This document shows positions 1-64,000 of a DNA stretch of 64,000 nucleotides, in pieces. The stretch is from Bradyrhizobium sp. ORS 285 (lineage in GTDB: Bacteria > Pseudomonadota > Alphaproteobacteria > Rhizobiales > Xanthobacteraceae). How positions within the stretch are numbered: the stretch's first letter is position 1; each line of letters opens with the position of its first letter. The notes under the pieces were generated by a model that saw only the letters and a program-made list of their open reading frames with translations, was not told the DNA's origin and ran no database searches. The stretch lies in assembly GCF_900176205.1 (NCBI RefSeq), contig NZ_LT859959.1, forward strand, positions 2,377,001 through 2,441,000. Direction: 5' to 3'. The position numbers and the translations under genes were made by a program.

Positions 1-6
1 CGTTCG

Positions 7-42
7 ATCCACCGCGCCATTCCCTTCGACGGCGCGGCGGAT
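7..42 (-). terminator. Hairpin downstream of sugar-binding protein gene
   Basis: Twelve-base arms (7-18 and 31-42) pair with a single G-T wobble around a 12-base loop. The hairpin lies just past the stop codon of the minus-strand binding-protein gene. It has no U-tract, so it may be a weak terminator or an mRNA-stabilising hairpin before permease genes that would lie left of the window. Confidence 0.5.
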
Positions 43-55
43 CAGAGAAGGTGGC

Positions 56-1195
56 TTACTGGTTTTCCTTCGACTGGCCCATGATCTCCTGCGCCGTGAA
101 GTTGATGCCGCAGGTCGGGAAGGAGTTGCCGACGAAGAAATTGTCGGATTGGGACGGGAAGTAGTCCACGTCCTTCTTGAAGTTGGGATCCTCGACGACC
201 GACAGTGGCAACTTGACCGATTGCGGCACCACCTTGCCTTCGAGGGCCGCGAGCGCCACCTTGATCGCGACGGCGACCTGGGCAGGACCGGTGCCGGCCG
301 AGGAACACTTCAAGCCTTCCGATGATTTTGCCGCGCAGAACTTGCGGAAGCCGTTCTCGGTCTCTCCGCCGAACGGCACCATCTTGTGCTTGGCGTCGAG
401 CATGGCCTGCACGATGCCGGTGTCACCGCCCTGGCCGGAGATCGCATCGAACGGACCATTGGTCGCGATCGCATCCGCGGTGGCCTTCTGGGCGACGCCG
501 TCATCCCATTTGCCGACGACCTCGGTGGTCTGCCACTTTTTTCCCGAGCTGCTCAGGACCGATTGGAATCCGTTGTGCCGGTCGGTGTCGACCGAGGTGC
601 CGGCGACGCCGCGCACTTCGAGCACCTTGCCGCCATCGGGCACGTTCTTGACCAGCCACTTCGCCCAGAGCTCGCCGAGGCCCTTCTGGTCGACGTTGAC
701 GTTGATCGCATCTTCGGTCGCGAGAATGTTGTCGAAGGCGACGAGGATCACGCCGGCCTGCTTGGCGCGCTTGATCACCGGGCCGAACGCCGTCGGGTTC
801 TGCGCGTTCACGACGATGGCGTCATAGCCGGAGTCGATGAAGTTGTTGATCGCCGAGATCTGCGCCGGCACGTCCTCGCCGGTCGAGACCACCTTGAACT
901 CCTTCAGCTTGGCCTTGACCTCCGGCTGGGCCGCATAGGCCTTCGCGGTCTGGATCATCTGGATGCGCCAGGTATTGGCGATGTAGCCGTTCGCAAGCGC
1001 GATGCGGTAGGGGCCCTTCTTGGCGGGATACTTGAAGAACTTGGTATCGCCGGCCCACGGCACCATGCATTCGGGCTCAGCCGCGGGACCCTTGACCATC
1101 TCCGGCTCTGCAAGCGCCTTGCTTGCGAATGCCGAGACCAGCACCAGGGATGCGCAGGTTGCAAGGCACCGCGCCGTGATCGATTTGGAAGACAT
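56..1195 (-). CDS. Ribose-type sugar ABC transporter substrate-binding protein
   Basis: A periplasmic binding protein of 379 residues in the ribose/galactose-binding (Peripla_BP_4) style. Residues 1 to about 28 form a signal peptide with a hydrophobic core ending in ASKALA. The body shows features typical of the class: ANGYIANTWRIQM near the N-terminus, the DAIVVNAQNP strand, and GGKVLEVRGVAGTSVDTDRHNG. The ATG at 1195 is preceded by GGGAGG on the minus strand; the frame stays open to 1252, but that extension would bury the signal peptide. No permease or ATPase accompanies it on this side, so its partners, if any, lie left of the window. Two LacI-type palindromes sit upstream. The ligand is not readable from sequence. 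Confidence 0.85.
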   Translation of the reverse strand: MSSKSITARCLATCASLVLVSAFASKALAEPEMVKGPAAEPECMVPWAGDTKFFKYPAKKGPYRIALANGYIANTWRIQMIQTAKAYAAQPEVKAKLKEFKVVSTGEDVPAQISAINNFIDSGYDAIVVNAQNPTAFGPVIKRAKQAGVILVAFDNILATEDAINVNVDQKGLGELWAKWLVKNVPDGGKVLEVRGVAGTSVDTDRHNGFQSVLSSSGKKWQTTEVVGKWDDGVAQKATADAIATNGPFDAISGQGGDTGIVQAMLDAKHKMVPFGGETENGFRKFCAAKSSEGLKCSSAGTGPAQVAVAIKVALAALEGKVVPQSVKLPLSVVEDPNFKKDVDYFPSQSDNFFVGNSFPTCGINFTAQEIMGQSKENQ

Positions 1196-1314
1196 TCGTG
1201 ACCTCCCCATTGTTGCAGCGCCAATCATTGACGCATGTGCGAGACGCCTCACTTGTTGTCGGAGGTTGTTCGAGCGCCGCTCGTCGTCTCAACGATCGCA
1301 GCGATACTGGCCAA

Positions 1315-1328
1315 TGACAGCGCTGTCA
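1315..1328. promoter_or_regulatory. LacI-type operator candidate 1
   Basis: TGACAGCGCTGTCA is a perfect 14-bp palindrome with the central CG and flanking TG/CA expected of LacI-family operators. It lies about 120 bp upstream of the start of the sugar-binding protein gene at 1195. Confidence 0.5.
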
Positions 1329-1381
1329 ATTACCGGCGCGTGGCGGGGTGTTTGGCAAGTGGACGCGAAGCGCATTGCGCC

Positions 1382-1405
1382 TCGAAGGCATTTTTGATGC
1401 CTCGA
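1382..1405. other. Bulged hairpin in divergent region
   Basis: TCGAAGGCAT (1382-1391) pairs with ATGCCTCGA (1397-1405) except for one bulged A, with the loop TTTTG. Outer CGCAT/ATGCG arms could extend it. Its role is unknown. Confidence 0.35.
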
Positions 1406-1444
1406 ATGCGTCTGACCGCGGCCGCGTCCTGCGCGCATCACCGA

Positions 1445-1458
1445 TGTCAGCGCTATCA
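1445..1458. promoter_or_regulatory. LacI-type operator candidate 2
   Basis: TGTCAGCGCTATCA matches the palindrome at 1315-1328 at 12 of 14 positions and keeps the AGCGCT core. Two copies 130 bp apart would suit repression by looping, or one site for each divergent gene. Confidence 0.4.
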
Positions 1459-1685
1459 CGGCGGCATTTTGCGTCGCACCGAGGAAAATGAGACTGCCCG
1501 TCAAGGTGGCGGCTGGCGGCGAGACCCGGTGCAGCGCGGCGTCCGCTAGCCTTCGGAGCGATGGGGGGCTCATCCTCGCTTGCCAAACATGGTGAGGGAC
1601 CGGTGAGGCCTGCCGCCAACACGGCCAGCAACGACTGGCCGGCACAATCGTGTGCTCCAGCAATGGGCGACAAGGGAGGAGTTCG

Positions 1686-2939
1686 ATGCACATGCGACGC
1701 GTGGGGTTCGCCGTGGTCACGGCGCTTTTGCTGTCCGGTACGGCTGCGTTCGCTCAGGAGAAGATCAAGGTCGGAGTCACGGCAACGCTCGAGGGCACCT
1801 ATACGGTGCTCGGGGAGGACGGCATGCGCGGCCATGTCACCGCGCTGAACGTGCTCGGCAAGAAGGTCGGCGACAAGGAGCTGGAGTTCGTCGTTGCCTC
1901 GACCGATGCCACGCCTGACTCGGCGGTGCGCGCCGTGCGCAAGCTGATCGAGCAGGACAAGGTGCAGATCCTGCTGTCGCCGCTGTCGGGCGACGAAGGC
2001 ATCGCGGTGAAGAACTTCGCCAAGACTCATCCGGAACTGACTTTCGTCAACGCCGCGTCCGGCGCGCAGGAGACGACCTATGTCGATCCGGCGCCGAACT
2101 TCTTCCGCTTCAACATGGACGGCGCGCAGTGGCAGGTCGGCCTAGGCAAATATGCCTATGAGACCAAGGGCTATCGCAAGATCGCGACGGTCGGCGAGGA
2201 CTACTCCTTCATCTATACCCAGGTGTTCGGCCTGGCGCTCGAGTTCTGCGGCCTCGGCGGCAAGATCTCGAGCCGGCAGTGGGTCCCGCTCGGCACCAAG
2301 GATTTTGCATCGGTCATCGCCGCGCTGCCCGACGATGTCGATGCCATCTATCTCGGTCTCGGCGGCGCCGACGCGGTCAACTTCCTCAATCAGTACCAGC
2401 AGGCCGGCGGCAAGGCTCACCTGATGGGCGGCTCGATCATGATCGACCAGACCATCCTGTCGTCCAAGGGCAACGCCAAGAACGCGCTGATCGGCACCAT
2501 CGCAGCCTCGGGCCAGGCCGATACCTGGGAGGATCCGCGCTGGCAGAAGTTCGTCAAGGCCTATCAGGACTCGTTCCCGCCGGAGAAGCGCTTCCCGAGC
2601 CCATCGCTGCTGGCCACCAATTATTACGGCTCGACCATGGCGCTCATTCTCGCGCTGCGGGAGGTCAATGGCGATCTCTCCGATAACCAGTCGAAGCTGA
2701 AGGCGGCGCTGGCCAAGATTGAGATCGACGCGCCCAACGGCAAGATCAAGCTCGACTCCAACCGCCAAGCGATCGGCACCAACTTCGTCACCGAGGTGGT
2801 CGATGATGGCAAGGGCGCGCTGTTCAGCAAGGTGGTGAAGGTGATCCCCGACGTCAACCAGACACTGGGTTATGACGCGGCCACCTTTGCCAAGATCGGG
2901 CTGCCAAGCCGGACCGTGCCTGAATGTAAGAAGTACTGA
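1686..2939 (+). CDS. Branched-chain amino acid-type ABC substrate-binding protein
   Basis: A periplasmic binding protein of 417 residues in the LivJ/AmiC-like (Peripla_BP_6) class. The signal peptide runs to about residue 24 and ends in TAAFA. The mature part begins with KIKVGVTATLEGTYTVLG, the usual first strand of this class. The ATG at 1686 has GGGAGGAG just upstream; a second ATG two codons later is possible. The next genes are an AraC regulator and a LIV-type permease/ATPase set, so this is very probably the ligand-binding subunit of that importer. A strong hairpin follows the stop. The ligand is unknown; the class also binds amides, aromatic acids and urea. Confidence 0.85.
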   Translation: MHMRRVGFAVVTALLLSGTAAFAQEKIKVGVTATLEGTYTVLGEDGMRGHVTALNVLGKKVGDKELEFVVASTDATPDSAVRAVRKLIEQDKVQILLSPLSGDEGIAVKNFAKTHPELTFVNAASGAQETTYVDPAPNFFRFNMDGAQWQVGLGKYAYETKGYRKIATVGEDYSFIYTQVFGLALEFCGLGGKISSRQWVPLGTKDFASVIAALPDDVDAIYLGLGGADAVNFLNQYQQAGGKAHLMGGSIMIDQTILSSKGNAKNALIGTIAASGQADTWEDPRWQKFVKAYQDSFPPEKRFPSPSLLATNYYGSTMALILALREVNGDLSDNQSKLKAALAKIEIDAPNGKIKLDSNRQAIGTNFVTEVVDDGKGALFSKVVKVIPDVNQTLGYDAATFAKIGLPSRTVPECKKY

Positions 2940-2959
2940 CCAATTGCGGTCAGCAACTC

Positions 2960-2988
2960 ACGCGGCCGGACGCTCGCTCCGGCCGCGT
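2960..2988 (+). terminator. Terminator after LIV-type binding protein
   Basis: A perfect 11-bp stem (2960-2970 with 2978-2988) around a 7-base loop starts 20 bases after the stop codon, followed by a pyrimidine-rich stretch. It would separate high expression of the binding protein from the downstream regulator. Confidence 0.7.
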
Positions 2989-3064
2989 CGTCGCGTCTCT
3001 TGCTTTCTGTGCAGCAATGCCCGACGCTGACAAATAATCAAAAAGTCATATCGGTGGGGAAGTG

Positions 3065-3886
3065 ATGAGTAGGGCGCTTGCCGTCTTTCATGCACGCTTC
3101 GGTCGCGCGACGGTCTATCAGCTCAATCGGCCGTTCAATGTGCATGCCCATCGCGAGGGGCATCTGATCTTTCACGTCGGCGGAACGCCGGCCAACATCG
3201 ATGTCTGCGATCAGCGCCATGTCATCGGCGAGGACTCGATCGTCGCGGTCAATCCATGGGAACCACATAATTTCCTGCCGAACGATATCGACAACGGCGC
3301 GATCTTCTTCGTGCTCTACGTCAATGCCGAATGGTTCGCACCGCCAGCCATGCGCGAGGGGCTGAAATTCGGCAGGACCTGCTTCCGCCGCACCGCCGCG
3401 CTCGACCGCTGCATTCGTCGCACCGCAGCGCTGGTCTGTGGCGCGCCGTCGCTCGGCTGCCTCGATGGCGAGCTGCGCCAGCTGATCGAGAGCTGCTACG
3501 AGGAGAGCTGGCGTGTGTCCGAATTGACGCCGGAGCGGCCAAGCACCGAGGTGACCGATTTCCGTGTCCGCAAGTGCATCAAGCTGATGTCGGACAGCCC
3601 CTGTGCCGAGATCGAGCTCGATCATATCGCGCGAGAGTCGGGACTGTCACGGCCGCATTTCTATCGTCTGTTCCGCAGCCAGACCGGCGTGACGCCGAAC
3701 CTCTATCTGAACACACTCCTGATGGAGCGGGCGCTGGATGCGGTCGTCGCAACGGAGTCGCCCATTGCCGACATCGGCTTCGATCTCGGCTTCTCGTCGC
3801 AGAGCGGCTTCACCCGCTTCTTTGCCGGCAATGTCGGCATGGCGCCGACCGATTATCGCCGCGCTGCAAAAGTGCTGCGGTCCTGA
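3065..3886 (+). CDS. AraC-family transcriptional regulator
   Basis: A regulator of 273 residues. The N-terminal part (about 1-130) looks like a cupin-type sensor (HREGHLIFHVGG, VNPWEPHNF). The C-terminal 100 residues carry the two helix-turn-helix units of AraC/XylS proteins, including IARESGLSRPHFYRLFRSQTGVT and DIGFDLGFSSQSGFTRFF in order. I prefer the ATG at 3065 over the adjacent GTG at 3062 because GGTGGGGA sits too close to the GTG. The gene stands between the LIV-type binding protein and the permease genes, so it probably controls the large operon to its right. The inducer is presumably the transported compound or a breakdown product. Confidence 0.85.
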   Translation: MSRALAVFHARFGRATVYQLNRPFNVHAHREGHLIFHVGGTPANIDVCDQRHVIGEDSIVAVNPWEPHNFLPNDIDNGAIFFVLYVNAEWFAPPAMREGLKFGRTCFRRTAALDRCIRRTAALVCGAPSLGCLDGELRQLIESCYEESWRVSELTPERPSTEVTDFRVRKCIKLMSDSPCAEIELDHIARESGLSRPHFYRLFRSQTGVTPNLYLNTLLMERALDAVVATESPIADIGFDLGFSSQSGFTRFFAGNVGMAPTDYRRAAKVLRS

Positions 3887-4000
3887 CGTGCTGCTACGCA
3901 TCGCGCGAAAAGAGACTGTCGATCAAACAGGCGTTCTCGTCTGCCGTTAGTCTTTGGCGGAACGTGATCCGGCAAAGGATCCGACGAGGGAGGACGAGCG

Positions 4001-4090
4001 ATGGCCGGCGTCACCGGCGATCTTCGGCTGCACGCGCGACGCCGTTGTGAAGACGGCGCCGGTTTCCTCGACGTGAGGGGGCGCCGATGA
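4001..4090 (+). CDS. Possible 29-residue leader peptide before LIV permease
   Basis: A small frame begins with ATG at 4001, eight bases after an excellent GGGAGGA ribosome-binding site, and ends with a TGA that overlaps the permease ATG (ATGA at 4087-4090). The peptide starts MAGVTGDLRLHARR, is rich in Arg and Gly and resembles nothing I recognise. Good start signals plus exact coupling to the next gene suggest a translated leader or a translational-coupling device. Chance cannot be excluded, since the permease also has its own GAGGGGG site. Confidence 0.35.
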   Translation: MAGVTGDLRLHARRRCEDGAGFLDVRGRR

Positions 4091-5097
4091 GCGGCTTCAT
4101 CGAGCGCCGGCCGATCTGGTCCCTCGTCATTCTGATTGCCTTCGCGTGTCTTGCTTGGCTGATCATCGCGGTGTGGCCGCCGGGGCTGGAAGAGGCGATC
4201 GGCCGCAAGAAGGTGTTCCTGAGCGCCGTGTTCAACGGGATCACGCTGGGTGGACTCTACTTTCTGGTCGCGAGCGGATTCACCCTGATCTTCGGCCTGA
4301 TGCGCAACGTCAACCTTGCGCACGGCTCGCTGTATCTGTTCGGCGGCTATGTCGGCTACGGCGTCTCGGCCGCGACCGGCTCGTGGATCCTGGCCTTCAT
4401 TGCGGCCTTCATCGTCGTCGCTGTCGTCGGCGTGCTGCTTCAGCTGCTCGTGTTTCGCCGCATGGAGGGGCAGGACCTGCGGCAGACCATGGTGACGATC
4501 GGGCTGTCGATCGTGTTCGCTGATCTCATGCTGTGGGCGTTCGGCGGCGACTTCTATCAGATCCAGACGCCGGCCTGGCTGATCGGACCGGTCCAGCTGC
4601 CGCTGATGACGGCAATGAAGTCGTCCGGCGAAGCGGTGTTCCTGCAATATCCGCTGGTGCGGCTCGTGATCTTCTGCGGCTCGGTGGTGATCGGCGTGCT
4701 GATGTGGCTCGCGCTGAACCGCACGCGGGTCGGCATGATCGTCCGCGCCGGCGTCGACGACCGCGAGATCCTCGCCGCGACCGGCGTGCAGATCCAGCTC
4801 GTCTTCGTCCTGGTGTTCGCGCTCGGCGCGGGATTGGCCGGCATCGCCGGCGTGGTCGGCGGGACGTTCCAATCGATCTCGCCGGGAGAGGATACACGGT
4901 TCCTTCTTGCGTCGCTGGTCGTGGTCATCGTCGGCGGTATGGGATCGATCCCGGGCGCGGCGCTCGGCGCTGTCATCATCGGGCTCGCCGAGCAGCTCGG
5001 CTCGGTCTACATCCCGACCTATGCGATCGTCGTGACGTTCCTGATCATGGTCCTGGTGCTCGCGCTGCGGCCCCAGGGCCTTCTGGCGAGGCGATGA
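4087..5097 (+). CDS. Branched-chain amino acid-type ABC permease (LivH-like)
   Basis: An inner-membrane permease of 336 residues in the BPD_transp_2 family. The LivH hallmark GITLGGLYFLVASGFTLIFG appears near residue 55, then NLAHGSLYLFGGY, the central hydrophobic helices, and the cytoplasmic loop around EILAATGV that contacts the ATPase. About 30 extra residues with one hydrophobic helix precede the conserved core, so it is slightly longer than the usual 290-300 residues. ATG at 4087 follows GAGGGGG. It is the first large gene of the operon and is followed one base later by the LivM-like permease, with which it should form the heterodimeric channel. Confidence 0.9.
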   Translation: MSGFIERRPIWSLVILIAFACLAWLIIAVWPPGLEEAIGRKKVFLSAVFNGITLGGLYFLVASGFTLIFGLMRNVNLAHGSLYLFGGYVGYGVSAATGSWILAFIAAFIVVAVVGVLLQLLVFRRMEGQDLRQTMVTIGLSIVFADLMLWAFGGDFYQIQTPAWLIGPVQLPLMTAMKSSGEAVFLQYPLVRLVIFCGSVVIGVLMWLALNRTRVGMIVRAGVDDREILAATGVQIQLVFVLVFALGAGLAGIAGVVGGTFQSISPGEDTRFLLASLVVVIVGGMGSIPGAALGAVIIGLAEQLGSVYIPTYAIVVTFLIMVLVLALRPQGLLARR

Positions 5098-5098
5098 G

Positions 5099-6190
5099 AT
5101 GTCGCTGATCCAGGAAGCGCGGGCGAGGGAGGGCATGGTCGGACCACGCGGTGCCGTGGGCCAGCCGGCTACGTGGTCCGTCACCGAGCATCCATGGGCC
5201 TGGGCGGTGGCGGCCTTGCTGCTGATCATGCCGCTCATCGCAAACGGCTTCTTCCTGATCGAGATCTTCGGCACGACCCTGATTCTCGGCACGATTGCGC
5301 TGAGCCTGATGTTCCTCGCCGGCTATGGTGGCATGGTCAGCCTGATGCAGCTCACCATCGCTGGCTTTGCCGGCTACATGGTCGCGGTCTTCGGCGTCAG
5401 CGGCAACGCCACTATCAGCCTGGGCTGGCCGTGGTGGCTGGCGACGCCGATGGCGCTGGTGCTCGCGGTGCTGTTCGGCACGCTCGGCGGCGCGCTCGCC
5501 GTGCGGACCGAAGGCATCTACACCATCATGATCACGCTCGCGATCGGCGCGGCGTTCTACTATTTCACCAACCAGAACTGGGGGATCTTCAACGGCCATA
5601 CCGGCATCAACACGATCGCGACGCCGCATTTTCTTGGCATCAACTGGCGCAGCGATATCGCGTTCTATTATCTGATCCTGGTGGTCGCCGCGCTGTGTTA
5701 CTTCGCCGTACTGTATCTGTCCCGCGCGCCGTTCGGTCTGGCACTGCAGGGCGTGCGCGACAATCCCCCGCGCATGGCCGCGCTCGGCTTCAACGTCAAT
5801 GCACATCGGATTGCGGCCTACGCGTTTGCCGCGCTGATCGCCGGCCTCGGCGGGGTGCTGCAGGTCTGGAACTATCGGCAGATCTCACCGGGCTCGGTCG
5901 CCGTCGAACGCTGCATCGACATTCTGATCGTCGCGGTCGTCGGCGGCGTGACCCGGCCGGTCGGCGCCTATATCGGCGCCTTCATCTTTGTCATCCTGCG
6001 CACCTTCGCGCTCGACTTCCTGGTCAAGGTCGGCCTCGACGGCAACCGCTTCCGTTTGCTGATCGGCCTCGGCTTTCTCGCCATCGTGTTTTTCTCGTCC
6101 GACGGCGTCGTCGGCCTCTACGAGCGCTGGCGCAAGCGCGGCCAAGCCAAGGAGACGCGGCCCCGACCGGGAGGGCACGGCCATGGATAG
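5099..6190 (+). CDS. Branched-chain amino acid-type ABC permease (LivM-like)
   Basis: An inner-membrane permease of 363 residues, partner of the LivH-like protein. It has about nine hydrophobic segments and typical LivM motifs: LSLMFLAGYGGMVSLMQ, the TEGIYTIMITLA segment, and the ATPase-contact loop RAPFGLALQGVRDNPPRMAALGF at about residues 205-225. The C-terminus is a short basic tail. The start ATG overlaps the end of the upstream gene's context with a one-base gap, and the stop overlaps the next gene by eight bases, so the permeases and ATPase are translationally coupled. Confidence 0.9.
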   Translation: MSLIQEARAREGMVGPRGAVGQPATWSVTEHPWAWAVAALLLIMPLIANGFFLIEIFGTTLILGTIALSLMFLAGYGGMVSLMQLTIAGFAGYMVAVFGVSGNATISLGWPWWLATPMALVLAVLFGTLGGALAVRTEGIYTIMITLAIGAAFYYFTNQNWGIFNGHTGINTIATPHFLGINWRSDIAFYYLILVVAALCYFAVLYLSRAPFGLALQGVRDNPPRMAALGFNVNAHRIAAYAFAALIAGLGGVLQVWNYRQISPGSVAVERCIDILIVAVVGGVTRPVGAYIGAFIFVILRTFALDFLVKVGLDGNRFRLLIGLGFLAIVFFSSDGVVGLYERWRKRGQAKETRPRPGGHGHG

Positions 6191-6965
6191 GGTGGCGGAC
6201 CGGCTCTCGGCCCTCGGCTCGACGGCGGCGCTCGAATTGCGCGGCGTGACCCGGATGTTCGGCGCGTTGGCTGCGCTGACGGACATCACCATTACGGTCC
6301 GGCCCGGCGAGCGCCGCGCGGTGCTGGGCTCCAATGGCGCCGGCAAGACGACGCTGTTCAACTGCGTCACCGGCGACTTCCTGCCGACCTCCGGGACGAT
6401 CCGCTTCTTCGGCGAAGACGTCACCGCGTTTCCGCCGTATGAGCGCATCCGCCGCGGCTTGCGCCGGACGTACCAGATCTCGGCGCTGTTCCTTGGGCTC
6501 ACGGTCCGCGACAACGTCTATCTGGCCTGCCGTGGCGTGTCGCGGGCGCGCTTCTCGATGCTGCGTCCGAGCGTCAGCGACGCGCTGATGCAGTCGACCG
6601 AGCGGCTGATCGAGGCTGTGCATCTGACGTCGGTGCGCGATCAACTGGTGTCGGAGCTCGCCCATGGCCAACAGCGCCAGCTCGAGATCGCGCTGGCGCT
6701 GGCCGGCGCCCCGCGCTTCATCCTGTTCGATGAGCCGGCGGCTGGCCTGTCGCCGACCGAGCGGCGCGAACTGGTGGAGATCCTGACCGCGCTGCCGCCG
6801 CATATCGGCTACATCATCATCGAGCACGACATGGATGTCGCGCTGCGCGTCGTCGAGAGCGTCACGATGATGCACAACGGCCGCATCTTCAAGGAGGGCG
6901 CGCCGCACGAGATCGAGTCCGATCCGGAGGTGCAGGAGCTGTATCTGGGAGGCGGTCATGAATGA
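6183..6965 (+). CDS. Branched-chain amino acid-type ABC ATPase (LivG-like)
   Basis: A 260-residue ABC ATPase. Walker A (GSNGAGKTT) is near residue 50, the Q-loop region reads [10 protein letters not shown], the signature is degenerate (ELAHGQQRQ in place of LSGGQ), Walker B is [11 protein letters not shown] and the switch histidine lies in IIEHDMD. The degenerate signature with AHGQQR is typical of LivG proteins. It overlaps the permease upstream by eight bases and the fused ATPase downstream by eight bases. Together with the next gene it would energise import by the LivH/LivM-like pair. Confidence 0.9.
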
Positions 6966-9177
6966 TCGCAGCCGCTCCGCGCCCGCGCTCGAGGTCCGCG
7001 GCCTCGACGTCTACTATGGCCATTCGCATGCGCTGCAGGGCGTCGACCTCCGGCTCGACAGCGGCGTGTTCTCGCTGGTCGGCCGCAACGGCATGGGCAA
7101 GACCACGCTGTGCAAGGCGATCATGGGTCTGCTGCGGCCATCCGGCGGATCGGTGCGGCTGCGCGGCGAGGATATCACCGGGCTCAATCCGGCGCGCATC
7201 GCGCGGCTCGGCCTCGGCTACGTGCCGCAGGGGCGGCGTCTCTGGCGCTCGCTCAGCGTCGATGAGCATCTGCGGCTCGCGGCCGGGCTGCGCCGCGGCG
7301 CCTGGACGGTCGAGCGGGTCTACGAGACGTTTCCGCGGCTGGCCGAGCGACGCAACAATGGCGGCGGGCAGCTCTCCGGCGGCGAGCAGCAGATGCTGGC
7401 GATCTCGCGCGCGCTGCTGACCAATCCGCAGCTCCTGATCATGGACGAGCCCACCGAGGGGCTTGCGCCGGTCATCGTCGCCCAGGTCGAGGAGATGCTC
7501 ATCCGGCTCGGCCAGGACGGTGACATCGCGGTGCTGGTGATCGAGCAGAATATCGGCGTCGCTACCGCGATCTCGCCGCGCGTCGCGATCATGGTCAACG
7601 GCCGGATCAACCGCATCATCGACTCTGCGCGGCTTGCGGCTGATCGCGAACTGCAGCAGCGCCTGCTCGGCGTCGGCCAGCATGCGGGCGACGAGACCGA
7701 TCTCGGCACCGAGCAGGCGAGGGAGGAGCCGGTCGCTCGTGCGGCAATGCCCGCGCCGCCAAAGGCCGCTCCGGTCAAGGTCTACGTCTCCAATCCCGTG
7801 CTGCCGACGCGCTGGTCGCAGCCGGTGCCGATCGCGCAGATTGAGGCCAAGGCGCGCACCGTCTCGACCAGCGTCACGCGGCTCGATGAGGCGGCGCGCG
7901 TCGGACGCGAGCGCGTTGCACCGGGCTCGTCCGGTCCGCCTGCGGTGATCGTGGCCGGTACGCTCGACACCAAGGGCGAGGAGCTGCGGTTCATCCACGA
8001 CATCATTGCCGGCCACGGCCTCCGCACGCGGCTTGTCGATGTCTCCACCAGCGGCAAGCATGCGAGCTGCGACGTCTCGGCCCAGGAGGTCGCGCTCAAT
8101 CATCCGCGCGGCGGCTCGGCCGTGTTCGGCTCCGACCGCGGGCAATCCGTGGCGGCAATGGCCGACGCCTTTGCTCGCTGGCTGCGGCGGCAGGACAATG
8201 TCGCCGGGATCATCTCGGCCGGCGGCTCCGGCGGTACGTCGCTCGTGGCCCCCGGCATGCGCGAGCTGCCGGTCGGTGTGCCCAAGCTGATCGTCTCGAC
8301 AGTCGCCTCGGGAGACGTCGGCGCCTATGTCGGTCCGGCCGATATCGCGATGATGTACTCGGTCGCCGACGTGCAGGGGCTGAACTCGATCTCGCGTGCC
8401 GTGCTGAGCAACGGCGCGCATGCGTTGGCCGGAATGGTCGCGGCGCGGCAGCAGCAGTCGGCCGCCACTGATCGCGCCAAGCCGCAGCGCGCCGCGCTCG
8501 GGATCACCATGTTCGGCGTCACCACGCCGGCGGTGCAGAAGATCACGGCGGAGCTGCGCGACGATTACGAATGCCTGGTGTTTCACGCCACCGGCGTCGG
8601 CGGCCGCTCGATGGAGAAGCTCGTGGACTCCGGGATGCTCGCCGGTGTGATCGATCTCACCACCACCGAGGTCTGCGATCTGCTGATGGGCGGCGTGTTT
8701 CCCGCCACCGAGGATCGCTTCGGCGCCATCATCCGTTCGCGCGTACCCTATGTCGGCTCTGTCGGTGCATTGGACATGGTGAATTTCGGCGCGCCCGACA
8801 CAATCCCCGAACGCTATCGCGGCCGCAAGTTTCACGTCCACAATCCGCAGGTCACGTTGATGCGCACCACGCCTGCAGAGAATGCGGAGATGGGGCGCTG
8901 GATCGGCGAGCGGCTCAATCGCATGGATGGCCCGGTCAGGTTCTTCCTGCCCGAGAAAGGCGTCTCCGCGCTCGACGCGCAGGGGCAGCCGTTCTTCGAT
9001 CGCGAGGCGGACGAGGCGCTGTTCCGTAGCCTCGAGCAGACGGTGCGGCAGACGTCGACGCGGCGGATCATTCGCGTGCCGCATCACATCAACGACAATG
9101 AGTTCGTCGCCACGATCGTCGCCGCCGTCAGGCCGATGCTCGGGCGGCTGCCGGCGCGGCGCAGACAGGCGAGGTGA
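6958..9177 (+). CDS. LivF-like ABC ATPase fused to Tm-1/UPF0261 domain
   Basis: A 739-residue fusion. Residues 1-235 are a complete LivF-type ATPase: Walker [10 protein letters not shown] (about 42), signature LSGGEQQM (about 140), Walker [12 protein letters not shown], and VIEQN where most ABC proteins have a histidine, as usual in LivF. A Pro/Ala-rich linker (about 236-325) leads into a Tm-1-like ATP-binding domain (UPF0261) from about residue 327, opening [18 protein letters not shown] and including [26 protein letters not shown] (written here as consecutive blocks [12 protein letters not shown] and [11 protein letters not shown]). The frame is continuous, with no sign of a sequencing frameshift. 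Tm-1 is the tomato protein that inhibits tobamovirus replication; bacterial homologues have no established role. The next gene encodes a protein like the other half of Tm-1. Confidence 0.88.
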
Positions 9178-9182
9178 TGGGC

Positions 9183-10028
9183 ATGCCGAGATATGAGCGC
9201 GCACCGCTGCTGAAGAAGTTCCGCGACATGGTCCGTCGCGGCGTGCCGATCATCGGCGGCGGCGCCGGCACCGGACTGTCGGCGAAATGCGAGGAGGCGG
9301 GCGGCATCGACCTGATCGTGATCTACAATTCCGGCCGCTACCGCATGGCCGGCCGCGGCTCGCTGGCCGGGCTGATGGCCTATGGCGACGCCAATGCGAT
9401 CGTGATCGAGATGGCCGCCGAGGTGCTGCCTGTCGTGAAGAACACGCCGGTGCTCGCGGGCGTCAACGGCACCGACCCGTTCCGCGACATGGATGTCTTC
9501 CTCGACCAGCTCAAGACGCTTGGATTCACGGGAGTACAGAACTTCCCGACGGTCGGCCTGATCGACGGCACCTTCCGCGCCAATCTCGAGGAGACCGGCA
9601 TCTCCTATGCGCTGGAGATCGACATGATCGGCCGCGCCCACGACAAGGATCTGCTGACGACGCCTTACGTCTTCAACGAGGCGCAGGCCACCGGCATGGC
9701 GATCGCCGGCGCGGACATCATCGTCTGCCATCTCGGCCTGACCACCGGCGGCTCGATCGGCGCGCAGACCGCGCCGAAGCTGGAAGACTGTCCCGGTCTG
9801 ATCGACAGCTGGGCGTCAGCGGCGCTCAGCGTCAATCCGGAAATCCTGGTGATGGCGCATGGCGGCCCGATCGCCGAGCCGGCCGATGCCGACTTCATCA
9901 TGAAGCACACGAAGAACTGCCACGGCTTCTACGGCGCCTCCTCGATGGAGCGGCTGCCGGTGGAGCGGGCGCTGACCGAGCAGGTGAGACATTTCAAGGC
10001 AATCAGCTCGCGGCCGCGCCGCGTCTGA
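9183..10028 (+). CDS. PEP-hydrolase-family TIM-barrel protein (Tm-1 C-terminal-like)
   Basis: About 281 residues. Blocks such as [41 protein letters not shown] and [14 protein letters not shown] mark the TIM-barrel family annotated as phosphoenolpyruvate hydrolase (PF09370), which also resembles the C-terminal domain of plant Tm-1. I chose ATG 9183 because GCGAGG lies eight bases before it; ATG 9177, which overlaps the upstream stop, is also possible. The family annotation rests on weak biochemistry, so the reaction here is open: a retro-aldol or C-C hydrolase acting on an intermediate of this operon fits equally well. The N-terminal half of Tm-1 is fused to the ATPase just upstream. Confidence 0.8.
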
Positions 10029-10103
10029 GGTGACAACAGGAGATCCAGCAGCGATGGCGCCTGGCGCCGCGCTCGCCGGACAGGAGATTGAGGGAGGAAT
10101 GCA

Positions 10104-12992
10104 ATGTCCGGGGCATTGATCGGTGAGCTGATCTTGTGGCTGATCATTGCGATCATCGTCATCGTGGTCGCCGTCTACATCGTCAACTGGCTCTACCACC
10201 GCTCCTCGAAGGAGGTCTCCTTCGTCCGCACCGGCTTCATGGGCGAGCGCGTGGTCATCAACGGCGGCGCCTTCGTGATGCCGTTCATTCACGACTATAC
10301 GCCGGTCAACATGAACGTGCTGCCGATGGGCATCACGCGCGCGAGGCAGGACGCGGTGATCACCCGCGACCGCATGCGGGTCGATGTCGAGGCCGACTTC
10401 TACGTCCGGGTGCAGCCGACCCGCGAGGCGGTCTCGATCGCGGCCGCGACGCTCGGCCGCCGGACGCTCGAACCGGAAAAGCTGCACGCGCTGCTCTCCG
10501 GCAAGTTCATCTCCGCCCTGCGCTCCGTGGCAGCCGAGATGACGATGGAGCAGATGCACGAGCAGCGCGGCGACTACGTCTCCCGCGTGAAGGCCGCCGC
10601 CTCCGAGGCGCTGGCGCAGAACGGGCTTGAGCTTGAATCCGTCGCGATCACCGATCTCGACCAGACCGATCTGGAGTTCTTCAACCCGTCGAACCGGTTC
10701 GATGCCGAAGGCCTGACCCGGCTGATGGAGGACATCGAGAGCAAGCGCAAGCTGCGCAACGACATCGAGCAGGACTCGATGATCAAGATCCGCACCCGCA
10801 ACCTGGAGGCCGAACGCGAGGCGCTGGAGATCGAGCGCGAGAGCGAGACCGCGCGGCTGGAGCAGGAGCGCGACATCGAGATGCGCCGCGCCTTGCAGCG
10901 GACGGAGGTGGCGCGCGAGCGGGCGCTGCGCGAGACCGAAGCGGAGCAGGCGCAGATCTCGGCGCGTGAGGCGATCGAGAAGGCCCGCATCGCCAACGAG
11001 CTGACGATCGCGGAGGCGCGGATCGCGGCCGAGCGCGAAACGCGGCAGCGCGAGATCGAGCGCACGCGCGCGGTCGAGGAGCGCGAGCTCTTGGCGCGCG
11101 AGGACATCGAGAAAGCACGGATCGCCAATCAGCGCGCCATCGACGCTGCCCGCATCGAGTCCGAGCGTGAGGTGCGCCAGCGCGACATCGAGCGGACGCG
11201 AACGATCGAAGAAGCCGAGATCGCCGCGCGCGAAGCGGTGGAGAAGGCGCGCATCCAGCAGGACCGTGTCGTCTCCGATGCGCGGATCGCCAATGACGAG
11301 GAGACCCGCCGCCGCGAGATCGAGCGCACCCGCGCGATCGAGCAGGCGGAGATCGCGGCGCGCGAGGCGACGGAAAAGGCGCGCATCGCGCAGACCATGA
11401 TCGTCAATCTGGAGCGGATCAGCTCCGACGAGCGGACGCGCGCCACCGAGATCGCGCAGGTGCGCGCGATCCAGCAGGCGGAGATCGAGGCGCAGAAGGC
11501 GGTTGAAGCCGCCCGCATCGCACGCGAGCAGGCGCTGTCGGCGGAACGTATTGCTGCCGAGCACGCGACACGCAAGCTGGAGATCGAGCGCAATCAAGGT
11601 ATCGAGATCGCCGGCATCGCCGCGCGGGAGGCGACGGAAGCGAGCCGCATTGCGCAGGAAGAGCGGGTGCGCGCACTGGAGATCGCCCGCGTCAGGACCA
11701 TCGAAGAGGCCGACATTGCTTCGCGCGAGGCGATCGAGGCGGCGCGGATCGCGCAGGAGCAGGCGGTCGCCGCCAAGCGCATCCTCTCCGAGCAGGAAAC
11801 GCGCAGCCTGGAGATCTCGCGCACCGAAGCCGTCGAGGCTGCCGATCTCAAGCGGCGCGAAGCCGTCGAGCGGCGGCGCATCGAGGTCGAGTTGGCGCTG
11901 GAGGCCGAGCGCATCGCTTCGTCGCGGACGCGTGAGGTGCTCAACATCGATCAGAAGAAGGCGATCGAGCTGGCCGATGAAATCAGAGTGATCGAGCTCG
12001 CGGCCAAGCGCGCCGAGCGCATCGATGCCGACCGTCAGGTGAAGGAAGCCGAGATCGTCGCGCGCAAACAGGTCGAGACCGCCGACGTCTCGCGCGAGCA
12101 GGCGCTGGAGGCGGTCCGGCTGGAGCGCCGCCGGGCCATCGAGCAGCTCGAAGTGGCGCGCGTGCAGTCGCTGCAGGAGGCCGAGATCGCCGCCCGCGAG
12201 GAGGTCGAGCGTGCGCGCATCGCATCCGATCGCGGCCTCGACGAGGCCCGCATCGGGAGGGAACGCGAGCTGCGCAAGCTCGAGGTCAACCGCGAGAAGG
12301 ACGTCGAGACGGCGCTGATGGAGAAGGCGATCGCGCTGTACCAGAAGTCGCTGGAGGAGTCCGCGGCCAAGGTGACGGCGGAGGAGGCGCGCACGCGCGC
12401 GACCGAGGCCGCGGAGAAGGTGATCACGGCACGCGAGAGCGAGATCGCCCGACGCCGCAAGACGGTCGAGGTGCTGCTCGCCGAGAAGCAGGCGGAGGAG
12501 ACCCGCATCGCCGCCGAGGCCGAGCGCGTGCGCGCGGCGGTGGAAGCCGAAGCGCAGCGGCTGCTCAACGAGGCCGAAAACGTGCTGACCGACCAGGCGC
12601 GCTACTCGCTGTTCCGCCGCAAGTTGCTCGACCGCATTGAGGGCATCGTGCGTGAGAGCGTCAAGCCGATGGAGAAGATCGAAGGCATTCGTATCCTCCA
12701 GGTCGACGGCCTCAATGGAAATGGCGGCGGCAATGGCGGAAGAAGCGCGACCGACGAGGTGATCGACTCGGCGCTGCGCTACCGCGTGCAGGCGCCGCTG
12801 ATCGACTCCATCCTCTCCGACATCGGCGTCGAGGGCGGCAGTCTCGCCAAGATGCCGGGCCTGATCCGCGAAGCCAGGGACATGCAGGGCATCCGCAAGG
12901 ACACGGCGGCGCGCAAGGATGCCGGCGGCGGAGCCGGCGACGGAACACCGACCGAGCCGTCGGGCGACCGTGGTCCGCGCAAGAAGGGTTGA
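10104..12992 (+). CDS. Flotillin/YqiK-like membrane protein with very long coiled coil
   Basis: A 962-residue protein. A hydrophobic helix at residues 5-30 anchors it in the membrane. An SPFH (band 7) domain follows to about 205, with flotillin-like text such as VSFVRTGFMGERVVINGGAF and LESVAITDLDQTDLEFFNPSN. Residues about 215-780 are almost entirely charged helix with an 11-residue period, giving 44-residue repeats in the core (287-627). The C-terminal 180 residues are flotillin-like, with a Gly/Asn-rich insert and a basic tail. Typical flotillins have 450-700 residues. ATG 10104 follows AGGGAGGA by five bases. Flotillins scaffold membrane microdomains; here it lies between the importer and the molybdenum hydroxylase genes, suggesting it organises that assembly at the membrane. 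That role is inferred. Confidence 0.88.
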   Translation: MSGALIGELILWLIIAIIVIVVAVYIVNWLYHRSSKEVSFVRTGFMGERVVINGGAFVMPFIHDYTPVNMNVLPMGITRARQDAVITRDRMRVDVEADFYVRVQPTREAVSIAAATLGRRTLEPEKLHALLSGKFISALRSVAAEMTMEQMHEQRGDYVSRVKAAASEALAQNGLELESVAITDLDQTDLEFFNPSNRFDAEGLTRLMEDIESKRKLRNDIEQDSMIKIRTRNLEAEREALEIERESETARLEQERDIEMRRALQRTEVARERALRETEAEQAQISAREAIEKARIANELTIAEARIAAERETRQREIERTRAVEERELLAREDIEKARIANQRAIDAARIESEREVRQRDIERTRTIEEAEIAAREAVEKARIQQDRVVSDARIANDEETRRREIERTRAIEQAEIAAREATEKARIAQTMIVNLERISSDERTRATEIAQVRAIQQAEIEAQKAVEAARIAREQALSAERIAAEHATRKLEIERNQGIEIAGIAAREATEASRIAQEERVRALEIARVRTIEEADIASREAIEAARIAQEQAVAAKRILSEQETRSLEISRTEAVEAADLKRREAVERRRIEVELALEAERIASSRTREVLNIDQKKAIELADEIRVIELAAKRAERIDADRQVKEAEIVARKQVETADVSREQALEAVRLERRRAIEQLEVARVQSLQEAEIAAREEVERARIASDRGLDEARIGRERELRKLEVNREKDVETALMEKAIALYQKSLEESAAKVTAEEARTRATEAAEKVITARESEIARRRKTVEVLLAEKQAEETRIAAEAERVRAAVEAEAQRLLNEAENVLTDQARYSLFRRKLLDRIEGIVRESVKPMEKIEGIRILQVDGLNGNGGGNGGRSATDEVIDSALRYRVQAPLIDSILSDIGVEGGSLAKMPGLIREARDMQGIRKDTAARKDAGGGAGDGTPTEPSGDRGPRKKG
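10962..11984 (+). repeat. 132-bp coding repeats (44-residue units of four 11-mers)
   Basis: Inside the flotillin-like gene, residues 287-627 divide exactly into units of 44 residues beginning at 287, 331, 375, 419, 463, (507, only 33 residues), 540 and 584. Each unit is four 11-mers, the first reading AREAIEKARIA and close variants, the third near EREVRQRDIE, the fourth RTRAIEEAEIA. Weaker 11-mers continue to about residue 750. An 11-residue period fits three helical turns and predicts a hendecad coiled coil. Confidence 0.85.
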
Positions 12993-12998
12993 TGCGAG

Positions 12999-13436
12999 AT
13001 GGCGAGGGTTTACGTCTCCACGGTCGTCAATGCGCGCAATGATCGGGTCTGGGCGCGTGTCCGCGATTTCAACGGCCTGCCGAATTGGCATCCGGCCATC
13101 GCCGAGAGCCGCATCGAGGGCGGCGAGCCCGCCGACAAGATCGGTTGCGTCAGGGATTTTCGTCTGCGCAACGGCGATCGTATCCGCGAAAAGCTGCTCG
13201 GCCTGTCCGACTACGACATGTTCTGCACCTACTCGATCCTGGAATCGCCGATGGGCGTGTCGAACTACGTCGCCACCTTGCGGCTGACGCCGGTGACGGA
13301 CGGCGACAAGACGTTCCTGGAATGGACGGCCGAGTTCGACTGCGCGCCGGAGCGCGAGGCCGATCTGGTCGGCTCGATCGGCGGCGGCGTGTTCCAGGGT
13401 GGCTTCGATGCGCTCAAGCGCGCCTTCGGAGGCTAG
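12999..13436 (+). CDS. SRPBCC-family (START-like) protein 1
   Basis: A 145-residue protein of the polyketide-cyclase/CoxG-like SRPBCC superfamily, a helix-grip fold that encloses a hydrophobic ligand. Characteristic pieces are NDRVWARVRDFNGLPNWHPA, DKIGCVRDFRL and LTPVTDGDKTFLEW. No signal peptide is visible. It begins six bases after the flotillin stop and is followed by a paralogue with the same blocks in the same order. In CO-dehydrogenase operons the SRPBCC protein CoxG recruits the enzyme to the membrane; a similar job near the molybdenum hydroxylase is possible, as is binding of a pathway intermediate. Confidence 0.82.
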   Translation: MARVYVSTVVNARNDRVWARVRDFNGLPNWHPAIAESRIEGGEPADKIGCVRDFRLRNGDRIREKLLGLSDYDMFCTYSILESPMGVSNYVATLRLTPVTDGDKTFLEWTAEFDCAPEREADLVGSIGGGVFQGGFDALKRAFGG

Positions 13437-13440
13437 CGCC

Positions 13441-13884
13441 GTGCCGCACGTCGTCAAGAGCACCATCGTCGATGCCCCCACCGATCGGGTGTGGGAGGTG
13501 CTGCGCGACTTCAATGGCCACGATCGCTGGCACCCGGCGGTCGCGACCTCGGCGATCGAGCGCTCGCAGACGTCCGACAAGATCGGCTGCGTCAGGCGCT
13601 TCCGGCTCCAGGACGGCTCGGAATTGCGCGAGCAGTTGCTCGCGCTCTCCGACCTCGAACAGAGCTTCAGCTACTGCCTGCTCGATACCCCGGTCCAGCT
13701 CTTCAACTACGTCGCCCATGTCCGGCTGCTGCCGGTCACTGACGGCGACCGCACGTTCTGGCACTGGGAGAGCCGTTTCACGACTCGGCCCGAGCAGACC
13801 GAAGCGCTGACGCGCATGGTAGCGGAAGACATCTACCAGGCCGGCTTCGAGGCGATCCGCTCGCATCTGAAGCAGGCGGCATGA
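13441..13884 (+). CDS. SRPBCC-family (START-like) protein 2
   Basis: A 147-residue paralogue of the preceding gene. Both share DRVW, LRDFNG, WHPA, DKIGCVR and LPVTDGD in the same order, so the pair arose by tandem duplication and then diverged. I place the start at GTG 13441, seven bases after GGAGG; the frame continues upstream to 13399 but would overlap the first copy without a ribosome-binding site. The duplication suggests a heterodimer or two ligands. It is followed after 15 bases by the FAD subunit of the molybdenum hydroxylase. Confidence 0.82.
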   Translation: MPHVVKSTIVDAPTDRVWEVLRDFNGHDRWHPAVATSAIERSQTSDKIGCVRRFRLQDGSELREQLLALSDLEQSFSYCLLDTPVQLFNYVAHVRLLPVTDGDRTFWHWESRFTTRPEQTEALTRMVAEDIYQAGFEAIRSHLKQAA

Positions 13885-13899
13885 ACGAGAGGTGAGCCG

Positions 13900-14721
13900 A
13901 TGCCGGTGACGGTCAGGACATTCCAGGCGCTGAGCGAGGCGGCGTCCGCGCTGTCGTCGGATCGCGCGGCGCGCTATCTCGGCGGCGGCACGCTGGTGAT
14001 GCGTGATCTCAACGAGGGTGACGTCTCGATTGGGACCGTGGTCCGCGCCACCGACCGCGCCTTGCAGGGCATCGAAGCCGCCGGCGCGCGTGTGCGCATC
14101 GGCGCCGGCGTCACCTTCGCGCGTGTGCTGGCCGAGCGCGAACTCGCCTTCCTGCATCCGGCCGCGCGCTCGATCGGCGGCCCGGCGGTGCGCAACATGG
14201 GCACCGTCGGCGGCAACCTGTTCGCGCCAGCGCCGTTCGGCGACTTCACGGTGGCGCTGCTGGCGCTCGACGGCATGATCTCGCTGCAGGGCGGCTTCGG
14301 GTTGCGCGACATGCCGCTCGAGGAATTCCTGCAATCGCGCGACCGTCAGGCGGGTGCGCTGGTCGTGGCCGTATCCTGCATCCGGCCCGTATCGGCCGAT
14401 GCATTCCGCTACCGCAAGATCGCGCGCATCAAGCCGAAGGGCGGCTCGGTCATCACGCTCGCGGCGCACCTCCCGCAGAGCGGCGGCCGCGTCACCGGCG
14501 CGCGCATCGCACTGGGGTCGATGGCACCGACCGCGATCCGCGCCAAGGCCGCCGAGCGCGCGCTGGAAGGCCGGCCGCTCGATGCCAGCGCGATGAGTGC
14601 GGCGGCCGCCGCAGCAGGCGAGGGCACGTCGCCAGCCGATAACTCGCTGGCGAGCGCGTGGTACCGCCGCGAGGTTGTCGGCGTGCATCTGCGGCGGTTG
14701 TTGTCGGGACAGGAGAGCTAG
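13900..14721 (+). CDS. Molybdenum hydroxylase FAD subunit (CoxM/XdhB-medium type)
   Basis: A 273-residue FAD-binding subunit of the xanthine-dehydrogenase family. Residues ARYLGGGTLVM (about 25-35) and the canonical RNMGTVGGNLFAP (about 103-115) contact FAD. The C-terminal CO_deh_flav_C part follows (RYRKIARIKPKGGSVITLA). In such enzymes electrons pass from the Mo centre through two [2Fe-2S] clusters to this FAD. A good GAGAGGTGAG site precedes ATG 13900. The following genes supply the Fe-S and Mo subunits. Confidence 0.9.
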   Translation: MPVTVRTFQALSEAASALSSDRAARYLGGGTLVMRDLNEGDVSIGTVVRATDRALQGIEAAGARVRIGAGVTFARVLAERELAFLHPAARSIGGPAVRNMGTVGGNLFAPAPFGDFTVALLALDGMISLQGGFGLRDMPLEEFLQSRDRQAGALVVAVSCIRPVSADAFRYRKIARIKPKGGSVITLAAHLPQSGGRVTGARIALGSMAPTAIRAKAAERALEGRPLDASAMSAAAAAAGEGTSPADNSLASAWYRREVVGVHLRRLLSGQES

Positions 14722-14724
14722 GTC

Positions 14725-15201
14725 ATGGCGAAAACTCCGCTGCAGTTTCGCCACAACGGACGCGATGTCGCGCTGTTCGTCGATGGCGGTACCAATCTTC
14801 TGGTCGTGCTCCGAGAAATGCTCGGTGACGTGACGCCAAAATTCGGCTGCGGGCAGGGCGGCTGTGGCGCCTGCACCGTGCTGATTGATGGCGAGGCGCA
14901 CCTCTCCTGCCTGACGCTCGCCGAGACCGTCGAGGGCCGCGCGGTCGAGACGCTCGACGGCATCAAGTCCGGGCCGAACCTGCATCCGCTGCAACGCGCC
15001 TTCGCGGAAGGGTTTGCCGCGCAATGCGGCTTTTGCACGCCGGGCATGCTGATGGCCGCCAAGGCGCTGCTCGATCGCAATCCGCAGCCGAGCCGCGAGC
15101 AGGTGGTGGAGGCGATCTCCGGCAACATCTGCCGCTGCACCGGCTACGAGCCGATCATCAATGCGGTGCTGGCGGCGGCCGCATCGCGCGCGAGCGCCTG
15201 A
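14725..15201 (+). CDS. Molybdenum hydroxylase [2Fe-2S] subunit (CoxS type)
   Basis: A 158-residue iron-sulfur subunit. The plant-type cluster motif FGCGQGGCGACTVLIDG lies at about residues 45-61 with a further Cys in HLSCLTLAE. The helical second cluster domain has QCGFCTPGMLM (about 100-110) and CRCTGYEPI (about 136-144). All eight expected cysteines are present. It sits between the FAD subunit and the split Mo-binding subunit, three and twelve bases away respectively. Confidence 0.93.
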   Translation: MAKTPLQFRHNGRDVALFVDGGTNLLVVLREMLGDVTPKFGCGQGGCGACTVLIDGEAHLSCLTLAETVEGRAVETLDGIKSGPNLHPLQRAFAEGFAAQCGFCTPGMLMAAKALLDRNPQPSREQVVEAISGNICRCTGYEPIINAVLAAAASRASA

Positions 15202-15213
15202 GGGGAGAGCGTC

Positions 15214-16779
15214 ATGCTGGAACTGCGCAAGGACATCTTCGCCGACGAGCGCGACGACAATCTCAACGAGGTCGGCAAGGGTACGCAGCGCCAGGATATG
15301 CTGGGCCACGTCACCGGCACCTCGACCTATTTCAATGACCACAAGCTGCAGGGCATGCTGCATCTGCGTGTCGTGAGATCCACGCAGCCGCATGCGAGGC
15401 TGCGCCGCGTCGACACCAGCGAGGCCGAGCGAAGCGAGGGCGTCCGGCGGGTCATCAAGGGCGCCGATGTGCCGCGCAATCTCAACACGCTGCTCAGCCT
15501 GATCAATTTCGGCAAGGACGACGAGCCGACGCTGGCCGTCGACAAGGTGCGCTATCGCGGCGAGCCGATCGTCGCCATTGTCGCCGACACGCCGCGTGCG
15601 GCTGCCGAGGCGGCGGCCAAGGTGCGCGTCGACTACGAGGCCTTGCCGGCGGTGTTCGATGTCGAGGAGGCGCTGAAGCCCGGCGCGCCGACGGTCAACG
15701 AGACCTATCCGAAGAACACCTTCACCTATCACGAGCGCTACGATCATCAGAAGCTGCGGTTCGGCGATGTCGAACGCGGGTTTGCTCAGGCCGATCACGT
15801 GCTGGAGCAGCGTTACCAGATGTCGCCGATCGAGCATGCGCCGGTCGAGACCAACGGCTCGATTGCCGCGCCCGACACCAACGGGCGCTACGTCGTCTAC
15901 ACCTCCACCCAGGCGCTGTTCTTCTCGCTCGACACCTGCGCCAAGATCCTCGATCTGCCGTCGAACACGTTCCATTTCATCGGCGGCACCGTCGGCGGCG
16001 GCTTCGGCGGCAAGGTCGACACCTTGACCGAGCCGCTCGCGATCCTCGCGGCGATGCTGACCGGGCGGCCGGTGCGCTATTTGTTCGGGCGCGAGGAGGA
16101 GATGCAGTTCGGGCCGCCGCGCGGCGCCGAGCGGATCTACATCAAGGACGGCGTGATGCGCGACGGCCGCATCGTCGCGCGCCAGATCCGCGGCTATTTC
16201 GACTCCGGCGCGTACACGCGGCTGTCGAGCTACGCCGTTGTCAAATGCGCCGCGCATCTGCCTGGGCCGTATACGATCCCGAATGTTCATGGCGACATCT
16301 ACTGCGTCTTCACCAACCGCACGCCGGCGACCGCGATGCGCGGCTTCGGCATCACCGGCATGGACTTCGCGCTCGAATGCCAGATGGACAAGCTCGCGCA
16401 TCTCATTGGCATGGACCCCATGGAGTTCCGTATCCTCAATGCGTACCGCGACGGCGACATGAAGGCGCATCGGCGCGAGGCCAAGAACACCGCGCTGATC
16501 GAATGCGTGCAGGTCGCAGCGGAGAAGGCGAAGTGGCCGATCCGCGAGGAGTTCCGCCGGATGTCGTCGCGCAAGGATGGTGGCGGGGCGCGAGCCGCGG
16601 TGCCGCCCCCACCCCGCGAGCCCGTGCAGCCGCGGTCTGTGCCCGCGCAGCAGCGCACCAGCTACGACCGCGGGCTGCCCATCTCACCGCCCGAGCCGCC
16701 GCCACCACCGAGCCCGGCGCCATCGCCGGGACACGGTGCGACGCGGTTCTCATCCGTCTTCGGCACGAGGAGGCGCTGA
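15214..16779 (+). CDS. Molybdenum hydroxylase Mo subunit, N-terminal half
   Basis: A 521-residue protein with the aldehyde/xanthine dehydrogenase a/b-hammerhead domain (about 20-130) and the first molybdopterin-binding domain (about 140-440). Key blocks are GGTVGGGFGGKVDTLTEPLA and the active-site loop ATAMRGFGITGMD. The RGFG loop differs from the AYxCSFR loop of Cu-Mo CO dehydrogenase. It stops where the second Mo-binding domain should begin and ends in about 60 low-complexity residues rich in Pro, Ser and Arg (PPPPREPVQPRSVP, PPEPPPPPSPAPSPG). The missing half is the next gene, one base after the stop. A natural split, not a frameshift, is the better reading because both halves have clean starts and ends. 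Confidence 0.88.
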   Translation: MLELRKDIFADERDDNLNEVGKGTQRQDMLGHVTGTSTYFNDHKLQGMLHLRVVRSTQPHARLRRVDTSEAERSEGVRRVIKGADVPRNLNTLLSLINFGKDDEPTLAVDKVRYRGEPIVAIVADTPRAAAEAAAKVRVDYEALPAVFDVEEALKPGAPTVNETYPKNTFTYHERYDHQKLRFGDVERGFAQADHVLEQRYQMSPIEHAPVETNGSIAAPDTNGRYVVYTSTQALFFSLDTCAKILDLPSNTFHFIGGTVGGGFGGKVDTLTEPLAILAAMLTGRPVRYLFGREEEMQFGPPRGAERIYIKDGVMRDGRIVARQIRGYFDSGAYTRLSSYAVVKCAAHLPGPYTIPNVHGDIYCVFTNRTPATAMRGFGITGMDFALECQMDKLAHLIGMDPMEFRILNAYRDGDMKAHRREAKNTALIECVQVAAEKAKWPIREEFRRMSSRKDGGGARAAVPPPPREPVQPRSVPAQQRTSYDRGLPISPPEPPPPPSPAPSPGHGATRFSSVFGTRRR

Positions 16780-16780
16780 C

Positions 16781-17803
16781 ATGACCCGATACCGCGGCCG
16801 CGGCATGGCGGCAATCAACTATCCCATCGGCATGAATCTCGGTGGCGATCCGAGCCAGGCGCTGGTGCATTCCAATCCTAGCGGCAAGTTCACGGTGGCG
16901 CTGTCGTCGATCGATCTCGGGCAAGGCATGAAGTCGGTGACGCGGCAGATCTGCGCCGAGACGCTCGGCGTGCCCGTCGAGGACGTCTATGTCGACACGG
17001 CGGACTCCGACACGGGCCCGCATTGCATGGGTTCGTTCGCCTCGCGCGGCACGCATCGCGTCGGCAATGCCGTGATGGCCGCTGCCAAGGAGGCGCGCGG
17101 CGTCATGATGGAGGCGGCGGCAGAGGAACTCGAGGTCAACGCCAGCGACCTCGAGACCGATGGCCGCGGCAACATCCACGTCAGGGGCGCGCCGCATCGC
17201 TCGATCTCGGTGAAGGATGTCGCCATCGCCGCGCAGTTCCGCCAGGGCAAGACCATCTCCGGCCGCGGCATTTTCCTGGTGCCGCTGTCGGACGTCGATC
17301 CCGAGACCGGCGAGATGTCGCCGGCGACCTGCTACGCGCACGCGTGTCTGGTTGCGGAGGTCGACGTCGATGACGAGACCGGCGAGGTCGGCGTGATCAG
17401 GATGGACAGTGCTTATGAGCTCGGGCGAGCGCTCAACCCACGTCTTGTCGAGCAGCAGTTGGTCGGTGGCGCTTGGATGGGGATGAGCCACGCGCTGTAT
17501 GAGACCACCGAGCCGTATTATCCCGATCCCAGGCAGGGCCCGCGCGACTTCGTCGAATATCTGATGCCAGGACCCGGCGACATCTGTCCGCACGACATCG
17601 CGGTGCTGGAGCGGCCCGCGCCCGACGGCCCGTTCGGCGGCAAGGGACCGGGCGAGATGTGCGCCAACCCGGTGCTTCCGGCAATCGCGAATGCGATCTT
17701 CAATGCGGTCGGCGTGCGCATCGATGAGCTGCCGATCACGCCGGAGAAGGTGCTGCGCGCGATCAAGGCGCAGGGCGGCGCGCGGCCGCAAACGCGGCGG
17801 TGA
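16781..17803 (+). CDS. Molybdenum hydroxylase Mo subunit, C-terminal half
   Basis: A 340-residue protein equal to the second Mo-binding domain of the family. It begins MTRYRGRGMAAINYP, matching the point where single-chain subunits cross into this domain, then SSIDLGQGMKSVTRQICAETLG, and has the catalytic glutamate loop FGGKGPGEMCANPVLPAIANA near residue 280-300. ATG 16781 lies one base after the upstream TGA. Nicotinate dehydrogenase of Eubacterium barkeri (NdhL/NdhM) is a known precedent for such a split. With the three preceding genes it should form a complete hydroxylase. Confidence 0.88.
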   Translation: MTRYRGRGMAAINYPIGMNLGGDPSQALVHSNPSGKFTVALSSIDLGQGMKSVTRQICAETLGVPVEDVYVDTADSDTGPHCMGSFASRGTHRVGNAVMAAAKEARGVMMEAAAEELEVNASDLETDGRGNIHVRGAPHRSISVKDVAIAAQFRQGKTISGRGIFLVPLSDVDPETGEMSPATCYAHACLVAEVDVDDETGEVGVIRMDSAYELGRALNPRLVEQQLVGGAWMGMSHALYETTEPYYPDPRQGPRDFVEYLMPGPGDICPHDIAVLERPAPDGPFGGKGPGEMCANPVLPAIANAIFNAVGVRIDELPITPEKVLRAIKAQGGARPQTRR

Positions 17804-17809
17804 CGGCGC

Positions 17810-18691
17810 ATGGTGGTCCGAAGCAACATCGTCGGCATCGACTCGCCGCAGGCGCTGGAAAAGGCGCTGCGCGCGGCCTATTACCTCGCCGATGACGGGC
17901 TCTCCACCGCCGCCTATCTCGCGCTCGCGCTCGGCAAGCCGCTGCTGCTCGAAGGCGCGCCCGGCGTCGGCAAGACCGAGGCTGCGAAAGCGATCGCCGC
18001 AGTGCTCGGCCGCAAGATGATCCGGCTGCAATGCTACGAGGGCATCGACGCGGCAGCGGCGCTGTACGAGTGGAACTACCCGCGCCAGATGCTCGCGATC
18101 CGCCAGGCCGGCGAGGAGAGCATCGACATTTACGGCGAGAGCTTCCTGATCGAGCGGCCGATGCTGGCCTGCCTGCGCGCGCCGGACTCCACTGTTCTCC
18201 TGATCGACGAGATCGATCGCGCCGACCAGGAGTTCGAGGCCTTCCTGCTCGAATTCCTCTCCGACTTCCAGATCTCGATTCCCGAGCGCGGCACGGTACG
18301 CGCGGCCGAGCGGCCGATCGTGGTGCTGACCTCGAACCGGACCCGTGACCTGCATGAAGCGCTGCGTCGCCGCTGTGTCTATCATTGGATCGATTATCCC
18401 GATGCGGAACGCGAAGCGCGGATCGTGATGATGCGCGCCTCCAGCGTCGCTGAAGGAACGGCGCGGGCGGTGGTGTCGGCGGTGGCGAAGCTTAGGCGCG
18501 AGCCTTTGAGCAAGGCGCCCGGGATCGCCGAGGCCGTCGATTGGGCCGAGGCGGCGACCTTGCTGAACCGGACCGGCGCGCGCTGGCCTGATGCATTCAA
18601 GCGATCCATCGGTGTCGCGCTGAAGGATGAGGAGGATCTGTCCTTCGTCGCGCCGCGGCTGGACGCGCTGCTAGCGGAGGCGACGACATGA
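17810..18691 (+). CDS. MoxR-type AAA+ ATPase (CoxD-like)
   Basis: A 293-residue AAA+ ATPase. Walker A is GAPGVGKTEAAKA (about 46-58), Walker B is VLLIDEIDRADQEFE (about 127-141) and sensor 1 lies in VVLTSNRTRDLHEALRRRC. These match the MoxR/CoxD group. In carboxydotrophs CoxD helps insert the sulfido ligand or Cu at the Mo centre together with the VWA protein CoxE; here the next gene is CoxE-like, so a maturation role for the adjacent hydroxylase is likely. Its stop overlaps the next ATG (ATGA). Confidence 0.9.
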   Translation: MVVRSNIVGIDSPQALEKALRAAYYLADDGLSTAAYLALALGKPLLLEGAPGVGKTEAAKAIAAVLGRKMIRLQCYEGIDAAAALYEWNYPRQMLAIRQAGEESIDIYGESFLIERPMLACLRAPDSTVLLIDEIDRADQEFEAFLLEFLSDFQISIPERGTVRAAERPIVVLTSNRTRDLHEALRRRCVYHWIDYPDAEREARIVMMRASSVAEGTARAVVSAVAKLRREPLSKAPGIAEAVDWAEAATLLNRTGARWPDAFKRSIGVALKDEEDLSFVAPRLDALLAEATT

Positions 18692-19806
18692 GCGAGGTCC
18701 GCTTGCCACGCGCCACCGGGATCTTCGTGACCTTCGCCGCCCTGCTGCGGCGGAACGGCTTTGCCGTTGCACCCGAGCAGACTACGGCCTTCCTCGCCGC
18801 GATCGAACTGCTCGGGCCGGCCAGTCTCGACGATATCAGGCGTGCGGGAGCCGCGACCCTGGCGCCGCCGCCGGAGCGGCTCTGCACCTATCATCTGCTG
18901 TTCGACATTCATTTCGGCGTGAGCGAGGCGACGGCCCTCAGCGAGAGCGACCAGCAGGATGACGTCATCCGGCTGCAGGAGGAGGGCGACGACGGCGTCG
19001 ATCCCGACAGCACGCAGGAGCAGAACGAGTCCGGGCTCGCGGCCACGCAAGCCGAGGCGCTGGTCGCGCGCCGTCTTGCGGCCACGAGCGGCGGCAATGC
19101 CTTGCAGCGTCTCGCACGGCAGGCGCGTGCAAAGCTGCCGAAGCGGCGCGGCCACCGCCGAATGCGCGCGCGGCGCGGCAGCTTCGTCGATTTGCGTCGA
19201 ACCTTGCGCGAGAGTGTGCGCCGCGACGGCGAAGTGCTGTCGCTGCGGCGGCTGAAGCGGCGGCCGCGGCTGCGCCGTCTGTTGTTGTTGATCGACGTCT
19301 CCGGCTCGATGAAGGCGCGCACCGAGGACAACATGCGGCTGGCCCACGTGCTGGTGCAAGCCATCCCGCACGTTGAGGTGTTCACGCTCGGCACGCGGCT
19401 GACTCGCATCACACGCCCGCTGCGCCTGAAGCGGCGCGAGCAGGCGCTGCTCGCGGCCTCTCATCTGGTCAGCGATTGGGACGGCGGCACGCGGATCGGC
19501 GAGGCGCTGCAGGCCTTTCTCGCGGTGCCGCGCTTCTCGACTTACGCCCGTGGTGCAGCGGTCCTGGTGATCTCCGATGGACTGGAGCGCGGCGATCATC
19601 AGGTGCTCCGCGAGGCCGTGTGGAAGCTGTCGCTGCGTGCCTGGCGCGTGAGCTGGCTGACGCCGCTGGCGACCGGGCCCGGCTTCAAGCCGCAGACGGA
19701 GGCGCTGCAGGCGATCGCCCCATTCGTCGACGATATCGTTCCCGGCGGCTCCGACGACGTCATCGTCTCGCATGTGCTGTCGCTGGCGCAGAGGAGGGCG
19801 GCATGA
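18688..19806 (+). CDS. VWA-domain protein (CoxE-like)
   Basis: A 372-residue protein with an Arg-rich middle and a C-terminal von Willebrand A domain (about 195-365). The MIDAS motif is DVSGSMKARTEDN, with later metal-site pieces WDGGTRIGEAL and ISDGLERGDH. This is the CoxE group, partner of MoxR/CoxD ATPases in Mo-hydroxylase maturation. It overlaps both neighbours by four bases (ATGA junctions), so it is co-translated with the ATPase and with the amidohydrolase that follows. Confidence 0.9.
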   Translation: MSEVRLPRATGIFVTFAALLRRNGFAVAPEQTTAFLAAIELLGPASLDDIRRAGAATLAPPPERLCTYHLLFDIHFGVSEATALSESDQQDDVIRLQEEGDDGVDPDSTQEQNESGLAATQAEALVARRLAATSGGNALQRLARQARAKLPKRRGHRRMRARRGSFVDLRRTLRESVRRDGEVLSLRRLKRRPRLRRLLLLIDVSGSMKARTEDNMRLAHVLVQAIPHVEVFTLGTRLTRITRPLRLKRREQALLAASHLVSDWDGGTRIGEALQAFLAVPRFSTYARGAAVLVISDGLERGDHQVLREAVWKLSLRAWRVSWLTPLATGPGFKPQTEALQAIAPFVDDIVPGGSDDVIVSHVLSLAQRRAA

Positions 19807-20690
19807 GCGGATATGTAGATGCGCATCATCATATCTGGCGCCAGGCCGATCTGCCTTGGCTCGTCGGCCCGATGCAGCCGCGCATCTTTGGCCCGTACGA
19901 GCCGATCCGACGCGACTATCCGATCGAGGAATACATCGATGATATCGCCGGCAGCGGCGTGACCCAGTCGGTCTACGTCCAGACCAACTGGGCCAAGGAC
20001 GGTTTCGAGAACGAGGCCGCGTGGGTGCAGCGAACTGCCGATCAGCACGGCTTTCCCCACGCCATCGTCGCCTATGCCGATCTCGCCGTCGAAGATGCCC
20101 GACCGCAATTCGATCGGCTCGCGCGCTATCCGCTGCTGCGCGGCGTCCGGATGCAGCTGCACTGGCACGAGAACCCGCTGTATCGCTTCGCTGCGTCTCC
20201 GGATCTCTGCAGCCACCCGACGATCCGCGCCAACATCGCGCGGCTGGCCGACTATGGCTGGTCGTTCGACCTGCAGATGTTCGCCGGTCAAATGGCCGGT
20301 GCCGCCGCGCTGGCCGCGAGCTGTCCGTCTGTGACCTTCATCCTGCAGCACGCCGGCATGCTGGAAGACCTGTCTCCGGAGGGACGCGAGCAATGGCGCG
20401 CGGGCATGCAGCGGCTCGCGGCCTGCCGCAACGTCGTCAGCAAGCTCTCGGGCCTCGGCACCTTCATACGCCGCAACGATCCAGCGCATGTCGCCGATAT
20501 CGTGCGCGAGACGATCGAGATGTTCGGTTCCGACCGCTGCCTGTTCGGCTCGAACTTTCCGATCGAAAAACTCTGGACCGACTATCGCGCGCTGGTCGCG
20601 AGCTACGAGGTAGCTATCAGCCATCTCGACGACCACGCGCGTGCGCTGGTGATGGGAGAGACCGCGCGGCGGGTCTACCGGCTGGGATGA
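19803..20690 (+). CDS. Amidohydrolase-2 family TIM-barrel hydrolase
   Basis: A 295-residue metal-dependent hydrolase of the amidohydrolase_2 group, which includes lactonases such as 4-sulfomuconolactone hydrolase and L-fuconolactonase-like proteins. The metal-binding HxH is in DAHHHIWRQADLPWLVGPM at the N-terminus; VTFILQHAGM carries a core histidine, and GSNFPIEKLWTDY carries the end of the family pattern. Sequence style (DAHHHIW, YPLLRGVRMQLHW) favours the lactonase-like branch. It starts inside the stop of the CoxE-like gene. In context it may open a lactone made after hydroxylation. Confidence 0.85.
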   Translation: MSGYVDAHHHIWRQADLPWLVGPMQPRIFGPYEPIRRDYPIEEYIDDIAGSGVTQSVYVQTNWAKDGFENEAAWVQRTADQHGFPHAIVAYADLAVEDARPQFDRLARYPLLRGVRMQLHWHENPLYRFAASPDLCSHPTIRANIARLADYGWSFDLQMFAGQMAGAAALAASCPSVTFILQHAGMLEDLSPEGREQWRAGMQRLAACRNVVSKLSGLGTFIRRNDPAHVADIVRETIEMFGSDRCLFGSNFPIEKLWTDYRALVASYEVAISHLDDHARALVMGETARRVYRLG

Positions 20691-20729
20691 CGCTGCGCGC
20701 AACGACAACAAAAGCAACAGGGAACGCTC

Positions 20730-21578
20730 ATGGCGCTGGAAATCAAGGTTCTCGACTATGGTGATATCGAGCTGGAATCGAGCTTCCTCGTGCTCGGGCG
20801 CGACTGCGGCCGTACCCGCCGGGTGCTCACGCTCGGATTCCTGATCCTCGGCGGCCCGTATCCGGTCGTGGTCGACACCGGCTATCGCTCCAACCAGATC
20901 ATGGAGACGCTGGGCATGCGCGGGCTGCAGTATCATGAGAACATGATCGAGAACCAGCTCGCGCGGCACGGAGTGCGCATGGGCGACGTCCGCTACGTCT
21001 GCCACACCCATCTGCACATCGATCATGCCGGCAAGGACGATCTGTTCCCGATGAACACGACGGTGGTGCTGAACCGGCGCGAGCTGGAATATTCGGTGTC
21101 CGGATTGATGCATCCGCAATACCCGGCGCCCGACATCAAGCACCTGATCGACCGCCTGCACACCAAGAGCGCGCTGCGCTTTCTGGATCTTGAGCTCACC
21201 GGCGCGGTCGAGCTGATGCCGGGGGTGTATTGCGAGGCGGCCAACGCCCATACCGAGGGCTCGATGAACATCCACGTCCACACCGCCGACGGCATCGCCA
21301 CGATCTGCGGCGACGTCATCTACGACTTCAACGACCAGATCGTGACGCCGTTCAACGAGATCCAGGACGCCGAGCCGCGTACGACCGGCAACCACGGCAC
21401 CAGCAAGCGCGCCGAGAAGGCGGCGATCAAGAAGCTGCTGTCGAGCTCGCGCTATTTGCTGCCGATTCACGATCGCCCTGCCAAGATCGAGGGTGGCATG
21501 GTGGTAGGGCGGCTGCACGACCAGGTGCCGGGCCCGCTGGTGCAGTCGCTGCCGCAGCGGCACTGGTTTCCGGCGTGA
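20730..21578 (+). CDS. Metallo-beta-lactamase-fold hydrolase, AHL-lactonase-like
   Basis: A 282-residue MBL-fold hydrolase. The HxHxDH zinc motif is HTHLHIDHAGKDD (about residues 92-104). A third histidine lies in EAANAHTEGSMNIHV and the metal-bridging Asp in ICGDVIYDF. The set resembles N-acyl-homoserine-lactone lactonases (AiiA/AttM group), but those signatures also occur in other lactonases. Being inside a catabolic operon argues for a pathway lactone and not for quorum quenching. AGGGAA precedes ATG 20730. Confidence 0.85.
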   Translation: MALEIKVLDYGDIELESSFLVLGRDCGRTRRVLTLGFLILGGPYPVVVDTGYRSNQIMETLGMRGLQYHENMIENQLARHGVRMGDVRYVCHTHLHIDHAGKDDLFPMNTTVVLNRRELEYSVSGLMHPQYPAPDIKHLIDRLHTKSALRFLDLELTGAVELMPGVYCEAANAHTEGSMNIHVHTADGIATICGDVIYDFNDQIVTPFNEIQDAEPRTTGNHGTSKRAEKAAIKKLLSSSRYLLPIHDRPAKIEGGMVVGRLHDQVPGPLVQSLPQRHWFPA

Positions 21579-21587
21579 GGACGCGCC

Positions 21588-23171
21588 ATGACCCACGTTA
21601 CCTTGCGCCCTGAGTTCGAGACCCTGATCGACCCCTACGCGCCGGTGGCGCAGGTCGCGACCGGCTTCGACTTCACGGAGGGGCCGATCTGGCATCCGGC
21701 CGAGCAGTTCCTGCTGTTCTCCGACATGCCTGCCGACGTCCGCCGCCGCTGGGACGCCAAGCGCGGCGTCGTCGAGATGCGGCGGCCGTCCAACAAATGC
21801 AACGGCATGACCTACGATGCCGAGCTCAACCTGATCGTCTGCGAGCACGCGACGTCGTCGCTGGTACGCGAGCGGCCCGACGGGCGGCGGGAGATCCTGG
21901 CGTCGCATTATCAGAACCAGGAGCTGAACAGTCCGAACGACGTCTGTGTGCATTCCAGCGGCGCGATCTATTTCTCCGACCCCTGGTACGGCCGCATGCC
22001 GGTCTTTGGCTTGGAGCGGCCGCGTCAGCTTGGCTTCCAGGGCGTCTACCGCGTGCCGCTGGGCGGCGGCGCGCCGCTTCTGCTGGTGGAGCGCAATCTG
22101 TTCGATCAGCCGAACGGGCTGTGCTTCTCGCCGGACGAGACGCTGCTCTATGTCAACGACACGGTGCAGGCGCTGATCCGGGTATTCGATGTCGGCAGCG
22201 ATGGCAGCCTGTCGAACGGCCGCGTTTTCGCGAGCGGCATCCGCTCGGAGCTGGAGCCCGGCGTGCCCGACGGCATGAAATGCGACCAACGCGGCCATGT
22301 CTGGGTCACCGCGCCCGGCGGCGTCTGGGTCTATGCGCCCACCGGCGAACTTCTGGGCAAGGTGCGCGTGCCGGAGCTGGTCGCCAATCTCGCCTGGGGC
22401 GGCGCTGATTTCCGCACGCTCTATCTGACCGCCACGCATTCTGTCTATGCCATCGCGACCAAGGTCGGCCCGCGCCATGAACCTTACATGAGCGCGCGGC
22501 GGACGGCTGGACCCACATCGGCCGCGTCTTCTTCGACCGCGCCCGCGGCGCCGCAACTCGCCGGCGACATGCAGCTCGATCCGCGGCGCTGCGCGATGAT
22601 CATCCAGGACCTGCAGAACGACGTCATCATGGATGGCGGCGCGTTCGCCGATTCCGGCGCGCCCGGGCATGCCAAGCAGCAGCGCGTGGTCGACAACGTG
22701 CGCCGGCTGGCCGAGGTCGCCCGCGCGCGCGGCGTCGTCATCATCTTCGTCTGGTTCGTCGTCGAGCCCGGCGCGCCCGGCGTGACCTTGAACGCGCCGC
22801 TGTTCGAAGGGCTGGTCGACAGCAGGGCGATGGTGCGCGGCAGTTGGGGCGCAGCGCCCGTCGCCGGCCTGGAGCCGCGCAGCGGGGACTTCGTCGTCGA
22901 GAAGATGCGGATGAGCGCGTGGGAGGGCACCAGGCTCGAGACCATCCTGAAGGCGACGGGGCGCGACGTCATCATCAATACGGGCGCGTGGACCAACATG
23001 TCCGTGGAGCACACCGCGCGCACCGGCGCCGACAAGGGCTACTTCATGGTGGTGCCGGAGGACTGCTGCTCGACGATGAACGCGGACTGGCACAATGCCG
23101 CGATCAACTTCGCCCTTCAGAACGTGTCCGTCGTCACCAATGCCGATGCGGTCATCAAGGCGCTGGGGTAG
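21588..23171 (+). CDS. Fusion: SMP-30/gluconolactonase plus isochorismatase-like domain
   Basis: A 527-residue two-domain hydrolase. Residues 1-300 form an SMP-30/gluconolactonase six-bladed propeller: metal ligands fit EGPIWHPAEQF, LNSPNDVCVHSSGAIYFSD and the VNDTVQ region. A Ser/Ala/Thr-rich linker (about 301-320) leads to an isochorismatase-fold domain (about 325-520). There the Asp (IIQDLQNDVIM) and Lys (VEKMRMSAW) of the catalytic triad are present, but the position of the nucleophilic Cys reads Ser (WTNMSVEHTAR). This suggests an altered or lost amidase activity, or an isochorismatase-like reaction that does not need Cys. Both halves are in one frame without interruption. Confidence 0.88.
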   Translation: MTHVTLRPEFETLIDPYAPVAQVATGFDFTEGPIWHPAEQFLLFSDMPADVRRRWDAKRGVVEMRRPSNKCNGMTYDAELNLIVCEHATSSLVRERPDGRREILASHYQNQELNSPNDVCVHSSGAIYFSDPWYGRMPVFGLERPRQLGFQGVYRVPLGGGAPLLLVERNLFDQPNGLCFSPDETLLYVNDTVQALIRVFDVGSDGSLSNGRVFASGIRSELEPGVPDGMKCDQRGHVWVTAPGGVWVYAPTGELLGKVRVPELVANLAWGGADFRTLYLTATHSVYAIATKVGPRHEPYMSARRTAGPTSAASSSTAPAAPQLAGDMQLDPRRCAMIIQDLQNDVIMDGGAFADSGAPGHAKQQRVVDNVRRLAEVARARGVVIIFVWFVVEPGAPGVTLNAPLFEGLVDSRAMVRGSWGAAPVAGLEPRSGDFVVEKMRMSAWEGTRLETILKATGRDVIINTGAWTNMSVEHTARTGADKGYFMVVPEDCCSTMNADWHNAAINFALQNVSVVTNADAVIKALG

Positions 23172-23174
23172 GGC

Positions 23175-23801
23175 ATGCCCAAGCTGTTTCATCTCGTTGC
23201 CTCGCCGCGCGCGGACTCCGGGTCGAGCGCTGGCGCGCGCGTCTTCCTCGGCCGCTTCAGGCAGGTGCGGCCGGGCTTCGACATCGACGAGATGAATCTC
23301 TGGCGCGAGAATCTGCCGGAGTTCGACGGCGAGATCCTGCAGGCGAAGTATGCGCGCATGGGCGGGCGCGCCTTCACCGAGGGCCAGCGCGCAGCATTCG
23401 CCATGGCAGAGCGCATGGCGGTGCGGCTCGATCTCGCTGACCGCGTCGTGATCTCGACGCCGATGTGGAATTTCGGCATCCCCTACAAGCTCAAGCACTG
23501 GCTCGACATCATCAACCAGCCCGGGCTCACCTTCCGCTTCGATCCCGTCAGCGGCTATCTCCCGCTGTTGAAGGACCGCCCGACGCTGGTGATCCTTTCG
23601 AGCGGCGGCGATTTCTCGACCGGCATGAGCCGCGGCCGGACGGATCTGGCGACGCCCTATCTGCGCGAGGCGCTGCGCTTCATGGGTCTGCGCGACGTCA
23701 CCTTCGTCGCGATCGGGCCGACCAGCGGGCCGGCGGAGCACACCGGCGCGGCGCGCGAGCGCGCCCACCGCCGTCTCCTGGACATGGCCGCGCGCTTCTG
23801 A
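23175..23801 (+). CDS. Flavodoxin-fold NAD(P)H oxidoreductase (azoreductase-like)
   Basis: A 208-residue flavodoxin-fold protein of the NQO1/AzoR group. It opens KLFHLVASPRADSGSS, the FMN phosphate loop, and contains the FMN isoalloxazine-contact text TPMWNFGIPYKLKHWLD and LSSGGDFS. Such enzymes carry out two-electron reduction of quinones or azo compounds using NAD(P)H. The start is three bases after the preceding stop. In this operon it could reduce a quinone-type intermediate, or reoxidise reductant from the hydroxylase. Confidence 0.85.
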   Translation: MPKLFHLVASPRADSGSSAGARVFLGRFRQVRPGFDIDEMNLWRENLPEFDGEILQAKYARMGGRAFTEGQRAAFAMAERMAVRLDLADRVVISTPMWNFGIPYKLKHWLDIINQPGLTFRFDPVSGYLPLLKDRPTLVILSSGGDFSTGMSRGRTDLATPYLREALRFMGLRDVTFVAIGPTSGPAEHTGAARERAHRRLLDMAARF

Positions 23802-24019
23802 GCGGACGCTCGCATCCCAGCTCATGATAGCGCCTATGCGCGAGAGAGCCTTGCGCCGCGGGCGAGGTGCGGGGCATCTTGACGCGACGTGAGATGAGTC
23901 CGGTGTGCACGGTCCGGCCGAGGCGCGGCCCGGCTCGAGCTGCGGGATGGGCAGGGCGGCGGGCTCGCTCTGGACTGCACGTATGAAGGGACCTCTGGTC
24001 CTGCGCAAGGAAACTGCCG

Positions 24020-25267
24020 ATGCCGACGATCCTGTTCGAGAATGCCGCTTTGCTCGATCCGCTGCAGCCCGACTTGAGCGAGGGCATGCATGTGCTGGTC
24101 GAGGACGGCCTGATCAAGGAGGTCTCGGACAGGCCGCTGCAGGGGAGCGCGGAGCGGAGGATCGATCTCAAGGGCAAGACGCTGATGCCCGGCCTGATCG
24201 ATTTGCATGTGCATGCGATCGCGGTCGAGCTCAATCTGGCGCAGCAAGTGCAGATGCCGAACGTGCTGGTCACCCTGCGCTCGGCGCTGATCCTGCGTGG
24301 CATGCTGCGGCGGGGCTTCACCACCGTGCGCGATGCCGGCGGCGCCGGCTATGCGCTCAAGCAGGCGGTCGACACCGGGATCACCGAGGGCCCGCGGCTG
24401 TTCGTCTCCGGCCGCGCACTGAGCCAGACCGGCGGCCATGGCGACATGCGCCCGCGCACCGATTTCCTCTCCGACAACGCGCCGTGTCCGTGCTGCGTCC
24501 GGGTCGGCGCGCTGGCGCGCGTCGCCGATGGCGTCGATGGCGTGCGCAAGGCGGTGCGTGAGGAGCTGCAGATGGGCGCCGACCAGATCAAGATCATGGC
24601 CTCGGGCGGGGTGGCGTCGCCGACCGATCCGGTCGGCGCGTTCGGCTATTCCGAGGACGAGATCCGCGCCATCGTCGCCGAGGCGAGGGGACGCGGCACC
24701 TACGTGCTGGCGCATGCCTACACGGCCGAGGCGATCGCGCGCGCGGTGCGCTGCGGCGTTCGTACCATCGAGCACGGCAACCTCGTCGACCTGCCGACCG
24801 CGCGGCTGATGGCCGAGCACGGCGTCTACGTGATCCCGACGCTCGTCACCTACGAGGCGCTGGCCAATGAGGGCGCGCAATACGGCCTGCCGCCGGAGAG
24901 CGTCGCCAAGATCGCCGACGTGCGCGACGCGGGCTTGCGCTCGCTGGAGATCTATCGCGAAGCCGGCGTCAAGATGGGCTATGGCAGCGACCTCCTCGGT
25001 CCGTCGCAGCGCCTGCAGAGCGACGAATTCCGCATCCGCGCCGAGGTCCTCGGTACGCGCGAGGCGATCGCCAGCGCCACGGTGATTGGTGCCGAAGTGC
25101 TCGGCATGGAAGGCAAGCTCGGCCGCATCCAGCCCGGCGCGTTCGCCGATCTCCTCGTCGTCGACGGCAATCCGCTGCGCGACATCTCCTGCCTGCTCGG
25201 CCAGGGCGATCGCATTCCCCTGGTGATGAAGGCCGGCCAGGTCCACAGCGACAGGCTGAATACCTGA
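24020..25267 (+). CDS. Amidohydrolase (imidazolonepropionase/prolidase-like)
   Basis: A 415-residue amidohydrolase of subgroup I. The metal site is complete: HxH in GLIDLHVHAIAVE (about 54-66), the bridging Lys in QIKIMASGGVASP, His in LAHAYTAEA, His in RTIEHGNL and Asp in GYGSDLLGP. A small composite-sheet domain formed from the N- and C-terminal ends is visible. Related proteins hydrolyse N-acyl or dipeptide amides. A 218-bp gap precedes it, so it may have its own promoter, but strand and theme tie it to the operon. A hairpin follows its stop. Confidence 0.87.
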   Translation: MPTILFENAALLDPLQPDLSEGMHVLVEDGLIKEVSDRPLQGSAERRIDLKGKTLMPGLIDLHVHAIAVELNLAQQVQMPNVLVTLRSALILRGMLRRGFTTVRDAGGAGYALKQAVDTGITEGPRLFVSGRALSQTGGHGDMRPRTDFLSDNAPCPCCVRVGALARVADGVDGVRKAVREELQMGADQIKIMASGGVASPTDPVGAFGYSEDEIRAIVAEARGRGTYVLAHAYTAEAIARAVRCGVRTIEHGNLVDLPTARLMAEHGVYVIPTLVTYEALANEGAQYGLPPESVAKIADVRDAGLRSLEIYREAGVKMGYGSDLLGPSQRLQSDEFRIRAEVLGTREAIASATVIGAEVLGMEGKLGRIQPGAFADLLVVDGNPLRDISCLLGQGDRIPLVMKAGQVHSDRLNT

Positions 25268-25282
25268 AGGCTGCTGTCGCTC

Positions 25283-25305
25283 GGGAGCGGCCGCCTGCCG
25301 CTCCC
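25283..25305 (+). terminator. Hairpin after amidohydrolase
   Basis: GGGAGCGG (25283-25290) pairs with CCGCTCCC (25298-25305) around a 7-base loop, 15 bases after the stop. No U-tract follows; termination may be weak. Confidence 0.4.
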
Positions 25306-25384
25306 CGCGAGACGCATGACGGCAGCCTCGCGACGCCTCTTGCGTCCGAGCTGTGCAGATCGTTTCGCCCTTCATGAAGAGAGG

Positions 25385-25740
25385 GCGCGGGGAATGCCGG
25401 GTGCTGGCCGCACCCATGGCCCGCCTGCGAAAAAAAATGCAGGCGGCAGGAACCACAGGTTCAGCCGAGACAACCCGGCATTCCCCGCGCGATGGTTTTC
25501 ACGCTTATCTCGCGCTCTCCTCGGTGTACCGGCTTGTTAGTCACCGTCGTCTTCCGGATCATCATCCCCGAAAGACTTGGCGCCAGCTTCGGGGCGCCAG
25601 GACCACGCGTCTTCACGTCCGCAGACTGCCGTTCGTCGGCGGGCTCTGAAAGCCCGCTGCAGCACGCCTGCAGCCACCGCATCCCGTGCCCTACGTCTCG
25701 TGACGATCGCGAAGCGCCCCTCTCGCGGGTCCGGGATGAC
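25385..25740. repeat. Dispersed-repeat-like block with nested inverted repeats
   Basis: The 650-bp gap between convergent operons holds no credible gene. Exact 18-base arms at 25385-25402 and 25473-25490 face each other, enclosing a perfect 8-bp hairpin (25421-25428 with 25439-25446) whose loop is A-rich. A further 7-bp hairpin is at 25639-25657. The text after the right arm (ATGGTTTTCACGCTTATCTC, then GTGACGATCGCGAAGCGCCC near 25699) resembles a sequence I recall as frequent between genes of Bradyrhizobium genomes. That recollection needs a search. Confidence 0.5.
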
Positions 25741-25919
25741 CGCAGTCAATCACAAATTCCGAAAAGACGAAAGAGGAATATTTTCCGGTGCAGGACTGGA
25801 CAGGCCAAATCAGCTTGAGATTGCTAAGGAAATAAGCTGCCCGGCGCAGCCCTGTTGATGCGACGACGCAGCATGGCGACTGATGGGCGCTCGTCCGATC
25901 CGAAGTTGCATGGTTGCGG

Positions 25920-26792
25920 TCAGAGAATGTCTGCGATCGAATGGCCCTGCAACTCGATGCCCAGGCCCTGCATGCCCAGGTCGGTGATCTCGCCGCCCAT
26001 CGCTTTCAGGCTCTCCTCGCGGATCAGCGACATCAGCCCGCGGCGCAACGCCAGGAATTCCGACGACATCATCATCGATTGCTGGCGCGGCCGCTCCAGC
26101 GGGATCTGGATCTCGGCCTTGATCGAGCCGGGGCGCGCGGTCATGCAGTAGACGCGGTCGGACAGGAAGATCGCCTCGTCGATGTCGTGGGTCACGAACA
26201 GCACCGAGATCTTCAGCCGCTGCCACATGTTCGTGAGGATCTGCTGCATGATGATGCGGGTCTGGGCGTCGAGTGCACCAAACGGCTCGTCGAGTAGCAG
26301 CACCTTGGGGCCGGTCGCGAGCGCGCGCACGATGCCGACGCGCTGCTTCATGCCGCCCGAGAGACGTTCGGGGTAGTGGTTCTCGAACGCTTCGAGACCG
26401 GCGAGCCCGAGCAATGTGCGCGCGGCGCGGGCGCGCTCGAACTTGGGCATGCCGCGCATCTTCAAGCCGAACTCGACGTTCTCGCGCACGGTCTTCCAGG
26501 GAAACAGCGAATATTGCTGGAACACCATGCCGCGCTCGGCGCTCGGCCCGGTGACGGCCTGGCCGTCGACGGTGACGACGCCGCTGGTGGGCTTGAGGAA
26601 GCCGGCGACGGCATTGAGCAGGGTCGACTTGCCGCAGCCCGAAGGGCCCACGATCGAGACGAACTCACCGGGGGCGACATGGATCTGCGTGTCGGTGACG
26701 GCTTCGACCGCGCCGTCGATGGTCTCGTAGCTCAGGGCGAAGTTGCGGACGTCGATATGGCCCTGTCTCGTCTCCGCGGCAATCTGGCTCAT
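25920..26792 (-). CDS. Nitrate/sulfonate/taurine-type ABC ATPase
   Basis: A 290-residue ABC ATPase of the SsuB/TauB/NrtD group. Walker A is GPSGCGKSTLLNAV (about 48-61), the Q-loop is FQQYSLFPWKTV, the signature LSGGMKQRVG, Walker B VLLLDEPFGALD and the switch His lies in VTHDIDEA. Start at 26792 is supported by GGAGG five bases before; the frame continues upstream only inside the permease gene. The permease stop overlaps this ATG. It is the last gene of a substrate-binding/permease/ATPase operon read right to left. Confidence 0.93.
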   Translation of the reverse strand: MSQIAAETRQGHIDVRNFALSYETIDGAVEAVTDTQIHVAPGEFVSIVGPSGCGKSTLLNAVAGFLKPTSGVVTVDGQAVTGPSAERGMVFQQYSLFPWKTVRENVEFGLKMRGMPKFERARAARTLLGLAGLEAFENHYPERLSGGMKQRVGIVRALATGPKVLLLDEPFGALDAQTRIIMQQILTNMWQRLKISVLFVTHDIDEAIFLSDRVYCMTARPGSIKAEIQIPLERPRQQSMMMSSEFLALRRGLMSLIREESLKAMGGEITDLGMQGLGIELQGHSIADIL

Positions 26793-27676
26793 CGCGACCT
26801 CCATGGCATCACCAATTGACCGGCGGCGCGGATCACCAGGCTGGAGCCGAGTCCGAGCACACCGATCGCGATCATGCCGAGCGCGATGTCGGCATATTGG
26901 ACCAGCGAGTACGCCTCCCAGGTGAAGTAGCCGATGCCGAACTGTCCGGAGATCATCTCGGCCGCGATCAGCGACACCCATGCGACGCCCATGCCGACGG
27001 TGAGGCCGGTGAAGATGTGGGGCAGGGAAGCAGGGAAATAGACCTCGCGGAAGATCGAGGCCTCGCGCGCGCCGAGGCATTTGGCGGCGCGCACCAGCAC
27101 CGGATCGACCAGCGTCATGCCGTGCAGCGTGTTGACCAGGATCGGGAAGAACGAGCCGAGGAAGGTGATGAAGACGATGCTCTGCTCGTTGGTCGGCCAC
27201 AACATGATGGCCATCGGCACCCAGGCGATGGCGGGGATCGGGCGCAGCACCTCCGCGACCGGGAAGATGATCTCGTGCACCAGCTTGAAGCGGCCCATGA
27301 TCAGGCCGAGCGGCACGCCGACCAGAGCGGCCAGCGAGAACCCGATGAAGATCCGGCGACAACTGAGCAGGATGTGCATCAGGAACTTCGGATCATGGAT
27401 CGCCTTGGTGAAGCTCGCATAGACCGCCAGGGGCGCCGGCACGTTGGTGAACTTCACGAAGAAGACGACGCGGTAGGTCGTCAGCAGGTGCCAGGCGATC
27501 AGGAACAGGATCAGCGATGCGGTGCCGATCAGCAGGCCGCGCAGCCGGTCCTGGTTCAGCCGGAACCAGCGCGCGGCGCGGGCGGAGAACTCCGGCCGGC
27601 TCGGCGGGGTGGCGGCGGCAGGCGCGGCGGGCGCCGCAGCCTGCTCGGGCGATGTCATCAAAGCGGGGCTGCTCAC
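26789..27676 (-). CDS. Nitrate/sulfonate/taurine-type ABC permease
   Basis: A 295-residue inner-membrane permease of the SsuC/TauC type (BPD_transp_1) with six hydrophobic helices. The ATPase-contact loop is AAKCLGAREASIFREVYFPASLPHIF (read as AAKCLGAREASIFREV then YFPASLPHIF) at about residues 190-215. An Ala/Pro-rich cytoplasmic N-terminus of about 40 residues precedes the first helix. It overlaps the binding-protein gene upstream and the ATPase downstream by four bases each, a tightly coupled operon. Confidence 0.92.
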   Translation of the reverse strand: MSSPALMTSPEQAAAPAAPAAATPPSRPEFSARAARWFRLNQDRLRGLLIGTASLILFLIAWHLLTTYRVVFFVKFTNVPAPLAVYASFTKAIHDPKFLMHILLSCRRIFIGFSLAALVGVPLGLIMGRFKLVHEIIFPVAEVLRPIPAIAWVPMAIMLWPTNEQSIVFITFLGSFFPILVNTLHGMTLVDPVLVRAAKCLGAREASIFREVYFPASLPHIFTGLTVGMGVAWVSLIAAEMISGQFGIGYFTWEAYSLVQYADIALGMIAIGVLGLGSSLVIRAAGQLVMPWRSR

Positions 27677-29088
27677 GTCTTGCCTCCCGCTACCGCGAGC
27701 TTCACGGCCTCGTCAAGTCCCATCACCTTGCCGCCGATCGTTGCGGCGTAGGCCTCGGCATCTTTCTTCAGCAGGAAAGGCGCGATTTCGCCATTCGCGG
27801 CGGCGAAGAAGGCCTGGTCGGCGAACAGCTTGATGCCGCGGGCGGTGTCGAAGACATAGGCGACGTTGATCTTCTTGCCCTTGGCCTTGTAGTCGGCATA
27901 GGCGCCGAGCGTGCAGGCTGCGCTGCTGAAGGCGGAGATGCCCTCGCCATCGACCCAGACCTCGCCGGCCTTGCGCGGCTCGGTGATCGGCTTGTTGCAG
28001 AACTTGTCCTGGCCGGAGACCTCGTAGTTCGCAGTGCTGGCGAGCTCCTTGTCATAGTCGAGCTTCAGCTCGGCATAGGCCTTGCGGATATAGCTGTCGT
28101 CGACCCATTTCTTCGGATCGAACTCCTTCATGCGCCCGAGGCTCTGCAGCACCTTGACGTCGGTCGCGGCCGCATCGACCAGCGCCGGCTTGATCGTCGG
28201 ATCGGTGGTCATATTGCCGCCGGGTCCGAGGAAGATGTAGACGACCTCCTTGTTGATCCCGGTCCATTCCTGGATCTTCTCGGCCGCCGCCTTCGGGTCC
28301 TGGCGGAGCCACTGGTTGGCGGCGATGACCGCCTTGACATAGGCGATCACGACCTCCGGATATTTCTCGGCGAAGTCGGTACGGACGACCACGCCGTGGA
28401 AGGTCGGCAGATTGGTCTGGACGCCGTCATAGATCTTGCGGGCAAAGCCGCGGAAGGGCAGCAACTCGGCGAACGGCACGAAGTCGGCATGGGCGTCGAT
28501 CTTCTTTTCCTGCAGGTTGGTCGAGCCGACCTCCGGGGTCTGGCTGACGAGCTGGAAGAAGTCCGAGGGATAGCCGCCGTCCTGCAGCGCCTTGAGGACC
28601 ATGCCATGTGCGGCCGAGCCGAACGGCACGCTGACCAGCTTGCCCTTGAGGTCCGATAGCTCGTAGTAGGGCGAGTCCTTGTGAACGACGATGCCGTTGC
28701 CCGAGCCGGACAGGCTGTAGGCGGCGACCGCAATCAGCCGGCTCTTGCTCTCGGGATTGGTCTCGAAGGTGAAGCCGTTCACGATCAGAGGATAGTCGCC
28801 CATCATGCCGAATTGCAGCTTGTTCGCCATCATGCCGTTGGTGACCGGCGGGCCTGACGTGAAGTTCTGCCACTCGATCTCGAACTTGATGTTGGCGTAC
28901 TTGCCGTCCTTGGGGAGATACTTCTCCAACAGCTTGAGCTGCCGCACGATCGTGCCGGCGGTCACCGTGTTGGTCGTCGTGTCCTGGGTGCCGATTCCGA
29001 TCGTGACCGTCTCTGCTGCGGCGGGCTGCGCTGCGATGAATGACAGGCAGGTGACGGACAGTATGAGCGCTTCAAGGCGGCGGACCAT
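27673..29088 (-). CDS. Nitrate/sulfonate/taurine-type ABC substrate-binding protein
   Basis: A periplasmic protein of 471 residues in the NrtA/SsuA-like NMT1 class. The signal peptide (about 1-25) ends in QPAAAET. GGGG lies six bases before ATG 29088; ATG 29094 is also possible. At 471 residues it is longer than SsuA/TauA proteins (310-340) and nearer to NrtA-type proteins. Its last 100 residues hold three Cys and read like an added C-terminal part. The ligand may be a sulfonate, but the neighbours (AprA-like flavoprotein, ferredoxin) do not settle this. A 12-bp operator candidate shared with three neighbouring promoters lies 83 bp upstream. Confidence 0.85.
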   Translation of the reverse strand: MVRRLEALILSVTCLSFIAAQPAAAETVTIGIGTQDTTTNTVTAGTIVRQLKLLEKYLPKDGKYANIKFEIEWQNFTSGPPVTNGMMANKLQFGMMGDYPLIVNGFTFETNPESKSRLIAVAAYSLSGSGNGIVVHKDSPYYELSDLKGKLVSVPFGSAAHGMVLKALQDGGYPSDFFQLVSQTPEVGSTNLQEKKIDAHADFVPFAELLPFRGFARKIYDGVQTNLPTFHGVVVRTDFAEKYPEVVIAYVKAVIAANQWLRQDPKAAAEKIQEWTGINKEVVYIFLGPGGNMTTDPTIKPALVDAAATDVKVLQSLGRMKEFDPKKWVDDSYIRKAYAELKLDYDKELASTANYEVSGQDKFCNKPITEPRKAGEVWVDGEGISAFSSAACTLGAYADYKAKGKKINVAYVFDTARGIKLFADQAFFAAANGEIAPFLLKKDAEAYAATIGGKVMGLDEAVKLAVAGGKT

Positions 29089-29171
29089 TCTCATCCCCGT
29101 TCGGTTGGATGGCTGATGGCGCCATGATGAAGGCCGCATCCGTGAGCGCAAATCCGGACTTCGGCTTGGGG

Positions 29172-29183
29172 TCGATTAGTTGC
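29172..29183 (-). promoter_or_regulatory. Shared operator motif, site A (ABC operon)
   Basis: On the minus strand this reads GCAACTAATCGA, continuing CC, identical over 14 bases to site C at 30540. It lies 83 bp upstream of the binding-protein start. Confidence 0.6.
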
Positions 29184-29251
29184 CGTCAAATCCCGGTTGC
29201 GTACTCCTTGGGCAACTTTGCTCCTGACAGCCGCTTGCATGAGCAGGCCGG

Positions 29252-30031
29252 CTAGTCGGCGGCCTGGCCGCGCATCTCGTCCAGGATATCGGGACGGCAG
29301 ACCACGATCTGTGAGCGCTTCGTCCGGACGATGTTCTTCTCTTGCATCCGCTTCAGGCTGATCGTCACCCATTGCCGCGTGGCGCCGACCATGTGCGCGA
29401 TGTCGGCATGGGTGAAGGCTGCAGCGATGACCTTGCCGTCGGGATCATCGACGCCGTAGAGGTCGACCAGATGCAGCAGGAGATGCGCGAGCCGCTCGGT
29501 GATGGAACGCGTGCCCAGCATTTGCGCCAGCGCGGAGTAGCACTTGCCCTTGAAGCTCAGGCCCTCGATCAGCCCGATCGCGAGGTTGGGGATGTCAGCG
29601 ACCAGCGCGCGCAGCTCCTTGCCTGGAAGCTGAATGACACTGGCGTTGCTGGCCGCGACTCCAGACCATTGATGCACGCCGGTATCGAACACTTCCGGGC
29701 CGCCGACGAAATTGCCGACATGCCAATAGGCCAGCGTGATCTCGCGTCCCTGCGGCGAGGTGTAGAACACCCGGATGCGGCCGCTCTCGATCAGGAAGAT
29801 GCCGTCATGTTTAGCGCCCTGGCTGAACAGCGTCTGGCCGCGGTTCAAGACCTTGCGGCGCCCCTGCTTGAGCACCTGCTCACGCTCACGCAGACTGAGC
29901 CTGTCGATCAGCGACGGCGGCCCGCCGATGGACTGCTGGCTTTCGCTGAGCAGAAGCGACGAACTGGTCACGGCGCGTGCGGATGTCAGGGGCGAGGGCA
30001 CGGCTTCCGGTTTGGCCGCCTGCAGCAACAT
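29252..30031 (-). CDS. Crp/Fnr-family transcriptional regulator
   Basis: A 259-residue regulator. A cyclic-nucleotide-binding-type beta roll spans about 55-165 (LFSQGAKHDGIFLIESGRIRVF in two parts: LFSQGAKHDGIFLI, ESGRIRVF), then a dimerisation helix and a winged HTH (about 200-245: HADIAHMVGATRQWVTISLK). It has only two Cys, both away from the N-terminus, so it cannot hold an FNR-type cluster; the ligand is unknown. I place the start at 30031, where GGAGG lies six bases upstream; the ATG at 30046 has no such site. A near-perfect palindrome overlaps that upstream ATG and may be its own operator. It sits in the middle of the four promoters that share the GCAACTAAT motif and is their best candidate regulator. 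Confidence 0.88.
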   Translation of the reverse strand: MLLQAAKPEAVPSPLTSARAVTSSSLLLSESQQSIGGPPSLIDRLSLREREQVLKQGRRKVLNRGQTLFSQGAKHDGIFLIESGRIRVFYTSPQGREITLAYWHVGNFVGGPEVFDTGVHQWSGVAASNASVIQLPGKELRALVADIPNLAIGLIEGLSFKGKCYSALAQMLGTRSITERLAHLLLHLVDLYGVDDPDGKVIAAAFTHADIAHMVGATRQWVTISLKRMQEKNIVRTKRSQIVVCRPDILDEMRGQAAD

Positions 30032-30046
30032 GTCTTGCCTCCGCAT

Positions 30047-30061
30047 TGATCACGTTGATCA
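30047..30061 (-). promoter_or_regulatory. Candidate autoregulatory palindrome of Crp/Fnr gene
   Basis: TGATCA-CGT-TGATCA: two TGATCA hexamers three bases apart, giving a 15-bp near-dyad that resembles Crp/Fnr half-sites. It lies 15 bases upstream of the chosen start of the regulator. Confidence 0.4.
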
Positions 30062-30104
30062 GAGGCGGAGCAATGTTCGTGCCATCCGGTGCGGCGGCCA
30101 GGGC

Positions 30105-30395
30105 TCAGCCCGCAGCGAGTTCCCAGAGGTATGATTTCGGATAAATGCCGCGATTGTGGCCGTCGGAGAACGCGATGTTCAGGCCGTAGCCAAGGTCTCC
30201 GAGGCCGACGATGCCGATGCCTGGAAAATGCGCCGGGAAGCGGTCGTCGAAGCGCGCGCGCCGGCAATGCGCGCACATGCAGGACTGGCGCAGCCGTTCG
30301 GCCGACAGCACGGCAGGTCGCCGGCTCTCGTCCCGCAGCAGCAAGGATGTCAGATCGGAGCTGACCTCGCACTCTGCGATATCAGATACGGCCAT
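30105..30395 (-). CDS. DUF971 (GBBH-like N-terminal) domain protein
   Basis: A 96-residue protein of the DUF971 family, the small domain found at the N-terminus of gamma-butyrobetaine hydroxylase and next to ApbC/Mrp Fe-S proteins. The family pattern is clear: LSAERLRQSCMCAHCRRAR, then GLGDLGYGLNIAFSDGHNRG and IYPKSYLWELA at the end. The CMCAHC pair of Cys plus a later His could bind metal. Start 30395 is supported by AGGAGA four bases before. It is divergent from the ferredoxin reductase gene, with sites B and C of the shared motif between them, so it probably belongs to the same regulon. Confidence 0.85.
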   Translation of the reverse strand: MAVSDIAECEVSSDLTSLLLRDESRRPAVLSAERLRQSCMCAHCRRARFDDRFPAHFPGIGIVGLGDLGYGLNIAFSDGHNRGIYPKSYLWELAAG

Positions 30396-30458
30396 GTTGT
30401 CTCCTGGTTGCGCCAAGACCTGATGGTCAGTCTAAGCGCCCGGGACGGGAGCCACCCA

Positions 30459-30470
30459 GCAACTAATTGC
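30459..30470. promoter_or_regulatory. Shared operator motif, site B (DUF971 gene)
   Basis: GCAACTAATTGC, the most symmetric copy (GCAA-N4-TTGC). It lies 63 bp upstream of the DUF971 start at 30395. Confidence 0.6.
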
Positions 30471-30539
30471 CAGCGACAGCCGAATCTCGATTCGTCATCC
30501 TCAGTCGCCGTGGTTTCGACCGTCCGACCGCCAAACTTT

Positions 30540-30551
30540 GCAACTAATCGA
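30540..30551 (+). promoter_or_regulatory. Shared operator motif, site C (ferredoxin reductase)
   Basis: GCAACTAATCGA, followed by CC as in site A. It lies 94 bp upstream of the ferredoxin-NADP reductase start at 30646. Confidence 0.6.
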
Positions 30552-30645
30552 CCGGCGCGGTGCTTTCGAAATTGCCGCAGCGGCTCGTTTCCGCGACATC
30601 GTCCTCATCAACCGAGGCACGGCGCATGCGCCGCGAGGAGACGAG

Positions 30646-31419
30646 ATGAGCGCTTTTCAGACCGCCACGGTGTTGTCGGTCCGGCACTGGACCGATACGC
30701 TGTTCAGCTTCACAGCCACGCGGGATCCCGGCTTCCGCTTCCAGAACGGCCAGTTCGCGATGATCGGGCTGGAGGTCGACGGCCGGCCGCTGATGCGCGC
30801 CTACAGCATGGCAAGCGCCAATCACGAGGAGGCGCTGGAATTCTTCAGCATCAAGGTCGCCGATGGTCCGCTGACCTCCAGGCTGCAGAAGATCAGGGAG
30901 GGCGATCGCATCCTGGTCGGCCGCAAGGCGACGGGAACGCTGATCGCCGGCAATCTCATTCCGGGACGCCGGCTGCTGCTGCTGTCGACCGGGACCGGGC
31001 TCGCGCCGTTCGCCAGCCTGATCAAGGACCCCGAGATCTATGAGACCTATGACACCATCGTGCTGGCGCATGGGTGCCGGCAGGTCTCCGAGCTCGCCTA
31101 TGGCGAGCAGCTCGTCGACGGGCTGCGCAGTCACGAGTTCTTTGGCTCGTTGGTCCGAGACCGGCTGCTCTATTACCCCACCGTCACCCGCGAGCCGTTC
31201 CGGAACCGCGGCCGCATCACCGACCTGATCGCATCGGGGCAGATGTTCGCGGATATCGGCGGGCCGGATCTCGACCGCGAGACGGATCGGGTGATGCTGT
31301 GCGGCAGCCCTGGGATGTTGGCCGAGCTGCAGACCATGCTGGAAGCGCGAGGCTTCACCGAAGGCAATCACAGCACGCCCGGTCATTTCGTCGTCGAGAA
31401 GGCCTTCGTCGAGCGCTGA
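30646..31419 (+). CDS. Ferredoxin--NADP reductase
   Basis: A 257-residue FAD enzyme of the bacterial subclass of plant-type reductases. The FAD motif RAYSMASANHEE (about 46-57), the pyrophosphate loop in GPLTSRLQ, and the NADP motifs LLLLSTGTGLAPFASLIKD (about 107-125) and MLCGSPGMLAELQ are all present. The C-terminus ends VEKAFVER, as in this subclass. ATG 30646 follows GAGGAGAC. It moves electrons between NADPH and ferredoxin; the ferredoxin and the flavoprotein next door are the likely partners. The shared motif at 30540 implies joint control. Confidence 0.92.
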   Translation: MSAFQTATVLSVRHWTDTLFSFTATRDPGFRFQNGQFAMIGLEVDGRPLMRAYSMASANHEEALEFFSIKVADGPLTSRLQKIREGDRILVGRKATGTLIAGNLIPGRRLLLLSTGTGLAPFASLIKDPEIYETYDTIVLAHGCRQVSELAYGEQLVDGLRSHEFFGSLVRDRLLYYPTVTREPFRNRGRITDLIASGQMFADIGGPDLDRETDRVMLCGSPGMLAELQTMLEARGFTEGNHSTPGHFVVEKAFVER

Positions 31420-31449
31420 TCCCCGGCCGGGAAGAAACGCGCTCCGGCG

Positions 31450-31461
31450 ACAACTAATTGC
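31450..31461 (+). promoter_or_regulatory. Shared operator motif, site D (flavoprotein operon)
   Basis: ACAACTAATTGC, differing from site B at one base. It lies 67 bp upstream of the flavoprotein start at 31529. Confidence 0.6.
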
Positions 31462-31528
31462 TATCGCCGGCCGCCCCGCTGAACAACTCTGACCAGGACC
31501 GGTGTCCCCGGCCAAGCAGGAGCTTAGA

Positions 31529-33271
31529 ATGGCAATGGATGAAATCGTCGACGGCCTCTCGGAGGTGTCCTGCGACGTGCTGGTGATCGGTGGCGGCACG
31601 GCCGGCCCGATGGCCGCCCTGAAGGCCAAGATGAAGAATCCGAAGGCCAACGTCGTTCTGCTCGAGAAGGCCAACGTCAAGCGTTCCGGCGCGATCTCGA
31701 TGGGCATGGACGGCCTGAACAACGCCGTCATCCCCGGCTACGCGACGCCGGAGCAGTACACCAAGGAGATCACGATCGCCAATGACGGCATCGTCGACCA
31801 GAAGGCGGTCTATAAATACGCCCAGAGCTGCTACGGGATCATCGAGGAGCTCGACAGCTTCGGCATCCGCTTCCTCAAGAACGAGAACGGCGATTATGCC
31901 GTCAAGAAGGTGCACCACATCGGCACCTATGTTCTGCCGATGCCGAACGGCGAGACCGTCAAGAAGGCGCTGTACCGCCAGCTGCGCCGCGCGCGCATCC
32001 TGATCTCCAACCGCTACATGGCGACGCGGCTGCTGAAGTCGAGCGACGGCCGCATTGCGGGTGCCGTGAGCGTCAACACCCGCACCGCCGAGATCCTGGT
32101 GATCAAGGCCAAGGCGGTGATCCTGTGCATGGGCGCGGCCGGCCGGCTCGGCCTGCCGACGTCCGGCTACATGTTCGGCACCTACGAGAACGCCGCCAAT
32201 TCCGGCGACGGCTATGCGATGGCCTATCACGCGGGCGCGGCGCTCGCCAATCTCGAATGCTTCCAGATCAATCCGCTGATCAAGGACTATAACGGCCCGG
32301 CCTGCGCCTATGTCGCCGGTCCGTTCGGCGCCTACACCGCCAACAACGAGGACCGCCGCTTCATCGAATGCGACTATTGGTCTGGCCAGATGATGCTCGA
32401 GTTCTACAACGAGCTGCTGTCGGGCAAGGGGCCGGTGTTCCTGCAGCTGAAGCATCTGCACGATAAGACCATCGAAGAAATCGAGCACACCCTGCACAAG
32501 GTCGAACGTCCGACGCGGGGGCTGTTCCAGGAAGGGCGCGGCGTCGACTACCGCAAGGAGTCGATCGAGATGCACATCTCCGAGATCGGCTTCTGCTCCG
32601 GCCACAGCGCGTCGGGCGTGTTCGTCGACGACAATGCCCGTACCACCGTTCCCGGGCTCTACGCAGCCGGCGATATGGCGAGCGTCCCGCACAATTACAT
32701 GCTGGGTGCCTTCACCAACGGCTCGTTCGCCGGGCTCGACGCGATGGAGTTCGCCGACAATCACGATTTCGGCGAGATCGACTCCGCCGAGATCGCGGTG
32801 GAGCGCGAGCGCGTGATGGCGCCGACGAAGCGGGAGGACGGCATTCCGCCGAACCAGATCGAGTACAAGACGCGCAGGCTGGTCAACGACTATCTGCAGC
32901 CGCCGAAGGTGACGCGCAAATACGAGCTCGGCATGCGCCGGCTCGCCGAGGTCCGCGAGGACATGCAGGAGCGCATGATCGCGCGCAATGCGCATGAGCT
33001 GCTGCGCGCGCTCGAGGTGCAGTCGATCATGGATTGCGCCGACATGGCCGCCCACGCCTCGCTGTTCCGCGAGGAGAGCCGCTGGGGGCTCTATCACTGG
33101 CGCACGGATTTCCCGGAGAAGGACAACGAGAACTGGTTCTGCCACACGCTGTTGAGCAAGCAGGACGGCAGGATGACCAGCGAGAAGCGGGAGGTGCAGC
33201 CCTATGTCGTGCCGATCGCGGACGACGAGAAGGACCTCTACGACAAGCAGCGCATCCGCGCCAGCGCCTGA
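31529..33271 (+). CDS. AprA/fumarate-reductase-like FAD flavoprotein
   Basis: A 580-residue flavoprotein of the succinate dehydrogenase/fumarate reductase superfamily, looking closest to adenylylsulfate reductase alpha (AprA-like). The FAD site opens DVLVIGGGTAGPMAALKAK (about 14-32) and continues VVLLEKANVKRSGAISMGMDGLNN; a second FAD block is TVPGLYAAGDMASVPHNYMLGAF (about 372-394). ATG 31529 follows CAGGAG. The next gene is a small two-cluster ferredoxin like a trimmed AprB. A NADPH-reductase-ferredoxin-flavoprotein chain can be drawn from the neighbours. The substrate is unknown; a sulfur compound is plausible given the transporter. Confidence 0.82.
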   Translation: MAMDEIVDGLSEVSCDVLVIGGGTAGPMAALKAKMKNPKANVVLLEKANVKRSGAISMGMDGLNNAVIPGYATPEQYTKEITIANDGIVDQKAVYKYAQSCYGIIEELDSFGIRFLKNENGDYAVKKVHHIGTYVLPMPNGETVKKALYRQLRRARILISNRYMATRLLKSSDGRIAGAVSVNTRTAEILVIKAKAVILCMGAAGRLGLPTSGYMFGTYENAANSGDGYAMAYHAGAALANLECFQINPLIKDYNGPACAYVAGPFGAYTANNEDRRFIECDYWSGQMMLEFYNELLSGKGPVFLQLKHLHDKTIEEIEHTLHKVERPTRGLFQEGRGVDYRKESIEMHISEIGFCSGHSASGVFVDDNARTTVPGLYAAGDMASVPHNYMLGAFTNGSFAGLDAMEFADNHDFGEIDSAEIAVERERVMAPTKREDGIPPNQIEYKTRRLVNDYLQPPKVTRKYELGMRRLAEVREDMQERMIARNAHELLRALEVQSIMDCADMAAHASLFREESRWGLYHWRTDFPEKDNENWFCHTLLSKQDGRMTSEKREVQPYVVPIADDEKDLYDKQRIRASA

Positions 33272-33292
33272 CGATCAGACGGAGAACGAGAC

Positions 33293-33526
33293 ATGCCTCT
33301 TGCAACCTATCAGACGTCGGTTCCGGTGGTGGTCGACGACGCCAAATGTATCGCCGACAAGGGCTGCACGGTGTGCGTCGATGTCTGCCCGCTCGACGTG
33401 CTCAGGATCAGCGACATGACCGGCAAGGCCTTCATGGCCTATGACGAGTGCTGGTACTGCATGCCCTGCGAGGCGGATTGCCCGACGGGCGCCGTCACCG
33501 TCAACATTCCCTATCTGCTGAGGTGA
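33293..33526 (+). CDS. Small ferredoxin with two [4Fe-4S] sites (AprB-like)
   Basis: A 77-residue ferredoxin. The first cluster motif is CIADKGCTVCVDVCP, with an unusual five-residue first spacing; the second is the standard CWYCMPCEADCP. A classical AprB has an additional C-terminal tail that is absent here. It starts 21 bases after the flavoprotein and ends two bases before the HEAT-repeat gene. It is the natural electron link between the ferredoxin reductase and the flavoprotein. Confidence 0.9.
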   Translation: MPLATYQTSVPVVVDDAKCIADKGCTVCVDVCPLDVLRISDMTGKAFMAYDECWYCMPCEADCPTGAVTVNIPYLLR

Positions 33527-33528
33527 TC

Positions 33529-34506
33529 ATGGCGAGCCCGTTCGAATCCTATGACGACCTCGACGATGCCGACGAGCGCCTCGGCTCCGCCGATCCGGCG
33601 GAGCGGCGGGTCGCGATCATCGCGCTGGGGCATTCCGGTGATCCGGCTGCGGTCGCGCATCTGGCGAAGATGGTGGCCGATCCCGCTGCCGGCGTTCGGC
33701 AGCAGGTGGCGATGGCGCTCGGTGAGTTCGACGGGCCGGAGGCGGCGGAGGCGCTGGTCCAGTTGCTCGTCGATCCCGAGCGGATCGTGGCATCAGCCGC
33801 GGCCGACAGTCTCGCCGAGTTCAAGGATCCGGCATCGGCTGACGCCATCCTCCCGCTGGTCAAGCATCCGCACGCCTTCGTCCGCATGGGTGCGCTGCGT
33901 GCCCTGAAGGAGCTCAGGCGCAAGGACACGCTGAAGCCCGCGCTGGAGGCGCTGCAGGACTCCGATGCCGCGGTCCGCGTGCAGGCGATCGGCGTCATCG
34001 GCTTCCTCAAGCTGGAGGAGTCCATTCCGGCGCTGACGGCGCTGATCGGCGATTCCGACGCGCATGTCCGTCGCGCCGCGGTCAGCGCGCTGGCCTTCTC
34101 GCATATGAAGATCGCTGCGGAGACCATCACCCGTGCGCTCAAGGATGCCGACTGGATGGTGCGCGAGATGGCGGCGGAGACGCTCGGCCTCAATGTCAAC
34201 GGTGCCGTCGCCGCCGACCCGTTGATTGCGTGCCTGGCGGATGAGTTCTGGCAGGTGCGGCTGAAGGCGATCCGCAGCCTCGGCCGGATGAAGATCGCCC
34301 ACGCCGTGCGGCCGATCGGCCGCTGCATCACCCACGAGCAGGCCAATCTGCGCAAGGAGGCGGCCGCTGCGCTCGGCGAGATCGCCGCGCCCGATGGTGA
34401 GCCGTTCCTGGCGCTCGTCGCCGACGATCTCGATCCCGACGTGCGCAAGAACGCCAGATGGGCCCTGCATCAGATCGCAGCCAGCAAGGCGCGGGCAGGC
34501 TCCTGA
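33529..34506 (+). CDS. HEAT-repeat (PBS-lyase-type) protein
   Basis: A 325-residue alpha-solenoid of about ten 31-residue HEAT repeats. Each carries the pattern VRxxAxxALG or close, for example AVAHLAKMVADPAAGVRQQV and LIGDSDAHVRRAAVSALAF. No signal peptide or membrane helix is visible. The start ATG 33529 follows GAGG by five bases; a longer frame from 33448 lies inside the ferredoxin. Such repeats are protein-binding surfaces, also found in phycobilin lyases (CpcE/F). Here it probably assembles or regulates the flavoprotein/ferredoxin complex; it ends the operon. Confidence 0.88.
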   Translation: MASPFESYDDLDDADERLGSADPAERRVAIIALGHSGDPAAVAHLAKMVADPAAGVRQQVAMALGEFDGPEAAEALVQLLVDPERIVASAAADSLAEFKDPASADAILPLVKHPHAFVRMGALRALKELRRKDTLKPALEALQDSDAAVRVQAIGVIGFLKLEESIPALTALIGDSDAHVRRAAVSALAFSHMKIAAETITRALKDADWMVREMAAETLGLNVNGAVAADPLIACLADEFWQVRLKAIRSLGRMKIAHAVRPIGRCITHEQANLRKEAAAALGEIAAPDGEPFLALVADDLDPDVRKNARWALHQIAASKARAGS

Positions 34507-34560
34507 CGGCGATCGCCGCAGTGGCCCGCGACCGTCCGTCACGCCATCATGTCCGGAATT

Positions 34561-34592
34561 GCCGGGCTTTTGTCATGCAATGACGGCCCGGT
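34561..34592 (+). terminator. Hairpin after HEAT-repeat gene
   Basis: CCGGGC (34562-34567) pairs with GCCCGG (34586-34591), and inside it GTCAT (34572-34576) pairs with ATGAC (34580-34584). This two-part stem 55 bases after the stop plausibly ends the flavoprotein operon. Confidence 0.5.
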
Positions 34593-34633
34593 CGCCTGTA
34601 TTCTGATCGCTTCACATCAGGGTGCAGACCGTC

Positions 34634-35083
34634 ATGACGAAAATTCACGTGAACGGCCGCGACTATGAGGTCGCGGCGGAGGCGGATACGCCATTGCTCT
34701 GGGTGCTCAGGGATACGCTTGGGCTGACCGGCACCAAATATGGCTGCGGCATCGCGCAATGCGGCGCGTGCACGGTCATGATCGACGGCCAGGCGACGCG
34801 GTCGTGCCAGGTGCCGCTCGACAGCATCGGCACGTCCGACATCCGCACTATCGATGCGATCGAGCAGGATGGCATCGGCCGCAAGGTCGTGGAGGCCTGG
34901 GTGGCGGACCAGGTGCCGCAATGCGGCTATTGCCAGTCCGGGCAGGTGATGGCGGCGACCGCGCTGCTCAAGCAGAATCCCAGGCCGTCCGACGCCGACA
35001 TCGCCGACGCCATGACCAATCTCTGCCGCTGCGGCACGTATAACCGCATTGCTGCCGCGATCCGTCGCGCGGCCCAGGCCTGA
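34634..35083 (+). CDS. [2Fe-2S] subunit of IorAB-type molybdenum oxidoreductase
   Basis: A 149-residue iron-sulfur subunit. The first cluster lies in YGCGIAQCGACTVMIDG (about 37-53) with a Cys in RSCQVPLDS; the second in QCGYCQSGQVM and CRCGTYNRI. The SGQVM and RCGTYNRI spellings are those of the isoquinoline 1-oxidoreductase alpha-subunit branch (IorA-like), not the CoxS branch. I use ATG 34634; a GTG at 34622 is possible. It precedes the large subunit by 12 bases. A FAD subunit is absent, as usual in this branch, where a cytochrome takes the electrons. Confidence 0.92.
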   Translation: MTKIHVNGRDYEVAAEADTPLLWVLRDTLGLTGTKYGCGIAQCGACTVMIDGQATRSCQVPLDSIGTSDIRTIDAIEQDGIGRKVVEAWVADQVPQCGYCQSGQVMAATALLKQNPRPSDADIADAMTNLCRCGTYNRIAAAIRRAAQA

Positions 35084-35095
35084 GGAGACCTCGTC

Positions 35096-37333
35096 ATGAA
35101 TGCTTTCCTCAAGACCGATTTGTCCGCCGCGCTGCCGTTGATCTCGGCGCAGGGCGTCACCAATTTGTCGCGCCGCCGCCTGCTCGGACTCGGTGTGGGC
35201 GCCTTCGTGCTTGGCACGCTGCTGCCGGCGTTGCGCGCGGAGGCGCAGAGTGCTGGATCCGTGAAGCCCGGCACGCGCGTGCCGGCATTCCTGGTCATCG
35301 GCAAGGACAACACGATCAAGCTGCTCAGCCCCTTCGTCGAAGGCGGGCAGGGCATCAATACCGGTCTCGCCCAGATCGTCGGCGAGGAGCTCGACGTCGA
35401 TCCGAGCCGCTTCGAGGTCGAGTGTGCGCCGCCCGGTCCCGACTACGCGATCATCAACGGTCTGCGGTTGACCGGTGGCAGCTTCTCGACACGATCGAGC
35501 TATGAGGTGATGCGCAAGCTCGGCGCCAGCGCGCGCGAGATGCTGATCCGGGCTGCGGCGGCCAAGCTGAACGTCAAGCCGGACACGCTGACGACCGAGG
35601 ATGGTCAGGTGGTGCATGCCGCGTCGAACCGGCGCGTGTCCTATGGCGAGGTCGCCGAGCAGGCGCTTGCTTTGACGCCCGCCGACAACGTGGCGCTGCG
35701 CGATCCCGCCACCTTCCGCTACATCCGCCAGCCGATGGCGCGGCTCGATGTCCGTGCCAAATCGACCGGCAAGGCGGTCTATGCGATCGATCAGAAGGTC
35801 GATGGCATGCTTTATGCCGCCATCCAGCATGCGCCGGTGCTCGGCACCGAGCCGGAGCGCATCGGCAACGAAGCGGCCGTGAAGGCGATGCCGGGCGTCG
35901 ACGCCGTGCACAGGCTGCCGGGCGCCGTCGCGGTCACGGCCGATAGCTGGTATCGCGCGCGCAAGGCGGTCGAGGCGCTGGACGTCGCGTGGTCCAAGGC
36001 GCCGGCGAGCGGCTTCGACGCGGTCGCGGCGGACTACTCCTCGGCCGGCCTGCTCGCCGCGCTGAAAGCGTCTGATGCGAGCGGCGTCTCCGCGGAGAAG
36101 GACGGCGATGTTGCGACGGCCTTTGCCGGCGCTGCCACCATCGTGGAAGCCGAGTACGACGCGCCCTATCTCGCGCATGGCCAGCTGGAGCCGCCGTCGT
36201 CGATGGCGCGCCTCAATCCCGACGGCTCGCTCGAATTGTGGGTGCCCAACCAGATGCCGGAGCTGTTCCAGGGCATCGCCGCCAAGCTCGCCGGCATCGC
36301 GCCGGACAAGGTGATCCTGCATTCGCCGATGCTCGGCGGCTTCTTCGGCCGCCACTTCGCCTATGGCTCGTCCAATCCGTTCCAGCAGGCGATCCTGCTG
36401 GCGAAGGCGACGCAGCGTCCGGTCAAGGTGCTGTGGTCGCGCGAGGAGGAGTTCAAGATGGACGCGCTGCGCCCCTTGAGCTTCAGCCGCTTCAAGGCGG
36501 CGCTCGACAAGGATGGCAAGCCCACAGCGATCCAGGTGCGCACCGTCGGCGAGGGGCCGATGGGCCGCTGGTTCGGTGTCACCGCCGGCGGCAAGGTCGA
36601 CAGCTCCGCGGTCGAGGGCATCGTCGAGAAGCCCTATGCGATCCCCCATCGCAGCATGGAATATGCGAAGTTCGCGCACCCCGTGACCATCGCGTTCTGG
36701 CGCTCGGTCGGCCACTCCATGAACGACTATTTCTACGAAGGCTTTCTTGACGAGATCGCCGATGCCGGCAAGCAGGATCCATATCAGCTGCGCCTTGCGT
36801 TGCTGAAGGACAGGCCGCGGCATCTGAAGCTGCTGGAGACGGTGGCGAAGATGTCGGGCGGGTGGAAGCGTGGGCCTTATGAAGCCGACGGCGGCAAGCG
36901 CGCGCGCGGCGTGGCGCTGGCCTCGCCGTTCGGCTCCGAGACGGCGACCATCGCCGAGGTCTCGCTGAAGCAAAGTGAGGTGCAGGTCCACAATCTCTGG
37001 ATCGCGTTCGATCCCGGCAGCATCGTCAATCCCGCGATCGTCAAGTCGCAGGTGGAGTCGGCGGCGGCGCTCGGCCTGTCGGCGGCGCTGTTCGAGGAGC
37101 TCGTCTACAAGGACGGCGTCCGGCAGTCGCATAATTTCGACGACTATCCGATCCTGTCGCGCAGCGCGATGCCGAAGGTCACGGTCGAGATCATCGAGAG
37201 CGGCGCGCCCATGGGCGGCGTCGGCGAGCCGGGCCTGCCGGGAATTGCGCCGGCGGTGGTCAATGCCGTCGCTGCGCTGACCGGCCGGCACGTGCGCAGC
37301 CTGCCGCTGGCGAAGGCGAAGCTCGGCGTTTGA
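35096..37333 (+). CDS. IorB-type Mo-binding subunit, Tat-exported
   Basis: A 745-residue Mo-binding subunit of the isoquinoline 1-oxidoreductase/aldehyde-dehydrogenase branch. A Tat signal with LSRRRLLGLGVGAF lies at residues 24-37, followed by a hydrophobic stretch and ALRAEA, so the complex is periplasmic. Mo-site pieces are SPMLGGFFGRHFAYG, FWRSVGHSMNDYFYEGFLDE and the catalytic glutamate loop GVGEPGLPGIAPAVVNAV near the C-terminus. No cytochrome c or XdhC-type maturation gene is next to it. The substrate is unknown; relatives oxidise N-heterocycles or aldehydes. Confidence 0.9.
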   Translation: MNAFLKTDLSAALPLISAQGVTNLSRRRLLGLGVGAFVLGTLLPALRAEAQSAGSVKPGTRVPAFLVIGKDNTIKLLSPFVEGGQGINTGLAQIVGEELDVDPSRFEVECAPPGPDYAIINGLRLTGGSFSTRSSYEVMRKLGASAREMLIRAAAAKLNVKPDTLTTEDGQVVHAASNRRVSYGEVAEQALALTPADNVALRDPATFRYIRQPMARLDVRAKSTGKAVYAIDQKVDGMLYAAIQHAPVLGTEPERIGNEAAVKAMPGVDAVHRLPGAVAVTADSWYRARKAVEALDVAWSKAPASGFDAVAADYSSAGLLAALKASDASGVSAEKDGDVATAFAGAATIVEAEYDAPYLAHGQLEPPSSMARLNPDGSLELWVPNQMPELFQGIAAKLAGIAPDKVILHSPMLGGFFGRHFAYGSSNPFQQAILLAKATQRPVKVLWSREEEFKMDALRPLSFSRFKAALDKDGKPTAIQVRTVGEGPMGRWFGVTAGGKVDSSAVEGIVEKPYAIPHRSMEYAKFAHPVTIAFWRSVGHSMNDYFYEGFLDEIADAGKQDPYQLRLALLKDRPRHLKLLETVAKMSGGWKRGPYEADGGKRARGVALASPFGSETATIAEVSLKQSEVQVHNLWIAFDPGSIVNPAIVKSQVESAAALGLSAALFEELVYKDGVRQSHNFDDYPILSRSAMPKVTVEIIESGAPMGGVGEPGLPGIAPAVVNAVAALTGRHVRSLPLAKAKLGV

Positions 37334-37359
37334 TACAAGTCTGCCATTCAGAAAAGTCT

Positions 37360-37386
37360 GCATCCCGGCACAGCGTGCCGGGATGC
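37360..37386. terminator. Bidirectional terminator between convergent genes
   Basis: A perfect 11-bp stem (37360-37370 with 37376-37386) and a 5-base loop, followed by TTTGTC on the plus strand and preceded by AAAAG that gives a U-tract on the minus strand. It ends both the IorB-type gene and the hydrolase gene. Confidence 0.85.
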
Positions 37387-37393
37387 TTTGTCA

Positions 37394-38212
37394 TCAGCGC
37401 GTGAGAAATCTGTCCACTTCGGCCGCGAAGTCGTCGATCTCCTGAAACAGGAAGGCGTGGCCGGCGTCCGGATACAGCACGAGCTTGGCGTCGGGCGCCT
37501 GCTGCGACAGCACGTAGGAGCGGTAGGCCGGCAGCATCACGTCGTGCGCGCCATTCGCGACCAGCATCGGCATGGGCAACTCCTTCGCCCGATGCAGCAC
37601 GCCGGGCCAGGTCGAGATCGCCTTGACCTGGGCCATGAACGAGGCCGCCGTCACCTTTGGCCCGAGCTGCGGCTGCGTGGCGATGCGCGCCAGCGACGCG
37701 CGTCCGGCGGCCACCGCCGTTTCGGTTTCAGGATAAAACAGAAACAGGAAATCGTCCGGTCCGTTCTCCGGCTTGGTCATCACCTGTGCGACGCGCGGAT
37801 GCGCCTGTGGTCCGTCCGCGATCGGACCGGGGCTCGATCCGGCAACGATCAGCCGGCGCACCAGATGCGGCGCGTCGAGCGCGAGCTGCTGGGCGACCAC
37901 GCCGCCGAGCGACCAGCCGAGCACGTCCGCCTGGCCGAGGCCGAGCAGACTCATCAGTTCGGCCGCAACGGTCGCGATGCCGCCGATGCTGTCCGGCACC
38001 TCGCCCTCGGAGCGGCCGATCCCTGAGCTATCGAAGCGGATCACACGGCGCTCGGCCGCGATCGCCTCGATGAAGGCGGGGTCCCAATCGTCCATGGTGC
38101 CGCGAAAGCGCTGCAACAGCAGCAGCGGCACGCCGGCGGCTGGGCCGTCCTCGCGCCAGGCGAGCTTGCCGCGTGAGGTGGCCAGCCAACGGATGGTGAC
38201 GTCGTCGCTCAT
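37394..38212 (-). CDS. Alpha/beta hydrolase
   Basis: A 272-residue alpha/beta-hydrolase fold protein. The nucleophile elbow is GWSLGG (about 98-103); the acid is probably the Asp in NGAHDVMLPAY (about 219) and the His lies in PDAGHAFLFQE (about 248). The oxyanion HG position is replaced by RFRGTMDDW. No signal peptide is visible. The family includes esterases, lactonases and C-C hydrolases; nothing narrower can be read. It lies 80 bases behind the GlxA-type regulator on the same strand and is probably co-transcribed. Confidence 0.85.
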   Translation of the reverse strand: MSDDVTIRWLATSRGKLAWREDGPAAGVPLLLLQRFRGTMDDWDPAFIEAIAAERRVIRFDSSGIGRSEGEVPDSIGGIATVAAELMSLLGLGQADVLGWSLGGVVAQQLALDAPHLVRRLIVAGSSPGPIADGPQAHPRVAQVMTKPENGPDDFLFLFYPETETAVAAGRASLARIATQPQLGPKVTAASFMAQVKAISTWPGVLHRAKELPMPMLVANGAHDVMLPAYRSYVLSQQAPDAKLVLYPDAGHAFLFQEIDDFAAEVDRFLTR

Positions 38213-38292
38213 GATCTCTCTCCTCGGTACGTCCGATGAGACGAGAGCGTAGGAGAGGCGAGCTACGCCTCAAACGACGCAGAAGCGTCGAT

Positions 38293-39261
38293 TCAGGACA
38301 CGTCACCTGCTGCTTCCCCAGGCTCGCCGTCGATCAGCCGCAGGCTGCGGCGCAGACTCTGCGGCGGCTGGCCGAAGAAGCGCAGGAAGGCGCGGCGCAT
38401 GCGGTCGCGATCGGCAAAGCCGGTGTCGCGAGCCACGAGATCCATCGAATGGCGACCATCCTCGAGCATGGCCTTGGCCGCCTCGAGCCGCAGACGCTCG
38501 ACGGCCTTGGCCGGCGATTGTCCGGTCTCCTCGCGGAAGATGCGGCTGAACTGGCGCGGGCTCAGGCTGGCGGCCTCGGCGAGCTCCTCGACGCTCAGCG
38601 GGTTGCGCAGGTTTTCCTTGGCATAAGTGAGCGCACGGCGCACGCGGTCGGAGCGCGGCTCGAGTTCCAGCAACGCCGAGAATTGCGACTGTCCGCCGGG
38701 ACGGCGGTGATAGACGACGAGGCGCCGCGCCACGGCGCGCGACAACTCGGCGCCGTGATCGTCCTCGATCAGCGCCAGCGCGAGGTCGATCGCCGCGGTC
38801 ATGCCGGCCGATGTCCAGATGTTGCCGTCGGACACGAAGATGCGGTCGTCGTCGACGCGGACCGTGGGGAAACGCTGCTGCAGCGCGCTCGCATGGGCCC
38901 AATGCGTGGTCGCGCTGCGGCCGTCGAGCAGGCCGGCCTCGGCCAGCAGGAACGCGCCGGTGCAGACCCCGGCGACGCGGCGGCACTTCTCACCGGCCTC
39001 CGTAATATAGGCGCGCAGCGCGGGACTCGCCGGCCGCGGCAGCAATTCGCCGACGACCATGAGCGTGTCGGGAAAATCGCCCAAGGGCTGGGTGTCGATG
39101 CGCACGCCCAAGGTCGAGCGGATCGGGCCGCCATGCTCGGACATGATGTTCACGCGATAGATCTGCTCGCCTTTCTGGATGTTGGCGAATTCGAACGCGG
39201 TCGAGGCCGCAACGCCCATGATCTGGAAGCCGTCCTCCATGATGAAGCCGATCTGACGCAA
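38293..39261 (-). CDS. GlxA-type AraC-family regulator with DJ-1/PfpI domain
   Basis: A 322-residue regulator. Residues 1-180 are a DJ-1/PfpI (class I glutamine amidotransferase-like) domain, opening RQIGFIMEDGFQIMGVAAS and holding the Cys elbow GVCTGAFLLAEAGLL. The last 100 residues are the AraC double HTH (VEELAEAASLSPRQFSRIFR, and DTGFADRDRMRRAFLRFFG). The start is a TTG at 39261 with AAAGG eight bases before; the next ATG (39240) would cut the first strand. It is divergent from an SDR gene, with a clear inverted repeat in the shared promoter. Confidence 0.87.
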   Translation of the reverse strand: MRQIGFIMEDGFQIMGVAASTAFEFANIQKGEQIYRVNIMSEHGGPIRSTLGVRIDTQPLGDFPDTLMVVGELLPRPASPALRAYITEAGEKCRRVAGVCTGAFLLAEAGLLDGRSATTHWAHASALQQRFPTVRVDDDRIFVSDGNIWTSAGMTAAIDLALALIEDDHGAELSRAVARRLVVYHRRPGGQSQFSALLELEPRSDRVRRALTYAKENLRNPLSVEELAEAASLSPRQFSRIFREETGQSPAKAVERLRLEAAKAMLEDGRHSMDLVARDTGFADRDRMRRAFLRFFGQPPQSLRRSLRLIDGEPGEAAGDVS

Positions 39262-39292
39262 CGCGATACCTTTCGTGTCTCGATTTGCCGTT

Positions 39293-39314
39293 TATATGTC
39301 GTTTGAGACATATA
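39293..39314. promoter_or_regulatory. Inverted repeat in divergent GlxA/SDR promoter
   Basis: TATATGTC (39293-39300) and GACATATA (39307-39314) are exact complements separated by GTTTGA. The site sits between the GlxA-type regulator and the SDR gene and is a candidate operator for either direction. Confidence 0.55.
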
Positions 39315-39383
39315 GGCCCAGCGCTACCTTCTCGCAACGCAACAAGCTCCGTCTCTGGCGGACACGAGAAGGGAAATCCTGCC

Positions 39384-40178
39384 ATGACCAGCCAGACCAA
39401 AGGCACCGTCCTCATCACCGGCGCCTCCTCGGGCATCGGCGCCGTTTATGCCGAGCGGTTCGCTGCGCGCGGCCATGATCTCATCCTGGTCGCCCGCAAC
39501 CAGGATCGCCTGAACGCGATCGCCGACAAGCTGGCGACGCGCCACGGCGTCAAGGTGAAGACGCTGGTCGCCGACCTCACGGCGCGCGACGATCTCGCCA
39601 AGGTCGAGGCGGTTTTGACGGCCGACGCCTCGATCACCCACCTCGTCAACAATGCGGGCTTCGGCAGCGCCGCGCCGCTGGCCAGCGCCTCCGTCGATGA
39701 GATGGAGAAGATGGTCGCGATCAACGTGACGGCGCCGCTGCGGCTGACCTACGCGGCCGTGCCGCAATTCGTCGCGCGCAAGCAGGGCACCATCATCAAT
39801 ATCGCCTCCATCGTCGCGATCGGGCCGGAGGTTTTGAACGGCGTCTATGGCGGCACTAAATCCTTCGTGCTCGCCTTCAGCCAGTCGCTGCGAAAGGAGC
39901 TCGCCGGCACCGGCGTGCATGTCCAGGTCGTGCTGCCCGGCGCGACCGGCACCGAGTTCTGGGACATCGCCGGTCTGCCGGCGAGCAACCTGCCAAAGGA
40001 GTGGGTGATGACACCTGCCGATCTGGTCGACGCCGCGCTGCGCGGGCTCGATCGCGGTGAGTTCGCCACCGTGCCCTCGCTCGCCGACGGCGCGGAGTTC
40101 GACGCCTGGGAAGCCGCGCGGCAGGCCATGCTGCCGCATCTGTCGAGCGCGGAGGTTGCCGAGCGTTATCGCTCCTGA
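39384..40178 (+). CDS. Short-chain dehydrogenase/reductase
   Basis: A 264-residue classical SDR. The cofactor motif TGASSGIGAVYAERFAARG lies at residues 11-29, NNAG in LVNNAGFGSAAPL, the catalytic Ser in NIASIVAIG, and YGGTK (YxxxK) in GVYGGTKSFVLAFS. The final 30 residues fit the family's variable substrate end. The start ATG 39384 follows GAAGGGA. NADPH is likely because Arg residues follow the first strand (AARG). Its substrate is unknown; it is probably controlled with the divergent GlxA gene. Confidence 0.9.
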   Translation: MTSQTKGTVLITGASSGIGAVYAERFAARGHDLILVARNQDRLNAIADKLATRHGVKVKTLVADLTARDDLAKVEAVLTADASITHLVNNAGFGSAAPLASASVDEMEKMVAINVTAPLRLTYAAVPQFVARKQGTIINIASIVAIGPEVLNGVYGGTKSFVLAFSQSLRKELAGTGVHVQVVLPGATGTEFWDIAGLPASNLPKEWVMTPADLVDAALRGLDRGEFATVPSLADGAEFDAWEAARQAMLPHLSSAEVAERYRS

Positions 40179-40329
40179 TGCGAGTTGGGCTCAGCCATGC
40201 GCTGGGCCCAACCGACAATCCGGTGAAGACATCATCGGGCTCTGCGCTCCGGCCCGGAGTCGGACGAGCGCGCAGACGTTCGTCTTGCTAGTCTTCCTGA
40301 CACTATCGACAACCATCGGAGCAAACGCC

Positions 40330-40734
40330 ATGAACCCGCAGGGGCTGATCACGCTGCCAAGCCAGAACGATCCAGGCACGACGATGCGCAAGCTGCAGGA
40401 CGCGGTCAGAGCGAAGGGTATGACGATCTTCGCCCACATCGATCATGCGGCCGGCGCTGCCGAAGTCGGGATGACGCTGCGCCCCACGGATCTGCTGATC
40501 TTCGGCAGCGCCAAGGGCGGAACGCCGCTGATGCAGGCGGCGCAGAGCATCGGCATCGATCTGCCGCTGAAGATCCTGGTCTGGCAGGATGCCGAGGGAC
40601 GGACCTGGCTGTCCTACAACGATCCGGCCTGGCTGGCGCAGCGACATGGCGGGCCGGCGGGTGCGGAGGGCGCGGTGCAGGCCATGAGCGGCGCGCTCAA
40701 GGCGATCGCCGGCACCGCGACGTCAGCAGAGTAG
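40330..40734 (+). CDS. DUF302-family protein
   Basis: A 134-residue protein of the DUF302 family, small proteins of unknown role. Typical blocks are MTIFAHIDHAAGAAEVG, LRPTDLLIFGSAKGGTPLMQ, and DLPLKILVWQDAEGRTWLSYN. I use ATG 40330. The 25 codons before it, in frame, read like a signal peptide (FVLLVFLTLSTTIGANA), but no ATG, GTG or TTG starts them, so an export signal remains unproved. The gene follows the SDR after 150 bp and leads the membrane-protein pair. Confidence 0.83.
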   Translation: MNPQGLITLPSQNDPGTTMRKLQDAVRAKGMTIFAHIDHAAGAAEVGMTLRPTDLLIFGSAKGGTPLMQAAQSIGIDLPLKILVWQDAEGRTWLSYNDPAWLAQRHGGPAGAEGAVQAMSGALKAIAGTATSAE

Positions 40735-40743
40735 AGCCGCGCG

Positions 40744-41094
40744 ATGCCGGTCATTCCCTGGAGGTCGTTGTGGCGAGAGATGGTGTCGGGCGCGCGCACG
40801 ATGGGCGTCGGGGCCTATCTGCTCGTCGGCGCGCTGGTGCTGATGCTGGTGGCGGTGATCGTCGTCGCCATTCTCGGATGGTCGTCCGCGGAAGGCACTG
40901 ACGTGCCGTCGTCGGGCTATGCTGCGCTCGCCATCGGCGTGGTGTTCTCCATGGTCTGCGGCGTCGGGCTGATGGTTTTGGTGTTTTATAGCAGCCGGGC
41001 CGGCTATGACGAGCCGCCGAAGCTCGTTGCGGACACGACAGACGACGAGCCCGGATCGGAGCGTAATGCATTTTCCCGTCGGAGTGATCGATGA
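40744..41094 (+). CDS. Small two-helix membrane protein, unknown
   Basis: A 116-residue protein I do not recognise. Two hydrophobic helices are clear (about 22-46 and 60-82), the second ending at a conserved-looking FYSSRAGYDE. The C-terminus is acidic then basic (DDEPGSER, SRRSDR) and overlaps the next gene by four bases. It is nine bases behind the DUF302 gene. Co-translation with the TehA/SLAC1-type channel suggests an accessory role in that membrane assembly. Confidence 0.7.
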   Translation: MPVIPWRSLWREMVSGARTMGVGAYLLVGALVLMLVAVIVVAILGWSSAEGTDVPSSGYAALAIGVVFSMVCGVGLMVLVFYSSRAGYDEPPKLVADTTDDEPGSERNAFSRRSDR

Positions 41095-42074
41095 CCGCGC
41101 GCATAGTCAAGCTTCCGCTGATTCCGGCGTCCTTCTTCGGCATCGTGCTCGGCATCATCGGGCTCGGCAACAGCTGGCGCGCGGCGCATCAGCTGTGGGG
41201 ATTGCCGGCCGACATCGGGGAAGTCCTGATGGCGGTGGGCGTTGTCGTCTGGGCCGTCATTGTCTTGTTCTATGCGGCGAAGTGGATCTTCTCCGCCGAT
41301 GCGGCTCTGTCGGAGGCACTGCATCCGGTCCAGTGCTGCTTCATTGGACTGGCCGGTGTCTCGACCATGCTGGTCGCGATCGCGGCACAGCCCTATCACC
41401 AGACCGCCGCGCTTGTCGTCTACGCCATCGGTCTCGTCTTCACGCTCGGCTTCGCGCTATGGCGCACCGGTCAATTGTGGCGCGGCGGCCGCGATCCTGC
41501 AGCCTCGACGCCGGTGCTGTACTTGCCGACGGTGGCAGGATCTTTCGTCACGGCGATCGGGGCAGCGGCGCTGGGCTTTGCTGATTGGGGTCGTCTCGCC
41601 TTCGGTGCAGGACTGTTTTCCTGGCTGGCGGTGGAGTCGGTCCTGCTGCACCGGCTGTACACGGCCGATGCGTTGCCGGCCACGATCCGTCCGACTCTGG
41701 GAATTCAGTTGGCGCCGCCGACCGTCGGCGCGCTGGCCTATCTCAGCGTGACCGAGGGGCAGCCCGACATGGTGGTCAGCGCGCTGATCGGCTATGGCAT
41801 GCTGCAATTGCTGCTGCTCGTCCGGCTGCTGCCATGGATCCTGGAGCATCGGCTCTCGGCATCCTATTGGGGCTTCTCGTTCGGCCTGACCGCGCTTGCC
41901 AGTTCGTTACTGAAGATGGTGATCCGCGGCGACCATGGACCTGCCGCGACGCTGGCGCCGATCGTGTTCGTGTTCGTGAATCTCGTCATCGGGGCGCTGG
42001 TGCTACGCACGCTCTGGCTTCTCGTCTCAGGCCGGATTCTCGCGCCGCCTGTCGCTGCTCCGCAGCAGGCTTGA
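41091..42074 (+). CDS. TehA/SLAC1-type anion channel
   Basis: A 327-residue membrane protein with about ten hydrophobic helices of the TDT (tellurite-resistance/dicarboxylate transporter) family. The opening KLPLIPASFFGIVLGIIGLGN and the internal LAPPTVGALAYLSV fit TehA-type channels. Family members conduct small anions. ATG 41091 overlaps the stop of the small membrane protein. No tellurite-methyltransferase (TehB) is adjacent. Transported ion unknown. Confidence 0.83.
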   Translation: MTARIVKLPLIPASFFGIVLGIIGLGNSWRAAHQLWGLPADIGEVLMAVGVVVWAVIVLFYAAKWIFSADAALSEALHPVQCCFIGLAGVSTMLVAIAAQPYHQTAALVVYAIGLVFTLGFALWRTGQLWRGGRDPAASTPVLYLPTVAGSFVTAIGAAALGFADWGRLAFGAGLFSWLAVESVLLHRLYTADALPATIRPTLGIQLAPPTVGALAYLSVTEGQPDMVVSALIGYGMLQLLLLVRLLPWILEHRLSASYWGFSFGLTALASSLLKMVIRGDHGPAATLAPIVFVFVNLVIGALVLRTLWLLVSGRILAPPVAAPQQA

Positions 42075-42320
42075 ACCGAGCGGCCGTGGGCTCGCGTCAT
42101 CTCGCTATTGCGTCGCGACCTGCTGATAACCGGATGCTATAGCCGCTAGCTCAAATCCGTATTTCCGCTCACGGCAGGCCCTCACTTAGCTTCAAGCTCC
42201 AAAATACGCTCGAACGCGGCACGCGGGCCTTTGGCTTCGACGTGCCGGACAGAAGGCGCGCAGATCCAATCTGCCGCCGTGATCGAGCCGGGGTGAAGCG
42301 ACAAGGGCTTAAGGCAGCGG

Positions 42321-43301
42321 ATGCGCGCGTGGTCTCATTATTTCAACCAGGAGCGCATCGTCTTCGCGCTCACGGTGCTGCTGCTGATTGTCTTCGCTCT
42401 GACGTTGCCGAAATTCCTGGCGCCAAGCAATCTGCTGTCATTGGTTCGTAGCGTTGCCGTGCTCGGAATTCTCGGGCTCGGCATGCTGATCGTCGTGCTC
42501 GGTCGCGGCATTGATCTGTCGCTGGTCGCAACGATGGCGATCTCGGTGGCGTGGAGTCTCCAGCTCGCCGCCAGCGGCATGTCGATGGCCAGCGCGATGG
42601 GCGTAGGATTGCTGCTCGCGCTCGGCATGAGCCTCGTCACGGGCATCCTGATCGCTTATGCCGAGATCCCGTCGCTGTTCGGGACCCTGGCGATGGCGAC
42701 GTTCGTCTACGGCTTCGGTCGCGCCCATCTGATCACCGGCACCGACGTCGTCTATTTGCCGCCCAACATCGGCGCGGTCGCGAGCCTCGGGCACGGCGCG
42801 CTGTTCGGCATTCCCATGCCGATCGTGGTTGCCGCCGTCGTGGCGCTGATCGCCTATCTGTTCCTGCGCTACACCAAGCCGGGGCGCTTCATCTATGCGA
42901 TCGGCGACAACCTCGCGAGCGCGCGGATCGGCGGCGTGCCGGTGCGTCCGATTCTCGTCGCGCAATATGTCATCGCCGGCGGCATTGCCTTCGTCGCCGG
43001 CCTCGTGACTGCGACCTCGGCGGAGGCGATGAACACCCGCGTCGTCAATTCCAACATGATCTACGACGTCATCCTCGTGGTCGTGCTCGGCGGCGTCGGC
43101 CTGTCCGGCGGCCGCGGCAATGTCCGGAACGTGATCGTCGGCGCGCTGCTGATCGGCGTGCTGATGAACGGCATGACGATCATGGACGTGCAGTACACGA
43201 TTCAGAACGTCGTCAAGAGCCTGATCCTGCTGCTCGCCATCGTCGTCGACAGCATCGTCAATCCCCGCGACGAGCAGACGGGACAACAGGGCGACATCTG
43301 A
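42321..43301 (+). CDS. Ribose-type sugar ABC permease
   Basis: A 326-residue inner-membrane permease of the RbsC type (BPD_transp_2), with about nine hydrophobic helices. Family blocks are RGIDLSLVATMAIS (about 57-70), the region FGTLAMATFVYGFGRAHLITG, and the coupling loop YAIGDNLASARIGGVPVRPI (about 193-212). It has a 245-bp upstream gap with no recognised operator. The binding protein, a second fused permease and the ATPase lie downstream in the same direction, so it forms half of a heterodimeric channel. Confidence 0.9.
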   Translation: MRAWSHYFNQERIVFALTVLLLIVFALTLPKFLAPSNLLSLVRSVAVLGILGLGMLIVVLGRGIDLSLVATMAISVAWSLQLAASGMSMASAMGVGLLLALGMSLVTGILIAYAEIPSLFGTLAMATFVYGFGRAHLITGTDVVYLPPNIGAVASLGHGALFGIPMPIVVAAVVALIAYLFLRYTKPGRFIYAIGDNLASARIGGVPVRPILVAQYVIAGGIAFVAGLVTATSAEAMNTRVVNSNMIYDVILVVVLGGVGLSGGRGNVRNVIVGALLIGVLMNGMTIMDVQYTIQNVVKSLILLLAIVVDSIVNPRDEQTGQQGDI

Positions 43302-43347
43302 AGCCCCAACCAACGTGCCTCAATCAACAAAATCGGAGGAGACCACC

Positions 43348-44373
43348 TTGAAGACCCTGCATCGCCTGGCCCTTGCGGCCACCGCATTCGCTAGCATTGC
43401 CGCAGCCGCCGTCGGCGCTCGCGCCGACGACATGAACGATCCCTATCGCCAGCCGGCGCTGGATGCGCTCAAGGGCAAGTCGATCGTCTATCTGCCGATC
43501 TCGATCGGCTTCGATCTGGCCCAGGCCTGGGGCGGCGTCGTCAAGACCGAAGCCGAGCGCTACGGCATGAAGTTCAAGTCGCAGGACCCGAACTGGAACA
43601 CCGGCGCGATGGCGCAGGGCCTGACCTCGCTGGTCGCCGAGAAGCCGGACGTCATCGTGACGCAGAACCCGGACCTGCAGTCGCTGGCGCGCCTGCTCAA
43701 GCAGGCCAATGCCGCCGGTATCGTCGTGATCCAGATGAACATGCAGGGCGCGGTGCAGACCGATGCTTTCGTCGGTCCCGACTTCATTTCGATGGGCGAG
43801 CAGGCCGCCAAGATGGTGGTCGCCAAATGCGGCAAGGGCACCGAGACCTCGCACAAGGTGTCGATCGTGCAGGGCGTGCTGACCGGCGGCGTCAGCTACT
43901 ACCAGGTGCAGGGCATCAAGAAGGTGTTCGACGCCAATCCCGAGATCAAGGTGGTGTCGAGCCAGGCGGCCGACTGGGACGCCTCCAAGGCGCGAGCCAT
44001 CACCGAGACGGTGCTGCAGCAGAATCCGGATCTGTGCGGCGTGATCGACGTCTGGGATGGCCAGGGCGTCGGCACCGGCGCTGCCATCAAGCAGGCCGGC
44101 AAGCAGGACCAGGTCTACTTCGTAACCTCCGGCGGCGGCGCGCAGAGCATGTGCGATCGCTTGGCCGACGGCACCTTCTCGGCCGCGATCAACTATGACG
44201 CGCCGGGCATGGGCCGCGACGCCTTCACCGCGATCTCCGCGGTGCTGCAGGGCAAGCAGAAGGCCGGCACGGTCAAGTTTCAGCTGTATTCGCCGACCCG
44301 CGTCATGACCAAGGCCGACGTCAAGGCCGGCACCTGCTGGGATCCCGAGCAGTACGCCAAGCTGCTGCGCTGA
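43348..44373 (+). CDS. Sugar-type ABC substrate-binding protein
   Basis: A 341-residue periplasmic binding protein of the ribose-binding class. Signal peptide to about residue 26 (ends GARA). The body contains KSIVYLPISIGFDLAQAWG, DVIVTQNPDLQSLARLL and CGVIDVWDGQGVGTGAAI. The start is a TTG at 43348, seven bases after GGAGGA; the GTG at 43315 has no ribosome-binding site and would include this site as codons. Cysteines in the mature part could form a disulfide. A strong hairpin follows the stop and separates it from the fused permease. Confidence 0.9.
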   Translation: MKTLHRLALAATAFASIAAAAVGARADDMNDPYRQPALDALKGKSIVYLPISIGFDLAQAWGGVVKTEAERYGMKFKSQDPNWNTGAMAQGLTSLVAEKPDVIVTQNPDLQSLARLLKQANAAGIVVIQMNMQGAVQTDAFVGPDFISMGEQAAKMVVAKCGKGTETSHKVSIVQGVLTGGVSYYQVQGIKKVFDANPEIKVVSSQAADWDASKARAITETVLQQNPDLCGVIDVWDGQGVGTGAAIKQAGKQDQVYFVTSGGGAQSMCDRLADGTFSAAINYDAPGMGRDAFTAISAVLQGKQKAGTVKFQLYSPTRVMTKADVKAGTCWDPEQYAKLLR

Positions 44374-44387
44374 TCTACGTCATCCAT

Positions 44388-44415
44388 GCGTGGCCGCCTG
44401 ATTGGGCGGCCACGC
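44388..44415 (+). terminator. Intra-operon hairpin after binding-protein gene
   Basis: An exact 11-bp stem (44388-44398 with 44405-44415) with a 6-base loop and TTTT twelve bases on. It lies inside the operon, so it probably allows partial read-through or protects the 3' end of the binding-protein message, giving excess binding protein. Confidence 0.65.
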
Positions 44416-44459
44416 GCTCTCTCTGATTTTGACCTTAGCGACTGCGTGCAGAGGCTCCT

Positions 44460-46580
44460 TTGGCGTCGACCAGTACATTTACGAAGCTGAGATATCGCTT
44501 CATCCCGGACCACGTCATCGGCGAGCTGCTCTCGAAGAAGTGGATCGACAACGCGATCCCGTTCCTGGTGCTGCTGTGCGTGATCGCTGTCTTCGGATCG
44601 CTGATCCCGAACTTCTTCACGGGCGCCAATCTCGCGATCAGCGCGCGTGAACTCGGCGAGTTCGGCCTCGTCTGCATGGCGATGATGATCGTCATCGTCG
44701 TCGGTGGCATCGACCTCAGCGTCGGCTCGAATTTCGCGCTCGGCAATTTCCTGACACTTGCGCTGCTCAACCTCGGCGGCTGGCCGGTCGGGCTCGCGAT
44801 CCCCGCGGTGGTGCTGGTCTGCGGCGGCGTCGGGTTGCTCAACGGCTATCTGATCGGCTTCCTGCGGCTGCGCGCTTTCCTCACCACGCTGGTGACCTTG
44901 ATCATCGTGCGTGCCATCGTCGACATGCTGCTGTTGAAATACGCGCAGGCGATGTCGGTCAGCTTCTACCAGTCCGATGTCTGGGACGTCATCGGGCTCG
45001 GCGGCTTCGCCGAGGTGCCGTCGAGCTTCATCGTCCTGGTGTTCGTCGCGCTGATCGGCCATGTGCTGCTGACGCGCAGCCGTCCCGGCTGGCGCATGAT
45101 GGCGATCGGCGGCTCGCGCCGCTCGGCGCATAACATTGGCCTGTCCGTGCGCGGCATGGTCTGCGCCGCCTACACGATTTCCGGCATGCTGTGCGGCCTC
45201 GCCGGCGTGCTCTATGCCGCGCGGCTGAGCGGGGCAGGCACGGATACCGGCATGGGCCTGGAGATCTCGGCACTGACCGCGGCCGTGCTCGGCGGCAACA
45301 GCCTCGGTGGCGGCCGCGGCTCGGTGGCGAAAGCGCTGATCGGCGCGGTCATCGTTCTCGTCATGACCAACGGCGTGTTGCGCATCGGCCTCAACAGCGG
45401 CTCCGGCCCGATGGTGCTCGGCCTGACCCTGCTGCTTGCCGTGTTCATCGACGTGCGCTGGCTCAAGAACCGCGACAAGCTGCTGTCCAAGGTCTACGTG
45501 TCGCCGACCTATGTCGAGCTGCCGGCGCCACGCTCGACCTCGGCGGAGACGGGCGGGGCGTTCGCGCTCAACGACCGGCTCGGTGCCGTCGAGATCATCG
45601 GCCTCGGCGAGGTGGAGTCGCCGGAGGACGTCATCCTCGATGACGAGGACTACCTCTATTGCGGCACGCGCCATGGCGACATCGTCCGCTTCGCGCCCCC
45701 GGACTACAAGAATTGGGAGGTCTATGCCCATATCGGCGGCTCGCCGCTCGGCATGGCGTTCGACCGCACGGGCGACCTGCATGTCTGTGTCGGCGGCATG
45801 GGGCTCTACAAGATCGACCACGCGCGCAACGTCAGCAAGGTCACCGACGAGACCAACAGATCGACCTTTTCCATCGTCGACGATTCCCGGCTGCGGCTCG
45901 CCGACGATCTCGACATTGCGCCCGACGGCCGGATCTATTTCAGCGAAGCCACGATCCGCTACGAGATGCACGATTGGCCGGTCGATGCGCTGGAGAGCCG
46001 CGGCAATGGCCGCATCATCTGCTACGACCCGAACAGCGGCAAGACGCATACGGCGCTGCGCAACCTGATCTTCCCGAACGGCGTCTGTCTCGCCCATGAC
46101 GGCCAGTCGGTGTTGTTCGCCGAGAGCTGGGCCTGCCGCGTCAGCCGTCTGTGGATTTCCGGTCCAAAGGCAGGGCAGGTCGAGCGCGTGCTCGACGCGC
46201 TGCCCGGCTATCCCGACAACATCAACCGCGCCTCCGACGGCTCCTATTGGTGCGCGATCATGGGCATGCGCTCGCCGGCGCTCGATCTCGCGCTGCGCAT
46301 GCCCGGCTTCCGCCGCCGGATGGCGCGCCGCATCGCGCCCGACCAGTGGCTCTATCCCAACCTCAACATCGGCTGCGTGATCCGCTTCAACGACAAGGGC
46401 GAGGTGCTGGAGTCGCTGTGGGATCAGGGCGCCAAGAACCACCCGATGATCACCTCGATGCGCGAGCACCGCGGCTATCTCTATCTCGGCGGCATCACCA
46501 ACAACCGCATCGGCCGCATCAAGCTCGATCACGCCGATCCGAACTGGAGCGCCATGCGCAGCTATTGGGGGCGGGCATGA
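44460..46580 (+). CDS. Fusion: ribose-type ABC permease plus strictosidine-synthase-like propeller
   Basis: A 706-residue fusion. Residues 1-345 are a complete RbsC-type permease (GGIDLSVGSNFALGNFLTL near 80, coupling loop IGGSRRSAHNIGLSV near 215, helices to about 340). Residues about 375-700 form a six-bladed propeller of the strictosidine-synthase/SMP-30 type (SPEDVILDDEDYLYCGTRHGD, LRLADDLDIAPDGRIYFSEAT, FPNGVCLAHDGQSVLFAES, GYPDNINRASDGSYW). The start is TTG 44460 after GAGG. The permease end faces the cytoplasm or periplasm depending on helix count; which side carries the propeller matters for its job. No stop or frameshift at the join. Confidence 0.87.
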   Translation: MASTSTFTKLRYRFIPDHVIGELLSKKWIDNAIPFLVLLCVIAVFGSLIPNFFTGANLAISARELGEFGLVCMAMMIVIVVGGIDLSVGSNFALGNFLTLALLNLGGWPVGLAIPAVVLVCGGVGLLNGYLIGFLRLRAFLTTLVTLIIVRAIVDMLLLKYAQAMSVSFYQSDVWDVIGLGGFAEVPSSFIVLVFVALIGHVLLTRSRPGWRMMAIGGSRRSAHNIGLSVRGMVCAAYTISGMLCGLAGVLYAARLSGAGTDTGMGLEISALTAAVLGGNSLGGGRGSVAKALIGAVIVLVMTNGVLRIGLNSGSGPMVLGLTLLLAVFIDVRWLKNRDKLLSKVYVSPTYVELPAPRSTSAETGGAFALNDRLGAVEIIGLGEVESPEDVILDDEDYLYCGTRHGDIVRFAPPDYKNWEVYAHIGGSPLGMAFDRTGDLHVCVGGMGLYKIDHARNVSKVTDETNRSTFSIVDDSRLRLADDLDIAPDGRIYFSEATIRYEMHDWPVDALESRGNGRIICYDPNSGKTHTALRNLIFPNGVCLAHDGQSVLFAESWACRVSRLWISGPKAGQVERVLDALPGYPDNINRASDGSYWCAIMGMRSPALDLALRMPGFRRRMARRIAPDQWLYPNLNIGCVIRFNDKGEVLESLWDQGAKNHPMITSMREHRGYLYLGGITNNRIGRIKLDHADPNWSAMRSYWGRA

Positions 46581-47674
46581 GCGCGTTGGTCGGAAGCTGG
46601 CTGGAGCGTTTCCTCGGACGCGGCCGCGCCGCGGTGACCGTGCCGCCGCTGGATGGCGCGCTGAAGCCGAATAATCGTCTGGAAGATGCGCCGCGCGGCA
46701 TCGCGAGCGCCGCGCCGGACAATCTGGTCGTGTGCGATGGCGCGATGTTCTGGTCGAGCGGTGTCAGGCTGTTTCGCGCAGCCGACGGCGCCGAGGCGGA
46801 GGCCGTCGCGACGCTCGATGGGACCATCTCGGCGCTGGCAGTTTCACCGCGGGGGCAGATCGCGGTGGCCTGCGACGGCAAGGGCGTTTCGATCCTGGCG
46901 CGTGACGGCTCGGTCACCAATGCCGGTCGGCGCAGCGGCTGGCCGACGGCCTGCATCACCGCGGTGAGTTTCGTCGATGAGGCGACCCTCGTCGTCTGCG
47001 TCGGCTCGGTCGAGACCGGGCTTGATGCCTGGCAGCGCGACCTGATGGAGCATCGCCGCGCCGGTGAGGTGTGGAAGCTCGATCTCGTGAAGCGGGAGGC
47101 CAAGCGGCTGGCCGCCGGGCTCGGCTATCCCAATGGCGTCGTGGTCGCGGCCGATCAGTCGCTGATCGTCAGCGAGGCCTGGGATGTCCGGTTGGTGCGC
47201 CGCGCGGAGGATGGCCGCGAGCTCGCTGTCGTGGTCGACGATCTGCCCGGCTATCCCGGCCGCATCGCGCCCTCCGCGCGCGGCGGCTATTGGCTCACCG
47301 TGTTCGCGCCGCGCAGCCCGCTGATCGAGTTCGTGCTGCGCGAGGACGACTATCGCCGCGCGATGCTGGCCGAGGTGCCGCCGGCCTATTGGATCGCGCC
47401 GGCGCTGCGCAGCGGCATCTCGTTCCACGAGCCGATGCAGGGAGGCGCCTTGAAGCAGATGGGCATTCTCAAGCCGTGGGCGCCGACCTTGTCCTATGGA
47501 CTCCTCATCGAGCTCGACGCCAATTTCGTGCCGCTGCAGAGCCTGCACAGCCGCGCCGGCGGCAAGCGCCACGGCATCACGTCGGCGGTGGATGTGAATG
47601 GACGTCTCTGGCTGACCGCCAAGGGCGGCGACGAGATCATCGCGATCGATCGCGTGGGCCGGGAGGGGAAGTGA
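46577..47674 (+). CDS. Strictosidine-synthase/SMP-30-like propeller protein
   Basis: A 365-residue propeller protein, paralogous to the C-terminal domain of the preceding permease: both share YPNGVVVA/FPNGVCLA, VSEAWDVRL/FAESWACRV, LPGYPGRI/LPGYPDNI and GGYWLTVFAPRSPLI in the same places. No signal peptide; the first 35 residues may be a loose tail. It overlaps the permease by four bases and the ATPase by one. As lactone hydrolases of this fold use a metal, it may be an enzyme (lactonase) acting on the imported ligand; the metal ligands were not all identified here. Confidence 0.82.
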   Translation: MSALVGSWLERFLGRGRAAVTVPPLDGALKPNNRLEDAPRGIASAAPDNLVVCDGAMFWSSGVRLFRAADGAEAEAVATLDGTISALAVSPRGQIAVACDGKGVSILARDGSVTNAGRRSGWPTACITAVSFVDEATLVVCVGSVETGLDAWQRDLMEHRRAGEVWKLDLVKREAKRLAAGLGYPNGVVVAADQSLIVSEAWDVRLVRRAEDGRELAVVVDDLPGYPGRIAPSARGGYWLTVFAPRSPLIEFVLREDDYRRAMLAEVPPAYWIAPALRSGISFHEPMQGGALKQMGILKPWAPTLSYGLLIELDANFVPLQSLHSRAGGKRHGITSAVDVNGRLWLTAKGGDEIIAIDRVGREGK

Positions 47675-49173
47675 TGCAGCCGGTCGTCGAACTCAAGAAC
47701 GTCACCAAGGAATTCCACGGCATTCCGGCGCTGCGCAACATCTCGTTCGATCTGCGGCCGGGCGAGGTCCACGCGCTGCTCGGCGAGAACGGCGCCGGCA
47801 AGTCGACGCTGACCAAGATCATGGCCGGTGTCTACGAGGTCACCAGCGGCGAGCTGATCGTCAATGGCGCGAAGGTCTCGTTCAAGACGCCGGCCGAGGC
47901 GCTGCGCAACGGCATCGCGATGGTGTTCCAGGAGACCAGCCTGGTGCCGTCGCTCACGGTGGCGCAGAACATCTATCTCGGCAACGAGAAGTTCCTGAAC
48001 CGGCTGCGCGGCATCTACATCGCCGCCCAGCAGTTCCTGCAATCGCTCAATTTCGGCGTCGATCCGACGATGTATGTGTCGCAGCTCGGGGCGGCGCAGA
48101 AGCAGATGGTCGAGATCGCGCGCGCCGTCCACCACAAGGCGCGCGTCATCATCTTCGACGAGCCGACCGCGACACTGACCCCGGAGGAGAAGCATCACTT
48201 CTTCGCACTGGTGAAGCGGCTGAAGCGCGACGGCGTCTCGATCATCTTCATCTCGCACGCGCTGGAGGAGGCACTGTCGATCTCCGACCGCATCACCATC
48301 ATGCGCGATGGCCAGCATGTGGTGACCGACGATGCGAAGAACTTCGACCGCGACAAGATCATCACCGCGATGGTCGGCCGCACCCTGTCGGACGAGCTCT
48401 ACGGCAAGGCGGGTGACGAGCACGCCACGCGGCCCTATGGCCGCAAGATGCTGAGCGTCCAGAACCTGTCGATGGGCCGCATGGTCCGCAACAATTCGTT
48501 CTCGGTCTATGCCGGCCAGATCACCGGCATCTTCGGCCTGATCGGCTCGGGGCGCACGGAGACCGCCAAGATCATCTCCGGCGTGGTGAAGCGCGACTTC
48601 TTCCATGGCGGCGAGGTCAAGCTGGACGGTCGCTCGGTGCGCTACCGCGTGCCGCGCCAGGCGGTGCGCGACGGCATCGTCTACGTCACCGAGGACCGCA
48701 AGATCGAGGGCTTCTTCGAGACCAAGTCGATCGCCGAGAACATCTATCTCAATCTCGTGGCCGCCGATCTCAACAAGAGCGTGGTCATCTCCTACGCCGA
48801 GATGATGGATCTGGCGGCGACCTGGACCAAGCGGCTCAACGTGCGCGCCATCAGCAACGCCGCGCGCGTGGTCGAGCTGTCCGGCGGCAATCAGCAGAAG
48901 GTCGTGATCGCGCGCTCGCTGGTGCAGGAGCCGAAGCTCGTCATCTTCGACGAGCCGACGCGCGGCGTCGACGTCGGCGCCATCGCCGAGCTGCACCACG
49001 TCATCAACGAACTGGCGGATGCCGGGCTCGCGGTGGTGGTGATCTCGTCCTACCTGCCGGAAATCCTCAACCTCGCCGACCGCATCCTGGTGTCGCGCCA
49101 GGGCCGTGTCGTCGAGGAGTTCTCGGCCGACGAGGCGACCGAGGAGAAGATCATGTACGCGGCCGTCCACTGA
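47674..49173 (+). CDS. Sugar ABC transporter ATPase with two nucleotide sites
   Basis: A 499-residue ATPase of the RbsA/MglA type. The first half has Walker A GENGAGKSTLTKIMAG (about 38-53), a divergent signature region SQLGAAQKQMVEIAR and Walker B VIIFDEPTATL. The second half is degenerate at Walker A (GLIGSGRTETAKII), as in RbsA, with LSGGNQQKVVIAR and LVIFDEPTRGVDVG. It starts on the last base of the upstream stop. It energises import through the two permeases above. Confidence 0.92.
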   Translation: MQPVVELKNVTKEFHGIPALRNISFDLRPGEVHALLGENGAGKSTLTKIMAGVYEVTSGELIVNGAKVSFKTPAEALRNGIAMVFQETSLVPSLTVAQNIYLGNEKFLNRLRGIYIAAQQFLQSLNFGVDPTMYVSQLGAAQKQMVEIARAVHHKARVIIFDEPTATLTPEEKHHFFALVKRLKRDGVSIIFISHALEEALSISDRITIMRDGQHVVTDDAKNFDRDKIITAMVGRTLSDELYGKAGDEHATRPYGRKMLSVQNLSMGRMVRNNSFSVYAGQITGIFGLIGSGRTETAKIISGVVKRDFFHGGEVKLDGRSVRYRVPRQAVRDGIVYVTEDRKIEGFFETKSIAENIYLNLVAADLNKSVVISYAEMMDLAATWTKRLNVRAISNAARVVELSGGNQQKVVIARSLVQEPKLVIFDEPTRGVDVGAIAELHHVINELADAGLAVVVISSYLPEILNLADRILVSRQGRVVEEFSADEATEEKIMYAAVH

Positions 49174-49206
49174 GCGACAGGCCGCAGAGTTCAAGGGAAT
49201 AACATC

Positions 49207-50349
49207 ATGAAGATCAGGGCCGCCGTTCTCGAGGACATGGGCCTCGCCGGACCCTATGCATCGTCGCGTCCCCTCCGGATTCAGGAGGTCGAGCTCGACG
49301 GTCCAGGTCCCGGTGAGGTGCTGGTGCGCATCGCCGCCGCCGGCCTGTGCCACTCCGATCTCTCGGTGATCAATGGCGACCGTCCGCGCCCGCTGCCGAT
49401 GGTGCTGGGTCACGAGGCGTCGGGCGTGGTCGAGGAGGTCGGCGCCGGCGTCGATGATCTCGTGCGCGGCGATCACGTCGTCTGCGTGTTCGTGCCGAGC
49501 TGCGGCCATTGCGCGCCATGTGCGCAAGGGCGGCCGGCGCTGTGCGAGCCGGGCGCCGAGCACAACGGCAAGGGCGATCTGCTCAGCGGCGGCTTCCGGC
49601 TGCATCGCGCCGAGGAGAGGGTGCATCATCATTGCGGCGTGTCGTGCTTCGCCGAATACGCCACGATGTCGCGCCGCTCGCTGGTGAAGGTGCAGAAGGA
49701 GGTGTCGCTGCACATCGCAGCCCTGATAGGCTGCGCGGTGCTGACGGGCACCGGCGCCGTCTTCAACGGCGGCGATGTCGGGCCCGGCGGCAAGGCGGCG
49801 ATCATCGGGCTCGGCGGCGTCGGGCTCGCCGCAGTGATGGGCGCAGTCGCGATCGGCGCGGAGAGCGTGATCGCGATCGACATGTTCGAGCCGAAGCTCG
49901 CGCTGGCGCGCGAGCTCGGCGCGACCCACACCTTCCATGGCGCCGATCCCGATCTGGTTGCGAAGGTGAAGGAGGCGACCAAGGGCGGTGTCGATGCCGC
50001 GCTGGAATTCGCCGGCTCCGTGAAGGCGCTGGAGATGAGCTACGCCATCACCCGGCGCGGCGGCACCACGGTGACCGCCGGACTGCCGAACCCCAAGGCG
50101 GTACTGTCGCTGCCGGCCGTGTCCTTGGTCGCCGAGGAGCGGACCTTGAAAGGCAGCTATCTCGGCTCCGGCGTGCCGTCGCGCGACATCCCGCGCTTCC
50201 TCGGCCTTTATCACCGTGGCCGCCTGCCGGTGGACAAGCTGCTGACCCATCGCATCAAGCTCGACGACATCAACGCCGGCTTCGATCGCCTCGCCGACGG
50301 CAGCGCGATCCGCCAGGTCGTGGAATTCAACCGAGAGATTTTCACATGA
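49207..50349 (+). CDS. Zinc-dependent alcohol dehydrogenase
   Basis: A 380-residue medium-chain dehydrogenase. Catalytic zinc ligands: Cys in AAGLCHSDLS (about 47), His-Glu in LGHEASG (about 67-68) and a later Cys near GCAVLTGTG. Structural zinc: CGHCAPCAQGRPALC (about 99-113). Rossmann motif GLGGVGLAAVMG (about 200-211) with Asp (IAIDMFEPK) marking NAD preference. It resembles the aryl/benzyl-alcohol branch of class III-like enzymes. The stop overlaps the aldehyde dehydrogenase start, so the pair oxidises an alcohol to an acid. Confidence 0.9.
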   Translation: MKIRAAVLEDMGLAGPYASSRPLRIQEVELDGPGPGEVLVRIAAAGLCHSDLSVINGDRPRPLPMVLGHEASGVVEEVGAGVDDLVRGDHVVCVFVPSCGHCAPCAQGRPALCEPGAEHNGKGDLLSGGFRLHRAEERVHHHCGVSCFAEYATMSRRSLVKVQKEVSLHIAALIGCAVLTGTGAVFNGGDVGPGGKAAIIGLGGVGLAAVMGAVAIGAESVIAIDMFEPKLALARELGATHTFHGADPDLVAKVKEATKGGVDAALEFAGSVKALEMSYAITRRGGTTVTAGLPNPKAVLSLPAVSLVAEERTLKGSYLGSGVPSRDIPRFLGLYHRGRLPVDKLLTHRIKLDDINAGFDRLADGSAIRQVVEFNREIFT

Positions 50350-51842
50350 GCAGGATTGAGCCGATGCGGCGCTATCAATGTTTCATCGACGGCCAATGGC
50401 ATCAGCCGGCGTCCGGCGACTATTTCGAAAGCTTCGATCCGTATCTGGCTCAGCCGTGGGCCCTGATCCCGAAATGCGACGCTCGCGATGTCGACCTGGC
50501 CGTGGGCGCGGCGCGCCGTGCGCTGGAGCAGGGCGAGTGGGCCAACATGCACCCGTCGCAGCGCGGCCAGCTGCTGCGCCGGTTCGGTGATCTGATCGCG
50601 CGCGATGCCGATCAGCTCGCCGCCGTCGAGGTGCAGGACAACGGCAAGCTCTATGCGGAGATGCGTGGCCAGGTCGGCTACATCCCGCAATGGTTTCATT
50701 ATTTCGGCGGGCTCGCTGACAAGATCGAAGGCGCGGTCGTTCCGATCGACAAGCCCGACATGTTCACCTACACGCGCCATGAGCCGGTCGGCGTGGTCGC
50801 GGCGATCACGCCGTGGAATTCGCCGCTCTTGCTCGCGACGTGGAAACTGGCGCCGGCGCTCGCGGCCGGCTGCACCATCGTCATCAAGCCGTCGGAGTTC
50901 ACCTCGGCCTCGACGCTCGAATTGATGCGGCTGGTCGAGGAGGCGGGCTTTCCGGCGGGCGTGCTCAACGTCGTCACCGGCTTCGGCGCCGACGTCGGCC
51001 AGCCGCTGACGAGCCACAAGGGCGTCGACAAGATCGCCTTCACCGGTGGCGAGAATTCCGGCCGCCACGTGCTGCGCAACGCGGCGCAGACCTTCAAGCG
51101 CACCACCCTCGAGCTCGGCGGCAAGTCGGCGCAGCTGGTGTTCCCGGATGCCGACCTCGACAACGCGGTGAAGGGTGTGGTGTCCGGCATCTTTGCCGCG
51201 ACAGGCCAGACCTGCATCGCCGGCTCGCGCCTCCTGGTGCATGAGAGCATCCACGACGCGTTCCTGGAGAAGTTCGTCGCGCTCGCGCAGACCGCGCGCA
51301 TGGGCGATCCGATGAACATGGACACGCAGGTCGGTCCGGTGACGACGCAGCCGCAATATCAACGCGTGCTGTCCTGCATCGCGATGGCGCGCGAGGAGGG
51401 CGCCGAATGCGTGATGGGCGGCAAGCCGGCCAACCGTCCGGAATGCGGCCAGGGTTGGTTCGTCGAGCCGACTGTGTTCGCGGGCGTCCATAACGCGATG
51501 CGGATTGCGCAGGAGGAGGTGTTCGGGCCGGTGCTCTCGGTCATCAAGTTCCGCGAGGACGACGAGGCCTTTGCGATCGCCAACGACACGGCCTACGGCC
51601 TGGCCGCCGGCGTCTGGACCAACGACCAGCGCCGCGCCTTCACCGCAGCCAAGCGGCTGCGTGCCGGCACGGTCTGGACCAACACCTATCGCGCCGTCAG
51701 CTACATGGCGCCGTTCGGCGGCTTCAAGGCCTCCGGCATCGGCCGGGAGAGCGGGCAGGAGGCGATCATGGAATATCTGGAAACGAAATGTGTCTGGATG
51801 TCTTATGGCAAGGATGTGCCGAACCCGTTCGTGATGCGTTAG
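50346..51842 (+). CDS. NAD(P)-dependent aldehyde dehydrogenase
   Basis: A 498-residue aldehyde dehydrogenase. NAD-site text AAITPWNSPLLLATWKLAPAL (about 155-175) and TGGENSGRHV, the catalytic Glu in LELGGKSAQLVFPDADLD (about 256), the Cys in GQTCIAGSRLLVHESI (about 290) and EEVFGPVLSVIKF (about 388) are all present. ATG 50346 overlaps the alcohol dehydrogenase stop; ATG at 50364 would also work. It completes a two-step oxidation with the upstream gene. Confidence 0.92.
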   Translation: MSRIEPMRRYQCFIDGQWHQPASGDYFESFDPYLAQPWALIPKCDARDVDLAVGAARRALEQGEWANMHPSQRGQLLRRFGDLIARDADQLAAVEVQDNGKLYAEMRGQVGYIPQWFHYFGGLADKIEGAVVPIDKPDMFTYTRHEPVGVVAAITPWNSPLLLATWKLAPALAAGCTIVIKPSEFTSASTLELMRLVEEAGFPAGVLNVVTGFGADVGQPLTSHKGVDKIAFTGGENSGRHVLRNAAQTFKRTTLELGGKSAQLVFPDADLDNAVKGVVSGIFAATGQTCIAGSRLLVHESIHDAFLEKFVALAQTARMGDPMNMDTQVGPVTTQPQYQRVLSCIAMAREEGAECVMGGKPANRPECGQGWFVEPTVFAGVHNAMRIAQEEVFGPVLSVIKFREDDEAFAIANDTAYGLAAGVWTNDQRRAFTAAKRLRAGTVWTNTYRAVSYMAPFGGFKASGIGRESGQEAIMEYLETKCVWMSYGKDVPNPFVMR

Positions 51843-51871
51843 CCCGCCGCAACCGGAAGCGATGAGGGACG

Positions 51872-53008
51872 ATGGCTGCCGACTTCGAGGGACTGCTGGT
51901 TGTTTCGATCGAGCAGGCGGTGGCGGCAGCCTACGCCTCGTGCAAGCTGGCCGACGCCGGCGCGCGCGTCATCAAGATCGAGCGGCCCGAGGGGGACTTC
52001 TCCCGCGATTACGATCATTTCGTCCATGGCGAGAGCGCCTATTTCGTCTGGCTCAATCGCGGCAAGGAGTCGATCGCTCTCAACCTCGCCGACGACGGCG
52101 ACAAGGCGGTGCTGGCTTCGATGCTGGCGCAGGCCGACGTCTTCATCCAGAACCTGGCGCCAGGGGCGATCGACCGGCTCGGCTTCTCGATGCAGGGCCT
52201 GCGGGCCAAGCACGAGCGGCTGATCACCTGCGCCATCTCGGGCTATGGCGACGAGGGGCCGCTGCGCGACGCCAAGGCCTATGATCTGCTGGTGCAGGGC
52301 GAGAGCGGGCTCGCCAACATCACCGGCAACGAATATGGCGCGGCGCGCGTTGGCGTCTCCGTCTGCGACATCAATGCCGGCATGACGGCGACCCAGGCGA
52401 TCTTCCAGGCGCTGTATGCGCGTGAGCGCACCGGCTGCGGCCGCCACATCTCGGTGTCGCTGTTTCATGCGATGGCCGACTGGATGAACGTGCCGTATCT
52501 GCAATATGCCTATGGCGGCGTGCCGATCGGCCGGGTCGGGCTGCATCATCCGACCATCGCCCCCTATGGCAGCTATGCCTGCGGCGGCGGCCGCTCGATC
52601 CTGATCGCGATCCAGAACGAGCGCGAATGGGTGATCCTGTGCCGCGACGTGCTGAAGCGACCGAGCCTCGCCACCGATCCGCGCTTTCTGAACAATGGCG
52701 AGCGCGTCAAGAACCGCGCGGCGCTCGATGCCGAGATCGGGCCGATCCTGCTGAGCATGGACCTCGATCGCGCGATCAAGTTGCTCAGCGACGCGCGGCT
52801 CGCCTTCGGGCGGGTTTCGACCCTGGCCGATTTCGCCGAGCATCCGCAGAACCGCTATGTCGAGATCGATACGCCGACAGGGCCTGTGGTGCTGATGGCG
52901 CCCGGCGCGGTCGCCGATGGACAGGTGCCCGCGTTCGGACCGATCCCGGCGCTCGATGCGCATGGCGAGCGGCTGCGGCGAGAATTCGCGCCCAAGCCGC
53001 AGGACTAG
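51872..53008 (+). CDS. Class III CoA-transferase (CaiB/BaiF family)
   Basis: A 378-residue family III CoA-transferase. Family blocks are ADAGARVIKIERPEGDFSRDY (near 32-52), LNRGKESIALNL, the catalytic aspartate region KAYDLLVQGESGLANITGNE (about 134-153) and the late SLFHAMADWMNVPYLQYAYGG. It lies 29 bases after the aldehyde dehydrogenase and ends the operon. It would activate the acid formed by the two dehydrogenases to its CoA thioester for further breakdown. Confidence 0.92.
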   Translation: MAADFEGLLVVSIEQAVAAAYASCKLADAGARVIKIERPEGDFSRDYDHFVHGESAYFVWLNRGKESIALNLADDGDKAVLASMLAQADVFIQNLAPGAIDRLGFSMQGLRAKHERLITCAISGYGDEGPLRDAKAYDLLVQGESGLANITGNEYGAARVGVSVCDINAGMTATQAIFQALYARERTGCGRHISVSLFHAMADWMNVPYLQYAYGGVPIGRVGLHHPTIAPYGSYACGGGRSILIAIQNEREWVILCRDVLKRPSLATDPRFLNNGERVKNRAALDAEIGPILLSMDLDRAIKLLSDARLAFGRVSTLADFAEHPQNRYVEIDTPTGPVVLMAPGAVADGQVPAFGPIPALDAHGERLRREFAPKPQD

Positions 53009-53119
53009 AGCAACGCCGCCTCTGCGAGCGAGCCCACGCGTGGCCTGCAATACGCCTGCGCGAGGGGCTCGCTTGACAGCCTCCTGATGCCGCTGATCTA
53101 TAGCGTTCCTTGATCGTGT

Positions 53120-53156
53120 GTATGCCGACCATAGCGAAAAGTTATGGCGGACATAC
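53120..53156. promoter_or_regulatory. Imperfect inverted repeat upstream of LysR gene
   Basis: GTATGCCGACCATA (53120-53133) and TATGGCGGACATAC (53143-53156) face each other across nine bases; five bases at each outer edge and five inner bases match exactly. It lies just upstream of the LysR start and may be its autoregulatory site. Confidence 0.45.
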
Positions 53157-53174
53157 AGGAATGTTGGGACGGAA

Positions 53175-54167
53175 ATGGACCTGCGGCAGCTTCGCTACTT
53201 CATTGCGATCGTCGAGCAGGGCTCCTTTTCCAAGGCGGCCGAGACCCTGAACGTCGCGCAGCCCGCGCTCAGCCTGCACGTCCGCAACATGGAAGCGGAG
53301 CTCGGCTCGGCGCTGCTGTTTCGCAGCCCCCAGGGCGTGGTCGCCACTGAAGCCGGCGAGATCCTGATCCGCCACGCGCGCATCGTGATCGACCAGCTCT
53401 CGATCGCGCGCCACGAGATCAAGGGGCAGGAAGCGGAGCCGTCCGGCGAGGTGCGGCTCGGGCTGCCCGGCACGATCAGCCAGATCCTGTCGGTGCCGCT
53501 GATCATCGAGGTGCGCAAGCGCTTTCCCAAGATCAAGCTGTGCGTCGCCGAGGCGATGAGCGGCTTCGTCACCGAGTGGATCCGCGAGGGCCGCATCGAT
53601 CTCGCGGTGCTGTATCAGCCCGTCAGCGACAACGCGCTGAACTCATCGGAGGTGATCAGCGAGGAGCTCTGGCTGCTTGGTCCAACGACGCCCTTGGCCG
53701 GCGTCAAGCCGCCCGCATCCGGCGCCGTCGCCTACGCCAATGTCACCCAGCTTCCGCTGATCCTGCCGAGCGCGGATCATGGCCTGCGCTTGCTGCTGGA
53801 GCGCGAAGCAGCCGCGCGCGGCCTGTCGCTGGATCCGGTGATCGAGGTCGACTCCTATGCGAACATCAAGGGACTGGTCGAGGAGGGGATCGGCTATTCG
53901 ATCCTGCCCTATAACGCGATCGCGCGCGACGTGCAGAGCGAGCGCCTGCTGGCATGGCCGATCAAGCAGCCGGAGATCAAGCGTTCGGTGCACCTCGCCC
54001 ATCCGGTCGACCGGCCGCTCAGCCACGCCGTCTCGAGTGTCCACGCGCTCTGCCGCGCGACGCTGCTCACGCTCGTCGCGACCGGCAAGTGGAACGGCGC
54101 GCGTGCCTCGAATGGTGGAGCAGCGGCCGATGAAGCAGCAGGCCGGTCCACGGCCAGGAAGCGATGA
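53175..54167 (+). CDS. LysR-family transcriptional regulator
   Basis: A 330-residue LysR regulator. The HTH is MDLRQLRYFIAIVEQGSFSKAAETLNVAQPALSLHVRNME (read in order as MDLRQLRYFIAIVEQ, GSFSKAAETLNVAQPALS, LHVRNME); the effector domain spans about 92-300 (EVRLGLPGTISQILSVPL). The start is ATG 53175; a longer frame from 53118 runs through the inverted repeat. Sequence style is near the NAC/CysB-like group with GxTISQ. Being right after the CoA-transferase, on the same strand, it probably controls the ABC/ADH/ALDH operon. Confidence 0.9.
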   Translation: MDLRQLRYFIAIVEQGSFSKAAETLNVAQPALSLHVRNMEAELGSALLFRSPQGVVATEAGEILIRHARIVIDQLSIARHEIKGQEAEPSGEVRLGLPGTISQILSVPLIIEVRKRFPKIKLCVAEAMSGFVTEWIREGRIDLAVLYQPVSDNALNSSEVISEELWLLGPTTPLAGVKPPASGAVAYANVTQLPLILPSADHGLRLLLEREAAARGLSLDPVIEVDSYANIKGLVEEGIGYSILPYNAIARDVQSERLLAWPIKQPEIKRSVHLAHPVDRPLSHAVSSVHALCRATLLTLVATGKWNGARASNGGAAADEAAGRSTARKR

Positions 54168-54392
54168 CCACGCGCTGCAATGATGTCAGCCCGTCGGAAT
54201 GATCCTCGTCAGCCTTACGATCTGAGCTCGGATGTTGCTCGTCTTCGGCAACGATCGAGAGATGATCCAGGGCAGACGAATGGCGGTTGGTTTCGGAGCG
54301 TCTTTTGAGCTTGCGTTGCAGGTCCGTTCCCATTACCTGCCGCTGCGGGACCGACCCCGTCCCGGTCCAGTGCAGCGGAATGGGCGATCTAA

Positions 54393-55412
54393 GTGTCTGA
54401 GAAAACGCTGGAATATGGGAAGCCCGGAGCCGGCCGCTTCTCCGTGGCGCCGATGATGGATTGGACCGACCGGTATTGCCGGGTGTTCCATCGGCTGCTG
54501 TCGCGGCGGGCGCTGCTCTATACCGAGATGGTGACGACCGGGGCCGTCATTCACGGCGACCGGCAGCGGCTGCTCGGCTTCGATGCCAGCGAGCATCCCC
54601 TGGCGCTGCAGCTCGGCGGCTCGGATCCGGCTGATCTCGCGACCTCGGCAAAGATTGGCGAGGACTTCGGCTACGACGAAATCAACCTGAATGTCGGCTG
54701 CCCGTCGGACCGGGTGAAGGATGGCCGCTTCGGCGCGTGCCTGATGGCGGAGCCTGCGCTCGTTGCGGCCTGTGTTGCCGCGATGAAGCGCGCGGTGGGC
54801 ATTCCCGTCACCGTCAAATGCCGCATCGGCATCGATGACCAGGATCCGGAGATCGCACTCGATGCGCTGGCGGATGCGGTCGTCGACAGTGGCGCCGACG
54901 CGCTGATCGTGCATGCGCGCAAGGCTTGGCTGAATGGGCTGTCGCCGAAAGAGAACCGCGATATCCCGCCGCTCGACTACACCAGGGTGTATCGGCTGAA
55001 GGCGCGGCTGCCGCAGGTGCCCGTCATCATCAATGGCGGCATCACCAGCATCGAAGCGGCGCAAGGTCATCTCGCTCATGTCGATGGCGTGATGCTCGGA
55101 CGTGCCGCTTATCAGGAGCCGTGGCGATTGCTCGACGTCGATCCCGTGCTGTTCGGCGAGGCCGCGCCGCATGCGAGCATGAAGGATGCGCTGGCGGCGC
55201 TGGAGCCCTATATCGAACGCCAGCTCGGGCAGGGGACGCGGCTGCACGCGATCACGCGGCATCTCGTCGGCGCCTATCATGCGGTACCCGGCGCGCGCGC
55301 CTTTCGCCGCCACCTCTCGGAGCGCGGCGTCAAGCCGGACGCTGGGATCGAGGTGTTGCGCGAGGCGGTGGCGATGATCGAGCAAAGTGCGCCGGTGGCA
55401 GCGCTCGCCTGA
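54393..55412 (+). CDS. dusA: tRNA-dihydrouridine synthase A
   Basis: A 339-residue FMN enzyme that reduces U20 (and U20a) of tRNA. Landmarks: SVAPMMDWTDRYCRVFHRLL (about 14-33), YTEMVTTGAVIHGD, LQLGGSDPADLA, NVGCPSDRVKDGRFGACLM (about 105-123, with the catalytic Cys in GACLM), VKCRIGIDD, and PVIINGGITS with the FMN phosphate-binding residues. Starts at GTG 54393; no strong ribosome-binding site is visible, and a start a few codons downstream is not excluded. About 225 bp of upstream DNA holds nothing I recognise. Convergent with the aminotransferase gene, one base between stops. Confidence 0.93.
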   Translation: MSEKTLEYGKPGAGRFSVAPMMDWTDRYCRVFHRLLSRRALLYTEMVTTGAVIHGDRQRLLGFDASEHPLALQLGGSDPADLATSAKIGEDFGYDEINLNVGCPSDRVKDGRFGACLMAEPALVAACVAAMKRAVGIPVTVKCRIGIDDQDPEIALDALADAVVDSGADALIVHARKAWLNGLSPKENRDIPPLDYTRVYRLKARLPQVPVIINGGITSIEAAQGHLAHVDGVMLGRAAYQEPWRLLDVDPVLFGEAAPHASMKDALAALEPYIERQLGQGTRLHAITRHLVGAYHAVPGARAFRRHLSERGVKPDAGIEVLREAVAMIEQSAPVAALA

Positions 55413-55413
55413 G

Positions 55414-56433
55414 CTATCCGGTGACCGGCAGCAGCTCGGCGACGGCCTGCCGCGCGATCGCGTTTTCTTCCGGCAGTCCGATCGAGATGCGCAGCCATGT
55501 CGCAAAACCCGGCTGCGCGCGGCCGATGATGATGCCGCGGGCGGCGAGCGCCGCGGCCGCTTCCGCATGCGGCCGGCCGCAATCGAAGAATACGAAGTTG
55601 GCCTGCGAGGCGCTGAAGCGGCGGCCGCGATCGCGCAGCAGCGCATGCCAAGTCTCGCGCTCGGCCGCGACCTTGATGCGGATATCCTCGACGTAGTTGC
55701 GGTCACCAAGGCTCGCCAACGCAGCCACGAGACTGAGCCGGCTCAACCCGAAGAAGGCTCCGATGCCCATCTGCTTCAGCCCTGTGGCCAGCGGCTTCGG
55801 CGCCAGGGTGTAGCCGATGGCAAGACTTGCGAGGCCGTAGATCTTGGAGAACGTCCTGAACACCGCGACATTGCAGCCCTCGCGCAGCAGCGGCGTGACG
55901 GTACGGGCGGCGAAGTCCGGCAGGAATTCGAGATAGGCCTCGTCGACGATCACGAGCGTGCGTGACGACAAGGCGCGAATGGCGTCGATGAACTTCGTGG
56001 CGTCGCTCACCGTGCCGGAGGGATTGTGCGGATTGACCAGATAGACTGCGCGCGTCGTGCCATCCACGGCGGCCGCGATGGCCGGCAGATCGTTCTCCAG
56101 CGCCGCATTCAGCGGCACGCCGACGACGCGGCCGCCGGCCGGCGCCACCGCGTCGACGAGAGCCGTGTAGCCCGGCTCGGAGTAGACGAAGGTGCCGCGG
56201 GGGCCGCCGTGAGCGGCAAGGTAAAGCCCGAGCACGTTGAGGTTCTCACCGAGTACGATCTGGTCGGCTGCGATATTTTCGCGCGCGGCGATCGCGCCTG
56301 TGAGATCATCGACCTCCCGGCCTGTGTAGCGGGGGAGGCCGGCGAGATCGGCTGTGATGGCGTCGAGGGCGGCGGGCGAGGGTCCGAACGGAGTTTCGTT
56401 CAGGGCAAGCTTGATCTGCGGGGTATCGGCCAT
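55414..56433 (-). CDS. Histidinol-phosphate-type aminotransferase
   Basis: A 339-residue fold-type I PLP aminotransferase of the HisC group. LALNETPFGPSPAALDAI opens the protein; LGENLNVLGLYL, the Asn-Pro block VNPHNPSGTV (about 141-150), the Asp of VIVDEAYLEF and the PLP lysine in FRTFSKIYGLASLAIGY (about 206) follow. The gene is not near other his genes, so aromatic or histidinol-phosphate amino-acid transamination are both possible. The ATG at 56433 gives the usual N-terminus; the frame is open to 56469. Confidence 0.87.
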   Translation of the reverse strand: MADTPQIKLALNETPFGPSPAALDAITADLAGLPRYTGREVDDLTGAIAARENIAADQIVLGENLNVLGLYLAAHGGPRGTFVYSEPGYTALVDAVAPAGGRVVGVPLNAALENDLPAIAAAVDGTTRAVYLVNPHNPSGTVSDATKFIDAIRALSSRTLVIVDEAYLEFLPDFAARTVTPLLREGCNVAVFRTFSKIYGLASLAIGYTLAPKPLATGLKQMGIGAFFGLSRLSLVAALASLGDRNYVEDIRIKVAAERETWHALLRDRGRRFSASQANFVFFDCGRPHAEAAAALAARGIIIGRAQPGFATWLRISIGLPEENAIARQAVAELLPVTG

Positions 56434-56494
56434 GGCGCGAGCGTAGGCCGGGTTCTGCCGCGCGTGCAAGGCAACGTTCGCCGCGGCCCCGGCT

Positions 56495-57031
56495 TCAGCT
56501 GCGCTCGGGATAGCCGTGCAGCATCAGCCGGTCGGAGCGGACCTCGAAGCGTTCGAGCCGGTCGAGAAAGCTCATGCCGAGCAGGTTGGTCTTCATCTGG
56601 CCGTGCGGCACGACCAGCGCGGGGACCGAGCGCTCCACCAGCTTGCCGATCGCCAGTCGATCGAGCGTCAGCCGCGCCGCCTTGGTGTGGCCGCCCGCGG
56701 TCTCGACGTCGACGTCATAGTTCAAGAGCTCCAGCGGCAGGCCCGCGGCCTTGGCGGTCTCCCAGGTCAGCACCACCGAGGTGGCGCCGGTGTCGACGAC
56801 CATCGGCGCGGTGACCCCGTTGATCTTGGCGCGCAGCGCGAACTCGCCGCCCCGCGTGCGCTCGATCTCGACGGCGTTGGTCGGCGGGGTCGCCTTCGCC
56901 CTGAACGCCCGGCTGCGGAGCATCTCCGAGACGGTGTCGCTGGCGAGCGCGGCCTGCTCGGGATCCTTGTAGACGATCACGGCGCTCGCGGTGACCACCA
57001 TGGTGACCAGTACCAGTACAATCTTGTTCAT
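56495..57031 (-). CDS. Membrane-anchored retropepsin-like aspartic protease (TIGR02281 family)
   Basis: A 178-residue protein with an N-terminal hydrophobic anchor (residues 3-17) and a clan AA retropepsin domain. The catalytic DTG lies in MVVDTGATSVVLTW (about 77-90); the flap-like and following strands fit the TIGR02281 family. Such proteins act as dimers in the periplasm in alphaproteobacteria and Legionella. It is followed (upstream on this strand) by the DUF1289 gene with 28 bases between. Function here unknown. Confidence 0.87.
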   Translation of the reverse strand: MNKIVLVLVTMVVTASAVIVYKDPEQAALASDTVSEMLRSRAFRAKATPPTNAVEIERTRGGEFALRAKINGVTAPMVVDTGATSVVLTWETAKAAGLPLELLNYDVDVETAGGHTKAARLTLDRLAIGKLVERSVPALVVPHGQMKTNLLGMSFLDRLERFEVRSDRLMLHGYPERS

Positions 57032-57059
57032 GCCCGGCCTCCGACGAGGGCGGCGCCGC

Positions 57060-57269
57060 TCAGTCGCGCTTGCGCGCCATCGCGGGCCGGATGGCGGGCA
57101 ATCCGGCGTCGTGCATGCGCGTGGGCAGCCCGTCCATCACCGACAGCCGCTCGTCGCGCGACATCCGGCCCCAGCGCGCGATCTCCGGCAGCGTGCGGCC
57201 GCAGCCGAAGCACAGCTTGGTCTTCGGATCGATCATGCAGACGGCAATGCAGGGGGTATCCTGGCTCAT
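57060..57269 (-). CDS. DUF1289-family small Cys protein
   Basis: A 69-residue protein. The DUF1289 pattern is TPCIAVCMIDPKTKLCFGCGRTLPEIARW, read as TPCIAVCMIDP, KTKLCFGCGRT and LPEIARW, with four Cys likely binding a metal or cluster. Start 57269; an upstream ATG at 57305 is possible but adds 12 residues not seen in the family. It probably shares an operon with the retropepsin gene. Confidence 0.85.
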   Translation of the reverse strand: MSQDTPCIAVCMIDPKTKLCFGCGRTLPEIARWGRMSRDERLSVMDGLPTRMHDAGLPAIRPAMARKRD

Positions 57270-57316
57270 GCTGCGAGTTGAAGAGGTTCTGGTCTGGCTT
57301 TGCAAGTGCCATCATC

Positions 57317-58915
57317 TCACAGTCCCGTTCCGGCATTCATGATCGGTTTGCGCAGCAGGCGCCGCTTCTCCTGAGCGGGTGCTGTGGCAGGATCCGGTTG
57401 CAGCGGCGGCGCCTCGTCCGAGAGCGGGGCGAGCGCCGACATCACCCGCTCCGGCGGGAAGGTGACGATCACCTCGGTGCCGATGCGGACCTTCGATTTC
57501 AGCGTGAACGTACCGCCATGCATCTCGATCAGGTTCTTGGCGATCGGCAGGCCCAGGCCCGCGCCCTGTTCCGCAGACTTGATCGAGTTCGAGCCCTGGC
57601 CGAATGAGGCGAGCACGATCGGAATCTCGTTCTCGGGAATCCCGGAGCCGGTGTCCTTGACGCTGAGATATTGTCCGCCCGATGCCGTCCAGCCCGCCTT
57701 CAGCCAGATCTCGCCGCCCTGCGGCGTGAACTTGATGGCGTTGGAGAGCAGGTTGAGCACCACTTGGCGGATCGCACGCTCGTCCGCCCACAGACGCGGC
57801 ATGTTCTGCTCGAACACCTCGTGAATGGTGATGCCGCGGCTCGAGGCGCGCAGCTTCAACAGGTGGTGGCAGTCGGCGATCACATGGACCAGCGCCACCG
57901 CTTCCTCATTGAGCTCGTACCGGCCGGCCTCGATGCGCGAGAGGTCGAGGATCTCGTTGATCAGGTTGAGCAGGTGGACGCCGGAATTGTGGATGTCGGC
58001 GGAATATTCCTTGTAGACCGGCACCGCATGCGCACCGAAAATCTCGCTCTTCATCACCTCGGAGAAGCCGAGGATGGCGTTCAGCGGCGTGCGCAGCTCG
58101 TGGCTCATCTGCGCCAGGAAGCGCGACTTCGCGACGTTGGCGGCCTCGGCGCGGTAGCGCGCCTCGTCGGAAATCGCCTTGGCCTGCTCGAGCTCGCCGA
58201 TCAGGGCGTCCTTCTCGGCGCGCGCTTCCAGGGTCGCCAGCGTGGTCGCGTGCAGCTGATGCGCGAGCAGCACGAAATAGCCCTCGGCGGCGATCGCAAA
58301 TCCCGCGAGCAGATAATTGTCGAAAGTGCCTGACAGCGCCAGGCTCAGCGTGATCGCAACCGTCACCGGCGCGGTGACCGCGACCGCTGCGATCGGCAGG
58401 TTCGCCGCCAGCATGCTGGAGACGGCGATCACCAGCAGCATCAGGAACATCATCAGCGTGCCCGACACCTCGGCGAGCGCCGGGTGGATCAGGATCGCCA
58501 TCCAGCAGACGCCGTAGAGCAGGTCGAGCAGCACGAAGCGCGTGCGCCAGCGCCGCGTGGCCGCCAGCGACGGCTGGTCGTTCAGGAAGTTCGAGCAGTT
58601 GCGGACGATGGCGACATGGATGCAAAGCACGCCGAGCGTCCAGGCGCCGGCGGCGATGGCATGCAGCCAGACGCTGAGCATGAGGCCCGTCGCCACGACC
58701 AGCAGGATGACGATGTAGGAGGCGGAGATGCGCGTCTGCGCATATTGACGCAGCAGCTCGCGATCGAAGGCGGGCCGCGTTCCCGATGTCGACGTTAACC
58801 GGTCGCGCGCCTCGCGCACCCGTTGCTGCGCGGCGCGGCGCTGGCTTGCCGGAGCGAGCGCCGGCGCATCGGCCGGAAGCTCGACGATCTCGGGCTTTTC
58901 CGCGGGTTTACTCAT
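57317..58915 (-). CDS. Membrane histidine kinase (PdhS/DivJ/PleC-like)
   Basis: A 532-residue sensor kinase. After a cytoplasmic N-terminus of about 60 residues come six hydrophobic segments (about 65-240), a short coiled linker, HisKA with the phospho-accepting His (about 271) in MSHELRTPLNAILGFSEVM, and HATPase_c (NLLSNAIKFTP, DTGSGIPENE, GAGLGLPIAKNLIE). FGAH..YKEYSADIHNSG after the His box is typical of the alphaproteobacterial DivJ/PleC/PdhS group that phosphorylates DivK/PleD-type regulators. A full CtrA consensus box lies 102-117 bp upstream of the start. Start 58915; a GTG three codons earlier is possible. Confidence 0.88.
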   Translation of the reverse strand: MSKPAEKPEIVELPADAPALAPASQRRAAQQRVREARDRLTSTSGTRPAFDRELLRQYAQTRISASYIVILLVVATGLMLSVWLHAIAAGAWTLGVLCIHVAIVRNCSNFLNDQPSLAATRRWRTRFVLLDLLYGVCWMAILIHPALAEVSGTLMMFLMLLVIAVSSMLAANLPIAAVAVTAPVTVAITLSLALSGTFDNYLLAGFAIAAEGYFVLLAHQLHATTLATLEARAEKDALIGELEQAKAISDEARYRAEAANVAKSRFLAQMSHELRTPLNAILGFSEVMKSEIFGAHAVPVYKEYSADIHNSGVHLLNLINEILDLSRIEAGRYELNEEAVALVHVIADCHHLLKLRASSRGITIHEVFEQNMPRLWADERAIRQVVLNLLSNAIKFTPQGGEIWLKAGWTASGGQYLSVKDTGSGIPENEIPIVLASFGQGSNSIKSAEQGAGLGLPIAKNLIEMHGGTFTLKSKVRIGTEVIVTFPPERVMSALAPLSDEAPPLQPDPATAPAQEKRRLLRKPIMNAGTGL

Positions 58916-59016
58916 CAACAACACAAATCCTGCCCGGGGCCGCGCGGGCTGCTTTCTGCATCCTCTATAACTGGCTCGAAATCCTTAAGACGGATTATAG
59001 ACAACGAAAAATTTGC

Positions 59017-59032
59017 GTTAACCGCGCGTTAA
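59017..59032 (-). promoter_or_regulatory. CtrA-binding box upstream of histidine kinase
   Basis: On the minus strand TTAACGCGCGGTTAAC: TTAA, seven bases, TTAAC, the full CtrA consensus. It lies about 100 bp upstream of the kinase start, just past the end of the PepSY gene. Confidence 0.65.
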
Positions 59033-59034
59033 AA

Positions 59035-60483
59035 TTAACCATTGCGGCGCGCAGCGGCGCCAAGCACACGCAGCCGTCGCCAGCCGATGACGAGGCCCGT
59101 GAGGCTGAAGGCAAAGCCTGCCCCGCACAGGCCTAGGATGAGAGCAGTGCGCAACGTCGCGTGTGCAAGCAGCGTCGGGAAGTCGAGCGTGTGCAGCGCC
59201 TGATAGACCCAGCGATAGGCACGCCGCGACGGGTCGAGCTTCTCGAGCACCGCGCCCGAGGCGGAATCGACGTGATACCAGGTGTCTCCGCAGATCACGC
59301 GGTGGACCGGCGCCCCCGGCACGTCGGATGAGAACGGATAGTCGTCGCCGGGCTCGACCTCGGCTGATCGCGCACAGCCGGGACGCAGGCCGGCGCTGAC
59401 GGCATTGATCTCCGCCGGCTGCAGGAAACGGCCGACGATGTGCCAAGCGGAGCCATCGAGCACCGAGATCTGCTGCTGGCTCACCGCGCGGCGCATGCGC
59501 TGATGCAGGCGGCCGCCGAAGGCGAACCATTCGATTTCGCGGACCTCGCCGCTGCCCGCTGCCGACGGGGCGGCAGAGAGCTGCATCCAATCGGGCGCGC
59601 CGGTGATAATGGCGTTCTCGGACGGCGTGAGATGGCCGGTCGCAAACAGCCGGCCATGGTCCATCGACAGCCAGCCGCTGACGATCCAGGTCAGCAGGAA
59701 TTGCATGCAGACGAGGCCTGCCCAGTGATGCCACAGGTGCCAGCCGCGATAGCGCGAGCCGAGCCGCGCCTTGCGCAGACGCAGCCTGAGAGGGCCGAGC
59801 AGGGCGCCCGTCACGGCAGCGATGACGGCCGCGAACGACAGCCACCATACCGTCACGTTCCAGGCCGACCAGTCCTTGCGCAGCACAGTCGGATAGACCC
59901 AGTGGATGACGCTGCCGAGATAATTCCAGCGGCGTTCGAAGCCGGTCGTGTCCAGCACCACGTCGCCAGTCCGGGAGGAGACGTAGAGCTCGGTCTCATC
60001 GGTGTCGTTCAGCGCGATCCGGTAGAGCGGGCGATGCACATCGAACCGGTTCGGCACGGTCCATTGGTCGTAGTCGTCGCGCGCGGCGACCGCGATGCCA
60101 TTGGCTCCGAACCCACGCTGCTGCGCCGTCGCGCGGGCAACGGACAGCGCGAGATCTGGGGCGGTCACATCGGCCGCTGCCAGCTTATCGGCATGAATGG
60201 CTACGCTCCGGTCGGCGGCGGAGATGACATAGATGGGGCCATCTGTGCGCTGCCACAGGCGGATGCGGCTGGGGCGATCGATGCCGCTTGCGACGAGGGC
60301 CTCCGCAGGGCTGCGCAGACCAGCGGTGAGGTCGAGCGGCAGGAGCCCGGCAAAACGCTCGCTCTCGGTCTGCGCCGGAAACGGCACGAAGTGCATCACG
60401 ATGCCGGTGGCAAACCACAGCGCGAACAGCGGACCAAGGGGGATGCTGAGCCAGCGATGCGTGAGGATCAGCGCCCGGATCAT
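59035..60483 (-). CDS. PepSY-domain membrane protein (TonB-system partner)
   Basis: A 482-residue inner-membrane protein of the PepSY-TM family, the kind encoded beside TonB receptors and involved in reduction or release of metal-chelates at the inner membrane. Hydrophobic helices lie at about 10-32, 205-230, 265-285 and 440-465. Pieces such as HRWLSIPLGPLFALWFATG and GWHLWHHWAGLVCMQF carry His residues that could bind haem or metal. Start at 60483, 6 bases after the receptor stop; the longer frame up to 60771 lies inside the receptor gene. It is co-transcribed with the TonB receptor. Confidence 0.85.
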   Translation of the reverse strand: MIRALILTHRWLSIPLGPLFALWFATGIVMHFVPFPAQTESERFAGLLPLDLTAGLRSPAEALVASGIDRPSRIRLWQRTDGPIYVISAADRSVAIHADKLAAADVTAPDLALSVARATAQQRGFGANGIAVAARDDYDQWTVPNRFDVHRPLYRIALNDTDETELYVSSRTGDVVLDTTGFERRWNYLGSVIHWVYPTVLRKDWSAWNVTVWWLSFAAVIAAVTGALLGPLRLRLRKARLGSRYRGWHLWHHWAGLVCMQFLLTWIVSGWLSMDHGRLFATGHLTPSENAIITGAPDWMQLSAAPSAAGSGEVREIEWFAFGGRLHQRMRRAVSQQQISVLDGSAWHIVGRFLQPAEINAVSAGLRPGCARSAEVEPGDDYPFSSDVPGAPVHRVICGDTWYHVDSASGAVLEKLDPSRRAYRWVYQALHTLDFPTLLAHATLRTALILGLCGAGFAFSLTGLVIGWRRLRVLGAAARRNG

Positions 60484-60488
60484 GGAGC

Positions 60489-62873
60489 TTAGAACTTGAA
60501 CGAGGCTTCGACCTCGTAGGTGCGGGGCGCGCCAAGGAAGATCTGGTCGGGATAGAAGGGATCGCTCCAGGCCGCGTAGCGCTTGTCGGTGACGTTGCGG
60601 ACGCGAAAGGCGAGGCGCGTGCTGGTGGCGGTTGCAAACATCGGCACCTTCGGCAGGTCGATGAAGGCGAACAGGTCGGCGGTGGTGTAGGCCAGCAGCT
60701 TCACCGTGTTGGCGTCGGTGCTCCAGCGATCGCCGACATGGCGCACGGAGAAGCCGAGTTCGACCGGCCACCAGCCCGGATTGAGGAAGCGGTAGGAGCC
60801 GCCGCCGTTGACGATCACGGCCGGAATGTTGGGCGGCGTGTTGCCGGAGAACGAGCCGCCGCCGGCGAGATCATAGTCGGCGTAGCGGGCGCGGACATAG
60901 GCGACATTGCCCCACAGCTTGGTCTCGGGCGTCGGCCGCACCGCGGCGGCGAGCTCGATGCCCTGCGACTTCACCTTGCCGGCAAGGTTGAGCCGCTGGC
61001 CAGCCTGGGCGCTGTAGACATTGTTGCGCTCGATGTCGAAGGCCGAGAAGGTCCATTCGGCGCGGCCGTTCCAGGTGAGCTGCTTGACGCCGGCCTCGTA
61101 GCTGCGGGAGTCCGACAGCGTGAGATTTTGCGTGGGACTCAGGATGAAGATGCTGTCGGCCGAGATGTCGGTGGCGGTCGCATATTGGCTGTAGAAGGTG
61201 GTGCCGGGCAGGGCCCACCAGGTGGTGCCGATGCGGCCGGTGAGCGGCTGCCAGCTCTTCGAATAGGGGAAGCCGCTCCTCACCACGCCGTCCTTGTCGA
61301 TCGAGTTACGGTCGAGCGTGAACGGATTGTAGCGCAGTCCGCCGACCAGGGCGAACGTGTCGGTCAGCTTCAGCCGGTCCTCCAGGTTGAGAGCGACGCT
61401 GTCGATGGTGGCCGTCTGCATCTGTGTTGTCAGACTGCCGAAGACGCCTTGATCGAACCCAACCAGCGGCACCGTGTCGTGGAAGAAGTTCGCCGCACCG
61501 GGGCGCGAGAAGTCGGTATGCGAGCTCTCGACCGAGCCGACAAGGCGGTTGGCCAGACCGAAGATGCTTCCGTTCCACGTCACGTCGGTGACGTTGCCGA
61601 CGATGTTGTGGTTGTGGTGGACGAAGAAGCGCTCGCGATCGATTGGCCTACCGTCTTTCGCATCGGCGTTGAAGGCCGACACCTCGTTATTGTACCAATC
61701 GCGGCTGGCGTTGTAGTTGTAGATCTGGCTTCGCAGCGTGACGGCGTTGTTCAGGTCCCATTCGAACCCGCTGCGGACCCAGGATTCCTTGATCGTCTTA
61801 TGGCCGTCGACGACGTTGTAGTTGGTCGACAGCGTGCAGCGGTCAATGGTCACGGCGCCCAGATTGCTGCCGTTGTAGTCGGAGATCTTGGTACCGGACA
61901 CGATGCCGCTGGTCGCATTGGCGCCACTGAAGCTGACCGGAACCAGCGGCGTGCCCTCGTACGGCTTGGCGTTGTAATCCTTGAACTCGGCGGCCACGAA
62001 GGTCCTGAAGCTGTCCGACGGGCGATAGTTCAGTTGGCCCGAGACATGGACGTTCTTGAACTCCGTCTCGTCGATGAAGCCGACCTCCTTGGTTCGGCTG
62101 ATGTCGAAACGATAGTCGAGGCCCTTGACGGTCGTGCTGCCGCCGGAGCCGAAGCCGCTGCGGAAGCTGCCGCGCTGGTCGAAGCCGATGAAGGCCTCGT
62201 TCTGCACTGGCCCGGTGTACGGCCTCTTCGTGACGAAGTTGATGGTGCCACCGACCGCACCCTGGCCTGAGCTCAGCGAAGAGGGGCCCTTGAGAAACTC
62301 GACGCGATCGAGATTGAAGGTCTCCATCGTCAGCGCGGTGAAGCCGGTCGGGCCGATATTGATGCCGTTGTAGAGGACGTTGACCTGGTTGCCCTGGAAG
62401 CCGCGCATCGCGTAGCCGACATCGTTCGGCGCATCGCCGGCGCTGACGCCGGTCGCGCCTTTCACCGCGTCGACGGTCGTGTGGTAGCCCTGCTCGCGCA
62501 GCGTCTCGGCGCCGATCACTTCGATAGTCGCCGGCACCTCGCGCGCCGTGAGGCCGAGGCGGCTGCCCGTAGCGGGGGTGGCGTTGCCGTTGAGCGGCGT
62601 CCCGGCCGAAGCAGAGGAGGGGGCCGTCGGACCCGCTGCCTGGGATGGCGCGGTCTGGGGGCGCGTCGTCCGCGCCGTTGGCCGGACAGCCTGCGTTGAC
62701 GAGGGCGTCCGGCGGGCGGCTGGCCGCTGACGCGGGGCGTCGACCGTCACGTCCGGCAGTAGCGTGTCGCTCGCTGCCCGCTTGTCCTGCGCGCCGGCGG
62801 TGGTCATGGCTGAACAGCCCGCCACCACCAGCCCCGCCAACGATACTGAACCCCAAAAATTCCGCGCGCTCAT
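60489..62873 (-). CDS. TonB-dependent outer-membrane receptor, likely Zur-regulated
   Basis: A 794-residue TonB-dependent receptor. The N-terminal 28 residues look like a signal peptide with a possible lipobox (LVVAGC); a TonB-box-like DTLLPDVTVDAP follows, then a Pro/Thr/Ala-rich spacer to about 105. The plug (about 108-225) carries VPATIEVIGAETL, DVGYAMRGFQGNQVNVLYNG and RVEFLKGPSSL, as in siderophore receptors. The barrel ends in aromatic F (EVEASFKF). A loop reads HHNHNIVG, possibly metal binding. The 22-bp Zur-type palindrome upstream suggests a zinc(-chelate) ligand instead of the iron siderophore that automatic naming would assign. Confidence 0.88.
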   Translation of the reverse strand: MSARNFWGSVSLAGLVVAGCSAMTTAGAQDKRAASDTLLPDVTVDAPRQRPAARRTPSSTQAVRPTARTTRPQTAPSQAAGPTAPSSASAGTPLNGNATPATGSRLGLTAREVPATIEVIGAETLREQGYHTTVDAVKGATGVSAGDAPNDVGYAMRGFQGNQVNVLYNGINIGPTGFTALTMETFNLDRVEFLKGPSSLSSGQGAVGGTINFVTKRPYTGPVQNEAFIGFDQRGSFRSGFGSGGSTTVKGLDYRFDISRTKEVGFIDETEFKNVHVSGQLNYRPSDSFRTFVAAEFKDYNAKPYEGTPLVPVSFSGANATSGIVSGTKISDYNGSNLGAVTIDRCTLSTNYNVVDGHKTIKESWVRSGFEWDLNNAVTLRSQIYNYNASRDWYNNEVSAFNADAKDGRPIDRERFFVHHNHNIVGNVTDVTWNGSIFGLANRLVGSVESSHTDFSRPGAANFFHDTVPLVGFDQGVFGSLTTQMQTATIDSVALNLEDRLKLTDTFALVGGLRYNPFTLDRNSIDKDGVVRSGFPYSKSWQPLTGRIGTTWWALPGTTFYSQYATATDISADSIFILSPTQNLTLSDSRSYEAGVKQLTWNGRAEWTFSAFDIERNNVYSAQAGQRLNLAGKVKSQGIELAAAVRPTPETKLWGNVAYVRARYADYDLAGGGSFSGNTPPNIPAVIVNGGGSYRFLNPGWWPVELGFSVRHVGDRWSTDANTVKLLAYTTADLFAFIDLPKVPMFATATSTRLAFRVRNVTDKRYAAWSDPFYPDQIFLGAPRTYEVEASFKF

Positions 62874-62964
62874 TTCGATTCCCCCCGCGGAGACCGGCCA
62901 GCCGGCCTCCGCGCCCCCTTACGTTCCTGATCACCGGGACGAGAGTTAGCCGATGTGCCAAGGA

Positions 62965-62986
62965 ATGTAATGTTATAACATTACAT
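62965..62986 (-). promoter_or_regulatory. Perfect 22-bp Zur-type palindrome
   Basis: ATGTAATGTTA followed by its exact reverse complement. The core AATGTTATAACATT is the form seen in Zur boxes of proteobacteria. It lies 91 bp upstream of the receptor ATG, a position that would block transcription when zinc is plentiful. Confidence 0.7.
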
Positions 62987-63159
62987 GAATTGCACTCTGC
63001 TGCGGCGTGTCTCGATCCGGCAACACATGCGAACGATTAGCGATTGCAACGGGTATCAGCGAGTCGCAGGGCGCGCAATGGAACGTCCGAGGCTATCCCA
63101 ACGTCCGGCGCCAATGCTGCGGGAGGGGCGGGCGAGTCTCCTCGTCGGAACCCAACGCA

Positions 63160-63194
63160 AAACGGCCGCCCCTCGAATCGAGCGGCGGCCGTTT
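63160..63194 (-). terminator. Rho-independent terminator of 3-HIBADH-family gene
   Basis: An exact 11-bp GC-rich stem (63160-63170 with 63184-63194) with a 13-base loop that itself can form CTCGA/TCGAG. Read on the minus strand it ends GGCCGTTTTGCGTT, a U-tract 23 bases after the stop codon. Confidence 0.85.
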
Positions 63195-63216
63195 GATGGG
63201 GTCGACGTGTCCTGGA

Positions 63217-64000
63217 CTACTTCTCCAGACGGGCCAAGAGGCTCGAGGTATCCCAGCGCTTGCCGCCGAGCTTCTCGACCTCGGAGTAGAATTGGTCGAC
63301 CAGCGCGGTCACCGGCAGATGGGCGCCATTGCGGCGTGCCTCGGACAGGCAGATCGACAGGTCCTTGCGCATCCATTCCACCGCAAAACCAAAGTCATAC
63401 TTGCCGTCGTTCATGGTCTTGTAGCGGTTCTCCATCTGCCACGACTGCGCGGCGCCCTTGGAGATCGTCTCGATCACGGCGGGAACGTCGAGGCCCGACT
63501 TCTTGGCGAAGTGGATGCCCTCCGAGAGGCCTTGCACGAGGCCGGCGATGCAGATCTGGTTGACCATCTTGGTCAGCTGGCCGGAGCCCGCGGGACCGAG
63601 CAGCTTGCACATCCGGGCATAGGCCGCGATGACAGGCTCGGCCCCGGCATAGGCGTCGGCGGTGCCGCCACACATCACCGTCAGCACGCCGTTCTCGGCG
63701 CCGGCCTGGCCGCCCGACACCGGCGCGTCGATGAATTTGAAACCGGCCTTGGTGGCTGCGGCGTCGAGCTCACGTGCCACTTCAGCCGACGCCGTGGTGT
63801 GGTCGACGAACGTCGCGCCCTTGGTCATGCCGGCGAAGGCGCCGTCTGCGCCGATCGTCACCGAGCGCAGGTCGTTGTCGTTGCCGACACAGCACATCAC
63901 GAAGTCCTGGCCCTCGGCGGCCTGCTTCGGCGTCGCGGCGGTCTTGCCGCCGAACTTGTCGGCCCATTCCTTCGCCTTGGCCGCGGTGCGGTTGTAGACC
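63217..64000 (-). CDS. 3-hydroxyisobutyrate dehydrogenase-family reductase (5' end beyond window)
   Basis: The visible 260 residues belong to the beta-hydroxyacid dehydrogenase family (3-hydroxyisobutyrate dehydrogenase or tartronate-semialdehyde reductase). The N-terminal Rossmann GxGxMG lies outside the window; the first visible residues are VYNRTAAKAKEWADKFGGKTA (read as VYNRTAAKAKEW, ADKFGGKTA), then FIDAPVSGGQAGAENGVLTVMCGG in two parts (FIDAPVSGGQAGA, ENGVLTVMCGG) and the catalytic Lys in GQLTKMVNQICIAGLVQGLSE (about 150). The C-terminal helical domain is complete. The first in-frame start inside the window (63900) is not the true one. Whether NAD or NADP is used cannot be read. Confidence 0.9.
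   Translation of the reverse strand, partial: VYNRTAAKAKEWADKFGGKTAATPKQAAEGQDFVMCCVGNDNDLRSVTIGADGAFAGMTKGATFVDHTTASAEVARELDAAATKAGFKFIDAPVSGGQAGAENGVLTVMCGGTADAYAGAEPVIAAYARMCKLLGPAGSGQLTKMVNQICIAGLVQGLSEGIHFAKKSGLDVPAVIETISKGAAQSWQMENRYKTMNDGKYDFGFAVEWMRKDLSICLSEARRNGAHLPVTALVDQFYSEVEKLGGKRWDTSSLLARLEK

Follow-up and report, generated by a model that had tools for sequence, protein, structure and literature searches.

A conserved 20-gene Bradyrhizobium locus combining a LIV-type importer, both halves of Tm-1, a long flotillin, and a molybdenum hydroxylase

We analyzed a 64,000-nucleotide stretch of the Bradyrhizobium sp. ORS 285 genome (here, the window). Judged by a gene order shared across many soil bacteria, positions 1686 to 23801 are one conserved locus of 20 genes (Table 1), the likely job of which seems to be the import and breakdown of a small organic compound. 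Gene identities were assigned by Pfam domain searches of the predicted proteins. These confirmed most of what a preliminary description, made from the sequence, had proposed: a LIV-type importer (binding protein, two permeases, and two ATPases), an AraC regulator, a 962-amino-acid flotillin, two SRPBCC proteins, a flavodoxin-fold reductase, and a molybdenum (Mo) hydroxylase made up of an FAD subunit, a 2Fe-2S subunit, and a Mo subunit in two pieces and accompanied by CoxD-like AAA and CoxE-like VWA proteins. From LivH to the reductase, the intergenic gaps range from -38 to +75 bases, with start codons as we chose them.

Table 1. Genes of the conserved locus, in positions of the window
Feature	Position	Strand	Basis
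LIV-type periplasmic binding protein (Peripla_BP_6)	1686..2939	+	Pfam; precedes AraC-LivH in 18/18 genus stretches
AraC-type regulator	3062..3886	+	Pfam; genus upstream stretches
LivH-type permease	4087..5097	+	Pfam
LivM-type permease	5099..6190	+	Pfam
LivG-type ATPase	6183..6965	+	Pfam
LivF-type ATPase (residues ~1-235) + UPF0261, Tm-1 N-half (residues 329-726)	6958..9177	+	Pfam, homologues
PF09370 TIM-barrel protein, Tm-1 C-half (Tm1C)	9174..10028	+	Pfam
Long flotillin, 962 aa: N-terminal membrane helix, Band_7, 11/44-residue-repeat coil, Flot domain	10104..12992	+	
SRPBCC protein 1, SRP1 (Polyketide_cyc2)	12999..13436	+	Pfam
SRPBCC protein 2, SRP2, start codon uncertain	13399..13884	+	Pfam
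FAD subunit of Mo hydroxylase	13900..14721	+	Pfam
2Fe-2S subunit of Mo hydroxylase	14725..15201	+	Pfam
L1: hammerhead + MoCoBD_1 half of Mo subunit, GGGFGGKV motif, proline-rich tail	15214..16779	+	
L2: MoCoBD_2 half of Mo subunit, catalytic Gly-Glu	16781..17803	+	
CoxD-like AAA ATPase	17810..18691	+	Pfam
CoxE-like VWA protein	18688..19806	+	Pfam
Amidohydro_2 protein, closest to L-fuconolactonase, approximate start	19797..20690	+	Pfam, family scores
Metallo-beta-lactamase-fold (MBL) protein, lactonase-like, HLHIDH	20730..21578	+	Pfam, family scores
SGL (gluconolactonase-like) propeller + isochorismatase-type domain, catalytic Cys -> Ser	21588..23171	+	
Flavodoxin_2 protein, quinone-reductase-like, flavodoxin fold; final gene of unit	23175..23801	+	Pfam; locus counts

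The preliminary description had carried the unit on to 25267 and counted two amidohydrolases in it. Both genes exist, one of the Amidohydro_2 and one of the Amidohydro_1 type, but only the former lies inside. Of 77 testable loci, only one has the Amidohydro_1 gene (24020-25267) at this position, versus 79/79 for the preceding reductase; we therefore rejected it as a member and place the end of the unit at about 23801. On the left, the gene at 56-1252 (minus strand) recurs in 1 of 18 upstream stretches within the genus, and the trio of binding protein, AraC, and LivH in all 18. Promoter and terminator scans gave results near chance level, an Rfam search of positions 1 to 30000 at the gathering threshold returned zero matches, and PDB relatives of the binding protein offered no clue to its ligand. 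The gene set was undescribed in the papers searched, a coverage that mostly excluded subscription papers. Bradyrhizobium papers examined for flotillin proved not relevant to this operon.

In the genomes compared, conservation of gene order far exceeds chance. Tm1C lies 7.55 to 8.0 kb upstream of L2, on the same strand, in 106 of the 112 Bradyrhizobium genomes with L2, and in the remaining 6 the two are on separate contigs. We retrieved 80 loci via the SGL-isochorismatase gene, the own count of which is no evidence, and in these each gene from SRP1 through the reductase keeps its place, with counts running from 66/66 to 80/80 of the loci that could be tested for it. The operon is complete in 16 of 20 genus loci, a count that includes L050 (contig stops in CoxE), L047 (without the Amidohydro_2 gene), and L042 (matches to LivF-Tm1N, L2, and CoxE each in two pieces). 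Beyond the genus, among 32 order-level Tm1C loci picked for diversity, the same order was found in 11; 3 more are contig truncated yet consistent, and 12 have different arrangements. This order also occurs on Yoonia and Shinella plasmids. The proviso that the homologues might never be found together elsewhere clearly fails, given how repeatedly they co-occur, and the earlier view of a single co-inherited locus of the uptake-and-breakdown type, one that includes both a flotillin and a Mo hydroxylase assisted by CoxDE, is supported by gene-order conservation.

The central oddity of the locus is a Tm-1 pair, which the preliminary description overlooked in both of its parts (the UPF0261 fusion and the PF09370 gene). 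Both halves are strong matches, and the PF09370 match is the sole one in this genome. Tomato Tm-1 is a virus-resistance protein of unknown ordinary function, with two halves of bacterial origin that in the plant lie within one protein, as described in PMC5028733. A native function for Tm-1 was not found in the literature searched. In contrast to plant Tm-1 (PDB 3wry and 3wrw), the N-half here forms one protein with an ABC ATPase, and a gene of its own encodes the C-half, a strong match to the PF09370 protein Mll9387 (2p10). The gene fusion physically links the Tm-1 N-half to the importer; both parts are carried by 113 of the best 120 homologues listed. Elsewhere, Tm-1 pairs adjoin sugar importers or stand without a visible importer, as in Vibrio and Gluconobacter, where no importer gene is adjacent; Tm-1 is thus not bound to this pathway. 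PF09370 also serves as a sensor-like N-terminal domain in sigma-54 regulators that adjoin Tm-1 pairs (L101 and L187).

Based on its Band_7 and Flot domains and N-terminal membrane segment, the flotillin is full length, and it is unusually long because of the 44-residue coil repeat. These elements, together with the long helical coil, are shared with the human FLOT1/2 cages (PMC11260169). The coil, at ∼550 to 650 residues and built of 44-residue repeats, contrasts with a 186-residue barrel in the comparison with flotillin cages and SPFH domes. Such domes enclose membrane proteins, including UT-B and AQP1 in the case of stomatin and FtsH in the case of HflK/C (PMC12407830). A structure model built from a single input sequence was of low confidence (mean pLDDT, 55.8; pTM, 0.23).

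The Mo hydroxylase motifs are intact. Its Mo subunit is split into L1 and L2 in 107 of 107 loci, spanning Pseudomonadota, one actinomycete, and one haloarchaeon, and we rejected a sequencing error as the source of the split on this count. The best PDB relative of L1 is the nicotinate dehydrogenase 3hrd of Eubacterium barkeri (226.9 bits; next, 173.9 bits). As in that enzyme, there are separate large and medium Mo subunits plus FAD and 2Fe-2S subunits; unlike in that enzyme, CoxD and CoxE adjoin, and the gene surroundings differ. The residue after GGGFGGK is Val in 106/107 loci, compared with Leu in 3hrd, Glu in 2ckj (xanthine dehydrogenase/oxidase), and Val in 2e1q, presumably an engineered Glu-to-Val form. 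A purine substrate was rejected on this Val in place of Glu.

With CoxD- and CoxE-like genes downstream of those for the FAD, 2Fe-2S, and Mo subunits and an SRPBCC-type protein nearby, the locus resembles the aerobic CO dehydrogenase (cox) cluster, from which it differs in lacking CoxL-type scores, in its split Mo subunit, and in the attached hydrolases. L1, which is only half the model length and so makes for a weak test, scored 162.4 and 160.4 bits against CO dehydrogenase large-subunit models with cut-offs of 950 and 991, and it lacks CSFR, the sequence of the CoxL loop. Identity as a CO dehydrogenase was rejected on the scores and the missing loop. The Pfam scan detected no XdhC/CoxF-like domain among the locus genes covered.

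The sole family match of SRP1 and SRP2 is PF10604 (Polyketide_cyc2; E value, 0.001), on which we rejected membership in the CoxG family. CoxG carries a membrane anchor; a simple hydropathy scan detected no such anchor or hydrophobic segment in either protein. A structure model of SRP1, drawing on 23 close sequences, was too poor for searching (mean pLDDT, 41). We also recovered a sister class, class 2, without the Mo enzyme (L062, L068, L071, L072, L074, L079, and L189), in which the second SRPBCC protein is fused to a zinc-type dehydrogenase in 7/7 loci. At L055, L081, L097, L098, L187, and L195, SRPBCC adjoins Tm1C with no Mo enzyme within the retrieved stretch. The Mo module stands without Tm-1, LIV genes of this type, or the flotillin at L102, L103, L106, and L208 to L210, and it is present in a haloarchaeon. 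The dehydrogenase-SRPBCC fusion in place of the Mo enzyme suggests that the oxidoreductase is exchangeable, with a platform of importer, Tm-1, flotillin, and SRPBCC retained.

Of the two lactonase-type proteins described earlier, the MBL-fold protein stands as proposed, and the SGL protein proves to be an SGL-isochorismatase fusion. The hydrolases share fold families with L-fuconolactonase-type Amidohydro_2 (4dlf), AHL-type lactonases, and gluconolactonase-type SGL (3e5z) proteins, and all scores are far under the family cut-offs; for example, the MBL protein reached 46.4 bits against the AiiA (AHL lactonase) model, for which the cut-off is 375. The HLHIDH motif of the MBL protein is kept in 104/104 loci. 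By motif search, the isochorismatase-type domain has the Asp in 104/105 and the Lys in 102/105 loci. In contrast to the catalytic Cys of cysteine hydrolases (RutB-type isochorismatase-fold amidases), the corresponding residue, positioned via alignment to RutB, is Ser in all 105 domains. Amidohydro_2 is missing with MBL kept at L047, L088, and L085 (where a distant relative, at 34%, lies farther along), and MBL is missing with Amidohydro_2 kept at L105 and L206. From these five loci, it looks as if the two were partly redundant.

Gene content, order, co-inheritance, fusions, and motifs are all directly observed. Because of the fixed Tm1C-L2 distance, the order, the fusions, the intact Mo motifs, and the three lactonase-type hydrolases, we favor one import-coupled pathway and tentatively read 1686-23801 as a catabolic operon, a five-step account that we judge slightly more apt to fail at some step than to hold in full. 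A small organic solute would be imported by the LIV-type ABC importer. As it enters, at the inner membrane face, the predicted ATP-binding Tm-1 N-half borne on LivF and the C-half TIM barrel would act on it. The SRPBCC carriers may then bind a hydrophobic or reactive product and deliver it to the exchangeable oxidoreductase, here probably the Mo hydroxylase that resembles nicotinate dehydrogenase and has CoxD and CoxE for its own maturation and, in the sister class, the zinc-type dehydrogenase that forms one protein with the second SRPBCC. The Amidohydro_2, MBL, and SGL hydrolases would open the oxidized ring, which most probably would be a lactone or lactam, and a further bond may be cleaved by the isochorismatase-type domain. 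Finally, the long flotillin would assemble importer and enzymes into a single membrane platform, with expression probably under AraC control. As for the substrate class, the relationship of the Mo subunit to nicotinate dehydrogenase may point to an N-heterocyclic or aromatic compound, and the three lactonase-type hydrolases point just as much to lactone chemistry.

Degradation of a nicotinate- or purine-like N-heterocycle, with the Mo enzyme hydroxylating beside the N and the amidohydrolases opening the lactam, is rather unlikely. It would fit the closeness of L1 to 3hrd, which also has a separate Mo subunit, but the Val after GGGFGGK speaks against purine, the hydrolase relatives are mainly lactonase type, and, to our knowledge of these pathways, no other nicotinate-pathway genes are recognizable in the unit. 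Alternatively, the Tm-1 pair could be a sensor or gate: it would bind both solute and ATP and turn the importer on or off, leaving the solute unconverted. The ABC ATPase fusion could gate transport, and the sigma-54 regulators show PF09370 in a sensor-like role; nevertheless, the importer-less pairs of Vibrio and Gluconobacter suit an enzyme better, and AraC already supplies regulation at the locus, and we consider a sensor or gate unlikely.

We give little credence to a role of the SRPBCC proteins as carriers of quinone instead of substrate, in a CoxG-like coupling of the Mo enzyme with the respiratory chain. Their genes lie beside the one for the FAD subunit in a Mo hydroxylase set of the CoxDE type, and they share the Bet v 1-like fold of CoxG, reported as quinone binding in CO dehydrogenase systems (PMC13240472). 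However, their match is to Polyketide_cyc2 and not CoxG, the hydropathy scan shows no anchor, and SRPBCC either stays with Tm-1 where the Mo enzyme is absent or is itself fused to the zinc-type dehydrogenase. Since the Mo module is found without Tm-1, LIV, and flotillin, the locus could also join two unrelated modules, LIV-Tm1-flotillin-SRPBCC and Mo hydroxylase-hydrolases, as separate pathways under a common promoter. Each does occur without the other (class 2, 7 loci; Mo module alone, 6 loci), but the order and spacing are strict over many genomes, SRPBCC occurs in both, and the SRPBCC-fused dehydrogenase replaces the Mo enzyme at the same position, all of which makes this doubtful. Degradation of a signal lactone, such as an N-acyl homoserine lactone or a plant lactone, is highly improbable: the hydrophobic carriers, the plant-associated hosts, and the distant resemblance of MBL to AHL lactonases would suit it, but the scores are far under the family cut-offs, L105 and L206 lack MBL, and the Mo module also occurs in a haloarchaeon.

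An extension of the import-coupled pathway, which we regard as a long shot, is a metabolic compartment without a shell. An outsized flotillin basket of 44-residue repeats, standing on the membrane, would surround the LIV importer and its ATPase with the attached Tm-1 N-half, the Tm-1 N- and C-halves would process the solute at entry, and SRPBCC proteins would hand it over to the exchangeable oxidoreductase, sparing the cytosol; the ancestral job of Tm-1 would then have been ATP-dependent, import-coupled processing of small molecules, later turned antiviral by plants.

The placement of the Tm-1 halves in a defined, conserved bacterial locus makes their native chemistry accessible to knockout and metabolomics. 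Gene order ties a flotillin to one importer and one enzyme set, and the SRPBCC-oxidoreductase fusion of the sister class offers a handle on the role of such carriers. If the compartment reading is true, the plant antiviral protein Tm-1 would descend from import-coupled small-molecule processing.

The window comes from a 7.8-Mb single-contig genome. Pfam searches confirmed the genes named in the preliminary description, but that list had overlooked the most important members, a complete UPF0261 protein that continues the second ABC ATPase (together LivF.Tm1N) and the PF09370 gene (Tm1C) directly after it. Pfam also placed an isochorismatase-type domain in fusion with the SGL gene. The spacing between neighboring genes is -38 to +75 bases all the way from LivH to the flavodoxin-type reductase. 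For the right-hand limit, we scanned genomes for the SGL-isochorismatase protein and used the best 80 of 295 confirmed loci, nearly all named Bradyrhizobium. Across these, the genes from SRP1 (the first of two SRPBCC proteins) to the reductase lie at most 1.5 kb from their expected places in 66/66 to 80/80 testable loci, and the prolidase-like amidohydrolase that follows is in place in 1 of 77. This protein, which scores 275 bits against the Xaa-Pro dipeptidase model (cut-off, 500), is a neighbor and not a member of the unit, so the boundary initially drawn to include it was wrong. On the left, the binding protein, AraC, and LivH occur together in 18/18 stretches, whereas the gene beyond the binding protein is kept in 1/18, that of the nearest relative. 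Based on these counts on both flanks, the unit spans positions 1686 to 23801. It is a real, strongly conserved catabolic-type locus with parts of known kinds in a new assembly, and no description of it was found in the literature searched. Conserved gene order across loci upholds the original view of one uptake-and-breakdown type set. Farther right in the window, an opposite-strand group resembles a taurine- or nitrate-type uptake set.

Coordinates of individual features in the window
Feature	Positions	Strand	Match or content
LivF.Tm1N	6958-9177		UPF0261 part: best PDB match Tm-1 (3wry), 341 bits
Tm1C (PF09370)	9174-10028		Sole PDB match 2p10 (Mll9387)
Prolidase-like amidohydrolase	24020-25267	+	Strong match to PDB amidohydrolase 3mkv, 670 bits
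Taurine- or nitrate-like uptake group	25920-30046	-	ABC ATPase, NMT1-like protein, Crp-type regulator
Another Mo hydroxylase subunit	35096-37333	+	Best MoCoBD_2 (28-207) precedes MoCoBD_1 (335-567)
Permease	42321-43301		
Second transporter-enzyme fusion	44460-46580	+	LIV-type permease (residues 68-327) and strictosidine-synthase-like/SGL propeller
Protein with two ABC ATPase stretches	47071-49173		

Within the genus, Tm1C has a match at 1e-20 in 119 of 146 genomes, comprising 116 close orthologues (at least 71%) and three distant ones (36 to 51%). L2, the second half of the Mo subunit, was found in 112 of the 146, and four genomes have a Tm1C orthologue without it. Tm1C and L2 lie 7,553 to 8,001 bases apart on one strand in 106 of the 112 L2 genomes and on separate contigs in the other 6. 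Among 20 fetched genus loci, picked to cover the similarity range, 16 contain the operon, and the remaining 4 are paralogues that lack it. One Bradyrhizobium locus (L042) seems damaged by decay or assembly error, as the LivF-Tm1N, L2, and CoxE matches are each in two pieces.

At the order level, Tm1C was detected at 1e-20 in 96 of 297 sampled genomes. We fetched 32 of these loci, a nonrandom set selected for diversity that includes a Bradyrhizobium paralogue (L100): 11 have the Mo-type operon (class 1), 3 are cut by contig ends but consistent with it, 6 belong to a sister class without the Mo enzyme (class 2), and 12 are otherwise arranged. L2 is rare in wider samples (23/248 family, 8/385 class, and 16/398 phylum genomes). 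All eight family loci picked by L2 match the operon as far as their sequence extends; the eleven class and phylum loci picked in the same way include five with the whole arrangement, three with a compact form, and three (from two genomes) with Mo subunits alone. The compact, Rhizobiaceae-like form (L208 to L210) runs AraC-SRPBCC-FAD-FeS-L1-L2-CoxD-CoxE-Amidohydro_2, and a sugar-type importer adjoins it in L208, the one of the three that was scanned. Plasmids yielded five strong L2 matches, the next record being at 36%. The whole operon, with some genes absent, is on plasmids of Shinella (L2 identity, 82%) and Yoonia (75%), and the Mo module without Tm-1 is on those of Sinorhizobium BG8 (73%), Nonomuraea (65%), and the haloarchaeon Salinigranum rubrum (62%); the module thus also travels by itself.

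The Mo subunit is split into L1 and L2 at 107/107 loci. The best solved relative of L1, nicotinate dehydrogenase (3hrd), likewise has a separate large Mo subunit. The residue following GGGFGGK in L1 is Val at 106 of 107 loci, with one locus unread by the motif search; the aligned residue is Leu in 3hrd, Glu in 2ckj, and Val in 2e1q. Glu at this position is typical of enzymes acting on purines, and Val of those acting on aldehyde-oxidase-like substrates. The Gly-Glu of L2 is kept in 108/108, and sulfuration of the Mo site in CO dehydrogenase reportedly requires CoxD (PMC4240915). The enzyme is probably a mature hydroxylase acting on a hydrophobic ring or aldehyde-like substrate. Elsewhere in the window, another Mo hydroxylase subunit has its domains in an unusual order.

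Amidohydro_2 most resembles L-fuconolactonase (93 bits; cut-off, 400; PDB relative, 4dlf), as the metallo-beta-lactamase-fold protein (MBL) does AHL and other lactonases and the SGL part does gluconolactonase. All score far under the family cut-offs and therefore suggest only a reaction class. Amidohydro_2 is absent from its place with MBL kept in three loci (L047, L085, and L088), and MBL is absent with Amidohydro_2 kept in two (L105 and L206), a pattern in five loci that fits partly redundant ring opening. In the isochorismatase-type domain, a motif search found Asp in 104/105 and Lys in 102/105; Ser replaces Cys in 105/105, at a position set by alignment to Escherichia coli RutB.

UPF0261 and PF09370 correspond to the N- and C-terminal halves of plant Tm-1. 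These halves are reported to co-occur and coevolve and to have been acquired by plants from bacteria; full-length Tm-1 probably serves a function other than resistance (PMC5028733). Here, fusion to the importer ATPase places the N-terminal half where solute enters. Such a fusion is not unprecedented, since the source name of one relative (P0022) already terms the LivF-UPF0261 protein modular; the literature searched held no interpretation of it. The window has a second transporter-enzyme fusion, beside a further permease and a protein in which two stretches match ABC ATPases. PF09370 also forms the N terminus of sigma-54-type regulators adjoining Tm-1 pairs (L101:3782-5869 and L187:5865-7646), so its role may be to bind a ligand instead of catalyzing a reaction. 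Elsewhere, Tm-1 pairs adjoin sugar importers accompanied by cupin and Gfo/Idh/MocA genes, or no importer, so their action is general and not peculiar to this pathway. The pair also meets a Mo hydroxylase outside Pseudomonadota, on a Thermomicrobium roseum plasmid (L192) where LIV genes, the Tm-1 pair, a FAD subunit, and a Mo hydroxylase subunit occupy ∼16 kb. This locus also encodes a PPDK_N protein, a PEP-utilizer mobile-domain protein, a cyclase, and a fumarylacetoacetate-hydrolase-like protein, and the set may hold clues to Tm-1 chemistry.

The flotillin consists of an N-terminal membrane helix, Band_7, a coil, and a Flot domain, and the coil has periods of 11 and, above all, 44 residues. 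Among 28 relatives, with lengths counted from the first possible start, 44 is the top period in 22/22 class 1 proteins (865 to 1,319 amino acids). The six class 2 proteins (562 to 850 amino acids) have a top period of 44 in three and of 11 or 22 in three, all with signals weaker than most class 1 values. The 44-residue period was absent from the genome's only other Flot protein in the same crude test, applied to an open frame rather than a curated protein. A single-sequence model of modest confidence has helix from ∼202 to 852 with three breaks. The human flotillin basket is described as having a helical barrel of 186 residues, 22 nm high (PMC11260169), and HflK/C and stomatin domes are reported to enclose membrane proteins, with UT-B and AQP1 among those of stomatin (PMC12407830). 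The flotillin here may form a taller basket than the human one.

SRPBCC genes adjoin Tm1C in six fetched stretches without the Mo enzyme (L055, L081, L097, L098, L187, and L195); in L098, the region 7253 to 7766 has one open frame with two SRPBCC matches. Class 2 loci run LivH-LivM-binding protein-LivG-LivF.Tm1N-Tm1C-flotillin-SRP1-SRP2. In all seven examined (the six of the order sample plus Variovorax), the second SRPBCC shares one frame with a zinc-type dehydrogenase, as seen by Pfam scan in three and by tblastn with the Variovorax part in the others. The clearest mechanistic clue is therefore that the SRPBCC protein is tied to an oxidoreductase and that the oxidoreductase can change.
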